A stretch of 62,497 nt of DNA from Ignavibacteriota bacterium. Lineage in GTDB: Bacteria > Bacteroidota > Ignavibacteria > Ignavibacteriales > Melioribacteraceae. The translations under genes and the position numbers were made by a program. Below the pieces are notes generated by a model. The model ran no database searches and was not told the DNA's origin. It was given only the letters and a program-made list of their open reading frames with translations. This document shows positions 1 through 62,497 of this stretch, piece after piece (position 1 is the first letter of the stretch; every line of letters begins with the position of its first letter). The stretch is taken from positions 1 to 62,497 of the forward strand of contig JABFGH010000028.1 of NCBI GenBank assembly GCA_013112585.1. Direction: 5' to 3'.

Positions 1-1264
1 GCCTTCCCTCATACTGCACTTCATCTTCTAATTGCTGCCATTCTTTTTTGCGGGTCATTTTGTTACGGAAATCTACATACTGCTTTGCCTTAATCCTTGC
101 ACCATCTTTGGTAATTTCAGTTTCAATCGTGTAAACATCGTAGCCGACATTTACTTTATCAGTGATTGATTGTTTTAAACTGTATTCACTTACAATATTT
201 TCATTAAAAAATGCAAATGTTCTTTTATCGGGTGTTGCAGTTAGCCCAATCATGAATGCATCAAAGTAATCAAGCACCTGCTTCCATAAATTATAAATTG
301 AGCGGTGGCATTCATCAATAATTATAAAATCAAAAGTTTCGATTGGAACAGTTGAATTATAAACTACCTCATCAATTTTATCTTTTACAATTTTTGTTTC
401 GTAAGGCGAATCATCTTCGAGACTTGCATCAAGCTCTTTTCCCTTTAGTATTGAATACATCCGCTGGATTGTACTGATGCATACCTGCGCTGATGGATCA
501 ATAAAATTAGATTGCAATCTTTGAACATTGTAAAGCTCAGTAAATAATCGTTTATCATCGTTAGGTTTGTATGCCTGGAATTCCTGCTCGGCTTGCTTTC
601 CTAAATTTCTGGTATCAACTAGAAAAAGTATTCTTTTTGCCTTAGCAAATTTTAGCAGCCTGTAAACCGAAGTTATTGCGGCAAAAGTTTTTCCTGCACC
701 GGTTGCCATTTGAACTAATGCCCGCGGATGATTTTCACCAAACGATTTTTCAAGATTAGTAATAGCGTTAATTTGACAATTTCTTAATCCATCTTTGTTT
801 AATTGTGGAAATGTTTTTAATCTTGATCTGAGTGAAGTGTTTGCACTTATGTACTCATACAAAGTTTCGGGCTTAAAGAATTGAAATATTTCTCTCTGGC
901 GCGGAGCAGGATCTCTTGCATCAGTAAAAAATGTTTCGGTTCCGGTTGATTCAAATTGAAATGGAAGGTCTTCAGTTTTAATAATGAATTTTAATTTATC
1001 GGTAGCATATCGTTCTGTTTGGTCATGTACTTGGCTAAGAGTTTTACCTTCTGCCTTCGCTTCAATAACTCCAACCGGTCTTCTATCAACAAAAAGTATG
1101 TAGTCCGCCGCACCTGATTGTGTGGGATATTCTGTTACGGCAATACCCAATTTTGAAGAGGGATTAAATTTATGGAATGACTGAATTGCCCAGTCAGCGG
1201 CAATAAGCTGCTTGTCTATATTTTGCCGTGCTCTCTGTTCGGGAGTAAGATTAGAATCACTCAT
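1..1264 (-). CDS. hsdR: Type I restriction enzyme R subunit (HsdR), N-terminal part, cut by window edge
   Basis: About 421 codons are present, reading leftwards from an ATG at 1264; the C-terminal part lies outside the window. Residues 1-100 look like the HsdR nuclease domain, with an Asp near 54 and a Glu-x-Lys (IEAK) near 67-70 matching a PD-(D/E)xK site. A Walker A motif (MATGAGKT) is at about 186-193 and a DEAD-like box (DECH) at about 317-320, followed by GLTATP, so a superfamily 2 translocase domain follows the nuclease. In type I systems this subunit translocates DNA and cleaves it, working with HsdM and HsdS. Neither partner is visible here; they would lie to the left. A lone EcoEI-like helicase-nuclease is an alternative. 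No frameshift is seen in the visible part. Confidence 0.88.
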   Translation of the reverse strand, partial: MSDSNLTPEQRARQNIDKQLIAADWAIQSFHKFNPSSKLGIAVTEYPTQSGAADYILFVDRRPVGVIEAKAEGKTLSQVHDQTERYATDKLKFIIKTEDLPFQFESTGTETFFTDARDPAPRQREIFQFFKPETLYEYISANTSLRSRLKTFPQLNKDGLRNCQINAITNLEKSFGENHPRALVQMATGAGKTFAAITSVYRLLKFAKAKRILFLVDTRNLGKQAEQEFQAYKPNDDKRLFTELYNVQRLQSNFIDPSAQVCISTIQRMYSILKGKELDASLEDDSPYETKIVKDKIDEVVYNSTVPIETFDFIIIDECHRSIYNLWKQVLDYFDAFMIGLTATPDKRTFAFFNENIVSEYSLKQSITDKVNVGYDVYTIETEITKDGARIKAKQYVDFRNKMTRKKEWQQLEDEVQYEGR

Positions 1265-1572
1265 TAAAGCCAGAAATTAATAACATTAAAAACACTCTAT
1301 ATTATTTATCACAGAACTAAATAGTATTTCAGATTTATTTGCCAAATCCCTTGTGAATGATAAATTTAATCTATCATTTAACAATCACTAAATAAAACTA
1401 AGATTATTTTTTTATTAAAGCAATAAAGCCTTAATCGATAATGAATATAGCATTTATTTTTTTGCAGTTAGTAATTCAAGAAAAATATTTCATCAATTGT
1501 GTGGATAATTTTACATCCCATCGATTTTGATGCAGTAATGTTAAACTCGATTTATTTATCGCCGGAAGATTA
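1265..1572. other. Intergenic region between hsdR and ccmF
   Basis: About 300 bases of very AT-rich DNA between two leftward genes. It must hold the hsdR promoter and the end of the ccmF transcript. I see no RNA gene, repeat or convincing terminator. A rightward open frame starting inside it is antisense to ccmF and has no coding character. Confidence 0.5.
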
Positions 1573-3960
1573 TCAAACCATTACCTCCCTCCTTCTTCTT
1601 AGTGTCGAAATAGTAAAACCTATTGCCATTAAAATTACTCCAATCCAGACAAGGCTCATAAATGGTTTAACGCTAAATTCAATTGTTAGAGATTCCTTTT
1701 TTACAGGTGATGCAACTGCATCATTTATGTTTCCGATTGTTAACTGCACATTCCCGGCAACATCCAATGATTCAAGAATTATTTTAACTCCTATTTCATC
1801 AAGAACAACATTACTGTAACTTTTATTTCCGTTCTCAAATTTCATAACAGGTGTTGATGAATATTCTTTTTCATCCTTATACAATTTTAAATTTACGCCG
1901 ATTTCAAAATCTTCTCCGCTTTGCATTTTTTCCATAATTGCATCCGGGAATTGAAATCCAACGAAATTTATTTTCAATCCGTTATACTCTTTTGTCTCAC
2001 CCTTTTTTAAGACAACACTGTTATTGTTGTTTGTACCTTTACCTTCTTCATATGAAGTTGGTGAAAAGTATAAGTCTTTATTGAAGGAACTAATAATCGA
2101 TGGTTCCCTCATTAGGCTATTATTAAAGCTCGAAATATACATTACCGGTTCAGCAACAAAATTCGAATAATCTTCATCTACGGCAATGTTGAATTGATAC
2201 TTTTTCCCGCCTTCTATCGGTTTTATACCGGTAAAAGTGATCTCGCGGTTTAGAACTTTTTGTTTTTCATTTTTAACTAATTCAACCTGCCCCGATTCAG
2301 AAAAATAACCAGTAATCATAACTCCTAATAAAAATATTGCAAAACCTATATGAGATATTTTACCTCCTGAAAAAATTACATTTGTCATGGAGGTCAAATA
2401 GAGGAAATAAAAATTTGTAGTTATTGTAAAGAAAATTGAAAATGTAAAGATCATTAATATCACATCAATTTTACCTAACAAAACCAATACTATTGTAGAT
2501 GCAATTATTGATGCAATAAAAGTGGGCAAAATAGATTTAACTATTTTTTTTGAATTCGAAAACCCCCAATTAAGATATAGTGTAAGCCCAATTAATACTC
2601 CCATAAATATTACAAGCGGCAGATTCATTTTGTTATAGAAGTCAACATCAACAGACTGTCCGAATATTGGCGCTGAGGTACCAACAAAAACAACAATTGC
2701 CGAGGCTATAAGTGCAAAGGCACCATAAAATAAACCGTATTCTCTTGATAAGATGTTATCGGTTTTTTTTAATGGTAGTTTAATATTTTTTCTTTTAAGA
2801 TAAACAATACCAATACCCAAAGCAGTAAAAGTTAAAATATATATTAAAAGAAACGTATAAACTGTTTGTCCCGGATCAGCAAATGAGTGAACTGAGGCAT
2901 CTGAAAGAATTCCGCTTCTTGTAAGGAACGTACTGTATATTACAAAAATGTAACTAAGTGCCGCTAAAACCAGATTTGTTTTTACAAACTTAGCAGAGTT
3001 AATTGCTGTTTGAGACTTCTTTTGAATAAGCATAGTGTGTAATAATGCCGCTAAAATAATCCAGGGAATTAAACTCGCATTTTCTACAGGGTCCCAAGCC
3101 CAGTAACCGCCCCAGCCTAAAACTCCATAAGCCCAATAGCCGCCAATCATTATTCCCAAACCTAAAATTAGTAAACTGCCTATAACCCAAGGCAGTGCTT
3201 CATTAATCCAATCTTTAAAATCATTTCGTAATGATGCTGATACTGCAAATGCATATGGTACTGTAACAAGGGCATATCCTAAAAACAATATCGGCGGATG
3301 TATCTGCATCCAAAAGTTTTGAAGCAGAGGGTTCAATCCTTTCCCTTTAATAAGAAAATTTTCAAATGCAATTCCGTTAAGATTTAGAGTGCTGATTAAG
3401 TCCTTATTAACATGGACAAATGTTTCACCGGAATTTGAATTGCTTACTATGAAATTCTTAATGGCTGCCATACCGAGATAACTATCATTAAAGTATTTTA
3501 CACTTAGGTATGATGATTCAGACCATAATAACTCAAAAGGACTTTTTAATATTGGTGAGACCATCATAAGAAGAAATGATATTGCAAAGGTATAAATAAC
3601 CATCACACTCGATTCGAGCTGATGATTTTTTTGTGTAGCGCTAATCAGTGCTATACCGATCAATGATGTAAAGAGCAGCCATAGAAGAAAACTGCCCTCC
3701 TGCCCGGCAAAAAATGTTGAAAGCAATAATCCGGTTGATAGATCTGCATTACTATAATTAAACACATATTGATACTGATATTGGTGAGTAACTATAGCGT
3801 ACATTAAAAATACAGATGCTAAAATTATTGTTATAGTCATTACATGATATGACAATCTAGCATATTGAATTTTATTAAAGCCTTTAAAACTTTTATAATA
3901 AAAATATATTGAAAAAAGGCTTGCGCCGAGTGATATAGTTATCAGAATATTTCCAAGCAT
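1573..3960 (-). CDS. ccmF: Cytochrome c-type biogenesis protein CcmF (heme lyase)
   Basis: 795 residues, a polytopic inner-membrane protein with more than a dozen hydrophobic segments. The tryptophan-rich heme-handling motif of the CcmF/CcmC/CcsA family (WGGYWAWDPVENAS) lies at about 283-296, and the conserved IHPPILFLGY segment at about 218. A soluble stretch at roughly 570-740 precedes a last membrane helix and a basic C-terminus (RRRREV). CcmF moves heme from CcmE to apocytochrome c in the periplasm. The ATG has a strong ribosome site (GGGAGAA). The gene is 147 bases downstream of a TPR gene. CcmA, B, C and E are not in the window, but a protein with two CcmH-like domains lies upstream at 7841-8641, so the job may be linked to that block. 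Confidence 0.93.
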   Translation of the reverse strand: MLGNILITISLGASLFSIYFYYKSFKGFNKIQYARLSYHVMTITIILASVFLMYAIVTHQYQYQYVFNYSNADLSTGLLLSTFFAGQEGSFLLWLLFTSLIGIALISATQKNHQLESSVMVIYTFAISFLLMMVSPILKSPFELLWSESSYLSVKYFNDSYLGMAAIKNFIVSNSNSGETFVHVNKDLISTLNLNGIAFENFLIKGKGLNPLLQNFWMQIHPPILFLGYALVTVPYAFAVSASLRNDFKDWINEALPWVIGSLLILGLGIMIGGYWAYGVLGWGGYWAWDPVENASLIPWIILAALLHTMLIQKKSQTAINSAKFVKTNLVLAALSYIFVIYSTFLTRSGILSDASVHSFADPGQTVYTFLLIYILTFTALGIGIVYLKRKNIKLPLKKTDNILSREYGLFYGAFALIASAIVVFVGTSAPIFGQSVDVDFYNKMNLPLVIFMGVLIGLTLYLNWGFSNSKKIVKSILPTFIASIIASTIVLVLLGKIDVILMIFTFSIFFTITTNFYFLYLTSMTNVIFSGGKISHIGFAIFLLGVMITGYFSESGQVELVKNEKQKVLNREITFTGIKPIEGGKKYQFNIAVDEDYSNFVAEPVMYISSFNNSLMREPSIISSFNKDLYFSPTSYEEGKGTNNNNSVVLKKGETKEYNGLKINFVGFQFPDAIMEKMQSGEDFEIGVNLKLYKDEKEYSSTPVMKFENGNKSYSNVVLDEIGVKIILESLDVAGNVQLTIGNINDAVASPVKKESLTIEFSVKPFMSLVWIGVILMAIGFTISTLRRRREVMV

Positions 3961-4107
3961 GTGTTTTCTCCCTTGATTCTAAAAACAAATTGTGCAACAA
4001 ACGATAAAGAGCAATTATGAACCGATTGATGTTTTAAAATAAAATATTATTAGAACTGCTGATTTATCATATTTGATTATTGATATTAAATTTAATTGCA
4101 ATTTCTG

Positions 4108-5292
4108 CTAGTAAATAATTTTAAAATTATTACTTAAAATTTCAGATTGATATTTACTAATTTCATCAAGAGTGAAATCGAATTTTTGTTTTATCTGATC
4201 AACGATTTCTTTTGATTTTAATTCATCTCCAATCACTTTGTATATTCCGGCGAGTAGCACATACGTTTCGGGACTTGAAGGATTTAATTCTTGTTCCAAT
4301 TCAGCATGTTTAATTGCAAGATCAAATTGCTCGTCTAAAAAGTAGATCAGCGATGCTGCTAAATGTACTTGCGGATAGTCATAATCATATTTGATGAGAT
4401 TATTTGCAGCTTCTTTTGCGAACTCCAATTTGTTAGAATTTAAAAATAGCATAACCATTGCAAAGTAGGTATCCGGTGAATTCTTATCTATTTCTAAAAC
4501 TTTCTCAAAAGTATTTTCCGCCTCTCGGTACAGATTATTATTAAGGTATATTACACCGAGGTTGTGAAATATTTGTTTGTTACGCGGATTTAATTCGGCA
4601 GCCCTATTGAGAGATACTACAGCATCATTAATATTTCCGATTGATGAATAAAAAACACCCAGATTAAAATAACCCTGATAATCAGTTGGATAATGATCAA
4701 CAATTTTTTTCCAATATTTCTCTGCACTATCATATACTCCTATTTGTTGATAAATGAAGCCCAGACCTGTTAGTGCATTGTAGTCCGTGGAATCTGAGTT
4801 CAGCAAAACTAAAAAATATTTTTCACTAACCTCAAACTTGCCCTCAGTAAGATATATATGACCTAAAAATAAATTAATTTCTAATAGATCAGGTTTGATC
4901 TTTTCAATTTTATGAAATAGTAATTTGGCAGATTTATAGTTGTTAAGAACAAAATTAATTTTTGCAACATTAATTAGATTATTAAGATTATCCGGACTTA
5001 AATTAAATGCTTTGTCGAAGTATTTTTTAGCCTCATCAAAAAGACCATATTGAAAATATAGCTTGCCTAGTTTATTTAGTAAATCTTGATTTTGGGGAGC
5101 AGCATTTAGGCTGTCATTTAATTCAAGTATTCTATAATTAATACTGCTGTCACTCATTTCTATTACCCCTAAACTATTATTGATTACATCATATTGAGGT
5201 ACCGTATCTGCATGCAGCAGATTTTTAGATATTAGGACTAATAAAAAAGCCAACAATAGTTTGCAATATTTATATTCATGATTAATTTTCAT
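4108..5292 (-). CDS. TPR-repeat protein, exported or membrane-anchored
   Basis: 394 residues. Residues 1-28 form a hydrophobic signal-like segment ([17 protein letters not shown]). From about residue 58 on there are eight or nine tetratricopeptide repeats with the usual spacing, for example [20 protein letters not shown] and [23 protein letters not shown] arrays are protein-docking scaffolds; CcmH/CcmI-type assembly factors also use them, which would fit the nearby ccmF, but this link is inference. It follows the ABC ATPase gene by 25 bases and probably shares its transcript. No catalytic motif is visible. Confidence 0.8.
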
Positions 5293-5317
5293 CTTTTTCT
5301 AAACTATTTATTAATCT

Positions 5318-5986
5318 TTATTGCTCTACTCTGCCATCTCTAAATACAATTACATTACTTGTTCTCTTCTTAACGTTATCATCATGTGTAACCACAATTA
5401 CAAGTTTTCCATCCTTATTTAATTCTTCAAATAAATCTAGTATTTGGTTGCCGGTGCTAGAATCCAAATTACCGGTGGGTTCATCTGCCAAAATAATTAC
5501 CGGATCATTAATTATTGCTCTTGCAATTGCAACCCGTTGCTGTTCACCGCCGCTTAGTTCATCCACAAGCCTGCCTTTCTTATCCGATAGTCCGACCCTT
5601 TCTAATATTTTGTCCAATTTAAATTTCTGTTGGGAACTATTGTAGTCGGTTATTGAGAGAGGTAGAAGAATATTTTCTTCTACAGTTAAATAATTAATTA
5701 AGTAAAATGATTGGAATACAAACCCGATATATTCTCTTCGTAATTTTGCAATTTGATTTGACGAAAGAGAGAACACATTAATTCCATCGATTATAATATT
5801 GCCGCTAGATGGAATATTTAATCCCCCAAGCAAACTCAATAACGTACTTTTTCCTGAGCCCGATGCACCAGTTACTGAAACAAAATCATTTCTATCAATT
5901 GTAATATTAACGTCACTAATTGCACTAATTTTCTGTTCACCAGAATAATAAGTTTTGCTCAAATTATTTATTTCTATAAATGACAT
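5318..5986 (-). CDS. ABC transporter ATP-binding protein (LolD/MacB family)
   Basis: 222 residues, a complete nucleotide-binding subunit. Walker A is GASGSGKST (40-48), the Q-loop is [11 protein letters not shown], the signature is [14 protein letters not shown], Walker B is [13 protein letters not shown] and the H-loop is VVTHDD. The NLDSSTG stretch and the length are typical of the LolD/MacB group, which pairs with FtsX-fold permeases rather than classic importers. The partner permease ends 10 bases upstream. Together with the DUF2318 gene before it, the set resembles the permease/ATPase/DUF2318 group known from the Campylobacter p19 iron locus, so a role in metal or redox handling across the inner membrane is plausible. 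Confidence 0.92.
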
Positions 5987-5996
5987 AGTTTTTCTC

Positions 5997-7157
5997 TTAC
6001 AATGATCTTAATGCTATTGACGGGTTTAATTTTAATGCTTTATAAATTGGATACATGCTTGATAACATTGCCATTGAGACGGCAATTAATATTGCCCATA
6101 TCGGATTCAACCAATTAAATGAAATTATTGTGTTAGAATTTTCAGTTAGAATTGGTAATATTAAATCAGCTAACCAGTAGCTGCTGATGGATGCAAGAAC
6201 GGCTGCAAATAATGAAGAGATGAATACTTCAAGTACCACTAATTTTATAATATGAATGTTATTAAATCCTATTGCCCTATAAATGCCAATCTCCTTTATT
6301 CTCTCATTCAATGAAGCATTCAGACTGGAAAATAACATTAGAACACTAATTATAATTATTATTGCCGATACTCCGTAAGAGAAATCTTTGAAGAATTGTA
6401 CCGCAGTCATCTTCGATTCAATAGTTTGTTTCAGGGCAGTAACTTTTGCGTTTGGTAGCTTCTGAGACGTTTGAGAAACTATCTCTTCAATTGGACAATC
6501 ATAACATAGAGCTGCAATTTCCGCTAATGAAATTTGTTTTTCCTTGTTAAACATTGCCTGAACTTTTTGAAGGGATAAAAATAACGTTTGATCATCCTGT
6601 GAACCAGTTTCTTTAAGAAAACCCGCTATAATAAATTTTGAATTTTCAATTGTTACAGTATCATTAATATTCAAGTTAAATTTATTTTTTAGATGAAAGC
6701 CCGCCAATGCTTCATTTTCCTTCGATGGTTGACTGCCAATTACTTTCCACCATTTTTTTACTCTAATTTCCTGCTCAAAATTAATTCCAGCCAACACCAC
6801 ATCTTTATCAGCTATACTACTAAGTATTAAAAGCTTCGGAGCAATAACACTTATATTTTTTTTATTTTTAATCTTTTGAATTTCATATAATTCATCTTCT
6901 GATATGCTATTAGTTTCATAAGTTACTTGCCCAAGATTAATACCGCCATAACTATAGTTTAATTCATTAGACTTAGGTGTGATTAGAATATTTGCACCAA
7001 ATTCGTCTAAATTATGAGAGATGTTTTTCTCAACTTCAGTTGATACAATCAGTAAAGTTATTACGGAGACAACCGAAAGGAATAAACTGAAGATCAGTAA
7101 AGCTGTCTTAGTTTTTTTTCTTTTTAAACTTTGGAAAGAAATATTATACAATCTCAT
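5997..7157 (-). CDS. ABC transporter permease, FtsX/MacB fold
   Basis: 386 residues from the ATG at 7157. One N-terminal membrane helix (about 10-40) is followed by a long periplasmic MacB_PCD-like domain and three C-terminal helices: the FtsX arrangement of one helix, a domain and three helices. The segment LNERIKEIGIYRAIGF after helix 2 is the conserved coupling region. The frame is open further upstream, but the DUF2318 gene stops at 7168 and GAGAAGAG sits just ahead of the chosen ATG, so the longer start is unlikely. The periplasmic domain has a CYDC pair in its second half. It should form a dimer with the ATPase encoded next door. Confidence 0.9.
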   Translation of the reverse strand: MRLYNISFQSLKRKKTKTALLIFSLFLSVVSVITLLIVSTEVEKNISHNLDEFGANILITPKSNELNYSYGGINLGQVTYETNSISEDELYEIQKIKNKKNISVIAPKLLILSSIADKDVVLAGINFEQEIRVKKWWKVIGSQPSKENEALAGFHLKNKFNLNINDTVTIENSKFIIAGFLKETGSQDDQTLFLSLQKVQAMFNKEKQISLAEIAALCYDCPIEEIVSQTSQKLPNAKVTALKQTIESKMTAVQFFKDFSYGVSAIIIIISVLMLFSSLNASLNERIKEIGIYRAIGFNNIHIIKLVVLEVFISSLFAAVLASISSYWLADLILPILTENSNTIISFNWLNPIWAILIAVSMAMLSSMYPIYKALKLNPSIALRSL

Positions 7158-7167
7158 ATTAAACCAC

Positions 7168-7821
7168 TTAAACTCTTCTCTGCCATTTCTCAACATCGGC
7201 AGCATTAATAATTATTTTACCATCTTTAACAATACTTGGTATAGGGTCTGGCGGGTATTTACCGCATGATCCACTAATTGCTTCTAGATTATTTAACTCC
7301 CAAGTTGTCCCGCATGCATCGCATACAAACTCATCATTTTTAATATGAAAACTTTCGGAGTTGCAAGGTTCACACATACGAATTGCTGTTACTACCTTAC
7401 CGTCTTCAGTTAAATAAGCTAATAACGGTATACTTCTATTGGCATTACTATAAGTGAAGGAAACAAATTTGCTGTTTATAACCGAGGTTAACGGAATTGA
7501 AATAAATCCATTACTCGTTGCTGCAGTTATATTTGTACTTCTATACGGAGACATTGGATAACTGACTTCCCCCGATATTGTTGGCTGATTTTGAATCACA
7601 AGTTCCTCTTTAGATCGCATTGTCATAAAATAAAAAGCAATCAGTCCAAAAAATATTATTACAATGGCACCATTGAACCATGTTATATTTTTCTTCTTGT
7701 CACCCATAACAATATTTTTTTTAACGTTTATTGCATCATCGCCTCTTAATTGAATACCGCAGTTAGTACAAAATTTTGAGTTAGGGTTTAGTTTTGAACC
7801 ACATTCTCTACAAAAGTTCAT
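7168..7821 (-). CDS. DUF2318-like (Fe-S/metal-binding) membrane protein with N-terminal zinc ribbon
   Basis: 217 residues from the ATG at 7821, which has the strong site AGGAGA; the open frame begins earlier but that part overlaps the previous gene. Residues 1-25 are a zinc ribbon (CRECGSKL, CTNCGI). One membrane helix lies near 55-70. The periplasmic C-terminus carries the cysteine pattern MCEPC...CDACGTTW...SGSCGKYPPDPIP, which matches the DUF2318 family, often found beside iron or copper transporters and annotated as Fe-S containing. The permease begins 10 bases downstream, so the genes are surely co-expressed. I infer that it binds or delivers a metal or cofactor to the FtsX/LolD-like transporter. 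Confidence 0.78.
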   Translation of the reverse strand: MNFCRECGSKLNPNSKFCTNCGIQLRGDDAINVKKNIVMGDKKKNITWFNGAIVIIFFGLIAFYFMTMRSKEELVIQNQPTISGEVSYPMSPYRSTNITAATSNGFISIPLTSVINSKFVSFTYSNANRSIPLLAYLTEDGKVVTAIRMCEPCNSESFHIKNDEFVCDACGTTWELNNLEAISGSCGKYPPDPIPSIVKDGKIIINAADVEKWQRRV

Positions 7822-7840
7822 TGTTTTCTCCTGATTAAAA

Positions 7841-8641
7841 TTATTTTTTACCGCCGTATGTGTTATCAACAACATCAATTATCTGTGCAACAGTGTATTT
7901 ATTTTCACTAATTTTTGCATCAATAAATTTTTTAACTTCTTTCGCGCCATTTTTATGGTTGCATGTGCAGTCTTTCAATTCATCAATTCCGCATTGCCCG
8001 CACGGGCATTGAAATGCAGAATAAATAGTAATTCGATCATTAAAGTTTGCTAATGCTGTTGATCCATTGTTCACAGCTTTCGGTTTATTAATTTTTGCAG
8101 TCGAGTTATTATTCAGTGAAACCCCATCCTTTAAGCCGCCGTATTTAGTAACCATAGCTTTAATTATATCAGTTTCGCTATTATTATTTTCTAGATATTC
8201 TCTAATAAATGCTCTCTCATCAACCGCAAAATTACACTTACAGATATCTAGTGATTCCTCACCGCAACTACCGCAGCCACAGACAAATTTTGATGCTATG
8301 TCAAATACTTTTGCTTCAATCAATGGATTTTGGCTTCTGTTATCTATGAATAAATCGTTATCACGATTAAATCTTTTTTCTTCAGAAGTTAAAGCGACTA
8401 TCATTATTATTATCAAAAGAAATATTGTTGTAAATACCCATACAAACTTAAGAGACAGCAGATTTGAAATAATCCTTTTATTACTCACCGGTTTTTTTGT
8501 ACCAATATTTTTTTTCCGCTTACTTTTATAATTCTGCTTTGGAGTTCGGCTCGAACCTTTGGTTTCAGAAAGTGGTTTTCCGCAATTTTCACAATACTTT
8601 GCACCCTTATTATTTTGGATTCCACAATTCTTACATTTCAT
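7841..8641 (-). CDS. Zinc-ribbon membrane protein with two CcmH/NrfF-like cysteine domains
   Basis: 266 residues from the ATG at 8641, preceded by GGAGAT. Residues 1-26 are a zinc ribbon (CKNCG, CENCG). A basic stretch and one membrane helix (about 63-85) follow. The exported part holds two similar units: CGCGSCGEESLDICKC, then a helix ending AMVTKYGG; and CPCGQCGIDELKDCTC, then a helix ending VVDNTYGG. The layout (Cys cluster, helix, x-x-YG) is that of CcmH/NrfF, the thiol reductase of cytochrome c maturation, but with extra cysteines, CxCGxCG in place of CPxC. With ccmF in the same run this suggests a heme or metal thiol chaperone; the function is inferred. Confidence 0.7.
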   Translation of the reverse strand: MKCKNCGIQNNKGAKYCENCGKPLSETKGSSRTPKQNYKSKRKKNIGTKKPVSNKRIISNLLSLKFVWVFTTIFLLIIIMIVALTSEEKRFNRDNDLFIDNRSQNPLIEAKVFDIASKFVCGCGSCGEESLDICKCNFAVDERAFIREYLENNNSETDIIKAMVTKYGGLKDGVSLNNNSTAKINKPKAVNNGSTALANFNDRITIYSAFQCPCGQCGIDELKDCTCNHKNGAKEVKKFIDAKISENKYTVAQIIDVVDNTYGGKK

Positions 8642-8667
8642 TGTCATCTCCATATTTGTTTTATATT

Positions 8668-8697
8668 GAGCTGCCCAATTAAGGACAGCTCGTTTTT
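8668..8697 (+). terminator. Hairpin with T-run in the Cus/Ccm-like junction
   Basis: GAGCTG at 8668-8673 pairs with CAGCTC at 8686-8691, extended by CC/GG across one mismatch, with a 6-base loop and then GTTTTT. The T-run lies on the plus strand, although both flanking genes read leftwards. It could stop antisense transcription, or the stem alone could thin out leftward read-through between the efflux genes and the cysteine-rich block. Confidence 0.45.
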
Positions 8698-8736
8698 ATA
8701 TTAACGGTCCGGACAATCATTCGACCACACCGACTT

Positions 8737-9177
8737 TTATTTTACCTTAAATCCATGTTCAAGTAATTTTGCTTTCGCCATATTTATTGGCACTTCTTTA
8801 AGTTCCATTTCGCAGATTGGACACTTTCCCGGTTCATCCGATATTACATTCCAATCCATTTGATCTTGGAAAACTTTCCTATCATTATTTTTATCGATTG
8901 CTTTTAAATCAATTACACCTTCCCTGATAATGGATTCAGTATGATCATTCATTTTTGAATGTTCCATCATTTTATTATCTACATGTTTTTTGGTACTGTC
9001 ACCATGCATGTGCTCGTGCTTTTCACCTTTCATCATACTGTGTTCCTTATTTCCTTTTTTCATCTTATGCTCGTGTTTTAGCTTATCAATTTTAACCTGC
9101 CCATTTACACTATTTATTGATGAAATAAATAAGAATGCCGCAGTTACAAATAGAATTTTTATTACTTGATTTTTCAT
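8737..9177 (-). CDS. Secreted His/Met-rich protein with C-terminal heavy-metal-binding domain
   Basis: 146 residues. Residues 1-26 are a signal peptide. The middle (about 30-80) is rich in His, Met and Lys (HEHKMKKGNKEHSMMKGE), a composition that binds Cu(I), Ag(I) or Zn(II). Residues 86-146 hold an EF-hand-like loop (DKNNDRKVFQDQ) followed by CPICEMEL and end with GFKVK. This tail closely matches the C-terminus of the CusB-like protein at 13347-15059, so one is probably a copy of the other. It likely acts as a periplasmic metal buffer or donor for the efflux pump. Confidence 0.75.
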   Translation of the reverse strand: MKNQVIKILFVTAAFLFISSINSVNGQVKIDKLKHEHKMKKGNKEHSMMKGEKHEHMHGDSTKKHVDNKMMEHSKMNDHTESIIREGVIDLKAIDKNNDRKVFQDQMDWNVISDEPGKCPICEMELKEVPINMAKAKLLEHGFKVK

Positions 9178-9187
9178 TGTTTACCTC

Positions 9188-9376
9188 TTATGTATTTTTG
9201 ATATTATTTTTTTTTGTTTTAAGACTGTTTATATTTTTTCTATATAATTCAAAAGTGGATTTAGTTATTCGCGATATCTCGAAATTGTCATTCCTTGAAT
9301 AAAATTTGCAATAATATTCAGATTGATTACTCTCTAGATTTTTCTTGGTAAATACGCCGGCAATTTTGTTCCTCAT
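9188..9376 (-). CDS. Small basic hypothetical protein
   Basis: 62 residues from the ATG at 9376, just after the stop of the P-II-like gene at 9378. The protein is Lys/Asn-rich with no signal, helix or known motif that I recognise. The start context GTGGTTTAATATGAG is identical over 15 bases to that of the permease start at 7157, which may be chance. It lies in the co-directional efflux run, between two plausible genes, so translation is possible but not well supported. Confidence 0.35.
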   Translation of the reverse strand: MRNKIAGVFTKKNLESNQSEYYCKFYSRNDNFEISRITKSTFELYRKNINSLKTKKNNIKNT

Positions 9377-9377
9377 A

Positions 9378-9710
9378 TTAAACCACATTTATTTCATTGG
9401 TTCTGATTTTAATTGATTTTTCGACAGGAGATATGAAGATCATTCCATCTCCCGATTTCCCAGTTTTACCATATTTTGCAATTACCTCAGATAGTGTTTC
9501 AGCATCTTCATCTTCACAAACTATTTCAAGCTTTATCACTTTCGAATACTTTTCTACGAATCTTATTGAGTAACTAAATGATTCTTTATCTGCCCATTCA
9601 AATAAAGCAAATGCATCTATTACAGTCATTCCCTGAACACCGGCTTGTTCCAGTTTTTCGATTATTATTTCAGCTTTTTCATGACGTATGTAAGCTTTAA
9701 TTTCTTTCAT
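9378..9710 (-). CDS. P-II-like signalling protein of a metal-efflux operon
   Basis: 110 residues. The start (MKEIKAYIRHEKAEIIIEKL followed by GVQGMTVIDAF) and end (KTGKSGDGMIFISPVEK, then IRTNE) match the P-II fold: strand 1/helix 1, and the TGxxGDGxIFxxPV and RTxE elements that bind nucleotide in GlnB. The middle is shorter than in GlnB: the T-loop is nearly gone and no uridylylation tyrosine context is seen. P-II relatives of this kind occur in Bacteroidota/Chlorobiota operons for CusA-type pumps. A sensor or allosteric switch for the pump is plausible; what it binds cannot be read from the sequence. Gene spacing supports co-transcription with cusA. Confidence 0.8.
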   Translation of the reverse strand: MKEIKAYIRHEKAEIIIEKLEQAGVQGMTVIDAFALFEWADKESFSYSIRFVEKYSKVIKLEIVCEDEDAETLSEVIAKYGKTGKSGDGMIFISPVEKSIKIRTNEINVV

Positions 9711-9726
9711 TGTACTATTCCTTATA

Positions 9727-9825
9727 TTATTTACAGCAACTTCCCTTTTTTAAGGTCCGTTTAAATTGCTTATATCCCCACAGAACAAGCACAACGAAGA
9801 ATAATATTACCACTATTGTTTTCAT
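9727..9825 (-). CDS. 32-residue single-pass membrane peptide with Cys-Cys tail
   Basis: ATG at 9825, stop at 9727. Residues 3-17 are a hydrophobic helix (TIVVILFFVVLVLWG), then a basic stretch, ending GSCCK. This is the layout of FeoB-associated Cys-rich membrane proteins, but the metal context here is Cu/Ag efflux. The ATG overlaps the stop of the preceding gene (ATGA), which implies translational coupling, and AAGGAAA is a good ribosome site. The Cys pair on the cytoplasmic side could hand metal to, or sense metal for, the CusA pump. Confidence 0.6.
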   Translation of the reverse strand: MKTIVVILFFVVLVLWGYKQFKRTLKKGSCCK

Positions 9826-10109
9826 TTATTTTCCTTAGTTATACTATCACTGCTCTTGTTAATTTTTTTCCTCTCAACTTTATCAGAATTAGAACTCATA
9901 TCATTGTATTGGAAGCTAACTCCCTTTAATTCGGCAAATTTTTGCATGCAAGGATATTGATAATCCCCTCTGACATTTTGTACTGATCGGTTTTTAGTAT
10001 TTATTTCAATAGTAAAATCTCCAAAAGATTTTTTGGATTCTTTGTCTTGAGCAAAAGTACTTACGGAAATTGTTGCAAATATTACTAATATTTGATATGC
10101 TGCTTTCAT
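9822..10109 (-). CDS. Small secreted protein of the cus-like operon
   Basis: 95 residues from the ATG at 10109 (site GGTGAGGT), 15 bases after the CusA stop. Residues 1-21 are a signal peptide (LVIFATISVSTFAQ). The mature part has one conserved-looking segment, YPCMQKFAELKGVSFQYN, with a single Cys and a Met two residues later, then a charged tail. I do not recognise a family. The position between cusA and a 32-residue Cys-rich peptide, with overlapping stop and start, suggests a periplasmic accessory of the efflux pump. Confidence 0.55.
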   Translation of the reverse strand: MKAAYQILVIFATISVSTFAQDKESKKSFGDFTIEINTKNRSVQNVRGDYQYPCMQKFAELKGVSFQYNDMSSNSDKVERKKINKSSDSITKENK

Positions 10110-10123
10110 TGGATACCTCACCA

Positions 10124-13100
10124 TTAACTTACGGATTCAACATTAATATTTTGGTTTTCAAGTAATTTATTTACTTCCCTTTTTTTGATGATATAAAAGA
10201 TTGCTGGAAACAGCGTCAATTCCATTAATAAACTAGTTATGATCCCGCCGACCATTGGAGCAGCAATTCTTTTCATAACATCCGAACCTATTCCGACACC
10301 AATTAAAATTGGTAATAGACCCAGCATAGTTGTCATCACAGTCATCATTTTAGGTCTTATTCTCTTAACAGCGCCTTCAAAAATTGCTTCTCTTAAATCC
10401 TCTAATGAGTTTAAAGCTCCTCGCTTTTTGAATTTATCAAAAGCTATATCAAGGTAGAGCAGCATAACGACCCCTGTTTCTGCACTTACTCCAAGTAGTG
10501 CAATAACTCCAACCCAGACAGCAACGCTTAAATTAAATCCGGCAATGTATAAAAACCAAATTGCGCCCACCATTGAAAATGGCAGTGCTAACAAAATAAT
10601 ACCGGTCTTAATCATCGATTTAGTGTTTATATAAAGTAAGAGAATTACCAGCAGCAATGTAACGGGAATAACCATTGCCAAACGCTTGCTGGACCGTTCC
10701 ATATACTCATATTGACCACTCCAGATTAAGGAATACCCTGCGGGTAACTCAATTTTTTCAGTAATGATTTTTTGAGCTTCCTCTACGTAAGTACCAACAT
10801 CAATATCTTTCAGGTCGATATAAACCCAGGCATTCGGTCGTGCATTTTCTGATTTAATTGCAGGCGGTCCCTTCTTTACTCGAAGTTCTGCCAGTTCTGC
10901 CAGTGGAACGTTTCCACCGTTTGGTATTGGAACTAGTACACGTTTAAGAGATTCTATATTATCTCTATAATCCCGCTGGTATCTAAGATTAACAGGGTAT
11001 CTTTCGCGCCCTTCAACAGTTTTAGTAATATTCATTCCACCGACTGCCGACATTATTACATCCTGTACATCTTTGATTGTTAATCCATATCTGGCAATTG
11101 CATCTCGGTTTATTTCAAAATCTACATAGTTTCCTCCAGCGGATCTTTCAGCGTAGGCAGAACGAGTTCCTGGAATAGTCTTAGCTACTTGCTCAATTTC
11201 CTGACCGATTTTCTGTAAAACATTTAAATCAGGTCCAGCTATTTTTATTCCTACCGGAGTTTTAATACCAGTGGATAACATGTCAATTCGAGTTTTAATC
11301 GGCATTGTCCATGCGTTCGTTAATCCCGGTATTTGTATGGCTGAATTAAGCTCTTCAACAAGTTTTTCAACAGTCATACCTTCCCGCCATTCTTCCTTAT
11401 CTTTAAGTTGAATTGTTGTTTCAATCATTGATAATGGCGCCGGGTCAGTTGCTGTTTCTGCCCTACCAATTTTCCCAAAAACTGATTTAACTTCAGGAAA
11501 AGTTTTAATAATTCTATCCGTCTGCTGAATCAATTCCTTTGCTTTTGTAACTGATACGCCGGGTAATGTAGTAGGCATATAAAGAAGATCGCCTTCATAT
11601 AATGGGGGCATAAATTCGGACCCCAGCTTTGAATAAGGGATGAGTGTTATTGCCATTGTAAGAAATGCTACACCAATTACTAACCATCGTTGTTTCATTA
11701 CAAAATCTACAACGGGATGATAAATTTTCGTTAAAACCTTTGTTAGTGGATTTTCTTCTTCAGAACGCATCTTACCTCTTACAAAATACCCTATCAGAAT
11801 TGGTACAATTGTAACAGCCAAAATTGCTGCCGCTCCCATCGTATAAGTTTTAGTGAAAGCAAGCGGTTTAAACATTCTGCCTTCTTGCTGTTCCAGTGTA
11901 AATACTGGCAGAAACGATACTGTAATTACTAAAAGTGAATAAAATATTGAAGGTCCAACTTCTTTGGCAGATTCTAATACTACAGCCCAATGCGGTTTTT
12001 GTTTTTCTTTATCTTTCTTCTGCTCAATTGTCATATGATTATGGGCATTCTCCACCATTACAATGGCTGCGTCGACCATTGCCCCTATTGCAATTGCAAT
12101 ACCTCCTAGTGACATAATGTTGGCATTAATACCCTGAAAATACATCACAAGATATGATATGATGATAGCCGTTGGTAATGTGAATATTGCTACTAACGAA
12201 CTTCTAACATGAAGAAGGAAAATGATAATAATAATTGCAACAATTATACTTTCTTCAATAAGTGTAATTTTCAAATTATCAATTGCTGCATTAATTAAAT
12301 CAGATCTATCATATGAGGTTTTAATCTTTATATCATCAGGTAATGAAGATTGCAATTCCTCAATCCTTTCTTTGACTCTATCTATAACATCCAGCGCGTT
12401 TTCACCAAATCGCATAACTATTATACCGCCAACAGTTTCTCCTTCTCCATTCCAATCAGCTAAACCTCTCCTTAATTCTGGTCCAATATCAACTGAGGCA
12501 ACATTTTCAAGGTAAACCGGACTTCCCGTTGTAGGAGAATAACCAATGGAGATTTTCTTTAAATCATCAACGCTCTTTATATACCCTAACCCCCTAACCA
12601 TAAACTCCATTTCACTAATTTCTAGGAGTTTACCACCAACATCATTGTTACTTTCTTTTATTGCCATCTTTACTTTACTTAGCGGAATCCCATAAGAGGC
12701 AAGTTTATTGGGGTCGAGATTTACCTGGTACTGCTTTACAAATCCACCAATACTTGCAACTTCAGATACTCCAGGTAAGGCTGAAAGTTCATATCTTAAA
12801 AACCAATCTTGAATACTCCTGAGTTCTTGCAAATCACGCTCATCTGATTCCAATACATATTGATATACCCATCCAAGCCCCGTTGCGTCTGGTCCTAGCT
12901 GCGGTGAAACTCCTGCAGGAAGTTCTCTTTGCATTGAGCTGAGGTATTCAAGTACGCGGCTTCTTGCCCAATAGATATCCGTTCCGTCCTCAAAAATTAT
13001 GTAGACCATAGAAAATCCGAAGAACGAATAACCCCTAACAACAGATGCATACGGAACGGATAGCATTTTAGTTGTCATAGGGTATGTAACCTGATCCTCT

Positions 13101-13312
13101 ACAATTTGAGGTCCTTGTCCCGGGTATTCTGTAAATATGATTACTTGAACATCACTTAAATCAGGTATAGCATCTACTGCTGTATTTTTTATTGCCCAAA
13201 TTCCACCGCCTATTAGTGCAGCCGTTAAAATAATCACCATAAACTTATTGTTGATAGACCATTCTATTAACTTGGATATAAAACTTTCTTTTTGAGTATC
13301 ACTAACAACCAT
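10124..13312 (-). CDS. cusA: Cu/Ag efflux RND transporter, CusA-like
   Basis: 1062 residues, normal length for heavy-metal RND pumps, with 12 membrane helices and two large periplasmic loops. The helix 4 motif GGIAIAIGAMVDAAIVMVEN is the Cu/Ag type. The three methionines of the CusA relay are all in place: GDLLYMPTTLPG, DPAPLSMIETTIQ and RIDMLSTGIKTP, equivalent to M573, M623 and M672 of the E. coli protein. It exports monovalent copper or silver from periplasm and cytoplasm through a TolC channel. The adaptor and channel genes lie directly upstream in the same direction. Confidence 0.95.
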   Translation of the reverse strand: MVVSDTQKESFISKLIEWSINNKFMVIILTAALIGGGIWAIKNTAVDAIPDLSDVQVIIFTEYPGQGPQIVEDQVTYPMTTKMLSVPYASVVRGYSFFGFSMVYIIFEDGTDIYWARSRVLEYLSSMQRELPAGVSPQLGPDATGLGWVYQYVLESDERDLQELRSIQDWFLRYELSALPGVSEVASIGGFVKQYQVNLDPNKLASYGIPLSKVKMAIKESNNDVGGKLLEISEMEFMVRGLGYIKSVDDLKKISIGYSPTTGSPVYLENVASVDIGPELRRGLADWNGEGETVGGIIVMRFGENALDVIDRVKERIEELQSSLPDDIKIKTSYDRSDLINAAIDNLKITLIEESIIVAIIIIIFLLHVRSSLVAIFTLPTAIIISYLVMYFQGINANIMSLGGIAIAIGAMVDAAIVMVENAHNHMTIEQKKDKEKQKPHWAVVLESAKEVGPSIFYSLLVITVSFLPVFTLEQQEGRMFKPLAFTKTYTMGAAAILAVTIVPILIGYFVRGKMRSEEENPLTKVLTKIYHPVVDFVMKQRWLVIGVAFLTMAITLIPYSKLGSEFMPPLYEGDLLYMPTTLPGVSVTKAKELIQQTDRIIKTFPEVKSVFGKIGRAETATDPAPLSMIETTIQLKDKEEWREGMTVEKLVEELNSAIQIPGLTNAWTMPIKTRIDMLSTGIKTPVGIKIAGPDLNVLQKIGQEIEQVAKTIPGTRSAYAERSAGGNYVDFEINRDAIARYGLTIKDVQDVIMSAVGGMNITKTVEGRERYPVNLRYQRDYRDNIESLKRVLVPIPNGGNVPLAELAELRVKKGPPAIKSENARPNAWVYIDLKDIDVGTYVEEAQKIITEKIELPAGYSLIWSGQYEYMERSSKRLAMVIPVTLLLVILLLYINTKSMIKTGIILLALPFSMVGAIWFLYIAGFNLSVAVWVGVIALLGVSAETGVVMLLYLDIAFDKFKKRGALNSLEDLREAIFEGAVKRIRPKMMTVMTTMLGLLPILIGVGIGSDVMKRIAAPMVGGIITSLLMELTLFPAIFYIIKKREVNKLLENQNINVESVS

Positions 13313-13346
13313 TAATCTATTCCTCTTTATAATTCATTAACAATAT

Positions 13347-15059
13347 TTACTTCTTAACCCGAAAGCCATTTTCGATTAGATTCTCTTTGGCTTCTTCAAT
13401 CGTTACTTCCTTCAACTTCATTCCACATATTGGGCATCGTCCTTCAGAATCGGAGATAACATTCCAGTCCATTTGATCCTGGTAAACTTTTCCATCTTTA
13501 TTCGTATCTATTGCAGCCAAATCAATTTCACCCCTCCAAACAATTGAAGAGCCACTGTTCGTAACACTTGCATGGTCATGTTCACCCATATCATGATCTT
13601 CCATTGCTTTTATATCGGAAGATTCTAAAGTGTCCTCATCATTATTTTTTGATGAAGAAGCGTCTTTTGAATTGCTCATTTTATCGTTATCTTTATCAGT
13701 ACTTGAGTATAAATTTACCGCTGCTCTTAAACTGCTTTCAGAGTCGATCATAAATTGAGATGAGGTAACAATTTTATCCCCACTCTTTAGTCCGTCTAAA
13801 ACCTGATAATATCCATTGGCATATGCCCCTAACTGGACTTCAAGCGGCTTAAATTTACCTTCGCCCAAGGCAAGTATTACTATACTTTTTGTTCCACTCC
13901 TTAAAACTGCAGTCTCATCGATTACAGGATGTTCCCCCAAATCTTTTCCCTTAATAGTTACATTTGCAAACATTGCTGGTTTCAATTCATCATTGGGATT
14001 TGGTACATTTATTCTTAATTGAACAATTCTTGTTTTGGGATCAACCGTTGGATAAATAAATGATACTTTACCCTTGTAAACTTTGCTAGGTTTATAACTT
14101 AATCGCATTTCTGCAGATGCACCTAAAGAAACTTTATTTAATTCACTTTCATAAATATCTGCTTTTAGCCATAAGTTTGATAAATCTGCAATGTGCATTA
14201 ACTGTTTGCCTGGTACTATCTTTTCTCCTTCAATAACATACTTCATTAAAACAGTACCATCGATAGGGGCATAAATAGTCATATATTTTTTAATCTCTTT
14301 ACTCCTAATCAATTCATCAATATCAGATTTTGAAATGTCAAGAAGTTCAAGTTTTTTTATAGTATTGCTAATTAGTGCGTCACCGCTTTCAAGTATATTT
14401 ATGTTAATACTTTCTCCTACCGCCTCACTGTAACCGATTGCGGTTAATAATTCTTGCTGAGCGGCAACTAATTCAGGTGAATAAATATCAATTAACTTTT
14501 GTCCCTTCTTAACCTTCTGTCCGGTGTAGTTAACGTATAATTTTTCAATCCAGCCATTTACTTTTGTCGTGACCAAATATTCGTTTCTTTCATCGGTCGT
14601 AATTATTCCGTTTGTTATAATGTTAGTAGATAGAGATTTAGATTTAATTTCGTCAATTTTGACATTCATACTTTGCTGCACAGCGCCATCGATAGTTACT
14701 ACACCTGAACTTCCTCCTTCATCTTCATAAACTGGAACTAAGTCCATTCCCATTTTAGATTTACCGGGTTCATCATATATTTCATTTGGGTCCATCGGGG
14801 CTCTATAGTATAGTATTTTTCTTTCACCACTATTATTACTTGCAGTATTTGCACTTTTCTTTGGAACGAGATTCATCCCGCAAATAGGGCAATTTCCCGG
14901 TTCCTCTAAAATGATTTCGGGATGCATTCCGCAAGTATATAATTGTTTTTCCTCTGAAGTTTGAATACTATCATCATTGTTAAAGAAGATAAAATATGAT
15001 CCTCCCCCTATTACAATCACTCCGGTAATAATTAGAATCATCAATAATTTCCTACTCAT
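13347..15059 (-). CDS. cusB: CusB-like periplasmic adaptor with N- and C-terminal metal-binding domains
   Basis: 570 residues, much longer than plain CusB. Order: signal anchor (4-27); heavy-metal-binding domain with YTCGMHP and CPICGMNL (about 41-68); a second, degenerate unit with YYRAPMDP and KMGMDLVP (about 83-110); the HlyD-type adaptor body (about 110-450) with the barrel-sandwich and beta-barrel; a Ser/Asn/His linker; then a C-terminal EF-hand-like loop (DTNKDGKVYQDQ) and CPICGMKL. CusB links CusA to the outer-membrane channel and accepts metal through methionines. The C-terminal unit is shared with the protein at 8737-9177. The gene is 34 bases upstream of cusA. Confidence 0.93.
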   Translation of the reverse strand: MSRKLLMILIITGVIVIGGGSYFIFFNNDDSIQTSEEKQLYTCGMHPEIILEEPGNCPICGMNLVPKKSANTASNNSGERKILYYRAPMDPNEIYDEPGKSKMGMDLVPVYEDEGGSSGVVTIDGAVQQSMNVKIDEIKSKSLSTNIITNGIITTDERNEYLVTTKVNGWIEKLYVNYTGQKVKKGQKLIDIYSPELVAAQQELLTAIGYSEAVGESININILESGDALISNTIKKLELLDISKSDIDELIRSKEIKKYMTIYAPIDGTVLMKYVIEGEKIVPGKQLMHIADLSNLWLKADIYESELNKVSLGASAEMRLSYKPSKVYKGKVSFIYPTVDPKTRIVQLRINVPNPNDELKPAMFANVTIKGKDLGEHPVIDETAVLRSGTKSIVILALGEGKFKPLEVQLGAYANGYYQVLDGLKSGDKIVTSSQFMIDSESSLRAAVNLYSSTDKDNDKMSNSKDASSSKNNDEDTLESSDIKAMEDHDMGEHDHASVTNSGSSIVWRGEIDLAAIDTNKDGKVYQDQMDWNVISDSEGRCPICGMKLKEVTIEEAKENLIENGFRVKK

Positions 15060-15103
15060 TTTATATACTCCGTTTTCTTAATTTTCATTTAAGCGTGTTT
15101 TAT

Positions 15104-16375
15104 TTATAATATACTGCCGGTTAAAAATTCTAGCTTAGCAGTCTCTTTGTAGTACTGCGTTCTGATGTTATATAACTTTGTTTCAATATCAAATAATCTA
15201 TTTTGTGCATCGATGACATTAAGAAAATCAATTTCATTAACTTGATACCCAGCCATAGCCGCTTCTAATGATTGCTTAGCTTGAGGCAGCAGACCAAGCT
15301 CAATTAGATTTTCTCTTTTTGTCAATTCCTCTAACCGAGCTATAGATTTACCAAACTCTTTTTCTAACATCTGTAATGAGGCATCATACTGGTTAGTAAA
15401 CATTGACTTAATAAATTTAGCCTCTTCAACTTTGGATGATTTTTTTCCACCATAATTAATTGGTATAGTTACTCCAGCCATTACAGTCAGAAAATCAATT
15501 AAGTCTGTATTCGATTTTGAGATTTTATCTCGCTGATTATATGAGACTGATAGATTAAAATTTGGATAGAATTCATATTCAGCCAGTTCCTTCATCAAGT
15601 CCGCTTTATCTTTGGAAATTGCTATTCCTTTAAGAAATGGTCGCTCTGAAGCTGCCAACGAGTTTAGAAGTTTCAACGATATGTTTTTACCAATGATCTT
15701 CGGAACATTAGTAGTAATAATTTTTGAATCACTTTCTCGCAGCAGCAAAGCATTTAACGAAGCTAGAAGTCCCATTTCTTTACCTTTAAGTTCTTCTATT
15801 TTATCATTAATAATTGTAATCTCTACCTCAGTTTTAATCACGTTTTGTTGACTCGCCTTAGATACTGCATATTTTGTCCTCACTACTTCTGCAATCTTTA
15901 TTAGCAAGTTCTTATTCTCTTCTGCTATTCTACTTGCTTCTCTTGTGAATCTTAAATCATAATAAATTTGAGTTACTTCATTCCTTATCTCATTGCTTCT
16001 ATCTTCAATTTCTTGCTGATTAATCTCAACGTCTTTCGATCGAACTTGCTCAACAGCTCCTAATTTTCCAGGAAAGGGTATCCCCTGACTGAGTCCTATT
16101 ATTTTCCCTGTCATAGGTTCCTGTGTAAAAGAGAAGGAGTTTGTTGGTAAGTTCGCCAATCCCAATTTCAGAACCGGGTCTGGTAGGTTTGAGTTCTGAG
16201 CTATCCTTGTTTGACTTGCATCTTTCTTATCGGCTAATGCTTTTATTGATGGACTAACTTCAATAGCTTCAGAAATTAGTTCTTTTAGATATTTGTCAGC
16301 TTCCTGCGAATTGATTTGAGTTATTTGAACAAAAAATATCAAAACCGTTAACACTAAAATTTTATTTCTTTTCAT
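15104..16375 (-). CDS. TolC-like outer-membrane efflux channel
   Basis: 423 residues with a signal peptide (about 1-23) and two outer-membrane-efflux-protein repeats made of long helices, as in CusC/TolC. Segments such as PDPVLKLGLANLP and the late EIDFLNVIDAQNRLFDIETK are typical. It forms the trimeric exit duct of the Cus-like pump. It is the first large gene of the efflux run, 44 bases before the adaptor, with TTGGAAA ahead of the ATG. Confidence 0.9.
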   Translation of the reverse strand: MKRNKILVLTVLIFFVQITQINSQEADKYLKELISEAIEVSPSIKALADKKDASQTRIAQNSNLPDPVLKLGLANLPTNSFSFTQEPMTGKIIGLSQGIPFPGKLGAVEQVRSKDVEINQQEIEDRSNEIRNEVTQIYYDLRFTREASRIAEENKNLLIKIAEVVRTKYAVSKASQQNVIKTEVEITIINDKIEELKGKEMGLLASLNALLLRESDSKIITTNVPKIIGKNISLKLLNSLAASERPFLKGIAISKDKADLMKELAEYEFYPNFNLSVSYNQRDKISKSNTDLIDFLTVMAGVTIPINYGGKKSSKVEEAKFIKSMFTNQYDASLQMLEKEFGKSIARLEELTKRENLIELGLLPQAKQSLEAAMAGYQVNEIDFLNVIDAQNRLFDIETKLYNIRTQYYKETAKLEFLTGSIL

Positions 16376-16392
16376 TTAATTTCCAATAATGT

Positions 16393-16497
16393 CTATTTAG
16401 ATTTATGCTTTGTTAATTTTGTGATGGTCACTATCATCGCTATTGTTAGAACGAAGTAGAATGCCATCCATAATATTTGATGTAAATTTGAGTTCAT
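16393..16497 (-). CDS. 34-residue single-pass membrane peptide ahead of the cus-like operon
   Basis: ATG at 16497, stop at 16393, 17 bases before the TolC-like start. Residues 8-27 are a clean membrane helix (ILWMAFYFVLTIAMIVTI), followed by a Lys/His tail (KLTKHKSK). No good ribosome site is visible, which is the main doubt. The size and shape resemble the other tiny membrane peptides of this window (9727-9825, 43493-43612). Confidence 0.4.
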   Translation of the reverse strand: MNSNLHQILWMAFYFVLTIAMIVTITKLTKHKSK

Positions 16498-16871
16498 TAC
16501 TTTTTTTATTTTTACGATGGAAAGCCAATTTACATGCCATTTGATTTTATTTGTTTTTGGTAGGATTTTCTATTTATTGCAACAAATAGTTTTAAGATTT
16601 TTAAATAATTTTAAATATTATAAAACAGCATGAGGGGGATTTTAATTATGGGGATTGAATTGTGTGAATTATGCAGTAGAGAAAATTGCACGATGCTTTT
16701 TCCGAAAGTACACTTTGGATGGCTGGGTGAATATTGAAATTTATCAAAAAAAGATTAAAGCTACCTACTCGTAAAGGCGAATTAAGATTTTATGCGAGCT
16801 TCAATACTAATAATTTTGAATTTTTTGAAATAAACTTTGGGGATGGGATAGAATTGGATTTAACATAGAGT
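16498..16871. other. Region between the cus-like operon and ndh, with two doubtful small ORFs
   Basis: Two rightward small frames can be read. The first, 16648-16737, gives 29 residues (MGIELCELCSRENC...) with three cysteines and GAGGGGG ahead of the ATG. The second, 16734-16868, would start with TTG overlapping that stop and gives 44 basic/aromatic residues (KFIKKRLKLPTRKGEL...). Their composition is more protein-like than the flanks, so they may be a small gene pair or a broken gene. The rest is very AT-rich promoter-like DNA. Confidence 0.3.
16524..16541 (-). promoter_or_regulatory. Weak sigma-54-like promoter candidate for the cus-like operon
   Basis: Read leftwards, ATGGCATGTAAATTGGC has a good -24 half (TGGCAT), but at the -12 position GG stands where GC is expected; GC follows one base later. 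The strict GG-N10-GC rule is not met, so this is much weaker than the three good sites in the window. Position fits: transcription would begin about 10-20 bases before the small ORF at 16497. Confidence 0.25.
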
Positions 16872-18137
16872 CTATTCTTTTGTAATCAATCTTATTCCAT
16901 TTTTATAAGAGAAATAGTACCAAACCCATTCTGTTAAAACTTTGTACCTGTTTCTATAACCGATCAATGAAATAATATGGACAAAGGCCCAAATTAGCCA
17001 AGCAAAAAAACCAGAAAATTTTAATTTTCTAAATTGAGCAACTGCTCTTGCCCGCCCAATGGTTGCTAAAGTTCCTTTATCTATATAATTGAATGATGGT
17101 CGGTCAGTCGGTAAAATATTGTTAACAATAATTTTTGCTACAAACTTGCCCTGTTGAATGGCTACCGGAGCAACTTGAGGTAAAACTTTATTGTTTTCAT
17201 ATTCAAAATGTGCAGCATCCCCAATGAGAAAAATATTCGGGAAATTCCCTACAGAACAATCACTTAGAACTTTAATTCTTCCAATCTTGTCTCTCTCAGC
17301 ATTAATGTTTTCTAAAAATTTTGGAGTACGATTGCCTGCGGCCCAAATTATATTTTCACTGGGAATAAATTTACCATTAAGATAAAGACCGGTATCGGAA
17401 ATTCCATCTACTTTTCCATTTAGAAAAACCTCTACACCTAAATCTTTCAAACACTTTTCAGCACATTTACTTAACCTATCATCAAAGGGTCTAAGTATTC
17501 TATCTGAAGCTTCAATTAAAATAATTCGTGCATCGGAAGTTTTAAAGTTGCTATAATCCTCAAGTAAAGAATGATTTGCTAATTCTCCAACTGCACCGGC
17601 AATTTCAACTCCGGTTGGACCCCCGCCTATTATTATAAATGTTAAAAAACTTGACAACTCTTTCTTAGATTTAGATTTTTCAGCTTTTTCAAATGAGAGT
17701 AAAATCTTTTCTCTAATTCTTAATGCATCGTTAATTGTCTTTAATCCTATAGCATTATCCTTCCACTGGTTATTGCCATAATAATTTGAGATACAGCCGG
17801 GAGCAAGTACTAAATAATCATATTTGACGCTTTTTTCATTTAAATAAACAATATTATTTTTAGGATCAATGGATAGAACTTCATCCATTATAACCTGTAC
17901 ATTTTTTTGTTTTCTTAAAATATTCCTAATTGGGGCAATTATATCACCGGGCGATAAAGCTGCCGTAGCAACTTGGTACAATAAAGGCTGGAACAGATGA
18001 TGGTTTGCTTTATCAATGAGAAGAACATCAACACTTTGGTCATTTAAATTTTGGGCAGTGTTTAACCCGCCGAAACCTCCCCCCACAACCAATACTTTTT
18101 GTTTTTTATTTTTCATTATACTTTTATTTTTAGCCAC
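16872..18137 (-). CDS. ndh: Type II NADH dehydrogenase (NDH-2)
   Basis: 421 residues from a GTG at 18137; an ATG seven codons later is possible. An FAD-binding Rossmann motif (VVGGGFGGL) lies near 16-24, a second NADH-binding motif (IIGGGPTGVEIAGAVGEL) near 165-182, and the FAD-contacting IFLIGDAAH near 305. The C-terminus has hydrophobic helices (FFAWLIWAFVHIISLIGY) that anchor it to the membrane. It oxidises NADH and reduces quinone without pumping protons. It stands apart from the efflux operon and 84 bases downstream of the response regulator. Copper stress damages Fe-S dehydrogenases, so an Fe-S-free enzyme is a sensible neighbour (inference). Confidence 0.92.
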   Translation of the reverse strand: MAKNKSIMKNKKQKVLVVGGGFGGLNTAQNLNDQSVDVLLIDKANHHLFQPLLYQVATAALSPGDIIAPIRNILRKQKNVQVIMDEVLSIDPKNNIVYLNEKSVKYDYLVLAPGCISNYYGNNQWKDNAIGLKTINDALRIREKILLSFEKAEKSKSKKELSSFLTFIIIGGGPTGVEIAGAVGELANHSLLEDYSNFKTSDARIILIEASDRILRPFDDRLSKCAEKCLKDLGVEVFLNGKVDGISDTGLYLNGKFIPSENIIWAAGNRTPKFLENINAERDKIGRIKVLSDCSVGNFPNIFLIGDAAHFEYENNKVLPQVAPVAIQQGKFVAKIIVNNILPTDRPSFNYIDKGTLATIGRARAVAQFRKLKFSGFFAWLIWAFVHIISLIGYRNRYKVLTEWVWYYFSYKNGIRLITKE

Positions 18138-18220
18138 TGCTTTTCATTGAAAATAAAATTTCTATTCATTTGGGTTAATTTTTCAGAATCTTATTCTAGG
18201 TAATCCTTTTTCGAACTCAA

Positions 18221-19570
18221 TCACGGTTTCTCAATTCCATAGTTTTCTATTTTACTGTATAAAGTCGGTAGAGAAATACCTAAATATTTTGCAGCCAATG
18301 GTTTTTCCCACTTTACAGAGGTCAACATTTTTTCTATATGTCTTTTTTCAATATCAGCAAGCGTAAAACTTTTTATATCATCAAATTCGGAATGAATACT
18401 TTCATTCTCTCTTAATAAAATATTTTCCTTTTCCAAAACGTCACCGCTAGACAAGACTATCGCCTGCATTAGGGTATTTTCTAATTCTCTAACATTGCCA
18501 ATCCAATTATGATTCTTTAAAATTTCCATAACATTATTAGGAATTTTATTTACTTTTTTATGCAGTTCCTTATTAATTTTATTTAAAAAGTGATTTACTA
18601 AAATTGGAATATCCTCTTTTCTATCTCTAAGCGGCGGAATGTTAATTGTAAGCACGTTTAATCTATAGAATAAATCTTCCCGAAAAGTACCATCCTGAAC
18701 CATCTTTTCAATATTCTTATTTGTTGCTGCAATTATTCTTGCTTTCATCGGAATCGTGCTTTCCCCTCCAACCCTCTCAAATTCCTTTTCTTGTATTATT
18801 CTTAATAGTTTAACTTGTAGGTTTTGTGAAATCTCCGAAATTTCATCTAAGAACAGAGTCCCCTCACCTGCAATTTCAAATTTACCTTTTTTATCTTTTA
18901 TGGATCCTGTGAATGAACCTTTCATGTGACCAAACAATTCACTTTCTAAAAGTGTTTCGGTCAAAGCTGTGCAGTTTACAGCCACAAATGGATATCCCTT
19001 AGTTACACCGCTAAAATGAATTGCTCTTGCAACAAGTTCTTTTCCGGTTCCGCTTTCACCTTGTATTAATGTAGTGACCCGGTTATCAGCAACCTGTCCA
19101 ATCTTTTTAAAAATTGATCTCATGACCGGGGCTTTTCCGATAATTGTATTTTTATTTTTTTCCGAATCATCTTTACTTTCTATTACAGTCTTTAATTTGT
19201 CACTCAGCTTTTTATTTTCAAGCGCTCTATTAATAGCTATCGTCAATTTTTCTATTTCAATCGGTTTCTCTAAATAATCATAAGCCCCTTTTTTCATAGC
19301 TTCAATGGTAATATCCATATCATCATAGGCAGTCATTAGTATAAAATGGGTACCGGGTTTAGACTCTTTTACCCTCTTCATTAACTCCAAGCCGTTTAAT
19401 CCCGGCATTCTTATATCACTTATTACTAAGTCAGGGCTTATCCTCTTTATTAGCTCAAGTCCCTCAACACCATCGGCCGCCGAACTTGTTTCATATTTTT
19501 CTCGTTTAAGATAATTACATATTGTTTGTCTGATTGATTCATCATCATCAACAACTATTATTTTTGCCAT
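18221..19570 (-). CDS. NtrC-family sigma-54-dependent response regulator
   Basis: 449 residues. Receiver domain 1-120 with the acidic pocket VDDDES and phospho-accepting D52 (ISDIRMPG). AAA+ domain about 140-380 with Walker A GESGTGKE, GTLFLDEISE as Walker B and an arginine-finger region REDLFYRLNV. The sigma-54 contact loop (about 218-223) reads GSFTGS rather than GAFTGA, an unusual but conservative variant. A Fis-type helix-turn-helix ends the protein (AAKYLGISLPTLYSKIENYG). It should activate -24/-12 promoters; three good ones are in this window. The kinase gene ends 18 bases upstream. Confidence 0.94.
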   Translation of the reverse strand: MAKIIVVDDDESIRQTICNYLKREKYETSSAADGVEGLELIKRISPDLVISDIRMPGLNGLELMKRVKESKPGTHFILMTAYDDMDITIEAMKKGAYDYLEKPIEIEKLTIAINRALENKKLSDKLKTVIESKDDSEKNKNTIIGKAPVMRSIFKKIGQVADNRVTTLIQGESGTGKELVARAIHFSGVTKGYPFVAVNCTALTETLLESELFGHMKGSFTGSIKDKKGKFEIAGEGTLFLDEISEISQNLQVKLLRIIQEKEFERVGGESTIPMKARIIAATNKNIEKMVQDGTFREDLFYRLNVLTINIPPLRDRKEDIPILVNHFLNKINKELHKKVNKIPNNVMEILKNHNWIGNVRELENTLMQAIVLSSGDVLEKENILLRENESIHSEFDDIKSFTLADIEKRHIEKMLTSVKWEKPLAAKYLGISLPTLYSKIENYGIEKP

Positions 19571-19588
19571 ACAAAATCCATTATTATT

Positions 19589-21703
19589 CTAGCTACTATT
19601 AGTACTATTCAACAAAATTTCAAAAACCGTAAAACCGGGCTGCGATTTCAGCAGCTTGATTTCACCATTATGCTGTTCAATTATTTTTTTACAAATAGAT
19701 AAACCCAATCCTGTTCCCGAAGATTTTGATGTGTAGAATGGTTCAAATATTCGATCCTTAATTTCTTCAGGAACTCCTTTCCCATTGTCCGAAATTATTA
19801 TTTTGATCCCATCGTTTGTTGTTTTGTTTTCAATTTTTACATATCCCTCATTAACAGATGATTCAAATGAATTTTCAAATATATTTATAAAAACTTGATG
19901 TAATTTTTCTTTATCGGCTGTTAATTCAAAATCATCTAATTTATTTATTATTCTAAAACTCGATGACTCATATTTATTTTTATTATTGAATTCAATTGTT
20001 CTTATTATTTCCTGAAAATTAAAAGTTGATAAAGATAATTCTGTATATCGCGAATATTGTAAAATTTCATTCACTAAATTATTTAATCTATTTATTTCTT
20101 TATTTATAATTACAAATGATTCTTTATCCTCGTTATTGAGTATAAGGGATCTTGATAAAATATCAGCATTCATTTTTATTGATGTTAGTGGAGTTTTTAC
20201 TTCGTGTGCCATTACCGCTGCCATCTTGCCTATCGCAGCAAGCTTCTCCGACTGTGCTAATTGTAATTCCAATTCCTTTGTTTTTGTTATATCGATTTCA
20301 ACAAACAGATAACCAGGTTCATCGTCCGTACTAATTTCAAAGGGCGTAACAAATAATAAAATCGTTCTTACATTGCCATTTGATAAAGTCAAATTAAGCT
20401 CACCTTCGTAATTTTTATTAATCTTTAACTCACTCTTAATTGACTTAAATATTTCCGATTGATCATCTTTAAATTGAATTTCATCAATTGTTATTTTATC
20501 TATATTATTGTAGTCTAATGAGTTTAATTCACAGAACACCCGGTTGGCTTGAAGAATTCTGAATGAATTATCAACTAATGCAATTGAAGTATAAGATTTA
20601 TCGAAGGCATCCATCAACATGGATATCCTTTCTTCCTTTTGCTTTATTTCTTTTAAGTCCGCCATTAAAGTTTTTGACATATCGTTAAATGTAAACGCTA
20701 ATTCTCCTATTTCATCATTTGATAGAGAGTCAACAAGTGTACCATAGTTTCCTCTTTGTATTTCAAGTGCTTGGGATTTAAGTTTTTCTATTGGATGCGC
20801 AATAGTTTTTAATATTATAAATGACATAGTAATTGAGACAATTATTCCGCCAAATAGAGATATTAAAAAATATCTTCCCCATTCATCAGGGGTACTTATT
20901 CCAAAAAACACTCTCCCAAGAGGAATCTGTATTAAAACTATTACAATTGGTACAGCAATTAATGCGCTTAAAAATATTTTTCTTTGAAGACTGAATGAAT
21001 TGACTCTTTCCAATGCGTTAGGAAACATATTATATTTTACAACTCCAATGCCTGTGAATAAAATTAAGCCTGCTAAGAAAGCCAAAGGACTTATTTCTAC
21101 TAAATAATAAAAGCCCATAACCCAAGGAAGAAATAATCCAAAAACAAATGAGGTGAAATTTGTGATCATGAGTCCGAAGATTAAAATCAATATTTGGCTT
21201 TTAATTTCACTGTCTTCTGTATTCCTATATTTTTTCGTTAATACATATAAAGAAAAAAAGAGCAAAATAACGTACCACATTAAAAATATTGGATACTTAG
21301 TATCATAGTGAGCTTCAAAAACATCTGAATGGGCATGAGACTCCTGAACGAAATTTCCTGTCCATAGAAAAAATAATAATATTATTGACGGAATAAGAAT
21401 TACAAGTGAATTTTTTAAATCTATTTTTTGTTGATTGGGATAACTGATTGCAAAAAAAGTCAAGGTGATTAATATTAACATTAGAAGTGAATGGCATGAT
21501 TGATCTAAAATCGTGACATCCTCGGATTTTAGCATATAGAAATGCATTCCATGAGAAATCACATACAGTATGACAAGGATTAAAGTCATTATAAAAAATC
21601 GACTCGTGTATTTAGATGGAGTACGCGAATAAATAATTACTATCAAACCTATAGCAGCAAGAATTGTTACAATCAGAAATATTAAAGAAACTATATCATG
21701 CAT
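19589..21703 (-). CDS. Membrane sensor histidine kinase, partner of the NtrC-type regulator
   Basis: 704 residues. About seven membrane helices (1-240) and a further pair (about 245-310) precede a HAMP-like linker (310-365), a PAS domain (about 370-480), HisKA with H500 in MAHEVKTPLTS, and an HATPase domain with N, G1 (SDNGKGVPEE) and G2 (GTGLGLSI) boxes. The N-terminal sensor has several exposed His residues (SHGMHF, ESHAHSDVFEAHYD), attractive as metal ligands. With the response regulator 18 bases downstream it forms a two-component pair. The signal is not proven; the gene content around it suggests a metal. Confidence 0.92.
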   Translation of the reverse strand: MHDIVSLIFLIVTILAAIGLIVIIYSRTPSKYTSRFFIMTLILVILYVISHGMHFYMLKSEDVTILDQSCHSLLMLILITLTFFAISYPNQQKIDLKNSLVILIPSIILLFFLWTGNFVQESHAHSDVFEAHYDTKYPIFLMWYVILLFFSLYVLTKKYRNTEDSEIKSQILILIFGLMITNFTSFVFGLFLPWVMGFYYLVEISPLAFLAGLILFTGIGVVKYNMFPNALERVNSFSLQRKIFLSALIAVPIVIVLIQIPLGRVFFGISTPDEWGRYFLISLFGGIIVSITMSFIILKTIAHPIEKLKSQALEIQRGNYGTLVDSLSNDEIGELAFTFNDMSKTLMADLKEIKQKEERISMLMDAFDKSYTSIALVDNSFRILQANRVFCELNSLDYNNIDKITIDEIQFKDDQSEIFKSIKSELKINKNYEGELNLTLSNGNVRTILLFVTPFEISTDDEPGYLFVEIDITKTKELELQLAQSEKLAAIGKMAAVMAHEVKTPLTSIKMNADILSRSLILNNEDKESFVIINKEINRLNNLVNEILQYSRYTELSLSTFNFQEIIRTIEFNNKNKYESSSFRIINKLDDFELTADKEKLHQVFINIFENSFESSVNEGYVKIENKTTNDGIKIIISDNGKGVPEEIKDRIFEPFYTSKSSGTGLGLSICKKIIEQHNGEIKLLKSQPGFTVFEILLNSTNSS

Positions 21704-21873
21704 AAATTTTATCTGTTTTTTATGAATCTAAAAGTTAAAATAATTATTAGGAAATTAAATTATCAACCACAAGCTAATTGGGATATAAATTAAATTATTT
21801 AAATATTTTTTAATTATCTAAACAAAATCTAAATCTACCATTTAATTTCAACTTGTTTTATCAACTACATAAA

Positions 21874-21890
21874 GGGCACAACAATTGCAA
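21874..21890 (+). promoter_or_regulatory. Sigma-54 (-24/-12) promoter upstream of the membrane spermidine-synthase-like operon
   Basis: GGGCACAACAATTGCAA: GG at 21875-21876 and GC at 21887-21888 with exactly ten bases between, plus the CAC and TTGCA context. Only the T before GG is missing from the consensus TGGCAC-N5-TTGCA. The ATG of the next gene is 27 bases after the GC. Confidence 0.75.
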
Positions 21891-21914
21891 CAATAGTCAA
21901 AAAATCTAACTTAA

Positions 21915-24266
21915 ATGAAAAATAGAAATAAATATCTTGTAATAATCTTTTTAATAACTGCTAGCACAATAATTTTCGAAATAACTTTATCCCGGTTATT
22001 TTCTTATATGCTAAGCTACCACTTTGCATTTCTTGTTCTATCAATATCAGTTTTCGGACTTGGTGTTGGAGAAATAATTTATGCAAAATATAGTGATTAT
22101 TTTAATAAGCAAAAGCATTGGATATTTATTTCCATTCCTTTGATTATTATACTCAGTTTATCTCTAATGCTTTTGCTCCCAGTTTTAATTAGTAGTCTAG
22201 GGCAGCAAATGACGTTATTCTTCTTCATAATTTTTACAACAATTCCTTTTTTAGCAATTGGAGTTATGTTCAGTTTTATTTTTCAAATTAATTCCAAGAA
22301 AAGCTATTTACTATATTCGTCTGATCTGTTAGGAGCTTCAATGGGTGCACTGATATCCGTTTTTATTTTGGATTCGATTAGTATCTTGATCATTTTTATT
22401 TCACTAGCAAGTTTTCTTTTTATTTTATTCATCATAATTTTATTTATAGAAAATAAATTCAATTATAAGATTGTAATCACTTTTTTAATTCTCACTTCTG
22501 GTTCAGCAATAATTTTTTCCAATCTAGATGTTCCAATAGCAATAAGTAAAGACAAGGATTTACTACGGTTAATGAACAATCCTTCAATTCAATCGAGTGT
22601 AGTAGAATCGAGATGGAACCTATTTGGGAAAACCGATTTAGTAGAATTTTCCTACCCCGATGGGTCTAATTCATTTTCAATATTTATAGATGGAGCGGCT
22701 GGCAGTGAATTAATCAGCTTAGACGAATTAGAGCAAACACCAAGTAAGTTTGGTCATGTAATAGCGCATTTCCCAGGATTTTTTCCATTACAATTTCTTG
22801 AAGCTGGTGAAAAGGATACATCCCTAATTATTGGTCCCGGCGGGGGTATTGATATTGCGGCAAATTATTTTGGAAAAGTAAATTTTATAGAAGCAGCGGA
22901 GGTTAACCCCTCTTTCATTGAATTGATGCAAAAATATAATCCTTCAACTTTCAGTTCTAAAAACAATATTAAAATAATTGAAAATGAAGGCAGAAACTAT
23001 GTACGAAAATTCGAGGATAAATATGATTTAATCTTTTTGACTATACCAATTACAAAAAGCTCAAGATCGACGGACTTTTATATGTTAACTGAGAATTATT
23101 TATTCACAGTTGAAGCTGTTGAAGATTACCTTAATGCACTGACCTATAATGGGCGGTTAGTTTTCACTATGCATAGTTATGAAGAAATTTACCGCTTCCT
23201 ATCAACTTTCTTGGAAGCTAAGAACAGAACCGGAATTAGTAATGGTGAAGCTTTAAAACAAGTATATATAATATCAAATGGAATGAAGCCGGTTATTATA
23301 ATTAAAAAGAATAAGTTTACTATCGAAGAAATTGAACTACGACATTTTACAGCCCATCAAAATGAATTAGACAGGGGGGTGTTCTTCTTTCCATTTATTG
23401 AACAGATCAAAATTGACACCGTCTTATACACTGACTTAAATTTTCAATGGCAAATGTTTGACAAAATTATTTATGATGTAGCCGATAATAAATACTCATT
23501 TGCCGAAGTATCTCAAAGTTCGGCGATTAATTTAAAACCGACCTTTGATGATGCCCCCTTCTTTTACAATTTTCAAATTGGGATACCGGATAATATGGTT
23601 GTTTTACTATTTATCCTTGCAGCAATTTTAATTTGGTTAATAGTGCTCCGGAAAAAAAGCTATGGTTTGTCTGGATTAGATGAACATTCCGAAAAGCAGC
23701 GGAGTATTTTTAATCAGTACAGTTTAATTTCAATATTATTAGGCTTTGCATATTTTTTAATTCAGGCTTATACATTCCAGATATTAAATCTTAGTCTCGA
23801 TTCACCGACAAAATCAATATCAGTTTTATTGTTTTTATTCCTCCTCGGAAATGGGTTCGGAAGTTTACTTACTTGGATAATTCATAAAAATTATTTGCGG
23901 TTTATATCGATAATTATACTTTTGATCATAATCATTAGTGCTTTTGAATTTTTCTTTATTATTCCATTACTTCGCGAGAGCGCATCATTACATTGGCTTT
24001 TAGCATCCACAAGCATACCTGCAATTCTACTCGGAATTCCATTCCCGCTTCTTTTAAAGGCAACAGCGAAAATCAAAAGTTCGAACGGAATAGCTTTTTT
24101 GTTGGGTCTCTCCAGTATCGGTGGAGTAGCGGCATCAAGCCTGTCAATAATATTAGCTTTACTGTATGGATTCAAATCGACTTTGATACTAGCATTGTTA
24201 ACATACGCCTCAATAATATTTTTAACTCAGAAAACATATAAACAACAATTATTAAAGGAGTCATAA
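21915..24266 (+). CDS. Polytopic membrane protein with spermidine-synthase-like domain
   Basis: 783 residues. Six or seven membrane helices (1-205) come first, then a Rossmann methyltransferase/aminopropyltransferase-like domain (about 206-530) with the nucleotide motif IIGPGGGIDI, an acidic strand end (IEAAEVNPSF) and a late YDLIFLTIP, then another membrane bundle (about 550-783). This architecture belongs to the family annotated as fused spermidine synthase/membrane proteins. Polyamine synthesis is not assured: the substrate-binding residues of true SpeE are not obvious. It is the first gene after the sigma-54 promoter at 21874 and is followed two bases later by a YHS protein. Confidence 0.75.
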   Translation: MKNRNKYLVIIFLITASTIIFEITLSRLFSYMLSYHFAFLVLSISVFGLGVGEIIYAKYSDYFNKQKHWIFISIPLIIILSLSLMLLLPVLISSLGQQMTLFFFIIFTTIPFLAIGVMFSFIFQINSKKSYLLYSSDLLGASMGALISVFILDSISILIIFISLASFLFILFIIILFIENKFNYKIVITFLILTSGSAIIFSNLDVPIAISKDKDLLRLMNNPSIQSSVVESRWNLFGKTDLVEFSYPDGSNSFSIFIDGAAGSELISLDELEQTPSKFGHVIAHFPGFFPLQFLEAGEKDTSLIIGPGGGIDIAANYFGKVNFIEAAEVNPSFIELMQKYNPSTFSSKNNIKIIENEGRNYVRKFEDKYDLIFLTIPITKSSRSTDFYMLTENYLFTVEAVEDYLNALTYNGRLVFTMHSYEEIYRFLSTFLEAKNRTGISNGEALKQVYIISNGMKPVIIIKKNKFTIEEIELRHFTAHQNELDRGVFFFPFIEQIKIDTVLYTDLNFQWQMFDKIIYDVADNKYSFAEVSQSSAINLKPTFDDAPFFYNFQIGIPDNMVVLLFILAAILIWLIVLRKKSYGLSGLDEHSEKQRSIFNQYSLISILLGFAYFLIQAYTFQILNLSLDSPTKSISVLLFLFLLGNGFGSLLTWIIHKNYLRFISIIILLIIIISAFEFFFIIPLLRESASLHWLLASTSIPAILLGIPFPLLLKATAKIKSSNGIAFLLGLSSIGGVAASSLSIILALLYGFKSTLILALLTYASIIFLTQKTYKQQLLKES

Positions 24267-24267
24267 A

Positions 24268-24429
24268 ATGAAAAAGAATAATAAAGTTCTAAGAGACCCG
24301 GTTTGCGGTAAAAAAATCAATAAGAATAAAGCTTATGCAAAAGAAACATACGGCAAAAAGGAATATTATTTATGCTGTTCGCTGTGCCAATCCACTTTCC
24401 TAAAAGAACCGGAAAAGTTCATCAATTAA
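24268..24429 (+). CDS. Small YHS-domain metal-binding protein
   Basis: 53 residues: a bare YHS domain with DPVCGKKI (9-16) and YYLCCSLCQSTF (33-44), ending in EPEKFIN. YHS domains bind soft metals through their cysteines and occur in CopA ATPases and metal chaperones. An extra Cys gives CCSLC in the second half. The ATG has AAAGGAG and starts two bases after the previous stop, so it belongs to the sigma-54-led operon. Too short for a usual ORF cut-off. Confidence 0.82.
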   Translation: MKKNNKVLRDPVCGKKINKNKAYAKETYGKKEYYLCCSLCQSTFLKEPEKFIN

Positions 24430-24445
24430 GAGTCGGGAGTTAGTA

Positions 24446-25093
24446 ATGCATGAAAGTTATGATTATGGATTGTGGATAATTGTTTTGATAAATGCGGGGA
24501 TATTTTTTGTATTCGCCATATCATTTATACGACCATCAAAAAAAATTGAATGGCGATCGATGGGAATATTTACAGCATTTATAGCTGCACTCTTTACAGA
24601 AATGTATGGTTTCCCACTTACAATTTATTTTTTAGTTTCAATTTTTGGAGATAACATTGGTGTTGTTGATCCGTTTGATCATTTAAATGGCCACTTGTTA
24701 GGAACTTTATTAGGGGCATCTGATATCGTCAAATATTTGATATGCATTATCGGCGGTTTGATTATGGCTGCAGGCGCTATAGTTATTTATGATGGCTGGA
24801 AACTCATTCATAAATCAAATGGAAATTTGGTAACAACCGGAATTTATTCAAAAATTCGTCACCCTCAATATTCTGGTATATTTTTAATTTCTCTCGGCAT
24901 GCTGGTTCAATGGCCAACATTATTAACCCTAATAATGTTTCCGGTATTGTTATTTGCTTACTTAAAATTATCACTTAAAGAAGAAAGAATTGTTTCCAAA
25001 AAATTTATGAAAGAATACAGTATTTATAGAAGCGAGGTGCCTGCATTTATTCCAAAATTTAGAAAACAAATTAATTATAAAGAAGAGGTGTAA
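24446..25093 (+). CDS. Membrane methyltransferase, ICMT/PEMT-like
   Basis: 215 residues with five or six membrane helices. The C-terminal half has the isoprenylcysteine-carboxyl-methyltransferase/phospholipid-methyltransferase signature: TTGIYSKIRHPQYSGIFLIS (about 130-149), then a KEER motif and a YRSEVPAFIP end. Bacterial members methylate lipids or unknown small molecules using SAM. The substrate is unknown. It lies between a YHS gene and a DUF5676-like gene in one operon, 16 bases after the former, with GGGAG ahead of the ATG. Confidence 0.8.
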   Translation: MHESYDYGLWIIVLINAGIFFVFAISFIRPSKKIEWRSMGIFTAFIAALFTEMYGFPLTIYFLVSIFGDNIGVVDPFDHLNGHLLGTLLGASDIVKYLICIIGGLIMAAGAIVIYDGWKLIHKSNGNLVTTGIYSKIRHPQYSGIFLISLGMLVQWPTLLTLIMFPVLLFAYLKLSLKEERIVSKKFMKEYSIYRSEVPAFIPKFRKQINYKEEV

Positions 25094-25094
25094 A

Positions 25095-25664
25095 ATGAAA
25101 AAAGTAGAACCCTACCCCATTGCAAGTGCATTATTTTTCATAGCTCAAATATTTTATATAGTCTGTATCAGTGTAAAGTTAGTGCTTAATAATTTAGGAA
25201 TTGAAGGTTTTTGGCATATGCATAAAGTTTGGGAAATGATACTTCCCGGATTTTCTTCTCATAGTTTATTGGACTTCATTTTGGGTCTGTTAGAGGTCGG
25301 CTTAGGTGCATATGCAATTGGTTATTTAGTGGTGTTGACTTATAATTTTCTAAATAAAAAATCGGTTACAAATAATCAACCCTCACCAAAACCATTTGTT
25401 CTTAGATTCAAAGTATTGTTCCTAACAATATTTACATATTCCGTACTGCTATTTACAATTTGTTTTGTGTATGATTTGATTGTACCAAAGAATTTAAGCA
25501 TGAGCTTTATTTGGTCGTGGGTATTACCGGGTTTTCAAAACCTTAGCCTCAGTAATTATTTAGTTGGCATTTTCGATTTACTAATCTATAGTCTTTATTC
25601 TGCCTCAATTATTACCTGGGTACTCAACTATTTTCAAAAAGTTCAATTTGTAAATGTAAAATAA
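25095..25664 (+). CDS. Duplicated DUF5676-like small membrane protein
   Basis: 189 residues made of two similar halves. Each has a helix, a short loop with W-x(4,6)-LPGF (WEMILPGFSS and WSWVLPGFQN) and a glycine-spaced helix (FILGLLEVGLGAYAIGYLVV; YLVGIFDLLIYSLYSASIIT) ending in an aromatic/Asn-Phe. This is the pattern of the DUF5676 family, short two-helix proteins common in metal-resistance loci. The tandem form is unusual. It starts one base after the methyltransferase stop. Confidence 0.6.
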   Translation: MKKVEPYPIASALFFIAQIFYIVCISVKLVLNNLGIEGFWHMHKVWEMILPGFSSHSLLDFILGLLEVGLGAYAIGYLVVLTYNFLNKKSVTNNQPSPKPFVLRFKVLFLTIFTYSVLLFTICFVYDLIVPKNLSMSFIWSWVLPGFQNLSLSNYLVGIFDLLIYSLYSASIITWVLNYFQKVQFVNVK

Positions 25665-25676
25665 GAGGTGAAACAA

Positions 25677-25937
25677 ATGATAAAATATAACTCGAATAAA
25701 TTTGGAATTACAATAGCCATTTTTTTGATGATTTTTTTTACATATTTATTTATAAAATCTTACATAACAGATGATATTTTAATTATCAATATAATTACGC
25801 CCTTAATACCAATTGTAACAGATATCTCACTATCATCATTGGTATTTGGACTGGTTGGGTCCTTCTTTTGGGGTTATCTACTGGGAGTATCATTTATGTT
25901 TCTTTTTAATTTTTATAATATACGGCTTAACAAATAA
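25677..25937 (+). CDS. DUF5676-like two-helix membrane protein
   Basis: 86 residues from the ATG at 25677 (AGAGGTG ahead of it); a GTG nine bases earlier is less likely. Two hydrophobic helices are separated by a short loop; the second (SSLVFGLVGSFFWGYLLGVSFMFLFNFYN) has the glycine spacing and F-N-x-Y end of the 49545-49811 protein. Function unknown; it sits between the tandem homologue and a YHS gene, so it is part of the same module. Confidence 0.6.
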   Translation: MIKYNSNKFGITIAIFLMIFFTYLFIKSYITDDILIINIITPLIPIVTDISLSSLVFGLVGSFFWGYLLGVSFMFLFNFYNIRLNK

Positions 25938-25939
25938 AA

Positions 25940-26146
25940 ATGGATTCGAAAAAAAGAAAACATATTGACCCTGTATGCTTGATGGAAGTTGAAATTCCGG
26001 AGACAGATGACTTGGATTTAAAATCAGCGACTTATGAAGGAAACAGATATTATTTTTGTTCTCCATTTTGTGCTGCTGCATTTATTAATTCACCAAGTCG
26101 ATTTATTGATAGATTAAAAAAGTTAAATAACAATAAAAACAAATGA
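25940..26146 (+). CDS. YHS-domain metal-binding protein
   Basis: 68 residues. The DPVCLMEVEIPE motif (10-21) is followed by YYFCSPFCAAAF (about 38-49) and a basic tail. The two cysteine sites are those of the YHS family. It starts two bases after the preceding stop, so translation is coupled. Second YHS protein of this operon. Confidence 0.8.
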   Translation: MDSKKRKHIDPVCLMEVEIPETDDLDLKSATYEGNRYYFCSPFCAAAFINSPSRFIDRLKKLNNNKNK

Positions 26147-26152
26147 GGATTT

Positions 26153-26491
26153 ATGCAGTTCAGTTACAAAGATAAGGGTGAATTTTTAAGAGCATTCTTA
26201 ATTCTAATAAGGAAGGATAAAAATATTAACAAGTCAGAAAAGCAAATGACAATGGTAATTGGAAAATATTTTGGATTCGAAAAAAAATTTTGTGAGGATG
26301 CAATAAGTCACCTTTTGGAAAACGAATTTTTATCCGAAAAACCACCTGTGTTTTCATCAAAAGAAATTGCACATTTTTTTGTTAAAGAGGTAACCCATAT
26401 TATGGAACAAATAAAACCTATGAACGATGAAGAAAAGGAATGGTTACTAGAGATTGCAAAGGTAAATAATGTCAATGATATGATTATATAA
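26153..26491 (+). CDS. Hypothetical helical cytoplasmic protein, possibly TerB-like
   Basis: 112 residues, no signal or membrane helix. It appears all-helical, with an acidic/basic pattern (LIRKDKNINKSEKQMTMVIG; MNDEEKEWLLEIAKVNNV) that recalls TerB/DjlA-type domains: a first helix pair followed by a KxE/D-x-E motif. The resemblance is weak and the family is not certain. TGAGGATTT gives a fair ribosome site six bases after the YHS gene, so it closes the operon that begins at 21915. Confidence 0.5.
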   Translation: MQFSYKDKGEFLRAFLILIRKDKNINKSEKQMTMVIGKYFGFEKKFCEDAISHLLENEFLSEKPPVFSSKEIAHFFVKEVTHIMEQIKPMNDEEKEWLLEIAKVNNVNDMII

Positions 26492-26949
26492 ATAACAATA
26501 CTTAAATAGATATATGCAATAAATTGTTATTAATTTCTACGAAATTAATATTAAGAATATTTAGTAAAATTTTAGCTAGGTAAGAGTGCTAAATTAATTC
26601 AGTTCGGTGCTCAATAGAATTTTAAAATATGTACGATTAAATATATGCTCAATTTAGTACAGTTTGCCATGTCTATTCAAATTCTAGTGTTACATTTTCT
26701 AAATGGCAGATATAAAGAGATGAAGTATTAGGAAAATTCAATAAGAGTGTGAAAGTTATTTAATAAATATCGAATTTAAGGTTTGTGAAGAATTAAAATT
26801 TTGATAGTAATTATTCTCATTATAAATTTATTTATTAAGAGAAGTCATTTGCGACCAAATACTAATTTTTAATTCCAGTAAAAAGCCTAAACCTAAACAC
26901 ATTGCTTTTAAAAGAAATTATTTACTATATTGCCCACCATTTTTTAATT
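26492..26949. other. Intergenic region before the second RND operon
   Basis: About 450 AT-rich bases. An imperfect inverted repeat (GTGCTAAATT near 26587, AATTTAGTAC near 26651) is visible. At the right end TTGCTT at about 26902 and TATATTGC at about 26926 look like a Bacteroidota-type -33/-7 promoter and would put the transcript start just ahead of the ATG at 26950. No small gene is convincing. Confidence 0.4.
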
Positions 26950-27381
26950 ATGACTACTTTCAGAAAAAAATATCGGCTGTTTAGTTCAGCAATTACACTC
27001 TTGTTGGTGAACTTTCTATTATTTTCACCTTTTTTTCATCATCATCACAATGAATATTCGGTTGACAAAGTAGAAAAAACATTAATTCATTCACACCTGT
27101 TGAATCATAATTCTGACACACATAATTCTGAAGATAAAAACCATTCTTCGTTTGACAAAGTCAATCACTATCATTTTATTAAATTAAACTCAGTTTTCAG
27201 TATCAATCCTTCCAAAGGATTCAAGATAAACCTCGTGAGTAATTTTTATGCTACTCAATTTTATTTTCAGGATAGTTTCGAAAATGAAGCAAGCCGGTAT
27301 GTAACTTCCAATCCCGAATCTCAGTTTCAATGGGAAAAGTATGTCCATTGCGCCGCAAACGTTTCTCCCCCATTAGCTTAA
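26950..27381 (+). CDS. His-rich exported protein ahead of the czc-like operon
   Basis: 143 residues from the ATG at 26950; the frame is open upstream, but a promoter-like sequence lies in that part. A signal-like helix (about 12-28) is followed by FFHHHHNEYS and a His/Ser/Asn-rich stretch (HSHLLNHNSDTHNSEDKNHS). Such short His-rich secreted proteins often precede heavy-metal RND genes in Bacteroidota and probably bind Zn, Ni or Cu in the periplasm. The end (VHCAANVSPPLA) has a single Cys. The TolC-like gene follows after 49 bases. Confidence 0.6.
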   Translation: MTTFRKKYRLFSSAITLLLVNFLLFSPFFHHHHNEYSVDKVEKTLIHSHLLNHNSDTHNSEDKNHSSFDKVNHYHFIKLNSVFSINPSKGFKINLVSNFYATQFYFQDSFENEASRYVTSNPESQFQWEKYVHCAANVSPPLA

Positions 27382-27430
27382 ACCAAACCAAGTTTTAAAA
27401 AAATTATAATAATCTTCAATAGGAGGTATC

Positions 27431-28654
27431 ATGAGACTATTTCGTCTCTTGGTTTTACTTTTATTTATACCTTGTGTATTTATAATAGCTCAGCAAAAAT
27501 TATCTTTTGATGAAGCCCTAAAGTTAGCTTATCAAAACAACATAGATTTGCAAAAACAATCTGCGAAAATACAATACGCAGATGCTGCATTGGGAGAATC
27601 GGCAAGGCTCCCAAACCCGATATTCACATATACACGCGAAGACTTAAATTCGGGTTCTACTAATTACAAGGAGTGGATTGCATCAGGTTCAATTCCGCTA
27701 AATTTTTTATGGAACCGCTGGAGCAATTTAGAATCAAAAGAAAAATCACTTGAAGCTCAGAAACTTCTTTATAATGCTCTAAAGTTTAAAGTCTCAGCGC
27801 GTGTTCGTGAAAGCTACTTTGCTTTTAATAAATATTCTGATTTGGCCGGCAGATTAAATAATACAATTAACCGTTTAGCCGAGTTAGCAGAGGCTGCAAA
27901 ACACCGTTTGAATGAAGGCGACATTTCTGAGTATGAATTACAGAGAATACTCATTGAAGTGAATAAAATAAAAGTAACAGCTTCACAAATAGAACTTTTA
28001 AAAACCAGATCGGAAAATAGTTTAAAACTTCTTACCGGTTACAGTTCATCTAAAAAGATTGTAACAGAGTCCCTTGAATTAAACACAGATTTAAATCTTT
28101 CCGAAGAACAACTTGTAAATGTTGCACTAAAAAACAGGAATGATCTTAAATCGCTTGAGATGTTAATTGAAAGTGAGAATTCGTTTGTCTCACACAATCA
28201 AATGAAAATAATACCGGATATTAGTTTATCTGCCGGGTATAAAAAACAAACTGACGACCTAAAAGGAACGGTATTCCAAATAGATTTTGAAGTCCCTCTG
28301 TTTAATCGCAATCAGATGGCTATTCAGCAATCGGAAATTGAAGTAAACCTCCTTGAAAAGGAAACGGCATTCCTAATTAATAAAATCAAAACAGAAGTAT
28401 CCGAAGCGTATCAAAATTATGTTGTGAATAAATCATTATACAACGAAAGAAACAATATTCGGATGGCTAATATATTAAACACAGCAGTTTATTCTTATGA
28501 ACAAGGTGAGATAAACTTAGTCGAGTTTATCGATGGCATTAATGCTTTTATCGACGGATCAAAATTAAGCAGTGAATTAGAAATCAATCTTCATAAATAT
28601 TATTCTCAGCTTGAAAAAGCTGTTGGAATTTCTTTAACAAATTTTGAGAAATAA
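27431..28654 (+). CDS. TolC-like outer-membrane channel (CzcC-like)
   Basis: 407 residues with a signal peptide (1-20) and two outer-membrane-efflux repeats. KLSFDEALKLAYQNNIDLQK near the start and YEQGEINLVEFIDGINAF near the end are family hallmarks. AGGAGG is five bases ahead of the ATG. The channel serves the adaptor and pump encoded next in line. Confidence 0.9.
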   Translation: MRLFRLLVLLLFIPCVFIIAQQKLSFDEALKLAYQNNIDLQKQSAKIQYADAALGESARLPNPIFTYTREDLNSGSTNYKEWIASGSIPLNFLWNRWSNLESKEKSLEAQKLLYNALKFKVSARVRESYFAFNKYSDLAGRLNNTINRLAELAEAAKHRLNEGDISEYELQRILIEVNKIKVTASQIELLKTRSENSLKLLTGYSSSKKIVTESLELNTDLNLSEEQLVNVALKNRNDLKSLEMLIESENSFVSHNQMKIIPDISLSAGYKKQTDDLKGTVFQIDFEVPLFNRNQMAIQQSEIEVNLLEKETAFLINKIKTEVSEAYQNYVVNKSLYNERNNIRMANILNTAVYSYEQGEINLVEFIDGINAFIDGSKLSSELEINLHKYYSQLEKAVGISLTNFEK

Positions 28655-28674
28655 TAAGGAGCAAAGCGAATAAA

Positions 28675-30174
28675 ATGGTTAGAACAACATATATTTTAAT
28701 TTTTGCAGTTGCGTTAACTTTCCTCGGTGCCTGTTCACATGAACATGAGCCTGAAGAGGAAGTTCATGAACACGGCGGCACATCAGTAACTCAATATACA
28801 GATTCAACAGAGATATTTATGGAATATCCGGCTCTTGTCGTAAATCAGGATGCAAAGTTTCTTATTCACTTAACTGATTTAAAAAATTTCAAGGCTGTAA
28901 ATCAAGGAATTTTAACAGTTGAGTTAACAAACGGCAGAGGAACAAAATTATTGTTGACTGAAGATAAACCTGTAAGAGACGGAATTTATACCCCGATTAT
29001 AAAATTTGCAGAACCGGGAAATTATACAATGAATATTACTCTCAAAGGAAAACAAGTATCGGATAATATTGTTGTTAACGAAGTAACGGTATATTCGAAC
29101 GAAAATGAAATTCCTCATGAAGAGGAAACTGCTTCATCAAGTATATCTTTCCTCAAAGAACAGCAATGGAAAATTGATTTTGCAAATGAAGCGGTTGTAA
29201 AAAGAAAATTGCAAAAGTCTGTTTTGGCAACCGGTGAAATTAAACCGAAACCGGAGTATTTCTCAAAAGTAGTATCGCCGATAGCCGGTATTGTTTTAAA
29301 TAAAAATAACTCGAATTTAAGATCCATAGGCGCCTTTGTAAAAAAAGGGGGCGTTTTATTAAACATTTCTCCCTCTGCCAATGCAGGTGCAAACATTCAG
29401 AAAATTAAAAGTGATTATCTCCTCGCCAAATCAGATTATGAAAGAGCTAAAAATCTGTTTGAAAAAAAGGCTGTATCACAAAAACGTTTGGATGAAGCAA
29501 AATTTGATTTTGAGACTAAACAGGTAAGTTACAATTCCCTGGCTGAACAAATAAAGATTACCGAAAACGGTTACTCTGTTATTGCACCGATTGATGGATA
29601 CATTGAAATGATAAACTTTAATCTCGGTGACCAGATAAAACCTGGACAAGAATTGTTTACGATAATAAATCCATCAAGATTAGTATTAAAAGCAAATGTT
29701 CCTTCAACTCAAATAGAAGCTGCTGTAAATTCTAAGAACGCCTCTTTTTCAATTGAAGGTCTAAAACGGAAATTTAGAATCAGCGATCTTAATGGTAAAA
29801 AAATATCTGTTGCTGCTGGGCTGGACGTGGTTAATAGAACAATACCGGTATATTTCGAGTTTACAAATCCTCAAAACCAGATAAAGATCGGGATGTATGC
29901 GGAAGTTTATATACATGAAGGTGAAGGTGAAGAATATATTGCAATTCCGGAAAGCGCGATCATTGACGAAGATGGTCTTCATACCGCTTACGTTCAAGTT
30001 GAAGGAGAAGCGTTTGAGAAAAGAATCTTAAAAACCGGAATAACCGATGGAAATTATGTACAGATACTTGAAGGTTTGAATGAAGGTGAAAGAGTAGTTA
30101 CTCAAGGTGCATATCAGGTAAGACTTGCAGCACTTTCGCCAGAATCAGCAATCGGTCAAGGTCACGTTCATTAA
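28675..30174 (+). CDS. RND periplasmic adaptor lipoprotein (CzcB-like)
   Basis: 499 residues. A lipoprotein signal ends in LGACSHEHE, with Cys20 as lipid anchor, followed by a His-rich start of the mature protein (HEHEPEEEVHEHGG). A 100-residue beta domain precedes the HlyD-type barrel-sandwich, hairpin and beta-barrel (about 175-490); the protein ends in a short His tail (GHVH). Such His-rich adaptors belong to divalent-cation (Co/Zn/Cd) or mixed-metal pumps. It sits 17 bases ahead of the pump gene. Confidence 0.9.
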   Translation: MVRTTYILIFAVALTFLGACSHEHEPEEEVHEHGGTSVTQYTDSTEIFMEYPALVVNQDAKFLIHLTDLKNFKAVNQGILTVELTNGRGTKLLLTEDKPVRDGIYTPIIKFAEPGNYTMNITLKGKQVSDNIVVNEVTVYSNENEIPHEEETASSSISFLKEQQWKIDFANEAVVKRKLQKSVLATGEIKPKPEYFSKVVSPIAGIVLNKNNSNLRSIGAFVKKGGVLLNISPSANAGANIQKIKSDYLLAKSDYERAKNLFEKKAVSQKRLDEAKFDFETKQVSYNSLAEQIKITENGYSVIAPIDGYIEMINFNLGDQIKPGQELFTIINPSRLVLKANVPSTQIEAAVNSKNASFSIEGLKRKFRISDLNGKKISVAAGLDVVNRTIPVYFEFTNPQNQIKIGMYAEVYIHEGEGEEYIAIPESAIIDEDGLHTAYVQVEGEAFEKRILKTGITDGNYVQILEGLNEGERVVTQGAYQVRLAALSPESAIGQGHVH

Positions 30175-30191
30175 AAGTTTAAGGAGAAAAA

Positions 30192-33100
30192 ATGTTTGAT
30201 AAATTAATTCAGTTTTCACTTAACAGAAGGTTGATAGTACTTATATCTGCCCTGATTTTATTGATTTTAGGTACATACATTACTTTGGATTTACCGGTAG
30301 ATGTATTCCCGGATTTAACTGCACCAACCGTTACTATAATAACCGAGGCTCACGGAATGGCAGCCGAAGAAGTGGAAATGCTAGTAACTTTTCCAATTGA
30401 AACTTCCGTTAACGGCGCCACAGATGTCAGAAGAGTGCGTTCATCAAGCGCGGCAGGAATTTCGATAGTTTGGGTAGAGTTCGACTGGGGAACTGATATC
30501 TATACGGCAAGACAAGTGGTCAATGAAAAGATGCAGACCGCTGCTGCGAGTTTGCCAAAAGGAGTTGACAATCCGCAGCTTGCGCCTATTTCATCTATTA
30601 TGGGTGAGATAATGCTAATAGGTTTAAGCATTGATGAGAGGAATAACACCGATAATCTTACGGAAATGGATTTAAGAACAATTGCCGATTTTGAAATAAG
30701 AAGGAGACTTCTTTCCATAAATGGAGTTTCGCAAGTTATTCCTATTGGGGGAGCAGTAAAACAATACCAAATTTTAGTTTCACCTGAAAAGCTTCATGCA
30801 TATAATATATCTCTTAACGAAATATTAAAAGCTGCGGAAGAGTCAAACGAAAACTCTTCCGGCGGTTCTTATATGGATTCCGGCAGTGAATATTTAATAC
30901 GTGGAATAGGGAGAGTGCAGACAATTGAAGATATCTCCAATAGTGTTGTCACAACAAAGAATGGTGTCCCTATTTTTATGAGGGATGTAGCTGAAGTTAA
31001 AATTGGTCCGGCAATCAAAATAGGTGATGGTTCTTCAAATGCTAAACCGGCAGTTATTTTAACAGTTCAAAAACAGCCTCAGACTAACACAATTGAACTG
31101 ACAGAAAAAATAGAATCGTCATTAGATGAGATTCAAGAAACTTTGCCAAATGGAATAGTAATCAATACAGATATTTTTAAACAGTCCGATTTTATAAACA
31201 CTTCAATCGGCAATGTAATTGGTGCTTTACGAGATGGGGCAATACTTGTTATCATTGTGATATTTTTCTTTTTATGGAATTTCAGAACTACGTTTATTTC
31301 CGTGCTTGCTATCCCACTTTCGATTATTGTTACGATAATAATTTTTCAACTATTCGATATTATGATAAATACAATGTCTCTCGGTGGAATTGCGATTGCT
31401 ATAGGAGCACTTGTTGATGACGCTATCATTGACGTTGAAAATGTGTTCCGCCGATTAAAACTGAACAAATCACTTCCTGATAATGAAAAAGAAAATCAGC
31501 TGACTGTAATATTCGAAGCATCGAAAGAAATTAGAGCACCTATGGTTAATGCAACTTTGATTATTGTTGTTGTATTTTTGCCGCTATTTTTTTTAAGCGG
31601 GGTTGAGGGCAGACTTTTGAGACCAATGGGATTTGCTTATATAACTTCTATCTTCGCTTCCCTATTTGTTGCCTTAACCGTTACGCCAGTGTTGTCATAC
31701 TATTTACTCTCAAAAGCGGATTTTATGAAGAATGAGAGTGATACCTGGTTGGTATCGAAACTAAAGCTGCTCTATGAAAAAACGTTGAAGTTAACCTTAA
31801 AACACCCCAAGACAATTATTATTTCCTCGTTAGCGGCTCTTGTTATTACAATTGCAGTAATCCCGATTTTGGGCAGATCATTTCTTCCGGAATTTAACGA
31901 AGGTTCTCTAACACTGAGCTTAGTAACACTTCCGGGAACTTCTTTAGAGGAGTCAAATAAAATGGGAAACCTTGCCGAAGAGATTATTCTATCTCATTCA
32001 GAAGTAAAATCAACAGCAAGAAGAACCGGGAGGGCGGAACTTGACGAACATGCGCAGGGTGTAAACGCCGCTGAATTAGATGTCCGTTTTGAACTCAATG
32101 GAAAAAGCAAGGAAGAGTTTATAAATGATTTAAGAAATTCTCTCACTGTTTTACCAGGTACAAATGTTACAATTGGTCAGCCTATTGGACACAGAATAGA
32201 CCATATGCTTTCGGGTACTAGAGCGAATATCGCCGTAAAGGTATTCGGCACAAATCTTCAGCAGCTTCGTTCAATAGCGGCTTCAGTTAAGGAAGAAATA
32301 GAGAAGGTCGAAGGAGCAGTTGATATCGCCGTTGACCAGGAAGTAGAAGTTCCGCAGACCAAAATTAAATTTAACCGCACTGCAATGGCTCGTTACGGCG
32401 TAACTGTTGGGCAGCTTGCCGAAGCCATTGATATTGCCTTCAACGGTGAAACGGCTACTCAGATTAGGGAAGGGCAAAATACTTTTGATCTCGTAGTACG
32501 TTTTGATGAAAATAATAGAGGTAGTATTCATAAAATTCAGAACGCAATGTTTGATACTCCAATAGGAGCGAAAGTTCCGCTGACACAATTAGCGGAAGTG
32601 GTGAATGAGAAAGGACCCAATAGAATAAGTCGGGAAAATGTGCAAAGAAAAATAGTTGTACAGGCTAATGTTTCTGGCAGAGATTTAAGAAGCGTGGTTG
32701 ATGAAATGCAGAAAAATATCCAAACCAATGTCGGCTTTCCACAGGGTTATTTTATAGAATTCGGAGGACAGTTTGAAAGCGAGCAGGAAGCGACCAAAAT
32801 TATTACGCTTCTTAGTTTAGTCTCGGTTGGTGCAATATTTTTAATTTTATATCTCCAATTTGGTAATTTCAAGTACTCCCTATTTATACTCGTTAATCTT
32901 CCGCTCGCTTTAATCGGCGGCGTATGGTCGGTTTATTTTACTGACGGCATAATAAGCGTTGCTTCTCTTGTTGGATTTATAACATTATTCGGTATCGCAA
33001 CTCGAAATGGAATTTTAATGATAGCTCATTACAAACACCTGCTCGAAGAAGGAGTAGAATTTACTCAAGCAGTAATTCAAGGATCGATAGAAAGATTAAA

Positions 33101-33287
33101 TCCAATATTGATGACCGCAATAACAGCCGGTCTTGCTTTAGTTCCACTCGCTCTCGGAAGCGGAGAACCAGGTAAGGAAATTGAAGCCCCAATGGCTATT
33201 GTAATTCTCGGTGGTCTATTTACTTCGACTGCATTAAATATGGTTGTAGTGCCAAGTTTGTTTCATAAATTTGGAAGAGGGAAATAA
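30192..33287 (+). CDS. Heavy-metal efflux RND pump (CzcA/HME family)
   Basis: 1031 residues with 12 membrane helices. The helix 4 motif is GGIAIAIGALVDDAIIDVEN, with two Asp and an extra Asp/Glu where CusA has neutral residues; the CusA methionine triad positions are not conserved (EGSLTLSLVTLPG instead of a Met). So it is unlikely to be a Cu(I)/Ag(I) pump of the CusA type; a divalent cation or a mixed substrate is more likely. AAGGAG precedes the ATG. Together with the two upstream genes it makes a complete tripartite pump. Confidence 0.9.
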   Translation: MFDKLIQFSLNRRLIVLISALILLILGTYITLDLPVDVFPDLTAPTVTIITEAHGMAAEEVEMLVTFPIETSVNGATDVRRVRSSSAAGISIVWVEFDWGTDIYTARQVVNEKMQTAAASLPKGVDNPQLAPISSIMGEIMLIGLSIDERNNTDNLTEMDLRTIADFEIRRRLLSINGVSQVIPIGGAVKQYQILVSPEKLHAYNISLNEILKAAEESNENSSGGSYMDSGSEYLIRGIGRVQTIEDISNSVVTTKNGVPIFMRDVAEVKIGPAIKIGDGSSNAKPAVILTVQKQPQTNTIELTEKIESSLDEIQETLPNGIVINTDIFKQSDFINTSIGNVIGALRDGAILVIIVIFFFLWNFRTTFISVLAIPLSIIVTIIIFQLFDIMINTMSLGGIAIAIGALVDDAIIDVENVFRRLKLNKSLPDNEKENQLTVIFEASKEIRAPMVNATLIIVVVFLPLFFLSGVEGRLLRPMGFAYITSIFASLFVALTVTPVLSYYLLSKADFMKNESDTWLVSKLKLLYEKTLKLTLKHPKTIIISSLAALVITIAVIPILGRSFLPEFNEGSLTLSLVTLPGTSLEESNKMGNLAEEIILSHSEVKSTARRTGRAELDEHAQGVNAAELDVRFELNGKSKEEFINDLRNSLTVLPGTNVTIGQPIGHRIDHMLSGTRANIAVKVFGTNLQQLRSIAASVKEEIEKVEGAVDIAVDQEVEVPQTKIKFNRTAMARYGVTVGQLAEAIDIAFNGETATQIREGQNTFDLVVRFDENNRGSIHKIQNAMFDTPIGAKVPLTQLAEVVNEKGPNRISRENVQRKIVVQANVSGRDLRSVVDEMQKNIQTNVGFPQGYFIEFGGQFESEQEATKIITLLSLVSVGAIFLILYLQFGNFKYSLFILVNLPLALIGGVWSVYFTDGIISVASLVGFITLFGIATRNGILMIAHYKHLLEEGVEFTQAVIQGSIERLNPILMTAITAGLALVPLALGSGEPGKEIEAPMAIVILGGLFTSTALNMVVVPSLFHKFGRGK

Positions 33288-33289
33288 AT

Positions 33290-33640
33290 ATGATTTACTA
33301 CATAATTAAAGTTGCAATTTCTGCTGCATTAATTGTGGCTGTATCAGAATTATCAAAAAAGAGTTCTTTAATTGGAGGCATCCTTGCCTCCATTCCCCTT
33401 GTCTCAGTATTGGCAATGATTTGGTTATACGTTGAGACAAAAGATGTTGCAAAGATTTCACAATTTTCAACAAGTGTATTTTGGATGGTGATTCCTTCAC
33501 TTGGACTATTTATTATTCTCCCGCTCTTGTTAAGAATGAAAATAAATTTTTATCTTGCTTTATCTTTGGCATCTGGAGTAACAGTACTGCTTTATTATTT
33601 AGTGATAACTCTCTTAGCAAAATTTGGGATTAGAATTTAA
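33290..33640 (+). CDS. DUF3147-like small membrane protein
   Basis: 116 residues, four membrane helices. The motif ELSKKSSLIGGILASIPLVSVLAMIWLY matches the DUF3147 family of small inner-membrane proteins that often follow heavy-metal RND genes. The function is unknown. Its ATG is two bases after the pump stop, so it is co-translated. Confidence 0.75.
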   Translation: MIYYIIKVAISAALIVAVSELSKKSSLIGGILASIPLVSVLAMIWLYVETKDVAKISQFSTSVFWMVIPSLGLFIILPLLLRMKINFYLALSLASGVTVLLYYLVITLLAKFGIRI

Positions 33641-33653
33641 AAAAGGATACAAA

Positions 33654-34307
33654 ATGAAAGACAACAATAAAAGTCATATTAATTACAAAGAACACTGGAA
33701 TAAGGTTTATTCTTCAAATGATATGACTGACTTAGGATGGTATGAAGAAATACCGAAGCCATCGCTAGATTTTATTTCAGAATGCGGACTTGATAAAAAT
33801 GCAGTAATATTGGATGTAGGTTCCGGTGCAACAACACTAATTGACAGTTTAATTCAGCAAGGGTATAGAAATATTATAGCAACCGATATCAGTACAATCG
33901 CACTCGAGAGATCTAAAACAAGATTATCAAAAGAAAATTCAGCGTTTGTGAAATGGATAGTTGATGATATTACCAACACACAAAATCTAGAGAATACTTT
34001 GATCGTTGATCTGTGGCACGACAGAACGGTGCTTCATTTTTTAACTGAAAAAGAACAACAAGCCGGTTATCTTGCTACGTTAAAACAAGTTGTAAAAAAA
34101 GGCGGATATGTAATTATTGCTGTATTTTCTCTTGAAGGTGCAAAGAAATGCAGCGGTCTTGATGTTGTTAATTATGATCAGAAAATGATTTCTGAATTCC
34201 TTGGTAATGATTTTGAATTGATTAAATATTTAGATCATCTTTATATTAATCCATCCGGTGGTGAAAGACCTTATGTTTACACATTATTTAGAAGAGAAAG
34301 CATTTGA
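33654..34307 (+). CDS. Class I SAM-dependent methyltransferase
   Basis: 217 residues from the ATG at 33654 (AAGGAT ahead); the frame is open further up but overlaps the previous gene. The SAM motif ILDVGSGAT (about 50) and the acidic strand ATDIS (about 74) are clear, then VDLWHDRTVLHFLT, a pattern typical of the thiopurine/tellurite-type methyltransferases that act on small toxic molecules. In the czc-like operon, 13 bases after the DUF3147 gene. A metalloid or thiol substrate is plausible but unproven. Confidence 0.85.
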   Translation: MKDNNKSHINYKEHWNKVYSSNDMTDLGWYEEIPKPSLDFISECGLDKNAVILDVGSGATTLIDSLIQQGYRNIIATDISTIALERSKTRLSKENSAFVKWIVDDITNTQNLENTLIVDLWHDRTVLHFLTEKEQQAGYLATLKQVVKKGGYVIIAVFSLEGAKKCSGLDVVNYDQKMISEFLGNDFELIKYLDHLYINPSGGERPYVYTLFRRESI

Positions 34308-34511
34308 GCTATGGTGAAGAAAGAAAAAAGATGTGGGTCATTAACCACAATTCAAATTGATGATAGCAGATAAGGAAACTGCGAAACAGTATGAAGGTTT
34401 ATATTACCTGTCTTAAATTTAAATTGGTAATGAACATCCAACAATATAATCAGAATTGATTGGATAGTGTAATAATTGAATTAATCTGCAACTTGAAAAT
34501 GAAGGGACTTT

Positions 34512-36221
34512 ATGAAGAGACGCGATTTTATTATTAAATCATCATTAGCTGGTATGGCTCTAGTAGCCTTGCCAAAAATATATTCTCAGGATAGCAAAAT
34601 CACCAAATTGCAAGTTGGTAATCCATTGCGATTTCCACCGGAGCTACAGGAGGGTGAATCACTTAAATTTAACTCTGCTAATGTTGAAGTCTGGCCAGGC
34701 ACAACTACTCAGGTATTGGCATTAAATAATTCTTATCCTGGACCTACAATAAGGGTGCAGAAGGGTGATGATTTTTCTGTATTGTTTGAGAATCAGTTCA
34801 CTGAAGAAGCAACAATCCATTGGCATGGTTTACTTGTACCGGAATTGATGGACGGGCAGCCAAAGGATGCAGTGCAAGCTGGCTCTAACTACACTTATTC
34901 ATTCCCAATTATTCAAAGAGCAGGAACATATTTTTATCATTCTCATGCACATCATCTAACCGCAAAACATGTTTACAAAGGATATGCCGGATTTTTTATT
35001 ATTGAAGATGATGATGAACTTCAGTATGGTCTGCCAACCGGGGCATATGATATTCCGCTGCTAATTCAGGATAGACATTCAGTATATCAACCTCAATTTA
35101 ATTATGCCCCTAATATGATGGATAGGATGTTGGGATATCTTGGTGATATACCTCTTGTTAATGGAACACCTGATGCTTTCTTCGATGTTCAAAAAACACT
35201 ATATCGATTCCGAATAGTTAATGGTTCCAATGCAAGGGTTTACAATTTTGGGTTCTCAGATAATTCTCAATTCTGGATTATTGGAACAGATGGCGGATTA
35301 AAGGATGAAGCTGTTCCCGTTTCAAATGTATTTTTATCACCTGGCGAAAGAATAGAAATCCTCTACGATTTTTCCCCCATCGATATAGGTAATTCAGTTT
35401 CACTTCAATCGCAGGCATTTAGTGGAATCGGAAATCAAGGAACACTTATGGATATTCTCCGATTTGATATTGCCGGTGATTCATCTTCCGGCGGTGTTGT
35501 TCCTCAAAACCTATTACCAATTGATTATTACGATATTAATGATAAAACTGGAACTCGTACTTTTACTTTAAGTCAAGCAATGATGGGAACAGGTATGCAC
35601 CGTATTAATGGATTAACCTATGACATGAACAGGATAGATGAAGTGATCCCCTTCAATGAACTTGAAGAATGGAAATTTATTAATAGTACTAATAATTATC
35701 ACCCTATGCATGTTCATGGAGTTTTATTTCAGATTTATTCAAGAAATGGGAATACCACACTAGCTTCAAATGATAAAGGTTGGAAAGACACGGTGCTTGT
35801 TAAACCTAATGAAACAGTTCAAGCATTGGTAAAGTTTATAGACTACTCCGGAACTTATTTACTTCATTGCCATAACCTTGAACACGAGGATGATGGAATG
35901 ATGCTAAACATAAAGATAGATACTCCAACAAATATTGAGGATGAAAATACTTCCCCGAACAATTTTGAGCTTTATCAGAATTACCCAAACCCTTTTAATC
36001 CCTCTACAACTATAAAATTTAAATTGACAAATGCAGGTTTTGCGACATTGACTATTTTTAGTTTATTAGGGACTAAAATCGAGACTATTTTTGCCGGAAA
36101 TAAAAGTAGTGGGTCTCATTCAATTACTTACACTAATAAATCCCTTGCATCAGGAACTTATATTTATGAATTAAAAGTGAATGGTTATGCTCTTAGAAAA
36201 AAAATGATACTTCTCAAATAG
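34512..36221 (+). CDS. Multicopper oxidase, Tat-exported and T9SS-tagged
   Basis: 569 residues. A twin-arginine signal (KRRDFIIKSSLAGMALVAL) starts the protein. Copper motifs of a three-domain oxidase follow: HWHG (103-106), HSHAHH, HPMHVHG and HCHNLEHEDDGMM. Cys with the flanking His and Met gives a complete type 1 site. After residue 485 comes a type IX secretion sorting domain (YQNYPNPFNPSTTI ... KKMILLK). CueO/CopA-type oxidases turn Cu(I) into less toxic Cu(II). The tag predicts surface display or release, so the enzyme should work outside the cell. Tat plus T9SS is an odd pair, because T9SS substrates normally use Sec. Confidence 0.93.
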   Translation: MKRRDFIIKSSLAGMALVALPKIYSQDSKITKLQVGNPLRFPPELQEGESLKFNSANVEVWPGTTTQVLALNNSYPGPTIRVQKGDDFSVLFENQFTEEATIHWHGLLVPELMDGQPKDAVQAGSNYTYSFPIIQRAGTYFYHSHAHHLTAKHVYKGYAGFFIIEDDDELQYGLPTGAYDIPLLIQDRHSVYQPQFNYAPNMMDRMLGYLGDIPLVNGTPDAFFDVQKTLYRFRIVNGSNARVYNFGFSDNSQFWIIGTDGGLKDEAVPVSNVFLSPGERIEILYDFSPIDIGNSVSLQSQAFSGIGNQGTLMDILRFDIAGDSSSGGVVPQNLLPIDYYDINDKTGTRTFTLSQAMMGTGMHRINGLTYDMNRIDEVIPFNELEEWKFINSTNNYHPMHVHGVLFQIYSRNGNTTLASNDKGWKDTVLVKPNETVQALVKFIDYSGTYLLHCHNLEHEDDGMMLNIKIDTPTNIEDENTSPNNFELYQNYPNPFNPSTTIKFKLTNAGFATLTIFSLLGTKIETIFAGNKSSGSHSITYTNKSLASGTYIYELKVNGYALRKKMILLK

Positions 36222-36369
36222 TCTCAAAAATAACATGGGAAAGAAAATAAAAATTCATATTGGATACGTATAAAGATTGAAACTAATTTTAAAATTATGC
36301 AGTATTTTTAATGATCTACTTATTTTTTAAAAAACTAGCATGAGATAACCTACGTTGGATTCGTTCTAC

Positions 36370-36624
36370 TTATGGTAATCCATTTTCATAAATTCTGCAG
36401 TTAAGTGAAGCAGATTCAACCAAATCTCTGCCTTCAAAATCCTTTCCATCTATTAATACAGTCGGTGAACCTCTGAATTTCAGTTTTTCAGCAAGATCAT
36501 TATCTTCGACAAGTATTTCAATATACTCTATTCCATCTTCGTAACCTTTAATTGCTTCTTTAACTTTAGTAGTCATTTCAGTGGAGTCTGAAAAACCATT
36601 AAAATATTGAATCTCAATTTTTAT
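36370..36624 (-). pseudogene. Decayed thioredoxin-fold (alkylmercury-lyase-like) protein
   Basis: The frame from an ATG at 36576 gives 68 residues with FRGSPTVLIDGKDFEG and a CRIYENG end, the second half of the small thioredoxin-like family near alkylmercury lyase. In-frame sequence continues 16 codons upstream (KIEIQYFNGFSDSTE) and would complete strand 1 and the active-site loop, but the expected initiator at 36622-36624 is ATA and the active-site Cys after NG is Phe. So the start and the key Cys seem lost. A promoter with the candidate CsoR-like operator (36674-36692) reads into it. It may be translated from the internal ATG, but the fold would be incomplete. Confidence 0.55.
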
Positions 36625-36673
36625 CTAATTACACTTAAACAATTAATGAATAACTAAGTAGAGAATAATTTCA

Positions 36674-36692
36674 AGATGGGGTGTTCGACAAG
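36674..36692 (-). promoter_or_regulatory. Candidate operator/promoter, copy 3 of a repeated motif
   Basis: AGATGGGGTGTTCGACAAG on the plus strand; read leftwards it gives TTGTCG (-35 like), a CACCCC core and, 17 bases later, TTATTC. The GGGGTGTT core and the CAAG/CTAG end are shared with the sites at 38964 and 39413. It lies ahead of the decayed gene at 36370-36624. Confidence 0.5.
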
Positions 36693-36725
36693 AAAAAATA
36701 AAATTAATTACTATTTCAATAATTA

Positions 36726-37553
36726 TTAGTCAGCCAAATGAATTACTGAAACTGTATTATCACCATAATTAGAAACAAATATTGCATTATTATGGTATGT
36801 TACATCAGTGGGATGATTAAAATTATCTTTAAGTGTTTCAATCAGAATCCCATCAAGGTTATAAATTAAAATCCTGCTTCCTTCAAAATCTGTTACGAAT
36901 ATATTTTTAGCAGTAACTTCAATACCAGTTGCAACATTTATCTTATCCTTTTCACCAATTACTTTTAAACTATTGCCTTTATAATCAAAGACCTGCACGC
37001 GGTTATTATAAGCATCAGCCACATAAACTTTATCATTTCTAATTGTTAAATCTGTCGGATAATAAAGCTCTCCTTTATTGTGCCCCGCTTTTCCTAAGAT
37101 AATATTCTCATTGTTAATTTGCAGAACAATCCGGTGATTATAAAAATCAGCTACTGCAATTAGACTATCATTTACAAAAACACCCGCAGGTGCCTCCGGC
37201 TTTTCTTGGAGAGGGTATTCTTCAGCATAACCATTTTCAATAATTATAATTTTATCTGATGGATATTCCGGTACAAAAACTTTTGAGTTATAAACTGATA
37301 AATGCATCGGTCTTTTAATATCAGAATATTCTTTTACTACTTCTCCATTTAAATTCGTTTTAATAACACGGTTATTTTTTACATCAGATATCCAGAGAAA
37401 ATTGCCTTCAGCCTGTAATCCAGTTGGTGTTATGTCATTAAGTTTTATTGTCCGAACAAATTTCCATTCCGGATTTATTTCTGATTTTTCGGAATCTTTA
37501 CAGGAAACAAAAGTGAATAATCCAGTAAACAGCAAACATAAAATTTTCAACAT
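36726..37553 (-). CDS. Beta-propeller (NHL-like) lipoprotein
   Basis: 275 residues. A lipoprotein signal ends in FVSCKDSE. The mature part is a string of about six blades, each with a VxDxxNNRV-like turn (WISDVKNNRVIKT, VADFYNHRIVL, VADAYNNRVQVF, VTDFEGSRILIY), typical of NHL propellers that bind proteins or ligands. The end, FVSNYGDNTVSVIHL, is almost the same as the end of the propeller at 39474-40462. The ATG touches the previous stop, with AAGGAG. No catalytic site is seen; a periplasmic binding role in the metal operon is inferred. Confidence 0.85.
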   Translation of the reverse strand: MLKILCLLFTGLFTFVSCKDSEKSEINPEWKFVRTIKLNDITPTGLQAEGNFLWISDVKNNRVIKTNLNGEVVKEYSDIKRPMHLSVYNSKVFVPEYPSDKIIIIENGYAEEYPLQEKPEAPAGVFVNDSLIAVADFYNHRIVLQINNENIILGKAGHNKGELYYPTDLTIRNDKVYVADAYNNRVQVFDYKGNSLKVIGEKDKINVATGIEVTAKNIFVTDFEGSRILIYNLDGILIETLKDNFNHPTDVTYHNNAIFVSNYGDNTVSVIHLAD

Positions 37554-37874
37554 CTACTCCTTTTCTCGGGTTTTTTTATCCTTATTAGTAAATACTATCT
37601 CTTTAGGCGTGAAGCCGGCATCTCGTATCTTCTCTCTTAATTCTTCTTCGGAAATTATCTTGCCTTCTACTATTTTTAGGATTATCAATCCTTCTTCAAT
37701 ATCAATGTTGATGTTTTCTACTCCTTTAATATCATTCAGCTTTTTCTCCAATCCGTAAGCACAGAATGGACAGGAGAGACCATCAACCCTGACAGTTACT
37801 TCATTTGATTGAGCAAAAACAGTTGTCACACAGAATATAAAGATTACTATTGACTTGCGCCTTCTAGATTGCAT
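37554..37874 (-). CDS. Secreted heavy-metal-associated (MerP-like) protein
   Basis: 106 residues with a signal peptide (about 1-22) and one HMA domain. The metal loop reads GLSCPFCAYGLEKKL (about 32-46): a CxxC with Pro-Phe between the cysteines. The ferredoxin-like fold continues to about 95, followed by a charged tail. MerP scavenges Hg(II) in the periplasm; this protein may do the same for a metal in the operon of 38916-36726. It is 19 bases after the beta-barrel-like gene. Confidence 0.85.
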   Translation of the reverse strand: MQSRRRKSIVIFIFCVTTVFAQSNEVTVRVDGLSCPFCAYGLEKKLNDIKGVENINIDIEEGLIILKIVEGKIISEEELREKIRDAGFTPKEIVFTNKDKKTREKE

Positions 37875-37893
37875 TTATCTATTCCTTTCTATT

Positions 37894-38658
37894 CTAAAAT
37901 ATTAAATATCTCATCCCGATTGCGTATGTAAATTTTGTTGCACTCCTATCATCAACAACAGGAATTTGCACACCGCTTTCAATCAAAAATATACTTGAGG
38001 TAATTATCTGTATTCCGGATGATACAAAGAGTAAATTATTTTCAATATCCAAAGTGTGAGTGCCGTTTAATTCAATAAAAAGATTTAACTGAAACGGTGG
38101 ATATTTCTGCGGAAGCAACGGGTAACCGAAAGCAAAATTGTAAATTAAATTATCGGGAAAATCATTTGAAACAAATGTATAACCCACAGTTCCATAAATG
38201 CCATACTTTGTTGTAATGTAACCTATAACAAATTCAAGTTGAGATACGTTAGTATCAACACTTATGTTTGAAGCCCCGGTTGAAAATGTTTGTGAAAATT
38301 TCATAAGCGCTCTGAATGTTTTCGCCTTTCCGTCAATTTGAATAACTGAATATTTACCGAACAAAGTAAAGTTTCCAAAGCCTGATTTACTAGAACCATT
38401 ATCGGGAAACTGAATAATAAACGGCTGCACACCGCCTATTTGATAATTGGTCGTAACATTATAAGGAACAATCAACGGTTGAGAATATGTTTGCCCGTTT
38501 CCCGTAGAAATATATTTACCGAATGTTCTTATGCCTCCTCCGTCAAGTCCTAACAGATAAGGACTGTCGGTAAAGATTGGCGGACCTTGTGCATGCACAT
38601 TTTTTAATGTGATGGTTAAACTAACCAGAATAAATAATAAGCAAGTTGTATTTCTCAT
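37894..38658 (-). CDS. Outer-membrane beta-barrel-like protein of unknown function
   Basis: 254 residues with a signal peptide (about 1-23, ending VHAQ) and alternating aromatic/polar strands through to a terminal phenylalanine (YAIGMRYLIF), the usual end of an outer-membrane barrel. No family is recognised. It starts three bases after the thioredoxin-like gene and precedes the MerP-like gene, so it may form the outer-membrane part of a metal or thiol system. Confidence 0.65.
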   Translation of the reverse strand: MRNTTCLLFILVSLTITLKNVHAQGPPIFTDSPYLLGLDGGGIRTFGKYISTGNGQTYSQPLIVPYNVTTNYQIGGVQPFIIQFPDNGSSKSGFGNFTLFGKYSVIQIDGKAKTFRALMKFSQTFSTGASNISVDTNVSQLEFVIGYITTKYGIYGTVGYTFVSNDFPDNLIYNFAFGYPLLPQKYPPFQLNLFIELNGTHTLDIENNLLFVSSGIQIITSSIFLIESGVQIPVVDDRSATKFTYAIGMRYLIF

Positions 38659-38661
38659 TTT

Positions 38662-38916
38662 TTATCGAAGCGCTTGTGTTAATAATTCTGGATTAAAATT
38701 TTTACGACTGCAACACGTTAGCAATTCGCCTTTTACTACAACAGACGGTAGTGAGTTAATTCCATAATTTTTTGCCGCTTCATAATATTTAGTCGAGTAA
38801 TTTTTATCAGTTGTATTATAAACTATTACTTTGTGTTTATCGCCTGCTATTTCGGTAACCTGTAATTCTACATCTCCGCAGAATTTGCATCCTGCTGTAA
38901 ATACTTCGATTATCAT
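38662..38916 (-). CDS. Small thioredoxin/glutaredoxin-fold protein
   Basis: 84 residues. MIIEVFTAGCKFCGDVEL gives a CKFC redox site at 10-13, the strand-turn SLPSVVVKGELL has the cis-proline of the thioredoxin fold, and a second pair CC (about 68-69) follows. It is related to small arsenical/mercury-associated disulfide proteins. The promoter upstream (GACAAACACCCCC to TATAAT) carries the repeated operator. First gene of the operon 38916-36726. Reduction or transfer of a soft metal is inferred. Confidence 0.75.
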   Translation of the reverse strand: MIIEVFTAGCKFCGDVELQVTEIAGDKHKVIVYNTTDKNYSTKYYEAAKNYGINSLPSVVVKGELLTCCSRKNFNPELLTQALR

Positions 38917-38963
38917 CTTTATTACTCCATCAATTAATAAATAACTAAATACATTATATTTTC

Positions 38964-38983
38964 AGCAGGGGGTGTTTGTCTAG
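38964..38983 (-). promoter_or_regulatory. Candidate operator/promoter of the thiol-redox operon
   Basis: Plus strand AGCAGGGGGTGTTTGTCTAG. Read leftwards it is a promoter with TAGACA at -35, an 18-base spacer holding the C-rich core, and a perfect TATAAT at -10 (38953-38958). The core between -35 and -10 is the natural place for a repressor. The same 17 bases recur at 39413. Confidence 0.65.
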
Positions 38984-39000
38984 TTTTTTCTTTAGGTCAA

Positions 39001-39366
39001 TTAATTTTTATTGTTCAGCCTGACAAGTCTTTCTTCAATTGTATTCATTTCATGAATAATGGAAGATACCTTTTTAATTTCCATCTTTGGAAATTCATTT
39101 TTAACAAACTCAATTTTTTGTGCATCTTCGCAATTACCGGGGCACGCATTTACAACTTTTACTATTTTTTGAGCCAATTCTTTTCGCAAAAGATCTTCTA
39201 ATAATACATATATAATCTTTTGTAAACTTCCTTCAACAGCTTTGCATTGAATATATACATCTCCAATATCTCTATTCTCATCAATCATATTTTCAATGCC
39301 TTCAATCTGTCCATTAATATAGTGAAGGTGTTTTTTTAAGGTCTTTATTTCTCTTAGTTGTTCCAT
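39001..39366 (-). CDS. CsoR/FrmR-like metal- or sulfur-sensing repressor with atypical ligands
   Basis: 121 residues from the ATG at 39366 (TTGGAAA ahead). The first 60 residues have the CsoR helix pattern LKKHLHYINGQIEGIENMI and DVYIQCKAVEGSL. The position of the CsoR metal Cys (C36) is Ile34, and the H61/C65 pair is Leu/Glu, so the standard Cu(I) site is absent. It has other cysteines: C41, and NACPGNCED (C75, C79). It may sense another metal or a sulfur species. It lies directly behind a copy of the repeated operator and ahead of a co-regulated operon. Confidence 0.75.
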   Translation of the reverse strand: MEQLREIKTLKKHLHYINGQIEGIENMIDENRDIGDVYIQCKAVEGSLQKIIYVLLEDLLRKELAQKIVKVVNACPGNCEDAQKIEFVKNEFPKMEIKKVSSIIHEMNTIEERLVRLNNKN

Positions 39367-39412
39367 AATAATTTCCAATATATAAATTAAATTTCTCTTC
39401 AACTTAGTTTAG

Positions 39413-39432
39413 AGCAGGGGGTGTTTGTCAAG
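39413..39432 (-). promoter_or_regulatory. Candidate operator/promoter of the CsoR-like gene
   Basis: Plus strand AGCAGGGGGTGTTTGTCAAG. Read leftwards it has TTGACA at -35 overlapping a C-rich core, then a TAAGTTG element about 21 bases later. The ATG of the regulator is 47 bases after the core. It shares 17 identical bases with the site at 38964, consistent with autoregulation. Confidence 0.65.
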
Positions 39433-39473
39433 AGAAAAATAAAATCAACTTAATGAGTTATTTACAATAATTA

Positions 39474-40462
39474 TTAATAATCTAAATGTATTGCAGATAC
39501 AGAAGTATCACCGTAATTAGAAACAAATAATTTGGAATCGTTAAAAGCGGGAATAACTCCAATAGGCTTATTGCCAACCGAATATTCTTCATGAAGTTTT
39601 TTATACGTTGAAGCATCATAAACAAAGACTTTCTTTGCACCTAAGTTAACAACGTATAGTAATTTCTCTGATTTTGATAAAACAGCTTCTTCGGGAGAAA
39701 TCAGATCAGTAATTTCGTGAACTATCTTGTCAGTTTTTGTATCTATTATGTGAATTTTATTTAACTTAAAATTGCTTATAAATAATAGAGAATTATCATG
39801 ATTGTAATGCACCAATTCAGGTTTACCGCATACTTCAAGCAATCTTGATTTTTTACTTTTTATATTGATTACTGAAATCGTTCCGTCTTTTGTATTGGTA
39901 GTATAAATTTTACTCTCATCTTTCGAGATGCCAATCCCATCAGGCCCATTTCCTGTTTTATAACCATCTAAAACTTTAAGTGAACTTGCATCTAGTTTTA
40001 ATGCTTTATTATTCCCTGTCTCAATCACATAAATATATTTTCCGTCTTTGGTTGAAGTGATACCGCCCAAATTATTTTCAAACATTTTATTCTTTACAAT
40101 TTTATGAGTTGAAAAATCAACTATTACAATTTGTTTATCATATCCGCTAACGGCAACAAGATTTGAATTAACTAATCTAGTAAATCCCCATGGGTATTTT
40201 ATTCCCTCAATTTTTCCTGTAACTTTTTCAGTTGTGGTATTGATTATTGAAATAAAATCATCTTCAACATTGGCGACGTAAAGATATTTTTCATTCGGTG
40301 TTAGAAATAATGCATCGGGACCTTTACCAACCTTAATAGTCTTTCCGTCTGGCTTTACTATTTTTTCGGTTATTTGATTTTTGGTATTCTCTTTTGCTGG
40401 TTCTTTTCTGCATCCAATTAGTATAACTACTGAAAGAATACATAAATAATATGTTTTCTCAT
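39474..40462 (-). pseudogene. YVTN beta-propeller lipoprotein gene with a frameshift near its start
   Basis: From the ATG at 40462 (site TTGGAG) the frame ends after 11 codons. One base later in phase, a lipoprotein signal continues (YYLCILSVVILIGCRKE) and leads without a stop into the propeller of about 320 residues. Adding one A to the A4 run at 40454-40457 restores the frame (M-R-K-T-Y-Y-L...). So this is either a real single-base deletion or a homopolymer read error. Repeats such as YVANVEDDFISIIN and IYTTNTKDGTISVINI are YVTN blades. The C-terminus matches the NHL propeller at 36726. It is the last gene of the mer operon. Confidence 0.8.
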
Positions 40463-40487
40463 TTTATTCTCCAATTTCAATTAATAC

Positions 40488-42176
40488 TTAAACAGCACAA
40501 CATGACAATTTGTTTACATCCATATCAAAACTTATTGCTGCAATTTTAACTCCCTCTGATAATGTTAAATATGGATGAAACATATTTTTCAAATCAGCCA
40601 CAGTAATCCCGTATTTTATTGCTAAAGCTATTTCCATCAAAAGTTCAGAACCTTCGGAAGCCAATATTCTAGCACCAATTAGTTTGTCACTATTTTTATC
40701 ACGCAGAAGTTTTATAAATCCTTTTGTGTTCCGTGCTGCAATTGAACGTGGAACATCCGAAAGCGATATAGTTGAAACATCGTAATCAATTTTATTTCCC
40801 TCAGCTTGGTTTTCATCCATTCCTACACCGGCAATTTGCGGATCAGTAAAAACAACCCATGGAAAAACAGAATAGTCTGTTTTTCTTTTATTCTCTGTAA
40901 ACATATTTTCTACTGCAAGCGCTCCTTCGTATGCGGCTGAATAGACGAATAAATATTTCCCGGTAATATCGCCGGCAGCATAAATATTTGGAATTGATGT
41001 TTCGAGAAAATTATTTGTTTTTATAAAATTTTCGCCAAATAGTTCAATTCCTTTGCTTTCAAAATTACCAGTATTACCTTTCCTTCCTGTTGCAATAAAA
41101 ATATGACTTCCCTCAATAATTTCTTCTTTGTCCTTTACCATTGCAACCACTACAATTTTTTCTCCTCTTTTTTCAACCGATTTTAATTTAACTCCGGTTT
41201 TAATATCAATATTTTCTTTTATTAAAGATTCGGTTAATTGCTCACTTACATCCGGCATCTCATCCGGTATTATTCTATTTGATCTTTGTAAAACAGTAAC
41301 TTTAGCACCAAGACGACTAAAAAGTTGTGCATTTTCTAAAGCAATGTATCTTCCGCCAAGCACAATTAAATGTTCCGGTAAATCTTCTAAATCATAAAGA
41401 GTTTCGTTGGTAAGATATCCAACTTCGTTTAGACCTGGAATATCGGGAATAAACGTTGATGAGCCTGTAGATATAAGTATATTTGCTGCGGAATAAGTAT
41501 CCTTTTCAACTGAAACAGTGTTGTTGTCAACCAGTTCAGCTCTACCCTTTAAAATTGTTACATTTTTATCATCCTTCAGTATATCAATGTATTTGCCTTG
41601 CCTTAGTTCTTCAACCAATTCTGTTTTTTGGCGAATAGCTTCTTTGAAATCCAACGTGCTATTGCCCGGTGTTATAGCTGTAAAATTTGGATTGTTGGAA
41701 TTATAAAACTGTTCTCCGTTTCTAATTAAAGTTTTTGAAGGCACACAACCCACATTTACACAGGTTCCGCCGATTGGCAAACCGTCATTTATCATTAAGA
41801 CTTTCTTTTCAAGCGAACTTGCTTTTATTGCCGCAGAAAATGCTGCAGAGCCTCCTCCGATAATTATTAAATCGTAATCAAAATTCTTCCTAAGCTTTTT
41901 TGAACTTAGGCTATCTTCATCATAAATATTATTACCGTTACCATTATTTTTAATAATTTCATCTACAACTTTATAATGACCCGTTGAGTTAATTTGCTCT
42001 ACAATCTCATCTTTTGAAAGTAGCTCACTGTTGTATTGAAATTCACCTTCAGCATCTTTGTAATTAACCGATTTACTAATGACTCCATTTTTTCCTTCAA
42101 ATTTCTTCTCAATACTTTTTGCACAATGGTCGCATGTCATTCCCGATATTGAATATTTTACTGTTTCAATTTTCAT
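40488..42176 (-). CDS. merA: Mercuric reductase MerA
   Basis: 562 residues, full length. An N-terminal HMA domain has GMTCDHC (C15, C18). The FAD-binding motif is IIGGGSAAFSAA, and the redox pair is GGTCVNVGCVPSKT (C139, C144). The NADPH domain and the dimerisation domain are complete, and the C-terminal metal-shuttling Cys pair is C559-C560 (SCCAV). The enzyme reduces Hg(II) to volatile Hg(0) in the cytoplasm with NADPH. It is 13 bases downstream of the merT-merP fusion. Confidence 0.97.
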   Translation of the reverse strand: MKIETVKYSISGMTCDHCAKSIEKKFEGKNGVISKSVNYKDAEGEFQYNSELLSKDEIVEQINSTGHYKVVDEIIKNNGNGNNIYDEDSLSSKKLRKNFDYDLIIIGGGSAAFSAAIKASSLEKKVLMINDGLPIGGTCVNVGCVPSKTLIRNGEQFYNSNNPNFTAITPGNSTLDFKEAIRQKTELVEELRQGKYIDILKDDKNVTILKGRAELVDNNTVSVEKDTYSAANILISTGSSTFIPDIPGLNEVGYLTNETLYDLEDLPEHLIVLGGRYIALENAQLFSRLGAKVTVLQRSNRIIPDEMPDVSEQLTESLIKENIDIKTGVKLKSVEKRGEKIVVVAMVKDKEEIIEGSHIFIATGRKGNTGNFESKGIELFGENFIKTNNFLETSIPNIYAAGDITGKYLFVYSAAYEGALAVENMFTENKRKTDYSVFPWVVFTDPQIAGVGMDENQAEGNKIDYDVSTISLSDVPRSIAARNTKGFIKLLRDKNSDKLIGARILASEGSELLMEIALAIKYGITVADLKNMFHPYLTLSEGVKIAAISFDMDVNKLSCCAV

Positions 42177-42189
42177 TTTTCCCTCAATT

Positions 42190-42825
42190 TTATTTCACTT
42201 TATAATTTTTTACGTTATAGCCAACTTTTTCTTCAACTGCTTTTTTTAGTTGCTCTGGTTTTACTTTTGTTTTATCAAATTTTACTTTGGCTATTCCAGT
42301 TTTATAAGAGGATGTTACACTGACTACCCCGTTTTCTGTTTTTAAAGCATAATCAACCGATTCTTCGCAACCAGTACAAGTCATTCCTTCAATCTGCAAA
42401 GTGATTTCAGCTATATTGCTTTCGTTTACAATAGCAACCTTATTTGTCTCTGGGAAAAACACATGTGAATACGATGGAAATGAAAACATAAGAATACTTA
42501 CTCCCGCAACAACCCATAAGAATGCTTTTGAATTAAGAAAACTTTTTTTCTCATCCTCCCCGCCTGCCAGACGGGCAGGTTCGCAAGCACAATCAATTTC
42601 TTCTTTCTTTTTGGGTTTATATGCTTTATAAAAAGCAAAACCAAGAACTAATACTGTTACGCCAATTAAGTATGGTCTTAAAGGTTCGAGAAAAGAAAAT
42701 GTTGATGCTATTCCTCCCAACCCGCCGAGTACTGCTAATACAGGAGTGATGCAGCAAAGAGAGGCGACAATTGCAGCAAATAGCCCTGCTCCAATCCATT
42801 TCTTGTCTTTTAATTTATTATTCAT
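42190..42825 (-). CDS. merTP: Mercuric transporter fusion MerT-MerP
   Basis: 211 residues. Residues 1-70 are MerT-like, with three membrane segments and the Cys pair CC at 24-25 (ASLCCITP). A cytoplasmic loop has CAC at 79-81. A further helix (about 100-118) precedes an HMA/MerP-like domain (139-211) with GMTCTGC (C150, C153). In separate-gene systems MerP collects Hg(II) and MerT moves it inward; here both are in one chain. The linker PARLAGG (83-89) is encoded by a short palindromic element (42563-42579). Confidence 0.93.
   Translation of the reverse strand: MNNKLKDKKWIGAGLFAAIVASLCCITPVLAVLGGLGGIASTFSFLEPLRPYLIGVTVLVLGFAFYKAYKPKKKEEIDCACEPARLAGGEDEKKSFLNSKAFLWVVAGVSILMFSFPSYSHVFFPETNKVAIVNESNIAEITLQIEGMTCTGCEESVDYALKTENGVVSVTSSYKTGIAKVKFDKTKVKPEQLKKAVEEKVGYNVKNYKVK
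42563..42579. repeat. Palindromic GC-rich element inside merTP
   Basis: CCTGCCAGACGGGCAGG: arms CCTGCC and GGCAGG around a five-base centre, flanked by CCCCG. It is strikingly GC-rich in AT-rich DNA and resembles a short interspersed palindrome seen in coding and non-coding DNA of Bacteroidota-like genomes. It sits in frame, giving PARLAGG in a loop, so it is tolerated. Confidence 0.6.
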
Positions 42826-42843
42826 ATCATATTCCTAATTATT

Positions 42844-43248
42844 TTACTTTACAACTATTGTTTCGAGAATAGGACACTCATCTTTAGAAATTTCTTCCGT
42901 AACACATTGTGAAACTAACTTTTGTAATATTTTTTTGATTTTTTGTAAATCCGTAATCTTATTTTCAATGTCTCTTATTTTATGTTTTGCAATTATTTTA
43001 ACATCCCCACAAGTAGCCGATGATTCAATTTTAAGTTCAAGAAGTTCTTTTATTTCTTTGAGTGTGAAACCGAGCTCTTTAGCTTTCTTAATAAATAGTA
43101 AACGCTGAACATCTAAAATGTCGTACATACGATACTTTGATTCAATTCGCCTCGGTTTTGGCATCAGTTTTATTTTTTCATAATATCGCAATGTTTCTAT
43201 GTTTACGCCAACTTTCTTAGCAATTTCCCCAACCTTTAGATTTTCCAT
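42844..43248 (-). CDS. merR: Mercury-responsive regulator MerR
   Basis: 134 residues from the ATG at 43248 (AAAGG ahead). A MerR winged helix-turn-helix (VGEIAKKVGVNIETLRYYEK) is followed by a long dimerisation helix. The three Hg(II) ligands of MerR are present with the right spacing: C80, C115 and C125 (TCGDV, SQCVTEE, DECPIL). A longer open frame exists, but it includes the promoter. Hg(II)-bound MerR untwists the promoter and activates the mer operon, of which merR is the first gene; the fusion gene starts 18 bases later. Confidence 0.93.
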   Translation of the reverse strand: MENLKVGEIAKKVGVNIETLRYYEKIKLMPKPRRIESKYRMYDILDVQRLLFIKKAKELGFTLKEIKELLELKIESSATCGDVKIIAKHKIRDIENKITDLQKIKKILQKLVSQCVTEEISKDECPILETIVVK

Positions 43249-43272
43249 AACATTAACCTTTATTTTACTTAT

Positions 43273-43308
43273 TACAAATATAATATCTGTAGTATGGTAC
43301 GGAGTCAA
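43273..43308 (-). promoter_or_regulatory. MerR-type promoter/operator of the mer operon
   Basis: Read leftwards, TTGACTCCGTAC begins at 43308, as in the Tn501-type operator; TTATAT/TATATT follows after a long 19-20-base spacer. A dyad CCGTA-N6-TACAG lies in the spacer. Long spacing and a central dyad are the hallmark of MerR control. The promoter is 55-60 bases ahead of merR. Confidence 0.8.
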
Positions 43309-43448
43309 GCAAAAAAGTAACCCCCAAATTCTTACAAAAATAAGTTCTATTATTTTATTCAGTTTTAAAAAAATTAAATCGATTAAGCTTTTTATAATAA
43401 CTACATTCTGAATGGTGCGATTATGGACTCTATTGAACGAATTATTAG

Positions 43449-43465
43449 GGCATAGTATTTGTTTT
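43449..43465 (+). promoter_or_regulatory. Weak sigma-54-like site
   Basis: GGCATAGTATTTGTTTT: GG then ten bases then GT instead of GC. It is otherwise like the three good sites and lies 31 bases ahead of the small ORF at 43493, so it may serve the small-protein module starting there. The missing C makes it uncertain. Confidence 0.3.
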
Positions 43466-43492
43466 TATAGTTAAAAAATAGTTAGAGTAAAA

Positions 43493-43612
43493 ATGATAGC
43501 TTTAATTTTGCATAGCTTATTACTACCAATAGCATTAAGGATTATGGAATACTTAATTATTTCAATGGTGGTATTAGCACTATCGATGATCATTATTCTC
43601 TCCATTTTTTAG
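43493..43612 (+). CDS. 39-residue hydrophobic peptide
   Basis: ATG at 43493, stop TAG at 43610-43612. Nearly all residues are hydrophobic (MIALILHSLLLPIALRIMEY, then a 19-residue helix ending LSIF). The ribosome site (TTAGAG) is moderate. It heads the cluster of small membrane and metal proteins at 43.5-44.7 kb. Not recognised. Confidence 0.4.
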   Translation: MIALILHSLLLPIALRIMEYLIISMVVLALSMIIILSIF

Positions 43613-43674
43613 TTTTAATAATTTTGGGAATTATAATAAATCGTTGTTATATAATTTCGAACACGGAGGATCAA

Positions 43675-43821
43675 ATGTCAGAGACAATATTTTCAATCGG
43701 ATTTGTTATTGCATTATTTGTATTGCTTGGTTTTATAATAATGAAGTGGAATAAAAAAATATCACAAAAAAATGTGGCGGGATTAACTGTTAAAGACCCG
43801 GATAAATTTGGCTGCCATTAA
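43675..43821 (+). CDS. Small single-pass membrane protein
   Basis: 48 residues from the ATG at 43675, which has the strong site GGAGGA; the frame is open upstream. One helix (about 4-22, IFSIGFVIALFVLLGFIIM) is followed by WNKKISQKN and a short tail with TVKDPDKFGCH. The tail resembles the DP-x-C-x-x start of a YHS motif without the second half. Member of the small-protein module. Confidence 0.65.
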   Translation: MSETIFSIGFVIALFVLLGFIIMKWNKKISQKNVAGLTVKDPDKFGCH

Positions 43822-43899
43822 AAATCGAAATGTAATTGAAAATGATTTTTCTCAGTTAAATATTTTAATTCTAATGCGAACTAATTTGGAGGATTAAAA

Positions 43900-44079
43900 A
43901 TGTCTGACGAAAAAATATTCTTTTTAATCTTCGTTGTATTAATGTTTTTTATGCATCGAGGACATGGTCATACCAAGGGCGGTTGTGGTGGACATTCTCA
44001 TAACAGAAATTCTAAAATGGACGAACAGAATAAAGATAAAAGTAGTAGTACTTATGCTAGGTATTCTCATCATCATTAA
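43900..44079 (+). CDS. His/Gly-rich single-pass membrane protein (DUF2933-like)
   Basis: 59 residues from the ATG at 43900 with TTGGAGGA ahead. One membrane helix (about 5-19) leads to HRGHGHTKGGCGGHSH and a polar tail ending SHHH. The layout (helix, then a short His-rich metal-binding loop) is that of the DUF2933-type proteins found in metal-resistance loci, and closely parallels 49349-49510. A metal-buffering or chaperone role is inferred. Confidence 0.65.
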   Translation: MSDEKIFFLIFVVLMFFMHRGHGHTKGGCGGHSHNRNSKMDEQNKDKSSSTYARYSHHH

Positions 44080-44107
44080 AATAATTTAAATACTTCAAGT
44101 GAAGAAA

Positions 44108-44368
44108 ATGATAACTTCCGCGAAAGTAACTTTAATTATATGCCTTCTAACAGCAATTGTATGGAGTAGTATTTATTTTCTGCAATTCCTTTTGCATGGT
44201 ATGGATAACATGTTTAATAATGATTTCATTTTCTTTTTTGCTAGAATTTTTAGTTTTGATATTTCAACAGTTTATGAGGGAATTGCATTTTCTTTTATAG
44301 ACGGCACCTTAATTGGTTTTGGGATATGGAAATTAATCAGAATTTTAGGATGTGTTTTTATAGAATGA
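44108..44368 (+). CDS. DUF5676-like two-helix membrane protein
   Basis: 86 residues from the ATG at 44108; a GTG three codons earlier is possible. Helix 1 (about 4-24) and helix 2 (GIAFSFIDGTLIGFGIWKLI, about 60-79) frame a loop with aromatic residues. The glycine-spaced second helix with an Asp matches the DUF5676 pattern of 49545-49811. The role is unknown, but such proteins recur with YHS genes three times in this window. Confidence 0.55.
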   Translation: MITSAKVTLIICLLTAIVWSSIYFLQFLLHGMDNMFNNDFIFFFARIFSFDISTVYEGIAFSFIDGTLIGFGIWKLIRILGCVFIE

Positions 44369-44545
44369 AAGTATCATCTGTAGCCTTTAATTTTATCCAA
44401 TTAAAATTCTTAAAACAATTCAAGTTTCTTGAATCTGTCCAATGAAATTCTATCCTTAATAGGTGTTAATCACCATTTTATTCTGGTATAATAAATGAAT
44501 AATAACAAATAATTACTTTTAAAATAACTACACTTGGAGATAAAA

Positions 44546-44737
44546 ATGGAACTTGACCCGGTTTGCAAAATGGAATTAACAGATATTAAAAAATGCGATG
44601 AATCAATCGTAGATGGTAAAAAGTATTATTTTTGCTCAACATTTTGCAGAGTATTATTTGAAAATAACACAGAATATTATTTATCGAAAGAAAACAAATA
44701 TGGATTGACGAAACAATTAAAAGGTGTATCACATTGA
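44546..44737 (+). CDS. YHS-domain metal-binding protein
   Basis: 63 residues from the ATG at 44546 (TTGGAG ahead). MELDPVCKMEL (1-11) and YYFCSTFCRVLF (about 28-39) are the two halves of the YHS domain with the metal-binding cysteines. A polar tail follows. It closes the 43.5-44.7 kb module and precedes a methyltransferase gene by ten bases. Confidence 0.8.
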   Translation: MELDPVCKMELTDIKKCDESIVDGKKYYFCSTFCRVLFENNTEYYLSKENKYGLTKQLKGVSH

Positions 44738-44747
44738 ATAAAACGCG

Positions 44748-45371
44748 ATGACACTAAAATTGAATCAGAGTAAAACTATTCAAAAAAGATACAACCGTTA
44801 CTCAAAGTATTACGACTTTCTTGAGTCTCCTATGGAGTTGTTATTTTCAAAATGGAAAAAAGAATTAATTAACTATGCCTCCTGTAATGTATTGGAGGCG
44901 GGAGTGGGCACCGGTAAAAACATTAATCTTTATCCACCTTATATTAATATTACTGCTATTGATTTTAGCGAGGGGATGGTTAAAAAAGCTAAAAGAAAAT
45001 TTTACACAAAGAAAAATATTACATTCCATAATATTGATATTCAGCAAACAGAGTTTGAGGATAATTCATTTGACACAATTTTAGCTTCGTATGTTTTTTG
45101 TTCTGTACCCGATTTTGTTCTTGGTTTAAGAGAGATGAGAAGAATTTGTAAAGATGGCGGGAAAATAATTCTGTTAGAACATACGAGAAATGATAAAGTG
45201 TTTTTAGGAAAATTGGTGGACCTACTAAATCCATTATTTATAAAGCTATTCGGTTATAATATTAATCGAAGGACTTATGAAAATATATCTAATGCCAGGT
45301 TTAGAAATATTGATCAAAAAATATTATGGCTGGCTATTTTCAAGCTATTTATTATAACAAATCACAAATAA
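44748..45371 (+). CDS. Class I SAM-dependent methyltransferase (PEMT/UbiE-like)
   Basis: 207 residues. SAM motif VLEAGVGTGKN (about 46-56), acidic strand ITAIDFS, then NSFDTILASYVFCSVPD and LLEHTRND, the signature of bacterial phospholipid N-methyltransferase/UbiE-like enzymes. It is a close parallel of 61625-62248 (both have YDFLE, VGxGTGKN and FCSVP). The substrate is not known: phosphatidylethanolamine, or a metalloid or thiol. No clear ribosome site, which suggests coupling to the YHS gene ending ten bases earlier. Confidence 0.85.
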   Translation: MTLKLNQSKTIQKRYNRYSKYYDFLESPMELLFSKWKKELINYASCNVLEAGVGTGKNINLYPPYINITAIDFSEGMVKKAKRKFYTKKNITFHNIDIQQTEFEDNSFDTILASYVFCSVPDFVLGLREMRRICKDGGKIILLEHTRNDKVFLGKLVDLLNPLFIKLFGYNINRRTYENISNARFRNIDQKILWLAIFKLFIITNHK

Positions 45372-45398
45372 CTATTTTAATATTTGGAACTACAACGA

Positions 45399-46469
45399 AT
45401 GCTGCCTACATCAAAAGATGAATTAGTTTATTTACTAGGGTTAAAAGATTCACAATCCAGAAACGAACTAATTCAAAAAGCATATCAGCAAAAAGTCAAC
45501 ACTCTCGGCAATACAGTTTATTTGAGAGGACTAATTGAATTTAGTAATATCTGTTATAAAGATTGTTACTATTGTGGAATTAGAAAATCAAATATAAAAG
45601 TAAACAGATATTTAATGACCATTGATGAAATATTAAATTCGGCAAAATGGGCATTTGATAAAGGTTACGGATCTATTGTGCTGCAGTGTGGCGAAAGAAA
45701 AGACAAAAATTTTATAAATTTTATAGAATCAATTTTAAATAGTATTTCAATTCAAACATCAAATGAGTTTAGAGTTACATTATCGTGCGGTGAACAAACG
45801 AAAGAGACTTATAAGAGATGGTTTGATGCAGGGGCTGCCAGATATTTATTAAGAATAGAATCCTCAAATAAAAGGATATATGAAAGCCTTCACCCGCAAA
45901 ATCATAGCTACAATAATAGAGTTGCCTGCTTAAACTTTTTGAAAGAAATAGGTTATCAAGTTGGAACAGGAATAATGATAGGTCTCCCAAATCAAATGCT
46001 GGAAGATTTAGCGAGTGATATAATTTTCTTTAATTCCATCGAAGCTGATATGATCGGGATGGGACCATATATACCTCATTCCGATACACCGATTTTCCCA
46101 GCCGAAATTCAAATTGTTAGGAATAAAATTGAGTTATATAACCTCTCACTAAAAATGATTGCGTTAACAAGAATTACTATTCCAAAAATTAATATTGCTG
46201 CAGCAACTGCTTTTCAAGCTTTGTATCCTTTTGGAAGAGAACAGGCAATACTCTCTGGTGCTAATGTTTTTATGCCCAACATTTCAGAAGCAAAGTACAG
46301 GAATAATTATCGACTCTATGAAAATAAACCATGCGTTGGTGAAAATACTTTTGAATGTTTTGAATGTGTAGAAAATCGAATCAAAGGAATTGGGGAATCA
46401 ATTGCTTATTTTGAAAACGGCGATTCCCGATTGTTTTATGAAAGAGTCAATAAATCAATTTCTTCATAG
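45399..46469 (+). CDS. Radical SAM protein, HydE-like
   Basis: 356 residues from the ATG at 45399. The radical SAM cluster motif is NICYKDCYYCGIR (C52, C56, C59), followed by GYGSIVLQCGE, LRIESSNKRIYESLHP and GIMIGLPNQ, which fit the HydE/BioB-type barrel. HydE helps to build the [FeFe]-hydrogenase H-cluster, but HydF, HydG and the hydrogenase are not in this window. HydE-like proteins also occur without hydrogenase with unknown roles. Cysteines near the end (NTFECFECVENR) may hold a second cluster. Confidence 0.8.
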   Translation: MLPTSKDELVYLLGLKDSQSRNELIQKAYQQKVNTLGNTVYLRGLIEFSNICYKDCYYCGIRKSNIKVNRYLMTIDEILNSAKWAFDKGYGSIVLQCGERKDKNFINFIESILNSISIQTSNEFRVTLSCGEQTKETYKRWFDAGAARYLLRIESSNKRIYESLHPQNHSYNNRVACLNFLKEIGYQVGTGIMIGLPNQMLEDLASDIIFFNSIEADMIGMGPYIPHSDTPIFPAEIQIVRNKIELYNLSLKMIALTRITIPKINIAAATAFQALYPFGREQAILSGANVFMPNISEAKYRNNYRLYENKPCVGENTFECFECVENRIKGIGESIAYFENGDSRLFYERVNKSISS

Positions 46470-46683
46470 TATGATTTCGACATTATTAAGTTCAACTCAA
46501 TTTTATAAAAATAAGATAGAATTGGTAATTAAACCTTAAGGTAATGTTCAATTTCCCAAACCGATAATTGTAATAAACAATAATGTTCCTCGAAATTTTA
46601 TTAAAAAATTAAAATCATATTAAATATCTTAAAATAATTTTCATCACAAAATATCAAATTTTGACAAAATACGAACTATTGTT

Positions 46684-46701
46684 TTGGCATCAGTCTTGCA
46701 T
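46684..46701 (+). promoter_or_regulatory. Sigma-54 (-24/-12) promoter of the second small-protein module
   Basis: TTGGCATCAGTCTTGCAT: GG at 46686-46687, ten bases, GC at 46698-46699, with TGGCA and TTGCA at the two halves. It is 36 bases ahead of the ATG at 46737. Best match to the consensus together with 55153. Confidence 0.8.
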
Positions 46702-46736
46702 TTCAAACATTGATTTATAAAAATATGGAGGCTGAA

Positions 46737-46955
46737 ATGTTAATTATAACGTTAATTACCCTGATTATTTTATCCGCAGCAATGTTTCTCACAGCAAAAG
46801 GAATTGAGAGGAAGGAAAAGAATTCTATTGAATGCGGGTTGAGCAAATTTTGCAGCATAGAAAAATTAAAAGAGTGCTCACCGGTTAATAAACCATCAAC
46901 GAATTATTTGGCTTTAACAGGTAAGGCAAATGAACTAATTGATCTTGGTAAATAA
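46737..46955 (+). CDS. Small single-pass membrane protein with four cysteines
   Basis: 72 residues from the ATG at 46737 (site GGAGG). A helix (about 1-19) is followed by a soluble tail with IECGLSKFCSIEKLKECSP. Three cysteines spaced like a metal-binding knot suggest metal binding. Not recognised. First gene after a sigma-54 promoter. Confidence 0.6.
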   Translation: MLIITLITLIILSAAMFLTAKGIERKEKNSIECGLSKFCSIEKLKECSPVNKPSTNYLALTGKANELIDLGK

Positions 46956-47048
46956 TAGGATGATAAAAGTTGCTGCAATGGTTATCGCAAATCAAATAAT
47001 TATTACAAAATGCTGCTGCATTAAATACAAAATTATAAGAGGTTAACA

Positions 47049-47225
47049 ATGGAACACGATATAGTTTGTGGAATGGAAATTAAGAATACTCTATCTGCGC
47101 CCTTGATCATTTACAAGGGTAAAACATATTATTTCTGTACGGACTTATGTAAAATTCAGTTCGAGCAGGAACCGGAAAAATATATACAAAAAGGTGACTC
47201 TGAGCAAGACGAACATCAGGATTAA
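47049..47225 (+). CDS. YHS-domain metal-binding protein
   Basis: 58 residues from the ATG at 47049 with AGAGGT ahead. MEHDIVCGMEI and YYFCTDLCKIQF are the paired YHS halves; the first has IVCGM where most have PVCGM. The tail is acidic with His (EQDEHQD). It is missing from usual ORF lists because of its size. Confidence 0.78.
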   Translation: MEHDIVCGMEIKNTLSAPLIIYKGKTYYFCTDLCKIQFEQEPEKYIQKGDSEQDEHQD

Positions 47226-47291
47226 TATTTAGATCATTCATTATGCTTGCCGGGAAACTGAACATCAATCAATTAAAACTTGGCAAATGAG

Positions 47292-47525
47292 ATGGAATGC
47301 GATCCGATATGCGGTATGAGATTTAACAACATTTTGGATGCACCACGGAGCATATATAAAGGCAGCATGGTTTATTTCTGCTGTGAAAATTGTAAAAGTA
47401 TCTTTGATACAAATCCTGAAACTTATATTTCCGGTATGCATTACGAATTAAATTTTACCAATATAAATCCCGATGAATGTGATTGTGATAAAAATAACTT
47501 AATTGTGCACGGTTACAGGTTATAA
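47292..47525 (+). CDS. YHS-domain metal-binding protein with Cys-rich tail
   Basis: 77 residues from the ATG at 47292; a TTG four codons earlier is also open. MECDPICGMRF and VYFCCENCKSIF form the YHS domain; the latter has an extra Cys. The tail has DECDCDK. Third YHS gene in this module if 44546 is counted. The ribosome site is weak, so it may be coupled to the gene before. Confidence 0.75.
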   Translation: MECDPICGMRFNNILDAPRSIYKGSMVYFCCENCKSIFDTNPETYISGMHYELNFTNINPDECDCDKNNLIVHGYRL

Positions 47526-47591
47526 TATTTTGAATTTTCATTCAATTAAAACTTTTATAAAAAATTATTATTCATAAAAAAAGGACTTAAA

Positions 47592-48680
47592 ATGTTACCA
47601 GAGTGGGCACCGAATATACACCCGATAATAGTACACTTCCCCATTGCATTATTATTCATAGCAGTTTTTTTTCACTCTCTTAGTTTATTTTTCAAGCAGC
47701 AAGATTGGTTTGCAAAAACAGCATTAAGTCTTTACATAATTGGTGCGCTAGCATCAATAGCTGCTTTTGTAAGTGGACGTGCAGCGGGTGATGCGCTTGA
47801 TCTGCCGCGGAATGTTATTAGTACACTTACTGATCATGCGGATTGGGCAGAATATACAGTGTGGTACTTTGGAATATTCACAATTGTGTATTTAGTTTAT
47901 TCAGTATTTGAAGAAAAATATTTCAAAAATTTAGCTGCGTATATAAAGCCCTTGTTATTTGTAATTGGATTGGGAGGACTATTTTTCGTTTACCAAACCG
48001 GAGACAATGGAGCAAAAATGGTTTTTGGTTACGGACTTGGCACTGGGAATATTAAAGAAGAAGTAGAGAACAAAAATGATGAGACATTAAATACGGAAAA
48101 TAATGTAGATAATGTAACCTCAACAATAAGTAGTAAAGAAAATGGCTCTTGGAAGTTTTATACTGCGGAAGGTTCAGTCCAAACATTAAAAAATGATTTT
48201 ACATGGATAGACGGCAACAGATCAATAATTGGAATCGAGTCAGAGTCAGATGATATTGAGTCATACATCAAGTTAAGCCCGAATAACAATTTCGCCACAC
48301 TTACTTATGGGGGAAAACTAAATAACATTCAAGTGTCTTCAAGAGTAAACTTCGATTCATTCAACGGAATTTTAATAATCCTCCATCATTTTATTGATAA
48401 TAATAATTATGATTTTGTTTCATTTCAAAATGATAGTATTGAAATGGGTAGAATTGCCGCCGGAGAAACTGAGAGTTTTGAACGAGGTAATTTTAATAAT
48501 ACCGACTGGTTGAATATTAAAATAATTAGTTCAGGCAGCCATTTTAGAACAATGATAAATGGTAAAATGATTTTACACGGACATGGTGATAAAGTGAACC
48601 CCGGAACAGTGGGCGTCAGATTTAATGGAACCGGCAGCTTGTTATTATCGAGTTTAGAAATTGAAGTTATTGAAGAATAA
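47592..48680 (+). CDS. DUF2231 membrane domain fused to a lectin-like/DUF1080 domain
   Basis: 362 residues. Residues 1-140 have four membrane helices with PNIHPIIVHFPIALLFIAVF (His residues facing the membrane), the DUF2231 signature. From about 190 a soluble beta domain follows (GSWKFYTAEG ... GTVGVRFNGTGSLLLSSLEI) with the 3-keto-disaccharide-hydrolase/concanavalin-like pattern. DUF2231 proteins are linked to heme or copper membranes in some genomes. The fusion is unusual. AAGGAC is ahead of the ATG. Confidence 0.7.
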   Translation: MLPEWAPNIHPIIVHFPIALLFIAVFFHSLSLFFKQQDWFAKTALSLYIIGALASIAAFVSGRAAGDALDLPRNVISTLTDHADWAEYTVWYFGIFTIVYLVYSVFEEKYFKNLAAYIKPLLFVIGLGGLFFVYQTGDNGAKMVFGYGLGTGNIKEEVENKNDETLNTENNVDNVTSTISSKENGSWKFYTAEGSVQTLKNDFTWIDGNRSIIGIESESDDIESYIKLSPNNNFATLTYGGKLNNIQVSSRVNFDSFNGILIILHHFIDNNNYDFVSFQNDSIEMGRIAAGETESFERGNFNNTDWLNIKIISSGSHFRTMINGKMILHGHGDKVNPGTVGVRFNGTGSLLLSSLEIEVIEE

Positions 48681-48843
48681 TGATAACGCAAAGTCCGTTA
48701 ATTGCTTTTACCATGAATGCCATTATTGGCTATTCTAAAATATTTCGAGGATTCCTTAATTAAGAAAATTTTCATTAAAACTGAGTATCAATTTTAAACA
48801 TTAATAAAATCTTAAGAAATAAATATTAAAAAGGAGAATTAAT

Positions 48844-49230
48844 ATGTCTTACTATTTCACAAAAACAATAAGCACAACTTTTGATAATGCAATTAAAAAA
48901 GTAACTGACGAATTGAAAGAAGAAGGATTCGGAATTTTAACCGAGATAGACGTTAAGGAAACATTAAAAAATAAACTGAACGTTGATTTTAAGAAGTATA
49001 GAATCTTAGGCGCTTGCAATCCCCCATTTGCATACAAAGCACTGCAAGCGGAAGATAGAATTGGTGCAATGCTTCCGTGCAACGTAATTGTAATCGAACA
49101 AGCAGAAAACAAAATCGAGGTTTCGGCTGTTGATCCTGTTGCTTCAATGCAGGCTGTGGATAACGAATCATTGAATGATATTGCAAATGAGGTTCAATCT
49201 AAATTGAAAAAAGTTATTGACAGTCTATAA
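48844..49230 (+). CDS. DUF302 family protein
   Basis: 128 residues, no signal. The family core is clear: ALKEEGFGILTEIDV-like start (here ELKEEGFGILTEIDVKETLK), then YRILGACNPPFAYKAL and MLPCNVIVIE. DUF302 proteins are small, cytoplasmic, of unknown function, and often sit in metal or sulfur clusters; the conserved Cys residues (GACNPP, LPCN) could bind a ligand. AAGGAG lies ahead of the ATG. Confidence 0.88.
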   Translation: MSYYFTKTISTTFDNAIKKVTDELKEEGFGILTEIDVKETLKNKLNVDFKKYRILGACNPPFAYKALQAEDRIGAMLPCNVIVIEQAENKIEVSAVDPVASMQAVDNESLNDIANEVQSKLKKVIDSL

Positions 49231-49245
49231 CTTCTAGATACATAT

Positions 49246-49269
49246 AGAAATTTAAATATTTAAATTTCT
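49246..49269. repeat. Perfect 24-base AT-only palindrome
   Basis: The 12-base arm AGAAATTTAAAT is followed at once by its exact reverse complement, so there is no loop. It lies 16 bases after the DUF302 stop. It could be a weak terminator stem or a binding site for an AT-rich-DNA protein. Confidence 0.5.
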
Positions 49270-49348
49270 TCTAACTCACATGCTATTAAATCAATTGAAT
49301 AAGTGAATTTTTGTTTTGATAATCTTGGCATATTTAGTAGAGGATAAA

Positions 49349-49510
49349 ATGGAATGGTTAGCTGAAAATTGGTTCTGGGTTTTAGTACTTATACTGTTTG
49401 TAGTTATGCACATATTTGGTCATGGCGGTCACTGGAAACATAGTGATGATAAAAACGAAGATAAAAACCGAAAAAATCATAATCCCGATTCCGGTCATGG
49501 ACACCATTAA
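49349..49510 (+). CDS. His-rich single-pass membrane protein (DUF2933-like)
   Basis: 53 residues from the ATG at 49349 (AGAGGAT ahead); the open frame begins earlier. A helix (WFWVLVLILFVVMHIFGHGG) leads to a charged stretch and ends in GHGHH. It parallels 43900-44079 in length, topology and composition. It is followed at once by a DUF5676 gene. Metal binding is inferred. Confidence 0.65.
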   Translation: MEWLAENWFWVLVLILFVVMHIFGHGGHWKHSDDKNEDKNRKNHNPDSGHGHH

Positions 49511-49544
49511 TTTTTCTAATCGTAATTTTAGAAAGAGATTTAAT

Positions 49545-49811
49545 ATGTTAAATATTAAAATAGTAACGTGGTCGATTGGGCTTTTTACTGCTGTTAGTTT
49601 TACCGTTTGTGTTATTTATGGTCTAATAACACCGGAAAGCATTCACATGCATACATTTTTGGAAACTGTCCTGCCGGCTTTCAAATGGTTAACTTGGTGG
49701 GGTTTTATACTTGGGCTTATAGAGAGTTTTTTGTTTGGCGTTTATGCTGGATTGGTTTTTGTTCCTATATATAATTTCTTTTATAAAAGATGGGGCTTTA
49801 CAAAAAATTAA
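49545..49811 (+). CDS. DUF5676 family membrane protein
   Basis: 88 residues from the ATG at 49545. Two helices; the second, LPAFKWLTWWGFILGLIESFLFGVYAGLVFVPIYNFF (split here as LPAFKWLTWWGFILG and the rest), carries the family's glycine spacing and the YNFF end. This is the clearest DUF5676 member of the window. It ends the sigma-54-headed module that begins at 46737. Function unknown. Confidence 0.7.
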   Translation: MLNIKIVTWSIGLFTAVSFTVCVIYGLITPESIHMHTFLETVLPAFKWLTWWGFILGLIESFLFGVYAGLVFVPIYNFFYKRWGFTKN

Positions 49812-49843
49812 ATTATTATTAATAAAAAAAGAGGAAATAAAAA

Positions 49844-50887
49844 ATGTCAAATAAAAGAATAAAAGTTGCAGTTAATGGTTATGGTATTATCGGCAAGCGA
49901 GTTGCTGATGCAATAAGGATTCAGCCGGATATGGAACTGGTTGGCGTTGCCGATGTAGTTAACGACTACCGGGTTAAAGCAGCAATTGTACTCGGATTAC
50001 CTATCTACGCATCGCTACCGGAAAAATCAAATGAAATGAAAAACGCAGGGATACCTATCGCTGGAAATCTCGATGACTTACTCAAACAAATAGATGTAAT
50101 AGTAGACTGTACTCCTAAAGGAATTGGTGCTAAAAATCTTGAGCTCTATAAAAAAACCGGTGTAAAAGCAATTTATCAGGGCGGCGAAAAACACAGCCTT
50201 ACCGGGCATTCTTTTGTTGCACAAGCAAATTATGAAACGGCATTAGGGCTTGATGCTACGCGCGTTGTCTCTTGTAATACAACAAGCACGGTGCGTACGC
50301 TCATCGCTCTTCGTAATGCAGGCTTGCTTAAAAAAGCGCGCGGTGTTTTAATAAGACGAGCAACAGACCCTTGGGAATCCGATCATAGTGGAATTATGAA
50401 CACAGTTGTGCCGGAACAGCATATTCCCAGCCATCAAGGACCTGATGCACAAACAGTTGTACCGGAACTTGATGTAATAACAATGGCAGTAAAAGCTTCT
50501 CATACACAAACTCATAGTCATTACTGGGTTGTTGAGTTGAACCGTGAAGCAAGCCGTGAGGAAGTGCTTAATGCTTTTAGAGCAGTGCCCCGCATCGCCT
50601 TTATAAGAATGAGCGACGGCATTGTAGCACTTAACAGCACTATTGAATTAATGAAAGACCTTGGACGACCACGCGGTGATATGTGGGAAGTGGCTTTATG
50701 GGAAAATGTATTAACCGTTAATGGAAATGAAGTTTATTACACTTACCAGGTTTATAACGAAGCAATAGTAGTTCCAGAAACTATTGATGCAATCCGTGCT
50801 CTGATCGGTACTGTTAAAGACGGCAGTGAATCTATTCGTATAACTGATGAAGCAATGGGTATGCGAAAAGAATTTATGATTAGATGA
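49844..50887 (+). CDS. gap: Type II (archaeal-type) glyceraldehyde-3-phosphate dehydrogenase
   Basis: 347 residues. The N-terminus has the Rossmann motif VAVNGYGIIGKRVADAI. The catalytic Cys lies in VSCNTTSTVRT (about 141); archaeal enzymes have SCNTTGLCR. RATDPWESDHSG and the long histidine-containing stretch (KASHTQTHSHYWVVEL) also match the archaeal class. Bacterial GAPDH normally is of a different class with SCTTNCLAP. It has AGAGGAAA ahead of the ATG. It should oxidise glyceraldehyde 3-phosphate with NAD(P). The coding region looks less AT-rich than its neighbours. Confidence 0.9.
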   Translation: MSNKRIKVAVNGYGIIGKRVADAIRIQPDMELVGVADVVNDYRVKAAIVLGLPIYASLPEKSNEMKNAGIPIAGNLDDLLKQIDVIVDCTPKGIGAKNLELYKKTGVKAIYQGGEKHSLTGHSFVAQANYETALGLDATRVVSCNTTSTVRTLIALRNAGLLKKARGVLIRRATDPWESDHSGIMNTVVPEQHIPSHQGPDAQTVVPELDVITMAVKASHTQTHSHYWVVELNREASREEVLNAFRAVPRIAFIRMSDGIVALNSTIELMKDLGRPRGDMWEVALWENVLTVNGNEVYYTYQVYNEAIVVPETIDAIRALIGTVKDGSESIRITDEAMGMRKEFMIR

Positions 50888-50981
50888 ATATAACTAATAA
50901 TATGAAGCCGATTATATTTTTGATCATCTCTTGGCTACTTTTATTGATTTCTTCTAATTAGAATCTATTTGGGGAAATTCA

Positions 50982-51296
50982 TTGTTTTCGAGATCTGGTT
51001 CTTCAATGATCTTGTTTGCCTTCATAGCTGAATATTACTTATTGAGAGCACGGGATGAATATCATAACAATCAGTTGAAAACATATTCAAGAGGAAACCG
51101 TGTAAATTTTAAGCAAGTACAGCCGGCAAGAACTCATAAGTACTTAGAAAGGGCTTCACACATAACTGTAATTATCGGGACTGTAATTTGGAGATATGGT
51201 GATTTAATATTTTATAAATTGGAACTAAAATATTCTTTAAAAGACAACTATGCCTTACACAGTGATTCGATTGCAAAACAAAGGATTAGTATATGA
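50982..51296 (+). CDS. Hypothetical small protein with N-terminal helix
   Basis: 104 residues from a TTG at 50982 or 96 from an ATG at 51006. A hydrophobic start (MILFAFIAEYYLLR) is followed by a basic/Arg-rich part (RARDEYHNNQLKTYSRGNRV), then IIGTVIWRYGDLIFYK. It overlaps the next gene by four bases (ATGA). Not recognised. The overlap supports translation, the start is uncertain. Confidence 0.4.
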   Translation: MFSRSGSSMILFAFIAEYYLLRARDEYHNNQLKTYSRGNRVNFKQVQPARTHKYLERASHITVIIGTVIWRYGDLIFYKLELKYSLKDNYALHSDSIAKQRISI

Positions 51297-52618
51297 AAAA
51301 AGATTCTTCAAACAAGTTAACCCTGATAGGTTCTATATCTTTAGGTACAGGTGTAATGATAGGAGCCGGAATATTTGCACTAATGGGACAGGTTGCCGAA
51401 TTAGCCGGCAACCTTTTTCCTATAGCTTTTTTAGTTGGCGGCATTGTAACCGGTCTAAGCGCCTATTCTTATGTAAAATTTTCAAATGCATATCCCTCGT
51501 CCGGCGGAGTTGCCAAATTTTTAGGAAAAGCCTATGGACCTGGCACAATCACAGGTACTTTTTCTCTTTTAATGTATGTATCAATGGTTATTGCCGAGAG
51601 TCTTGTAGCCAGAACTTTCGGATCCTACACACTTAGGTTATTTAATGTGGGCGATGACAGCGCTCTTGTCCCTATACTCGGTGTAGTTCTGATTGCGGCA
51701 GCCTTTATTATTAATATATCTGGCAATAAAATAATAGGAGCAAGTGCAACTATTACAGCAATTGCAAAAATTTTGGGTATTGCATTATTAGCAATTGCGG
51801 GGCTCGCTGCATCGGGTTTTCCTTCCTTCGAAAATTTGGGTACGGCGGAAAGTAGCGATTGGTCACTAATGGGAGGTTTTATAGCAGCTTTGGCTTTATC
51901 AATACTTGCCTATAAAGGATTTACAACAATTACTAACCAGGGAGATGATATTGTAAATCCAAATAAAAACGTGGGGCGCTCCATAATTTTTTCGGTGCTA
52001 ATTTGCATGGTTATTTATGTGTCGTTAGCTTTGTCAGTCTCGGCAAACCTGAGCATACCGGATATCATTGAAGCAAAAAATTATTCACTTGCAGAAGCTT
52101 CCCAACCGGTTTTTGGTAATATGGGTTTGTGGTTTACAGTAATTTTGGCAATCATTGCCACTGTATCCGGATTGATTGCAAGTGTTTTTTCTGCATCCAG
52201 GTTACTTGCTATGCTAAGCAGAATGAAACAAATTCCTGCACTACGCTTTAAATTCAGTAACCCGTCGCTCCTACTCACTGTTTCACTCGCCATAATACTT
52301 ACTATTTTATTCGATCTAACCAGAATTGCAGCTATCGGTGCTATATTTTACATAGTTATGGATATTGCTGTTCATTGGGGTCTGTTTAGATTTCTAAGAA
52401 AGGAAGTTAGTTTTAATCCTCTTGTTCCCTTACTTGCATTACTTTTTGATACAGTTATTCTTATTGCTTTTATAATATTAAAATTTAATAGCGATCCGCT
52501 TGTTCTAGTCGTTTCTTTCGCAGGTATTCTCATTGTTATAGTTGCTGAAAGACTTTTTATGAAAACTCATACCGATAGCAACGGGAAAATGAATATGGAA
52601 ATGGATATGAAGGACTAA
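51293..52618 (+). CDS. APC-family amino acid/polyamine permease
   Basis: 441 residues with 12 membrane helices. The GxG substrate loop in helix 1 is SLGTGVMIGAGIFALMGQ, typical of the APC superfamily. The C-terminus ends with a His/Met-rich tail (KTHTDSNGKMNMEMDMKD). The substrate cannot be told: an amino acid or a polyamine, which may link to the spermidine-synthase-like gene. AGGATTA precedes the ATG. Confidence 0.88.
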   Translation: MKKDSSNKLTLIGSISLGTGVMIGAGIFALMGQVAELAGNLFPIAFLVGGIVTGLSAYSYVKFSNAYPSSGGVAKFLGKAYGPGTITGTFSLLMYVSMVIAESLVARTFGSYTLRLFNVGDDSALVPILGVVLIAAAFIINISGNKIIGASATITAIAKILGIALLAIAGLAASGFPSFENLGTAESSDWSLMGGFIAALALSILAYKGFTTITNQGDDIVNPNKNVGRSIIFSVLICMVIYVSLALSVSANLSIPDIIEAKNYSLAEASQPVFGNMGLWFTVILAIIATVSGLIASVFSASRLLAMLSRMKQIPALRFKFSNPSLLLTVSLAIILTILFDLTRIAAIGAIFYIVMDIAVHWGLFRFLRKEVSFNPLVPLLALLFDTVILIAFIILKFNSDPLVLVVSFAGILIVIVAERLFMKTHTDSNGKMNMEMDMKD

Positions 52619-52665
52619 TCTATTTTTTTAAATAAAAAAATTAAATGAAAATATAGAGTACACAT

Positions 52666-53610
52666 ATGGAAATTAGACAAATTAAAACTGGATTTTTTTA
52701 CAAAGACCGGATACTCTCACCTTATTCAGTATTCGGATTAATGTTAATCTATACCATTGCAGCAGCCCTCTGCTATACAGCAATTAAAGCAGGGTTAAAG
52801 TTTTCTCCCCCAATTTATTTTGCCGGTTTGCGCACACTCATTGGAGGGAGTTCGCTAATTTTACTTCTAATCGTTCTACGAAAACCGATTCTTCCACGCC
52901 GCGATTTAATTAAATGGATTATACCAGTTGGTCTTATCTCAACCACAATTACTTTCGGATTTATGTTTTCAAGCCCTGAATTTACAGGAGCAGGTATTGC
53001 TTCCGTTCTTGGAAACTCACAGCCGCTCACTATCATTATTTTAGCCGCGATTTTCCTTAATGAAAAAATTACTCTGATAAAAATGGTAGCTCTTATTTCA
53101 GGAATGGTCGGCATCGTTTTAATATCTATAGAGGCATTTATGGGCGAAGAAACAAATGCTTTTATCGGTGCTATGCTTGCAACAGGAACATCAAGTGGCG
53201 CTGCGATTACTGCTGTTATGTTAAAACGTCTTAAACCCGCAGGTGATCTTATTTCATTTACAGGCTGGCAGCTCATTGCAGGGAGTATTCCGTTGTTAGC
53301 CGGTTCATTTTTTTTCGAGTCTCAAAGTACTGTTGCCTGGTCTGGTGTTTTTTGGGGCTTGGTTATTTTTTTAGGACTAATCGGTACGGCACTAGCCGAA
53401 ATTATATGGTTCTGGCTTCTTCAGAAATATGATGCAGGCAAATTGTCATTGTACTTGTTTTTAATACCCGTATTCGGATTACTTATAGCTTTTTTTGTTT
53501 TTGGAGAAACTTTACAGATTCTAGAAATCATTGGTATTATAATTGTTATATCGGCAATTGGATTATCAGTTATAAATGAATTTGGATTGAATCGATTTAA
53601 AGAGCACTAA
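52666..53610 (+). CDS. EamA/DMT-family transporter
   Basis: 314 residues with ten membrane helices in two EamA repeats of five (about 20-155 and 165-305), for example AGIASVLGNSQPLTIIILAAIFLNEKI. DMT transporters export amino acids, nucleobases or other metabolites. It follows the APC gene by 47 bases and precedes the FAD oxidoreductase. The substrate is unknown. Confidence 0.87.
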   Translation: MEIRQIKTGFFYKDRILSPYSVFGLMLIYTIAAALCYTAIKAGLKFSPPIYFAGLRTLIGGSSLILLLIVLRKPILPRRDLIKWIIPVGLISTTITFGFMFSSPEFTGAGIASVLGNSQPLTIIILAAIFLNEKITLIKMVALISGMVGIVLISIEAFMGEETNAFIGAMLATGTSSGAAITAVMLKRLKPAGDLISFTGWQLIAGSIPLLAGSFFFESQSTVAWSGVFWGLVIFLGLIGTALAEIIWFWLLQKYDAGKLSLYLFLIPVFGLLIAFFVFGETLQILEIIGIIIVISAIGLSVINEFGLNRFKEH

Positions 53611-53671
53611 TGAATTTTAGATTTTGGTTTCTAATAATAAATGTTTTTTGATTAAATTTATCGGAGAAGTT

Positions 53672-54829
53672 GTGAAAAATGGAAAAACTATAGCGATTGT
53701 CGGTGCGGGCCCTGCGGGTTTAACTGCAGCTATCAATTTAGCTAAAGCGGGTTTCAAAACTTCTGTGTATGAACAGAACCATGATGTTGGACTTCGCTTC
53801 AATGGTGATTTTCAAGGATTAGAAAATTGGTCGGACGAACAAGATACACTTCAAATCTTGGATAAAATCGGTATTAATATTAACTTTTTGTGTCATCCCT
53901 ATTTCGCAAAAGATGGTTTGTTCTATGGCCCGAAACTTCAGAAAACTCAGTTAAAAACTTCCCGACCTCTTTTTTATCTTATTGAAAGGGGTTCAAGCAC
54001 TAATTCGTTAGACCAGGGTTTGCGAAGACAAGCAGAGGATTTGGGAGTGAATATTTTGTGGAGCAAAAAACTTGAATCGATTGATGCCTCAAAAGCTATA
54101 GTCGGCACAGGTCCAAAAGCAGCAGATGCAATAGCTAAAGGCATGGTATTTAATACTTCATTAGATAATAGGTTTATCGGTTTTCTTGATAATAGAATCG
54201 CGCCCAAAGGTTATTCTTATCTTTTGGTGCACAACGGTAAAGCTACATTCGCAACTTGTATGTTCGAAGATTTTAAAAATGAAAAGCTCTACTACGAAAG
54301 AGCATTGCGAGTTCTGAATACCGTGATTAATATTGAAATTAATGAGCCGAAAGAATTCGGCGGGTTTGTTAATTTTTTTAATGAACCGGTAATTTCCAAA
54401 GAGAGTGGAATTCTATATGTTGGTGAAAACGCAGGCTTCCAGGATGCTCTTTGGGGATTTGGAATCAAGTACGCAATGCTATCAGGTTATTATGCCGCCA
54501 AAAGTATAATTGAAAATCGGGACTATTTAACTCTGTGTAAACAGTTTATTTTTTCTCAACTTCAAACTTCACTTGCAAACCGATGGTTGTTTGCCCATCT
54601 ATATAATATAGGCTATTCGTTTATACTATATAAATTAAGAAATATGGACGATATAATACCTGCATTAAGAAAACATTATAATACCTCACTGGGCAAAAAA
54701 TTGTTTTACATTTTAGCAAAGAGATGGTATAAAACAAGATTAATAGATAAGCAGTGTATGCATGTTAATTGTGATTGCGTTTGGTGTCGGCATGGTAAAC
54801 TTGCTCACATAAAAGAAGATAATTTTTAA
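53672..54829 (+). CDS. FAD-dependent oxidoreductase, geranylgeranyl-reductase-like
   Basis: 385 residues from the GTG at 53672 (GGAGAAG ahead); the frame is open upstream to a TTG. The N-terminal dinucleotide motif is IVGAGPAGLTAAINL. The body has GENAGFQDALWGFGIKYAMLSGYYAA, the family's second FAD contact. The C-terminus has CMHVNCDCVWCRHGK, a cysteine/histidine cluster that may bind zinc or an Fe-S centre; this is not standard. It may reduce a polyprenyl chain or another substrate. It ends the group of metabolic genes at 49.8-54.8 kb. Confidence 0.8.
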   Translation: MKNGKTIAIVGAGPAGLTAAINLAKAGFKTSVYEQNHDVGLRFNGDFQGLENWSDEQDTLQILDKIGININFLCHPYFAKDGLFYGPKLQKTQLKTSRPLFYLIERGSSTNSLDQGLRRQAEDLGVNILWSKKLESIDASKAIVGTGPKAADAIAKGMVFNTSLDNRFIGFLDNRIAPKGYSYLLVHNGKATFATCMFEDFKNEKLYYERALRVLNTVINIEINEPKEFGGFVNFFNEPVISKESGILYVGENAGFQDALWGFGIKYAMLSGYYAAKSIIENRDYLTLCKQFIFSQLQTSLANRWLFAHLYNIGYSFILYKLRNMDDIIPALRKHYNTSLGKKLFYILAKRWYKTRLIDKQCMHVNCDCVWCRHGKLAHIKEDNF

Positions 54830-55209
54830 TTGACCTAACTACTCCTCTTCCATGAAAATGGAAATAGTTTGAACCTCCTCAAATTGTGATGATCAAATCT
54901 CCGAACCATTATGCTATGCAATACTATTTGCTGTTGTGATGTTTTTTATAAACAAAAGTCACATAACTTGCACATTGTTCGAATTGGGTGTGGCGGGAGT
55001 TTACAGCGAACGATTCAATTTCTCGCTCAAAATCCAAACCAATAAACCTATGTCACTGAATCCCATCGGTTAAAAAAATGAAATATATTTAAGTTATTTA
55101 AAAACATACCGAGTAAATATCTATAAATTATTCATTTTTCAGTCTTTTTTAATGGCACAGTGGTTGCAAAAGTAATATCAAATTCACATTAAAATAAGGA
55201 GAGAAAAAA
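54830..55209. other. Intergenic region with hairpin, remnant-like patch and sigma-54 promoter
   Basis: About 380 bases. At 54848-54863 TTCCAT-GAAA-ATGGAA forms a small perfect hairpin with a GNRA-type loop, without a T-run. A less AT-rich patch at about 54955-55070 is open for 30 or so codons in two rightward frames and 21 codons leftwards (MGFSDIGLLVWIL) and may be a remnant of a lost gene. The right end carries the promoter at 55153. Confidence 0.4.
55153..55168 (+). promoter_or_regulatory. Sigma-54 (-24/-12) promoter of the Met-rich protein/copA region
   Basis: TGGCACAGTGGTTGCA: GG at 55154-55155, ten bases, GC at 55166-55167, with the full TGGCAC and TTGCA halves. It lies 42 bases ahead of the ATG at 55210. 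This is the closest match to the consensus in the window. Confidence 0.85.
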
Positions 55210-55605
55210 ATGTTATTCAAAAGAATAATTAGTTCAGCAATGGTTGTATTTCTATTTTCAACATCATTAGTGCTTTTCGCGCAAGAGAAAAATACTGAAA
55301 AGAAAATGGATCATTCAATGATGCAGGATAAAGATATGAGTAAATGTATGGACAAAATAGCATCTGATGAGCATATGCGAGGTGAAATGATGGATAAGAT
55401 GATGGAGCATACTAAGAATGACTCATCCGGCATGATGCAAATGTGCAAAATGATGATGGATAATCCGGAAATGCATTCCATGATGATGAAAATGATGGGC
55501 AACAAATCAATGGATCATAAAGGAATGATGATGAAAGATAAAAAAATGAAGCATGATAAGGAACCGGAAGGTAAGAATAATTCTGATCATGAAGATCATC
55601 ATTAA
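55210..55605 (+). CDS. Secreted Met/His-rich metal-binding protein
   Basis: 131 residues. A signal peptide (about 1-25, LVLFAQ) is followed by a mature part that is extremely rich in Met, Lys, Asp and His (MMDKMMEHTKND, MQMCKMMMDNPEMHSMMMKM), ending DHEDHH. Only two Cys. Met-rich stretches bind Cu(I) and Ag(I) in the periplasm. It is the first gene after a strong sigma-54 promoter and has AAGGAGAG ahead of the ATG. A hairpin terminator follows. Confidence 0.8.
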   Translation: MLFKRIISSAMVVFLFSTSLVLFAQEKNTEKKMDHSMMQDKDMSKCMDKIASDEHMRGEMMDKMMEHTKNDSSGMMQMCKMMMDNPEMHSMMMKMMGNKSMDHKGMMMKDKKMKHDKEPEGKNNSDHEDHH

Positions 55606-55673
55606 AACTAAGTAGGATGTGAGTAATGTTCTATGATTTTGGAATATTGGACATGCATATAACTATGTCAAAT

Positions 55674-55698
55674 GGGTGACTGAGGTGTTCAGTCGCCC
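55674..55698 (+). terminator. Hairpin terminator between the Met-rich gene and copA
   Basis: GGGTGACTGA at 55674-55683 pairs with TCAGTCGCCC at 55689-55698 (one G-T wobble), with a five-base loop GGTGT. It is followed by TAACCTTTATTCTTA rather than a clean T-run, so termination may be partial. Confidence 0.6.
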
Positions 55699-55793
55699 TA
55701 ACCTTTATTCTTAACGTTAATATAAAAATCTCTAACCAAAAAAAATAATTCAATCAGAAGACTATTCTCTAAATTACTTTTAAGGAAAATAAA

Positions 55794-58538
55794 ATGGCAA
55801 CGAAAGATATCTTCAATAAATCATATGCCTACGATCCGGTTTGCGGTATGAGAATAAAATCATTATCAAAATACTTTATAAAATTAAATGGAAAGGTCTT
55901 TGAATTTTGTTCTGAAAACTGCCAGCATGAGTTTGAAACTGACCCAAGTAAATTTGTAAATAAAAATGATATTAAATCTAATTCATATAAGTCAACAAGT
56001 TATGGATTACAAAAATTGCAATTACCAATTATTGATATGAACTGCTCGAGTTGTGCCATTACAATTGAGAAAGCGGTGAAGAAATTACCCGGTATTAAAT
56101 CTGCCACAATTAATTATGTAACAGAAACGGCATATGTCGATTATGGTGAGGGTGAAGTTGAAGTAGATGATATAGTAAATGCAATAAAAAGAGCCGGGTA
56201 TAAAACGGGTCGTGCCGTTCTGAAATTAAGTGTAAACGGAATGCACTGCGGCTCATGTGTATCAAAAATTGAAGAAGAATTGAAGAAAACTCAAGGAGTG
56301 ATTTCTGCCAGTGTTGACTTAGGAGCCGAAACTGTGTTGATAAACTATATACCTGGTCAAATTGAAGTGTACAAGATAAAAAATGTTATAGAAAAATTAG
56401 GGTATAAAACATCTATTACCTCAGGAGTAATAAACAATACGTTCGAACATATTGAAGGCAAAAGGAATAAAAAAACTGACACGGCTGACCTGCATGCAGA
56501 AAAAAATGTAGAGGTTGATGAGAACCAGTTAGTTAGAGAAAAAGAATATAAAACTTTAATGAACAAATTTATATTTGCAGGTATCTTAGCTTTGCCGGTT
56601 ATGTTTTTTAGTTATCCAACCGTTTGGGGCTTGCCAGATCAATTTCAATTAGGTTCTCCGCTTTTACGCTATATATGGATAGCAATGGGGCTTTTAAGTT
56701 TACCTGTCATGTTTTGGTCAGGTTCTCAATTTTATACCGGTGCCTTTGCTGCATTCAAAAATAGGTCTGCAAACATGCATACACTTATAGCCACTGGTAT
56801 AACTGCTGCATGGCTTTACTCCACAATTGCCACTTACTTACCAAGTTTATTCCCTCAAGCAGAATTAGCTGATCAATTTTTTGACGTAGTTTTTGTTGTT
56901 GTTGCATTAGTCGTTTTAGGTATGGCACTTGAAATTAGGGCTAAGGGAAAAAGTTCTGAAGCAATAAAAAAACTTATGCGCTTGCAGTCTAAAACTGCAA
57001 GAGTCCTTAGAAATGAAGAAGAAGTTGATATACCTATTGAAGAAGTAGTATTGGATGATATTATTATTGTAAGACCCGGTGAAAAAATACCGGTAGATGG
57101 GATAGTGATAGATGGAAATTCCTCAATAGATGAATCAATGATTACTGGTGAATCAATTCCTGTAGAAAAGCACACCGGGAATGAGGTAATCGGGTCTACC
57201 ATAAATAAAACCGGAGCGTTTAAATTTAAGGCAACGAAGGTCGGGAAAGATACTGCTCTTGCACAAATCATAGAATTAGTTGAGCAAGCTCAAAGTTCAA
57301 AGGCTCCAATTCAAAAAATTGTAGATCAAGTATCAGGATATTTTGTCCCGGCAGTCATTATACTAGCTATTTTGGCATTTGCCGGATGGTATGTCTTAGG
57401 TCCAGCCCCGCAGTTAGCCTATGCTCTAATAGTATTTGTAACAATACTAGTGATTGCGTGTCCTTGTGCGTTGGGACTTGCAACCCCCATGTCTTTAATG
57501 GTCGGAGTTGGGAAAGGTGCTGAGAATGGTATATTAATTCGTAGTGGTGATGCCTTAGAGACTACACAAAAAATTGATACTATTGTGCTAGATAAAACCG
57601 GTACCATTACAGAGGGTCAACCTTCCTTAACGGACGTGATTACAACTAATAGTTTTGAGGAGAAAGAATTAATTTTCTTGAGTGCAAGTGTGGAAAAGTC
57701 CTCTGAACACCCGTTGGCGGAGGCGATAGTTAATGGAGCTAGTGACAGAGGAATCTCTCTTACCGATCCGAAAGAATTTAAAGCTATCGCGGGTCATGGA
57801 GTAGAGGCAACTGTTCATGATCATAAAGTTCTACTGGGCAATAAGAAAATGATGGATAAATTTAATATTGAGCTTGGAGGTCTACAGGAAAAGAGCACTA
57901 ATTTAGCTGATTATGGCAAAACACCTATGTATGTTGCCATTAATGGGAAGGCGGCGGGAATTATTGCTGTTGCTGACAAAATAAAATCTGATTCGAAAGA
58001 AGCAATTGTACAATTAAAAGATTTGGGATTAGAGGTAGTAATGATAACAGGCGATAATATTAGAACCGCAAATGCAATTGGGAAACTAGTTGGAATTGAC
58101 AGAGTTCTTGCAGAAGTATTGCCGGAAGATAAATCATTTAATGTTCAAAAACTTCAAAAAGAAGGTAAAGTTGTAGCAATGGTGGGAGATGGAATAAACG
58201 ATGCTCCTGCATTGGCGCAGGCAAATATTGGATTGGCAATAGGCACAGGTACAGATGTAGCAATAGAGGCATCAGATATTACACTTATCAAAGGAAGCCT
58301 TAAAGGAGTTGTGTTAGCTATACAACTATCTAAAGCTACAATGAAAAACATTAAGCAAAATCTATTCGGTGCGTTCTTTTATAATGGAGTTGGAATTCCA
58401 ATAGCTGCCGGATTATTATTCCCCTTCTTCGGCATTTTGCTCTCACCACTAATAGCTGGGGCTGCAATGGCGTTTAGTTCAGTGACAGTAGTAACTAATG
58501 CAAATAGATTAAGAAAATTTAAACCAAAATTGAAATAA
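55794..58538 (+). CDS. copA: Copper-exporting P1B-type ATPase CopA with YHS and two HMA domains
   Basis: 914 residues. A YHS domain (DPVCGMRI, 16-23, and [12 protein letters not shown]) comes first, then HMA 1 (IDMNCSSCA, about 82) and HMA 2 (VNGMHCGSC, about 152). The membrane CPC (556-558) lies in [12 protein letters not shown], the phosphorylation site is D600 (DKTGTITEG), and the actuator TGE ([11 protein letters not shown]) and [10 protein letters not shown] hinge are complete. The YHS plus CPC type exports Cu(I). AAGGAAA is ahead of the ATG. The cupredoxin gene follows 11 bases later. Confidence 0.96.
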
Positions 58539-58549
58539 GGAAATTAAAA

Positions 58550-58927
58550 ATGACTATCGATCAAATATTAGTAATTATTGGAAGTATCAGTTTTGCATCA
58601 TGGGTAGCATGGTATTTTTGGTTTTCTGAAAAAAAAGCTATTATGATTAAATCTGGACAAGATGGATTCCAAGAAGCTGTAATAAAAGTTAAAGGTGGAT
58701 ATTCACCAGACATATTAATTTTTGAGACAGGGAAGCCAATTAAATTAAATTTTATTCGCGAGGAAACAGCGGCCTGTTCAGAAGAAGTTATTTTTTCAGA
58801 TTTTAATAAAAAGGCAACACTTACACCTTATAAAACAATTCCTGTTGAACTCAAAATTGATCAACCAGGAGAATACGGATTTCAATGTAGTATGGGCATG
58901 CTGAAGGGAAAATTAATTGTTCATTAA
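58550..58927 (+). CDS. Membrane-anchored cupredoxin-like protein
   Basis: 125 residues. One N-terminal helix (about 5-24), then a cupredoxin fold of the type found near CopA ATPases: KVKGGYSPDILIFETGKP, REETAACSEEVIF and the metal-site loop YGFQCSMGMLKGKLIVH. The conserved Cys before MGM and the other Cys in the loop are the expected ligands. It may receive Cu(I) from CopA in the periplasm. Confidence 0.85.
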   Translation: MTIDQILVIIGSISFASWVAWYFWFSEKKAIMIKSGQDGFQEAVIKVKGGYSPDILIFETGKPIKLNFIREETAACSEEVIFSDFNKKATLTPYKTIPVELKIDQPGEYGFQCSMGMLKGKLIVH

Positions 58928-59112
58928 TTGAATCGAGATCTATTAAAATAAGAATTCATACATAGCTTGTCTGGAAATGAATTTAAAATTCTTGTAACGT
59001 TTCAGAAAAGAATGCCTCGAACTTAGTTGATGATGATAGAATCTATATTCATTATTCTGTACATGAAAGAAAGTAAAAGTAATTTTTATAGCAATAATAA
59101 AGGAGAATCAAA

Positions 59113-59589
59113 ATGAGAACTCGAAATTTAATCAAAACAGCTATAGTAATATTTGCAACAATATTTACAGTAAGTTTATCTGCTCAACACGGTGATATGA
59201 GCAGCACACAACAGCACATGCAAAATTTGAATATGCAAATGCATAACAATAATATGCAGCAAATGTACAACCAAATGAATAAACTGCAGACTAGGATTCA
59301 TAATATGATGGAACAAATGAAATCCGGTCATATAGGTAATCACGAGATGAATCAATACAAGATGAAAAATATGAATAATATGCAAAACGAAGATATGATG
59401 CGGTCCGTGGAAAGTCTGAACTCGATGAGCGGACATCTGAAGGGTATAATTGAACACATGGATAAAGTAATGAAGAACGAAGACTTAATGCATAGCAAAG
59501 ATATGGAAAAGACCATGAATGATATGATGAAAAATATGAATATGCTGATGAAAGACTACGAAAAAGCTGTTGAAAAGATCAAAAAATAA
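59113..59589 (+). CDS. Secreted Met/Asn/His-rich helical protein
   Basis: 158 residues. A signal peptide (about 1-25, ending LSAQ) is followed by a coiled-coil-like repeat rich in Met, Asn, Gln and His (QNLNMQMHNNNMQQMYNQMN; MNNMQNEDMMRS). No Cys. The heptad-like spacing suggests a helical bundle with many Met side chains, suited to Cu(I) binding like CopK/CusF-type buffers though unrelated in sequence. AAAGGAG is ahead of the ATG. A strong terminator follows. Confidence 0.75.
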   Translation: MRTRNLIKTAIVIFATIFTVSLSAQHGDMSSTQQHMQNLNMQMHNNNMQQMYNQMNKLQTRIHNMMEQMKSGHIGNHEMNQYKMKNMNNMQNEDMMRSVESLNSMSGHLKGIIEHMDKVMKNEDLMHSKDMEKTMNDMMKNMNMLMKDYEKAVEKIKK

Positions 59590-59610
59590 TCTTGCTTAAA
59601 ACCAATAATA

Positions 59611-59649
59611 AAATGTCGTGCCCGATTATACCCTTAGGGCATGACATTT
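59611..59649 (+). terminator. Strong hairpin terminator after the Met-rich gene
   Basis: AAATGTCGTGCCC at 59611-59623 pairs with GGGCATGACATTT at 59637-59649 (one G-T or mismatch), with a 13-base loop, then ATTTA. It closes the copA group at its right end. Confidence 0.75.
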
Positions 59650-59691
59650 ATTTAAAGCGAGTTAAAGTGAATAAGACAGAATAGGAAACAA

Positions 59692-60546
59692 ATGGTACGT
59701 TTAATGATAAAGCAAAAAGCAATTAGAAATTTAACCCTGATAGTGTTGTGCTTACTCTTGATAGGCGGATCGGCAATCGCTCAAGGTAAATGGACTGCCT
59801 CAACCAGCCTGCAGATGAACAGTGGAAATTATTTTTTCGATACACATATGCAGACGTATTATCTCTACGGCGGTTTGGGTTATCAAACGGATGACTGGGG
59901 ACTCTCGGCAATTATTCCTGTTATTGCAAGCGATGGCGGTTCGGTTTCGCAATTCGGCAACACTTTTATTCCAACACAAAACGAAATGCACCACAGTAAT
60001 GAAGACCCTTTGAATGACTCACATCGTGGAATGATGGGAACCGGCTTTTTATCCGATAAAGAAATTTCCATAGGCGATCTCTACTTAAACGGTAGATATA
60101 ATTTAATGAACCAACTTAACTCCAATATCGATCTCTATTTTAACAGTTATGTGAAAGTTCCGTTTGCCGATAAAAACAGCGGACTCGGAACAGGGAAATT
60201 TGATTATAGTCTTGCAATGGGAGTGAGAAAAAATATAGAATCATTTATGTTTTTTGCCGAGTTAGGTTACCTTTTTCTGGGTGATGCACCTGAAATAAAT
60301 TATATTGATCCGATAGCTTACAATGTAGGAGTAGGCACCTTTTTTACCAACCAAATTTTCGGACTGCTTCTCTCATACAGCGGTTATTCTAAAGTGATTG
60401 ACGGCTATGATCCGCCGGCACAAGTATCGCTGGAAATTATGCTTAACTCTTCCCACATGATGGGATACAACATATACGCATCGAAAGGGTTATCGGAACT
60501 TAATCCGGATTATACCATTTCGGGCGGAATGCATTTTAATTTTTAG
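59692..60546 (+). CDS. Outer-membrane beta-barrel protein (transporter-like)
   Basis: 284 residues from the ATG at 59692, with AGGAAAC ahead. A signal peptide (about 10-31, ending AIAQ) is followed by alternating strands and a terminal aromatic (GGMHFNF). A Met/His-rich loop (QNEMHHSNEDPLNDSHRGMM) is exposed. It resembles transporter-like barrels annotated as phenol-pathway MetA-type proteins; the exact family is uncertain. Possibly an outer-membrane channel for a metal or metal complex. Confidence 0.65.
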   Translation: MVRLMIKQKAIRNLTLIVLCLLLIGGSAIAQGKWTASTSLQMNSGNYFFDTHMQTYYLYGGLGYQTDDWGLSAIIPVIASDGGSVSQFGNTFIPTQNEMHHSNEDPLNDSHRGMMGTGFLSDKEISIGDLYLNGRYNLMNQLNSNIDLYFNSYVKVPFADKNSGLGTGKFDYSLAMGVRKNIESFMFFAELGYLFLGDAPEINYIDPIAYNVGVGTFFTNQIFGLLLSYSGYSKVIDGYDPPAQVSLEIMLNSSHMMGYNIYASKGLSELNPDYTISGGMHFNF

Positions 60547-60590
60547 TAATCGAGAATGATTAAAAATATTTTTAATTGAGGATAAATAAT

Positions 60591-61262
60591 ATGTTAGCCG
60601 AAAAAGTGAATAACTTCGTTCAAAACATATATAAGAAACGGGCGAAGAGATATGACTTAACAGCTCAACTTTATTATTTATTCGGTTTTAGAGAATGGGC
60701 ATATCGTAAAAAAGCTGTTAAAAAATTAAATATAAAAGAGGGCGATACCGTTGTTGAAATAGGTTGCGGAACAGGACTGAACTTCTCCCTAATTCAAAAT
60801 ATTATCGGGGAGAATGGAAAAATAATCGGTGTCGATATTACCGAAGAAATGTTAAATTCGGCAGAACAGAAAATAAATGAAAACAATTGGAAAAATGTTG
60901 AACTCATTAATGCGGATGCCTCAGAATTTGTACCTTCGGAAAATGTTGACGGAATAATAACTTCATTTGCCGTATCGTTGTCGCCAAATCTTGAAACTAT
61001 TCTTCAAAAATACTTTGATATACTAAAACCGAATTCAACTTTTGTTATACTAGATCTTAAACTGCCGGATAATTTTTTGGGTAAGTTTAAGTTTTTATTC
61101 ATGCCTGTTGTGAAGCCCTTCGCGATCATAGAATACCACATTAAACAGAAGCCCTGGGAGAAAATAATTCGATTTTTCAACAAAAATTTGTATAATGTTT
61201 ATAAAGAGGAATTATTCGCTGGATTTTCATACATAATTTCCGGTACTAAAAAAGCAAGGTGA
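60591..61262 (+). CDS. Class I SAM-dependent methyltransferase (UbiE/COQ5-like)
   Basis: 223 residues from the ATG at 60591 (TTGAGG ahead). SAM motif VVEIGCGTGLN (about 52), acidic strand IIGVDITEEML and a later post-motif (LINADASEF), then ILKPNSTFVILDL. It is related to quinone and lipid methyltransferases. The first 40 residues have YKKRAKRYDLTAQLYY, typical of the UbiE type. Substrate unknown. Confidence 0.85.
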   Translation: MLAEKVNNFVQNIYKKRAKRYDLTAQLYYLFGFREWAYRKKAVKKLNIKEGDTVVEIGCGTGLNFSLIQNIIGENGKIIGVDITEEMLNSAEQKINENNWKNVELINADASEFVPSENVDGIITSFAVSLSPNLETILQKYFDILKPNSTFVILDLKLPDNFLGKFKFLFMPVVKPFAIIEYHIKQKPWEKIIRFFNKNLYNVYKEELFAGFSYIISGTKKAR

Positions 61263-61314
61263 TTATGTAGTACATTGATTTAATACATAAACCAATAAAC
61301 AAGGAGGATTCGAT

Positions 61315-61539
61315 ATGTTTCACGATGGATTTATGGGTGGCGGAATGTGGTTTGGATGGGTGTTCTGGATAGGTATTATTGTTTTGGTTGGCTATCTGGT
61401 TGTTAGACTCACAAATCAGAAAAGTAACAACCAAACTATTCAATCAAATGAAACTCCGCTCGATGTGTTAAAGAAAAGATATGCCCGCGGGGAAATATCA
61501 AAAGAAGAATTCGAAAGTACGAAAAAAGATTTAGAATAA
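61315..61539 (+). CDS. Small membrane protein with SHOCT domain
   Basis: 74 residues. MFHDGFMGGGMWFGWVFWIGIIVLVGYLVV begins with a His/Met/Gly patch and one helix. The C-terminus, DVLKKRYARGEISKEEFESTKKDL, is a SHOCT domain, a short helical module for oligomerisation. AAGGAGGA ahead of the ATG is an ideal ribosome site. Such proteins are frequent near copper genes. Confidence 0.85.
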   Translation: MFHDGFMGGGMWFGWVFWIGIIVLVGYLVVRLTNQKSNNQTIQSNETPLDVLKKRYARGEISKEEFESTKKDLE

Positions 61540-61624
61540 TTACCAACTCCATGAATTAGTTATGCAGTCTAATTCATTATCTAAGAGGATAATGATGAAC
61601 GATGAATACGCTGGATTAAGATAA

Positions 61625-62248
61625 ATGTTTGCAGATAAAAGAACGGAGAAAATGAAGTACCGCTACAATAGAATTTCAGGATTATATGATTTTCTGGAAA
61701 AACCGATGGAAAGCATGTTTTCCGAATATAGGGAAAGAATGCTTAGAAACGCCGGAGGAAATGTGTTGGAAGTTGGTGCTGGAACCGGAAAGAATTTTCA
61801 ATATTATCCAGCCAATGTCGAAGTTACTGCAATCGACTTCAGCCCAAAGATGGTAAAGATAGCATCATCAAAAGCAGCCAAACTTGAAAACATAAAACAT
61901 GTTATTGAAATGGATGTTGAGAATTTGAAATTCGAAGATAATACATTCGATACGGTTGTAACTTCATGCGTTTTCTGTTCTGTTCCCACTCCAATAAAAG
62001 GATTAAAGGAGATCAGACGAGTTTGCAAGAATGGCGGGAAATTATTGATGCTTGAACATGTTAGGAGCAATAAACCGGTGGTTGGTTCTTTAATGGATAT
62101 ACTTAATTCTATTCCCCTTCATATTTTCGGAGCTAATATCAATCGTGATACGGTTGAAAATCTTCGCAAAGCCGGATTCGAAAATATTTCTGTTGAAAAT
62201 TTGTGGTTGGACATCGTTAAGTTAATAACAATTAGAAATGATAAATAG
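61625..62248 (+). CDS. Class I SAM-dependent methyltransferase, paralogue of 44748-45371
   Basis: 207 residues; a second ATG at 61652 has the better ribosome site (GGAG). SAM motif VLEVGAGTGKN, VTAIDFSPKM, NTFDTVVTSCVFCSVPTP and MLEHVRSN. It shares YDFLE, GTGKN, FCSVP and LEH with the enzyme at 44748-45371, so one is a duplicate of the other. Both sit next to metal genes. The substrate (lipid, thiol or metalloid) is not known. Confidence 0.87.
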   Translation: MFADKRTEKMKYRYNRISGLYDFLEKPMESMFSEYRERMLRNAGGNVLEVGAGTGKNFQYYPANVEVTAIDFSPKMVKIASSKAAKLENIKHVIEMDVENLKFEDNTFDTVVTSCVFCSVPTPIKGLKEIRRVCKNGGKLLMLEHVRSNKPVVGSLMDILNSIPLHIFGANINRDTVENLRKAGFENISVENLWLDIVKLITIRNDK

Positions 62249-62256
62249 GATTTAAA

Positions 62257-62497
62257 ATGAGTGTTACCAAGATTACAAGAAAAAATTTTCTTAAAGGAAC
62301 GGGTGGAACATTCGCACTAATGTTTTTACCGAGTTTCTTTTTAACTTCTTGCGAGAATGATGCTACCCCCAACCGCAAAGCCGATCCCGAATTTTCACCA
62401 GATATTGAAATTGAACTGACTGCTCATCCATCCGAAGTATCAATAATACCAGGTGCTAAAACTAAAGTTTGGAAATATTCCGGCAAGGTTATTAGCG
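62257..62497 (+). CDS. Multicopper oxidase, N-terminal fragment cut by window edge
   Basis: About 80 codons. A Tat-like start (TRKNFLKGTGGTFALMFLPS) is combined with a lipobox (LTSC), then EIELTAHPSEVSIIPGAKTKVWKYSG, the first strand of a multicopper oxidase (CueO/CotA type). The copper sites lie outside the window. Only a single Arg is followed by Lys, so Tat export is possible but not certain. It starts eight bases after the methyltransferase stop. Confidence 0.75.
   Translation, partial: MSVTKITRKNFLKGTGGTFALMFLPSFFLTSCENDATPNRKADPEFSPDIEIELTAHPSEVSIIPGAKTKVWKYSGKVIS

Follow-up and report, generated by a model that had tools for sequence, protein, structure and literature searches.

Very small, putatively copper-binding proteins encoded in three operons close to the copper pump CopA of an Ignavibacteria genome

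In a 62,497-nucleotide stretch of an Ignavibacteria genome (hereafter, the window), three operons encode very small proteins that probably bind copper, close to a gene coding for the copper pump CopA. Judged from sequence, this gene set most probably represents an accessory of copper resistance that has been little studied and may be used at low oxygen, because much of it recurs beside copper genes in many bacteria. Five stand-alone YHS proteins, all above the Pfam cut-off (2.6e-15 to 3e-8), are encoded in the window, together with DUF5676 proteins in modules A and C and with DUF2933, DUF302 and DUF2231 proteins in module C. Membership was assigned with PF04945 for YHS (Pfam cut-off 30.3 bits, plus an Asp and three Cys ligands), PF18926 for DUF5676 (cut-off 27.6 bits) and PF11666 for DUF2933 (cut-off 21 bits).

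Operon A, encoded like modules B and C on the forward strand, is taken to begin with a SpeE-like membrane protein (21915..24266; weak spermidine-synthase matches, below cut-off); SpeE-like genes also lie near module A genes in loci L091, L092, L093, L095 and L096, but downstream of them there. Then come a YHS protein (24268..24429; Pfam 6.5e-11), an ICMT/PEMT-like membrane methyltransferase (24446..25093; Pfam 1.9e-7), a protein with two DUF5676 units (25095..25664; Pfam 5.3e-6, two stretches), a divergent DUF5676-like protein (25668..25937; Pfam 0.0023, below cut-off) and a second YHS protein (25940..26146; Pfam 1.5e-8). The original prediction, which placed two YHS proteins and three DUF5676-like units here, is borne out for YHS, and for the third unit only if the weak match of 25668 is accepted: the 25095 protein scores 27.7 bits against the cut-off of 27.6 bits, and the 25668 protein 19.2 bits, below it. 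Tandem DUF5676 ORFs like 25095 were also found elsewhere, and 25668-like proteins occupy the equivalent place in L091, L092 and L093. The methyltransferase, which is not a DUF5676 protein, had been left out of that prediction.

Module B is composed of (i) a His/Gly-rich single-pass protein (43900..44079; Pfam 0.036), probably a distant relative of DUF2933, (ii) a 2-TM protein (44099..44368) from a distinct family that no Pfam model covers (LHGM..MFN.DF), with homologues in L091, L095, L098 and L162, and (iii) a YHS protein (44546..44737; Pfam 3e-8). A class I methyltransferase (44748..45371, forward strand; Pfam) follows the module, and in L091 and L095 such a gene likewise lies 3' of the 44099 family. 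The 43900 protein reaches 14.6 bits, below the DUF2933 cut-off of 21 bits, and 29 bits against a wider DUF2933 profile built without window sequences, part of which may be composition since both are His/Gly-rich; similar proteins are encoded in L091 and L098. While the YHS and His/Gly-rich proteins had been rightly recognized, the DUF5676-like assignment of 44099 was abandoned (no Pfam match, hhalign probability 0.6%, own profiles E 0.06-0.08).

For module C, the predicted content was entirely supported by Pfam. Indeed, this module encodes two YHS proteins (47049..47225, 2.6e-15; 47280..47525, 3.1e-10), a membrane protein that carries DUF2231 and an additional C-terminal portion (47592..48680; 2.1e-12, residues 8-151 of 362), a DUF302 protein (48844..49230; 7.9e-26), a His-rich single-pass DUF2933 protein (about 49346/49349..49510; 4.9e-7, 30.2 bits against the cut-off of 21 bits) and a 2-TM DUF5676 protein (49545..49811; 2.6e-15, 57.5 bits against 27.6 bits). 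The idea that one unit had been duplicated so as to be repeated three times was rejected, identities being only 24-38%: each of the two DUF5676 proteins of A shares 24% identity with its module C counterpart, and the remaining YHS proteins of the window are 26-38% identical to the first one. In genome G027, too, genes from all three operons lie on a single contig. Elsewhere in the window, two RND efflux sets and, by reading of the genes, apparently mercury-type genes are present. An orphan HydE was discounted as a sign of hydrogenase function, as six matches to [FeFe]-hydrogenase are present elsewhere in the genome, on contigs other than this one.

The CopA protein (55794..58538, forward strand; Pfam and motif) is a YHS-HMA-HMA-P1B ATPase whose HMA domains and CPC motif in TM6 class it with the Cu+-exporting P1B-1 ATPases, and its gene is followed by that of a cupredoxin-like protein (58550..58927, forward strand; Pfam 7.9e-18). 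The YHS domain of CopA and the five stand-alone proteins all exceed the Pfam cut-off and share one invariant Asp and three invariant Cys, so that the predicted conservation of the YHS cysteine sites was confirmed. A YHS sequence search of solved structures hit three chains of phenol hydroxylase (1.7e-5) and, weakly, one further entry. In the DUF5676 family alignment, Cys22 is conserved in 79/79 rows, His34 in 74/79 and Met35 in 76/79, and all three are present in the 49545 protein, the structure model of which (pLDDT 89) has helices at 4-28, 36-42 and 51-83. Foldseek found no relative of this model among solved structures (best E 6.8), and a DUF5676 sequence search of solved structures gave nothing better than 0.2. 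Mean K+R counts in DUF5676 (1.04 ahead of helix 1, 1.01 for the loop and 2.73 at the C-terminus) leave the charge-based argument for its topology weak. In a DUF5676 tree built on 90 columns, with stars on 17 of 71 internal branches, the rows nearest to the window are Ignavibacteriota and some phyla are mixed, which is no proof of transfer.

An NtrC-type pair is encoded on the reverse strand beside module A, the kinase gene being divergent from it: an NtrC-family response regulator (18221..19570; receiver, sigma-54 activator AAA+ and Fis HTH by Pfam) and a membrane histidine kinase (19589..21703; HAMP, HisKA and HATPase by Pfam, PAS just below cut-off), with counterparts in G027 that are 64% and 52% identical, respectively. 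By pattern match on the forward strand, sigma-54 promoter-like sites with one mismatch precede operon A (21874..21888) and module C (46685..46699), where promoters had been predicted, and a perfect site absent from the original list precedes the CopA operon (55153..55167). Over the whole window, the pattern is not enriched at up to two mismatches (32 matches versus 31.5 expected), nor is a second pattern form (45 versus 44.9). When GG and GC are kept invariant and no more than one mismatch is allowed, four sites were found, one of them (50762) inside a gene, versus 1.18 per shuffle, and 5/300 shuffles reach four; a perfect site arises in 25/300 shuffles. None of 300 shuffles matched two of the three promoter stretches, in a test chosen after the sites were known. 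In L095, sites of the same form lie 62 bp upstream of the YHS gene of module A and 445 bp upstream of the DUF2933 gene; in G027, a perfect site lies about 600 bp before copA, and none with at most one mismatch lies directly before modules A or C. Taken together, these statistics point only modestly to sigma-54 promoters in the window.

Co-occurrence in other genomes was surveyed around named DUF5676 loci (n = 80, the best 80 of 285). In these best 80 of 285, DUF2933 is present in 74; in 73 it is no more than 2 kb from DUF5676, and in 68 it lies on the same strand within 400 bp, overlaps from over-extended ORFs included; these 68 pairs carry titles of about ten phyla. Within 10 kb of DUF5676, again among the best 80 of 285, YHS is found in 49 loci and a P-type ATPase in 46, with a copper-type motif in 39 (CPC 22, CPD 19, CPH 2). 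Among 19 control stretches, DUF2933, YHS, ICMT and DUF5676 occur in none and CopA in one. The absence of such co-occurrence, or random neighbours, was to have told against the original prediction; instead the families recur together, often beside copper genes, and this context and the conserved ligands argue for the proposed metal-handling role. Several observations speak against the copper-accessory reading: even among the 39 named loci whose 10-kb flanks are complete, only 28 have a P-type ATPase nearby and only 26 have YHS; some of the ATPases counted lack a metal motif; YHS is common (105/395 genomes of the phylum); and non-metal genes, e.g. phosphoketolase, are present in many islands. 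DUF2933 was found in seven of the same 395 genomes; in six of them a DUF5676 match is no more than 2 kb away, and the seventh copy has internal stops. The DUF5676 gene set is not obligate, because type II DUF5676 (21 in the phylum set) has CopA within 3 kb in 16 cases and neither DUF2933 nor YHS; most type I rows are '?' in this regular-expression typing, of which the per-locus counts are independent. Across 94 P-type ATPase ORFs (named, phylum, plasmid and control stretches plus window: CPC 34, CPH 23, CPD 20, SPC 2, none 15), YHS is carried by 19, every one CPC, in a tally that includes some near-copies and repeats of one and the same place. DUF5676 is encoded on 64 of 72,556 plasmid records, with the orders YHS-DUF5676-ICMT-SHOCT-CopA-DUF2933-ICMT in Halomonas and MerR-CopA-plastocyanin-'metal ion permease'-DUF5676 (annotated hypothetical)-ICMT in Alteromonas; tblastn of DUF2933 against plasmids gave no match, perhaps through low-complexity masking. 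A DUF2933-DUF5676 fusion in L112 was discounted, as it looks frameshifted or over-extended.

It seems reasonably probable that the three operons encode accessory proteins of the copper-exporting CopA of the same island, which would bind Cu(I) in the cytosol and at the membrane. In the scheme that we infer for the metal concerned, its binding and direction of transfer, the topology and the regulation, the YHS proteins would be cytosolic copper chaperones or sensors, with Cu(I) passing between them and the YHS/HMA domains of CopA; DUF2933 would be a single-pass membrane protein whose His-rich tail buffers copper at the membrane; DUF5676, whose first helix carries an invariant Cys and whose loop carries a His-Met pair, would be the 2-TM partner of DUF2933, passing or sensing Cu(I); and the two-component pair may switch on A, C and the CopA operon together via sigma-54. 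Hints of a physical complex could be seen in the YHS-CopA fusions and in three ORFs in which a DUF2933-like segment is joined to a YHS domain without the cysteines. A more speculative reading, possible though doubtful, is that DUF2933 together with DUF5676 makes up a so far undescribed relay for Cu(I) in the membrane, which stand-alone YHS chaperones would serve and which would work with several copper P-type ATPase classes (CPC, CPH and the little-studied CPD), mainly at low oxygen. Models of copper export in bacteria could gain a membrane step from this small, testable gene pair, which lies next to copper pumps.

Alternatively, the gene set could handle copper at low oxygen, protecting from Cu(I) or supplying copper to high-affinity oxidases or denitrification enzymes, and thus belong to an island for microoxic survival and not to ordinary copper resistance. 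The Bradyrhizobium DUF2933-ICMT-hypothetical unit bsl7992-bll7991-bll7990 is tabled as FixK2-dependent (bsl7992: -23.0 in the fixK2 deletion versus wild type, growth condition unspecified in the excerpt; box at -59; PMC9104804), and some clusters of neighbouring genes were interpreted as phosphoketolase, PPK2 and glycogen phosphorylase. FNR-type boxes with at most one mismatch number 88 in the best 80 of 285 loci, versus a mean of 27 and a maximum of 36 in 20 mononucleotide shuffles, a weak control. Perfect boxes lie directly before the DUF2933-DUF5676 pair in four Marinobacter loci, but these are near-identical and make up four of the only 6/92 DUF2933 genes with a box within 350 bp (2.4 expected); the other families give 6/92 for DUF5676 (2.4), 4/98 for YHS (2.5), 1/40 for ICMT (1.0) and 0/54 for CopA (1.3). 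The candidate promoters of the window are sigma-54-like, and this explanation is considered unlikely. Lipid or quinone modification by the ICMT-like, SpeE-like and class I methyltransferases, with YHS and His-rich proteins only supplying or sensing metals, would fit the genes found within 10 kb in the best 80 of 285 loci (ICMT 35, methyltransferase family 34, SpeE-like 9), but these are less constant than DUF2933 (74 of the same best 80 of 285) and the nearest described cluster comes from a copper-resistance study (PMC8478169, in excerpt), which leaves this role quite improbable. Least probable of all is a heterogeneous collection of metal-resistance genes gathered by transfer without joint working: the RND and apparently mercury-type genes share the window and DUF5676 occurs in only 3/38 relatives, but genes from all three operons are found on a single contig in G027, and the idea is disfavoured because the DUF2933-DUF5676 order is conserved (68 of the best 80 of 285 loci).

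The combination had been held to have no described function. This stands for DUF5676, as no paper naming it was found in the literature search, and DUF2933 appears only as annotation in the excerpts seen; it does not stand for the published copA-cupredoxin-DUF2933-ICMT clusters (PMC8478169) or for YHS as a probable copper sensor, copper activating a YHS-bearing cyclase (PMC4626032). In excerpts of these sources, likeness to known systems is of several kinds. The YHS domain of the Mycobacterium phlei adenylyl cyclase shares the Asp and three Cys ligands, its copper response having been measured in the cyclase to which it is fused, whereas the YHS proteins of the window are stand-alone (PMC4626032). 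In the Sulfolobus-type copT/copM/copA system, a small TRASH/YHS-type protein, CopM (TRASH or related domain), adjoins CopA, but the regulator is archaeal and the excerpt of PMC5328820 holds no mention of DUF2933 or DUF5676. The Bradyrhizobium operon shares DUF2933 followed by ICMT, a likeness by gene order only, and is under FixK2 control (PMC9104804). The copA cluster of marine Gammaproteobacteria (Alteromonas and others), carried on islands and plasmids, comprises merR, copA, cupredoxin, DUF2933/hypothetical and isoprenylcysteine methyltransferase genes and thus brings CopA, cupredoxin, DUF2933 and ICMT-like proteins together; compared with it, the window adds YHS proteins and DUF5676, is arranged in several operons and has an NtrC-type regulator pair instead of MerR (PMC8478169).

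Modules A (24268-26146), B (43493-44737) and C (46737-49811) are three operons, each with its own history, and not one module repeated three times, as the original prediction had it, because the 2-TM protein of module B (44099) is not a DUF5676 protein and because each module has relatives or counterparts elsewhere. Indeed, (i) profile comparison ruled out DUF5676 for the 44099 protein, and Pfam upheld this family only in modules A and C, (ii) relatives of 44099 are encoded in four named DUF5676 loci (L091, L095, L098 and L162), with a protein like the His/Gly-rich 43900 directly 5' of the relative in L091 and near it in L098, none being seen in the L095 stretch examined, and (iii) counterparts of modules A and C are also present in Ignavibacteria loci. 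Pfam confirmed all five stand-alone YHS proteins, the DUF2933 protein of module C and the DUF302 and DUF2231 proteins. An ICMT/PEMT-like gene at 24446 had previously been missed. Six of the seven YHS matches in G000, the genome carrying the window, lie in the window.

The small proteins are read here as accessories of copper export by CopA, the copper P-type ATPase (55794..58538, + strand), which contains a YHS domain, two HMA domains and a CPC motif and is followed directly downstream by a cupredoxin gene. The predicted conservation of the YHS cysteine sites was borne out: D and three C are invariant across the five YHS proteins and the YHS of CopA, and this set has been proposed for copper ligation in YHS (PMC4626032, available part). 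In DUF5676, Cys22 is invariant and His34 and Met35 are kept in 74 and 76, respectively, of 79 sequences (74 distinct, window included). His 22, 26 and 29 of DUF2933 are kept in 94-96% of 68 ORFs plus two window proteins; these 68 passed a start-motif filter out of 100 ORFs, the other 32 being dropped, and the conserved start is a product of the filter itself.

Our own profiles, seeded from the window, plasmids and earlier loci, were run on the ORFs of 80 named loci (best 80 of 285), 32 phylum stretches, 19 control stretches and seven plasmid loci. Within 10 kb of DUF5676, the named loci encode DUF2933 (74/80), YHS (49, including 45 with a stand-alone ORF), P-type ATPase (46), HMA (40) and ICMT (35); they are partly redundant, the DUF5676 ORF being identical within L104/L106, L122/L123/L124 and L156/L157. 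Full flanks were available in 39 of these best 80 of 285, with DUF2933 in 37, ATPase in 28, YHS in 26 and ICMT in 21. The phylum stretches, which share matching contigs with L091, L092, L096 and L168, showed ATPase in 25, RND in 14, MCO in 13, DUF302 in 10, DUF2933 in eight and YHS in six at the same distance; no DUF5676 ORF was found in L068, whose gene carries a stop. The control stretches, drawn from phylum genomes with DUF5676 and not from the 80 named genomes, contained no DUF2933, YHS, ICMT or DUF5676, and ATPase in 1/19. At the genome level, DUF2933 (7/395 phylum genomes) and DUF5676 (29/395; 3/38 relatives, G000 counted) are rare and adjacent; YHS (105/395) is common and unspecific. 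Our profile finds some DUF2933 that the Pfam model misses, in G009 and G344. In G007 and G023, genomes without DUF5676, YHS clusters with a YHS-bearing ORF of ~900 aa. Type II DUF5676 (FFNSLLHGLD; 21 rows among L040-L062) has CopA within 3 kb in 16 rows, DUF302 within 3 kb in 10 and no DUF2933 or YHS nearby. In L125, L127 and L135, a DUF2933-like segment, detected by our own profile only, is fused to a YHS domain lacking its cysteines; Pfam, applied to two of them, confirmed YHS and not DUF2933.

Regulation of the operons could proceed via sigma-54, which is encoded in G000. Three sigma-54-like sites (<=1 mismatch), two of them before A and C, where promoters had been predicted, end 26, 37 and 42 bp 5' of the presumed first genes of the A, C and CopA operons. 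The pattern was not enriched in the window at two mismatches; at the stricter setting, four sites were found vs 1.18 expected, a modest excess. In G027, a single contig encodes the kinase, regulator, CopA, YHS, DUF2933, DUF5676 and a 44099 relative, with a perfect site ~600 bp 5' of copA, a one-mismatch site before the kinase and none (<=1 mismatch) directly before modules A or C. The scan was extended to 13 other loci: both variant forms occur in L095 (one 62 bp 5' of the YHS gene of module A, the other 445 bp 5' of DUF2933), a candidate site lies 251 bp 5' of a YHS gene in L093, the one site in L091 is not before A or C, and L092, L096 and L098 have none.

A FixK2 table (PMC9104804, available part), FNR-type boxes in the named loci and neighbours of energy-stress type suggest that the gene set is used under microoxic conditions in Pseudomonadota. 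Low-oxygen use is kept as a rival reading, since box enrichment directly upstream is small and depends in good part on near-identical Marinobacter loci. By our own reading, recurring clusters within 6 kb of DUF5676 (L091-L170, best 80 of 285) include phosphoketolase (14 loci), glycogen phosphorylase (eight, Pfam-checked in one), type II GAPDH (seven), PPK2 (seven) and NhaA (six).

Other window genes encode HydE, an [FeFe]-hydrogenase maturase (45384-46469; 7.9e-104), with no HydF, HydG or HydA seen among the ORFs, part of which were family-scanned, and six Fe_hyd_lg_C matches on other contigs of G000; a P-II-like protein (9378-9710) downstream of a CusA-type RND pump; a putative multicopper-oxidase-like protein (34512-36221), whose C-terminal tail presumably resembles a secretion/sorting motif; and an FAD-dependent oxidoreductase (53624-54829) with a C-terminal NCxCxWCxHG-type motif. 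The latter resembles, by eye, a cluster near DUF5676 in nine of the named loci (best 80 of 285), and a 75% identical protein shares a contig with the copper genes in G027.

Nine of 64 DUF5676-bearing plasmid records were inspected. Those of Polaromonas, Halomonas, Roseibium, Croceicoccus, Indioceanicola and Alteromonas clearly carry copper genes or a heavy-metal ATPase; the R. etli plasmid encodes a copper-binding protein and a DUF411 protein, that of Methylophaga only an HMA protein and ICMT, and that of Paracoccus a DUF2933-ICMT pair ~6 kb from DUF5676, with no ATPase within the stretch. A literature search, with most subscription-journal papers outside its coverage, returned no paper on DUF5676 and no function for the whole gene set. 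CPD replaces CPC in 20 ATPase ORFs (L102, L103, L121 and 17 other loci), several of them directly 3' of a DUF2933-DUF5676 pair; the same CPD motif is reported, in the available part of PMC5552934, in three rhizobial Cu-ATPases.
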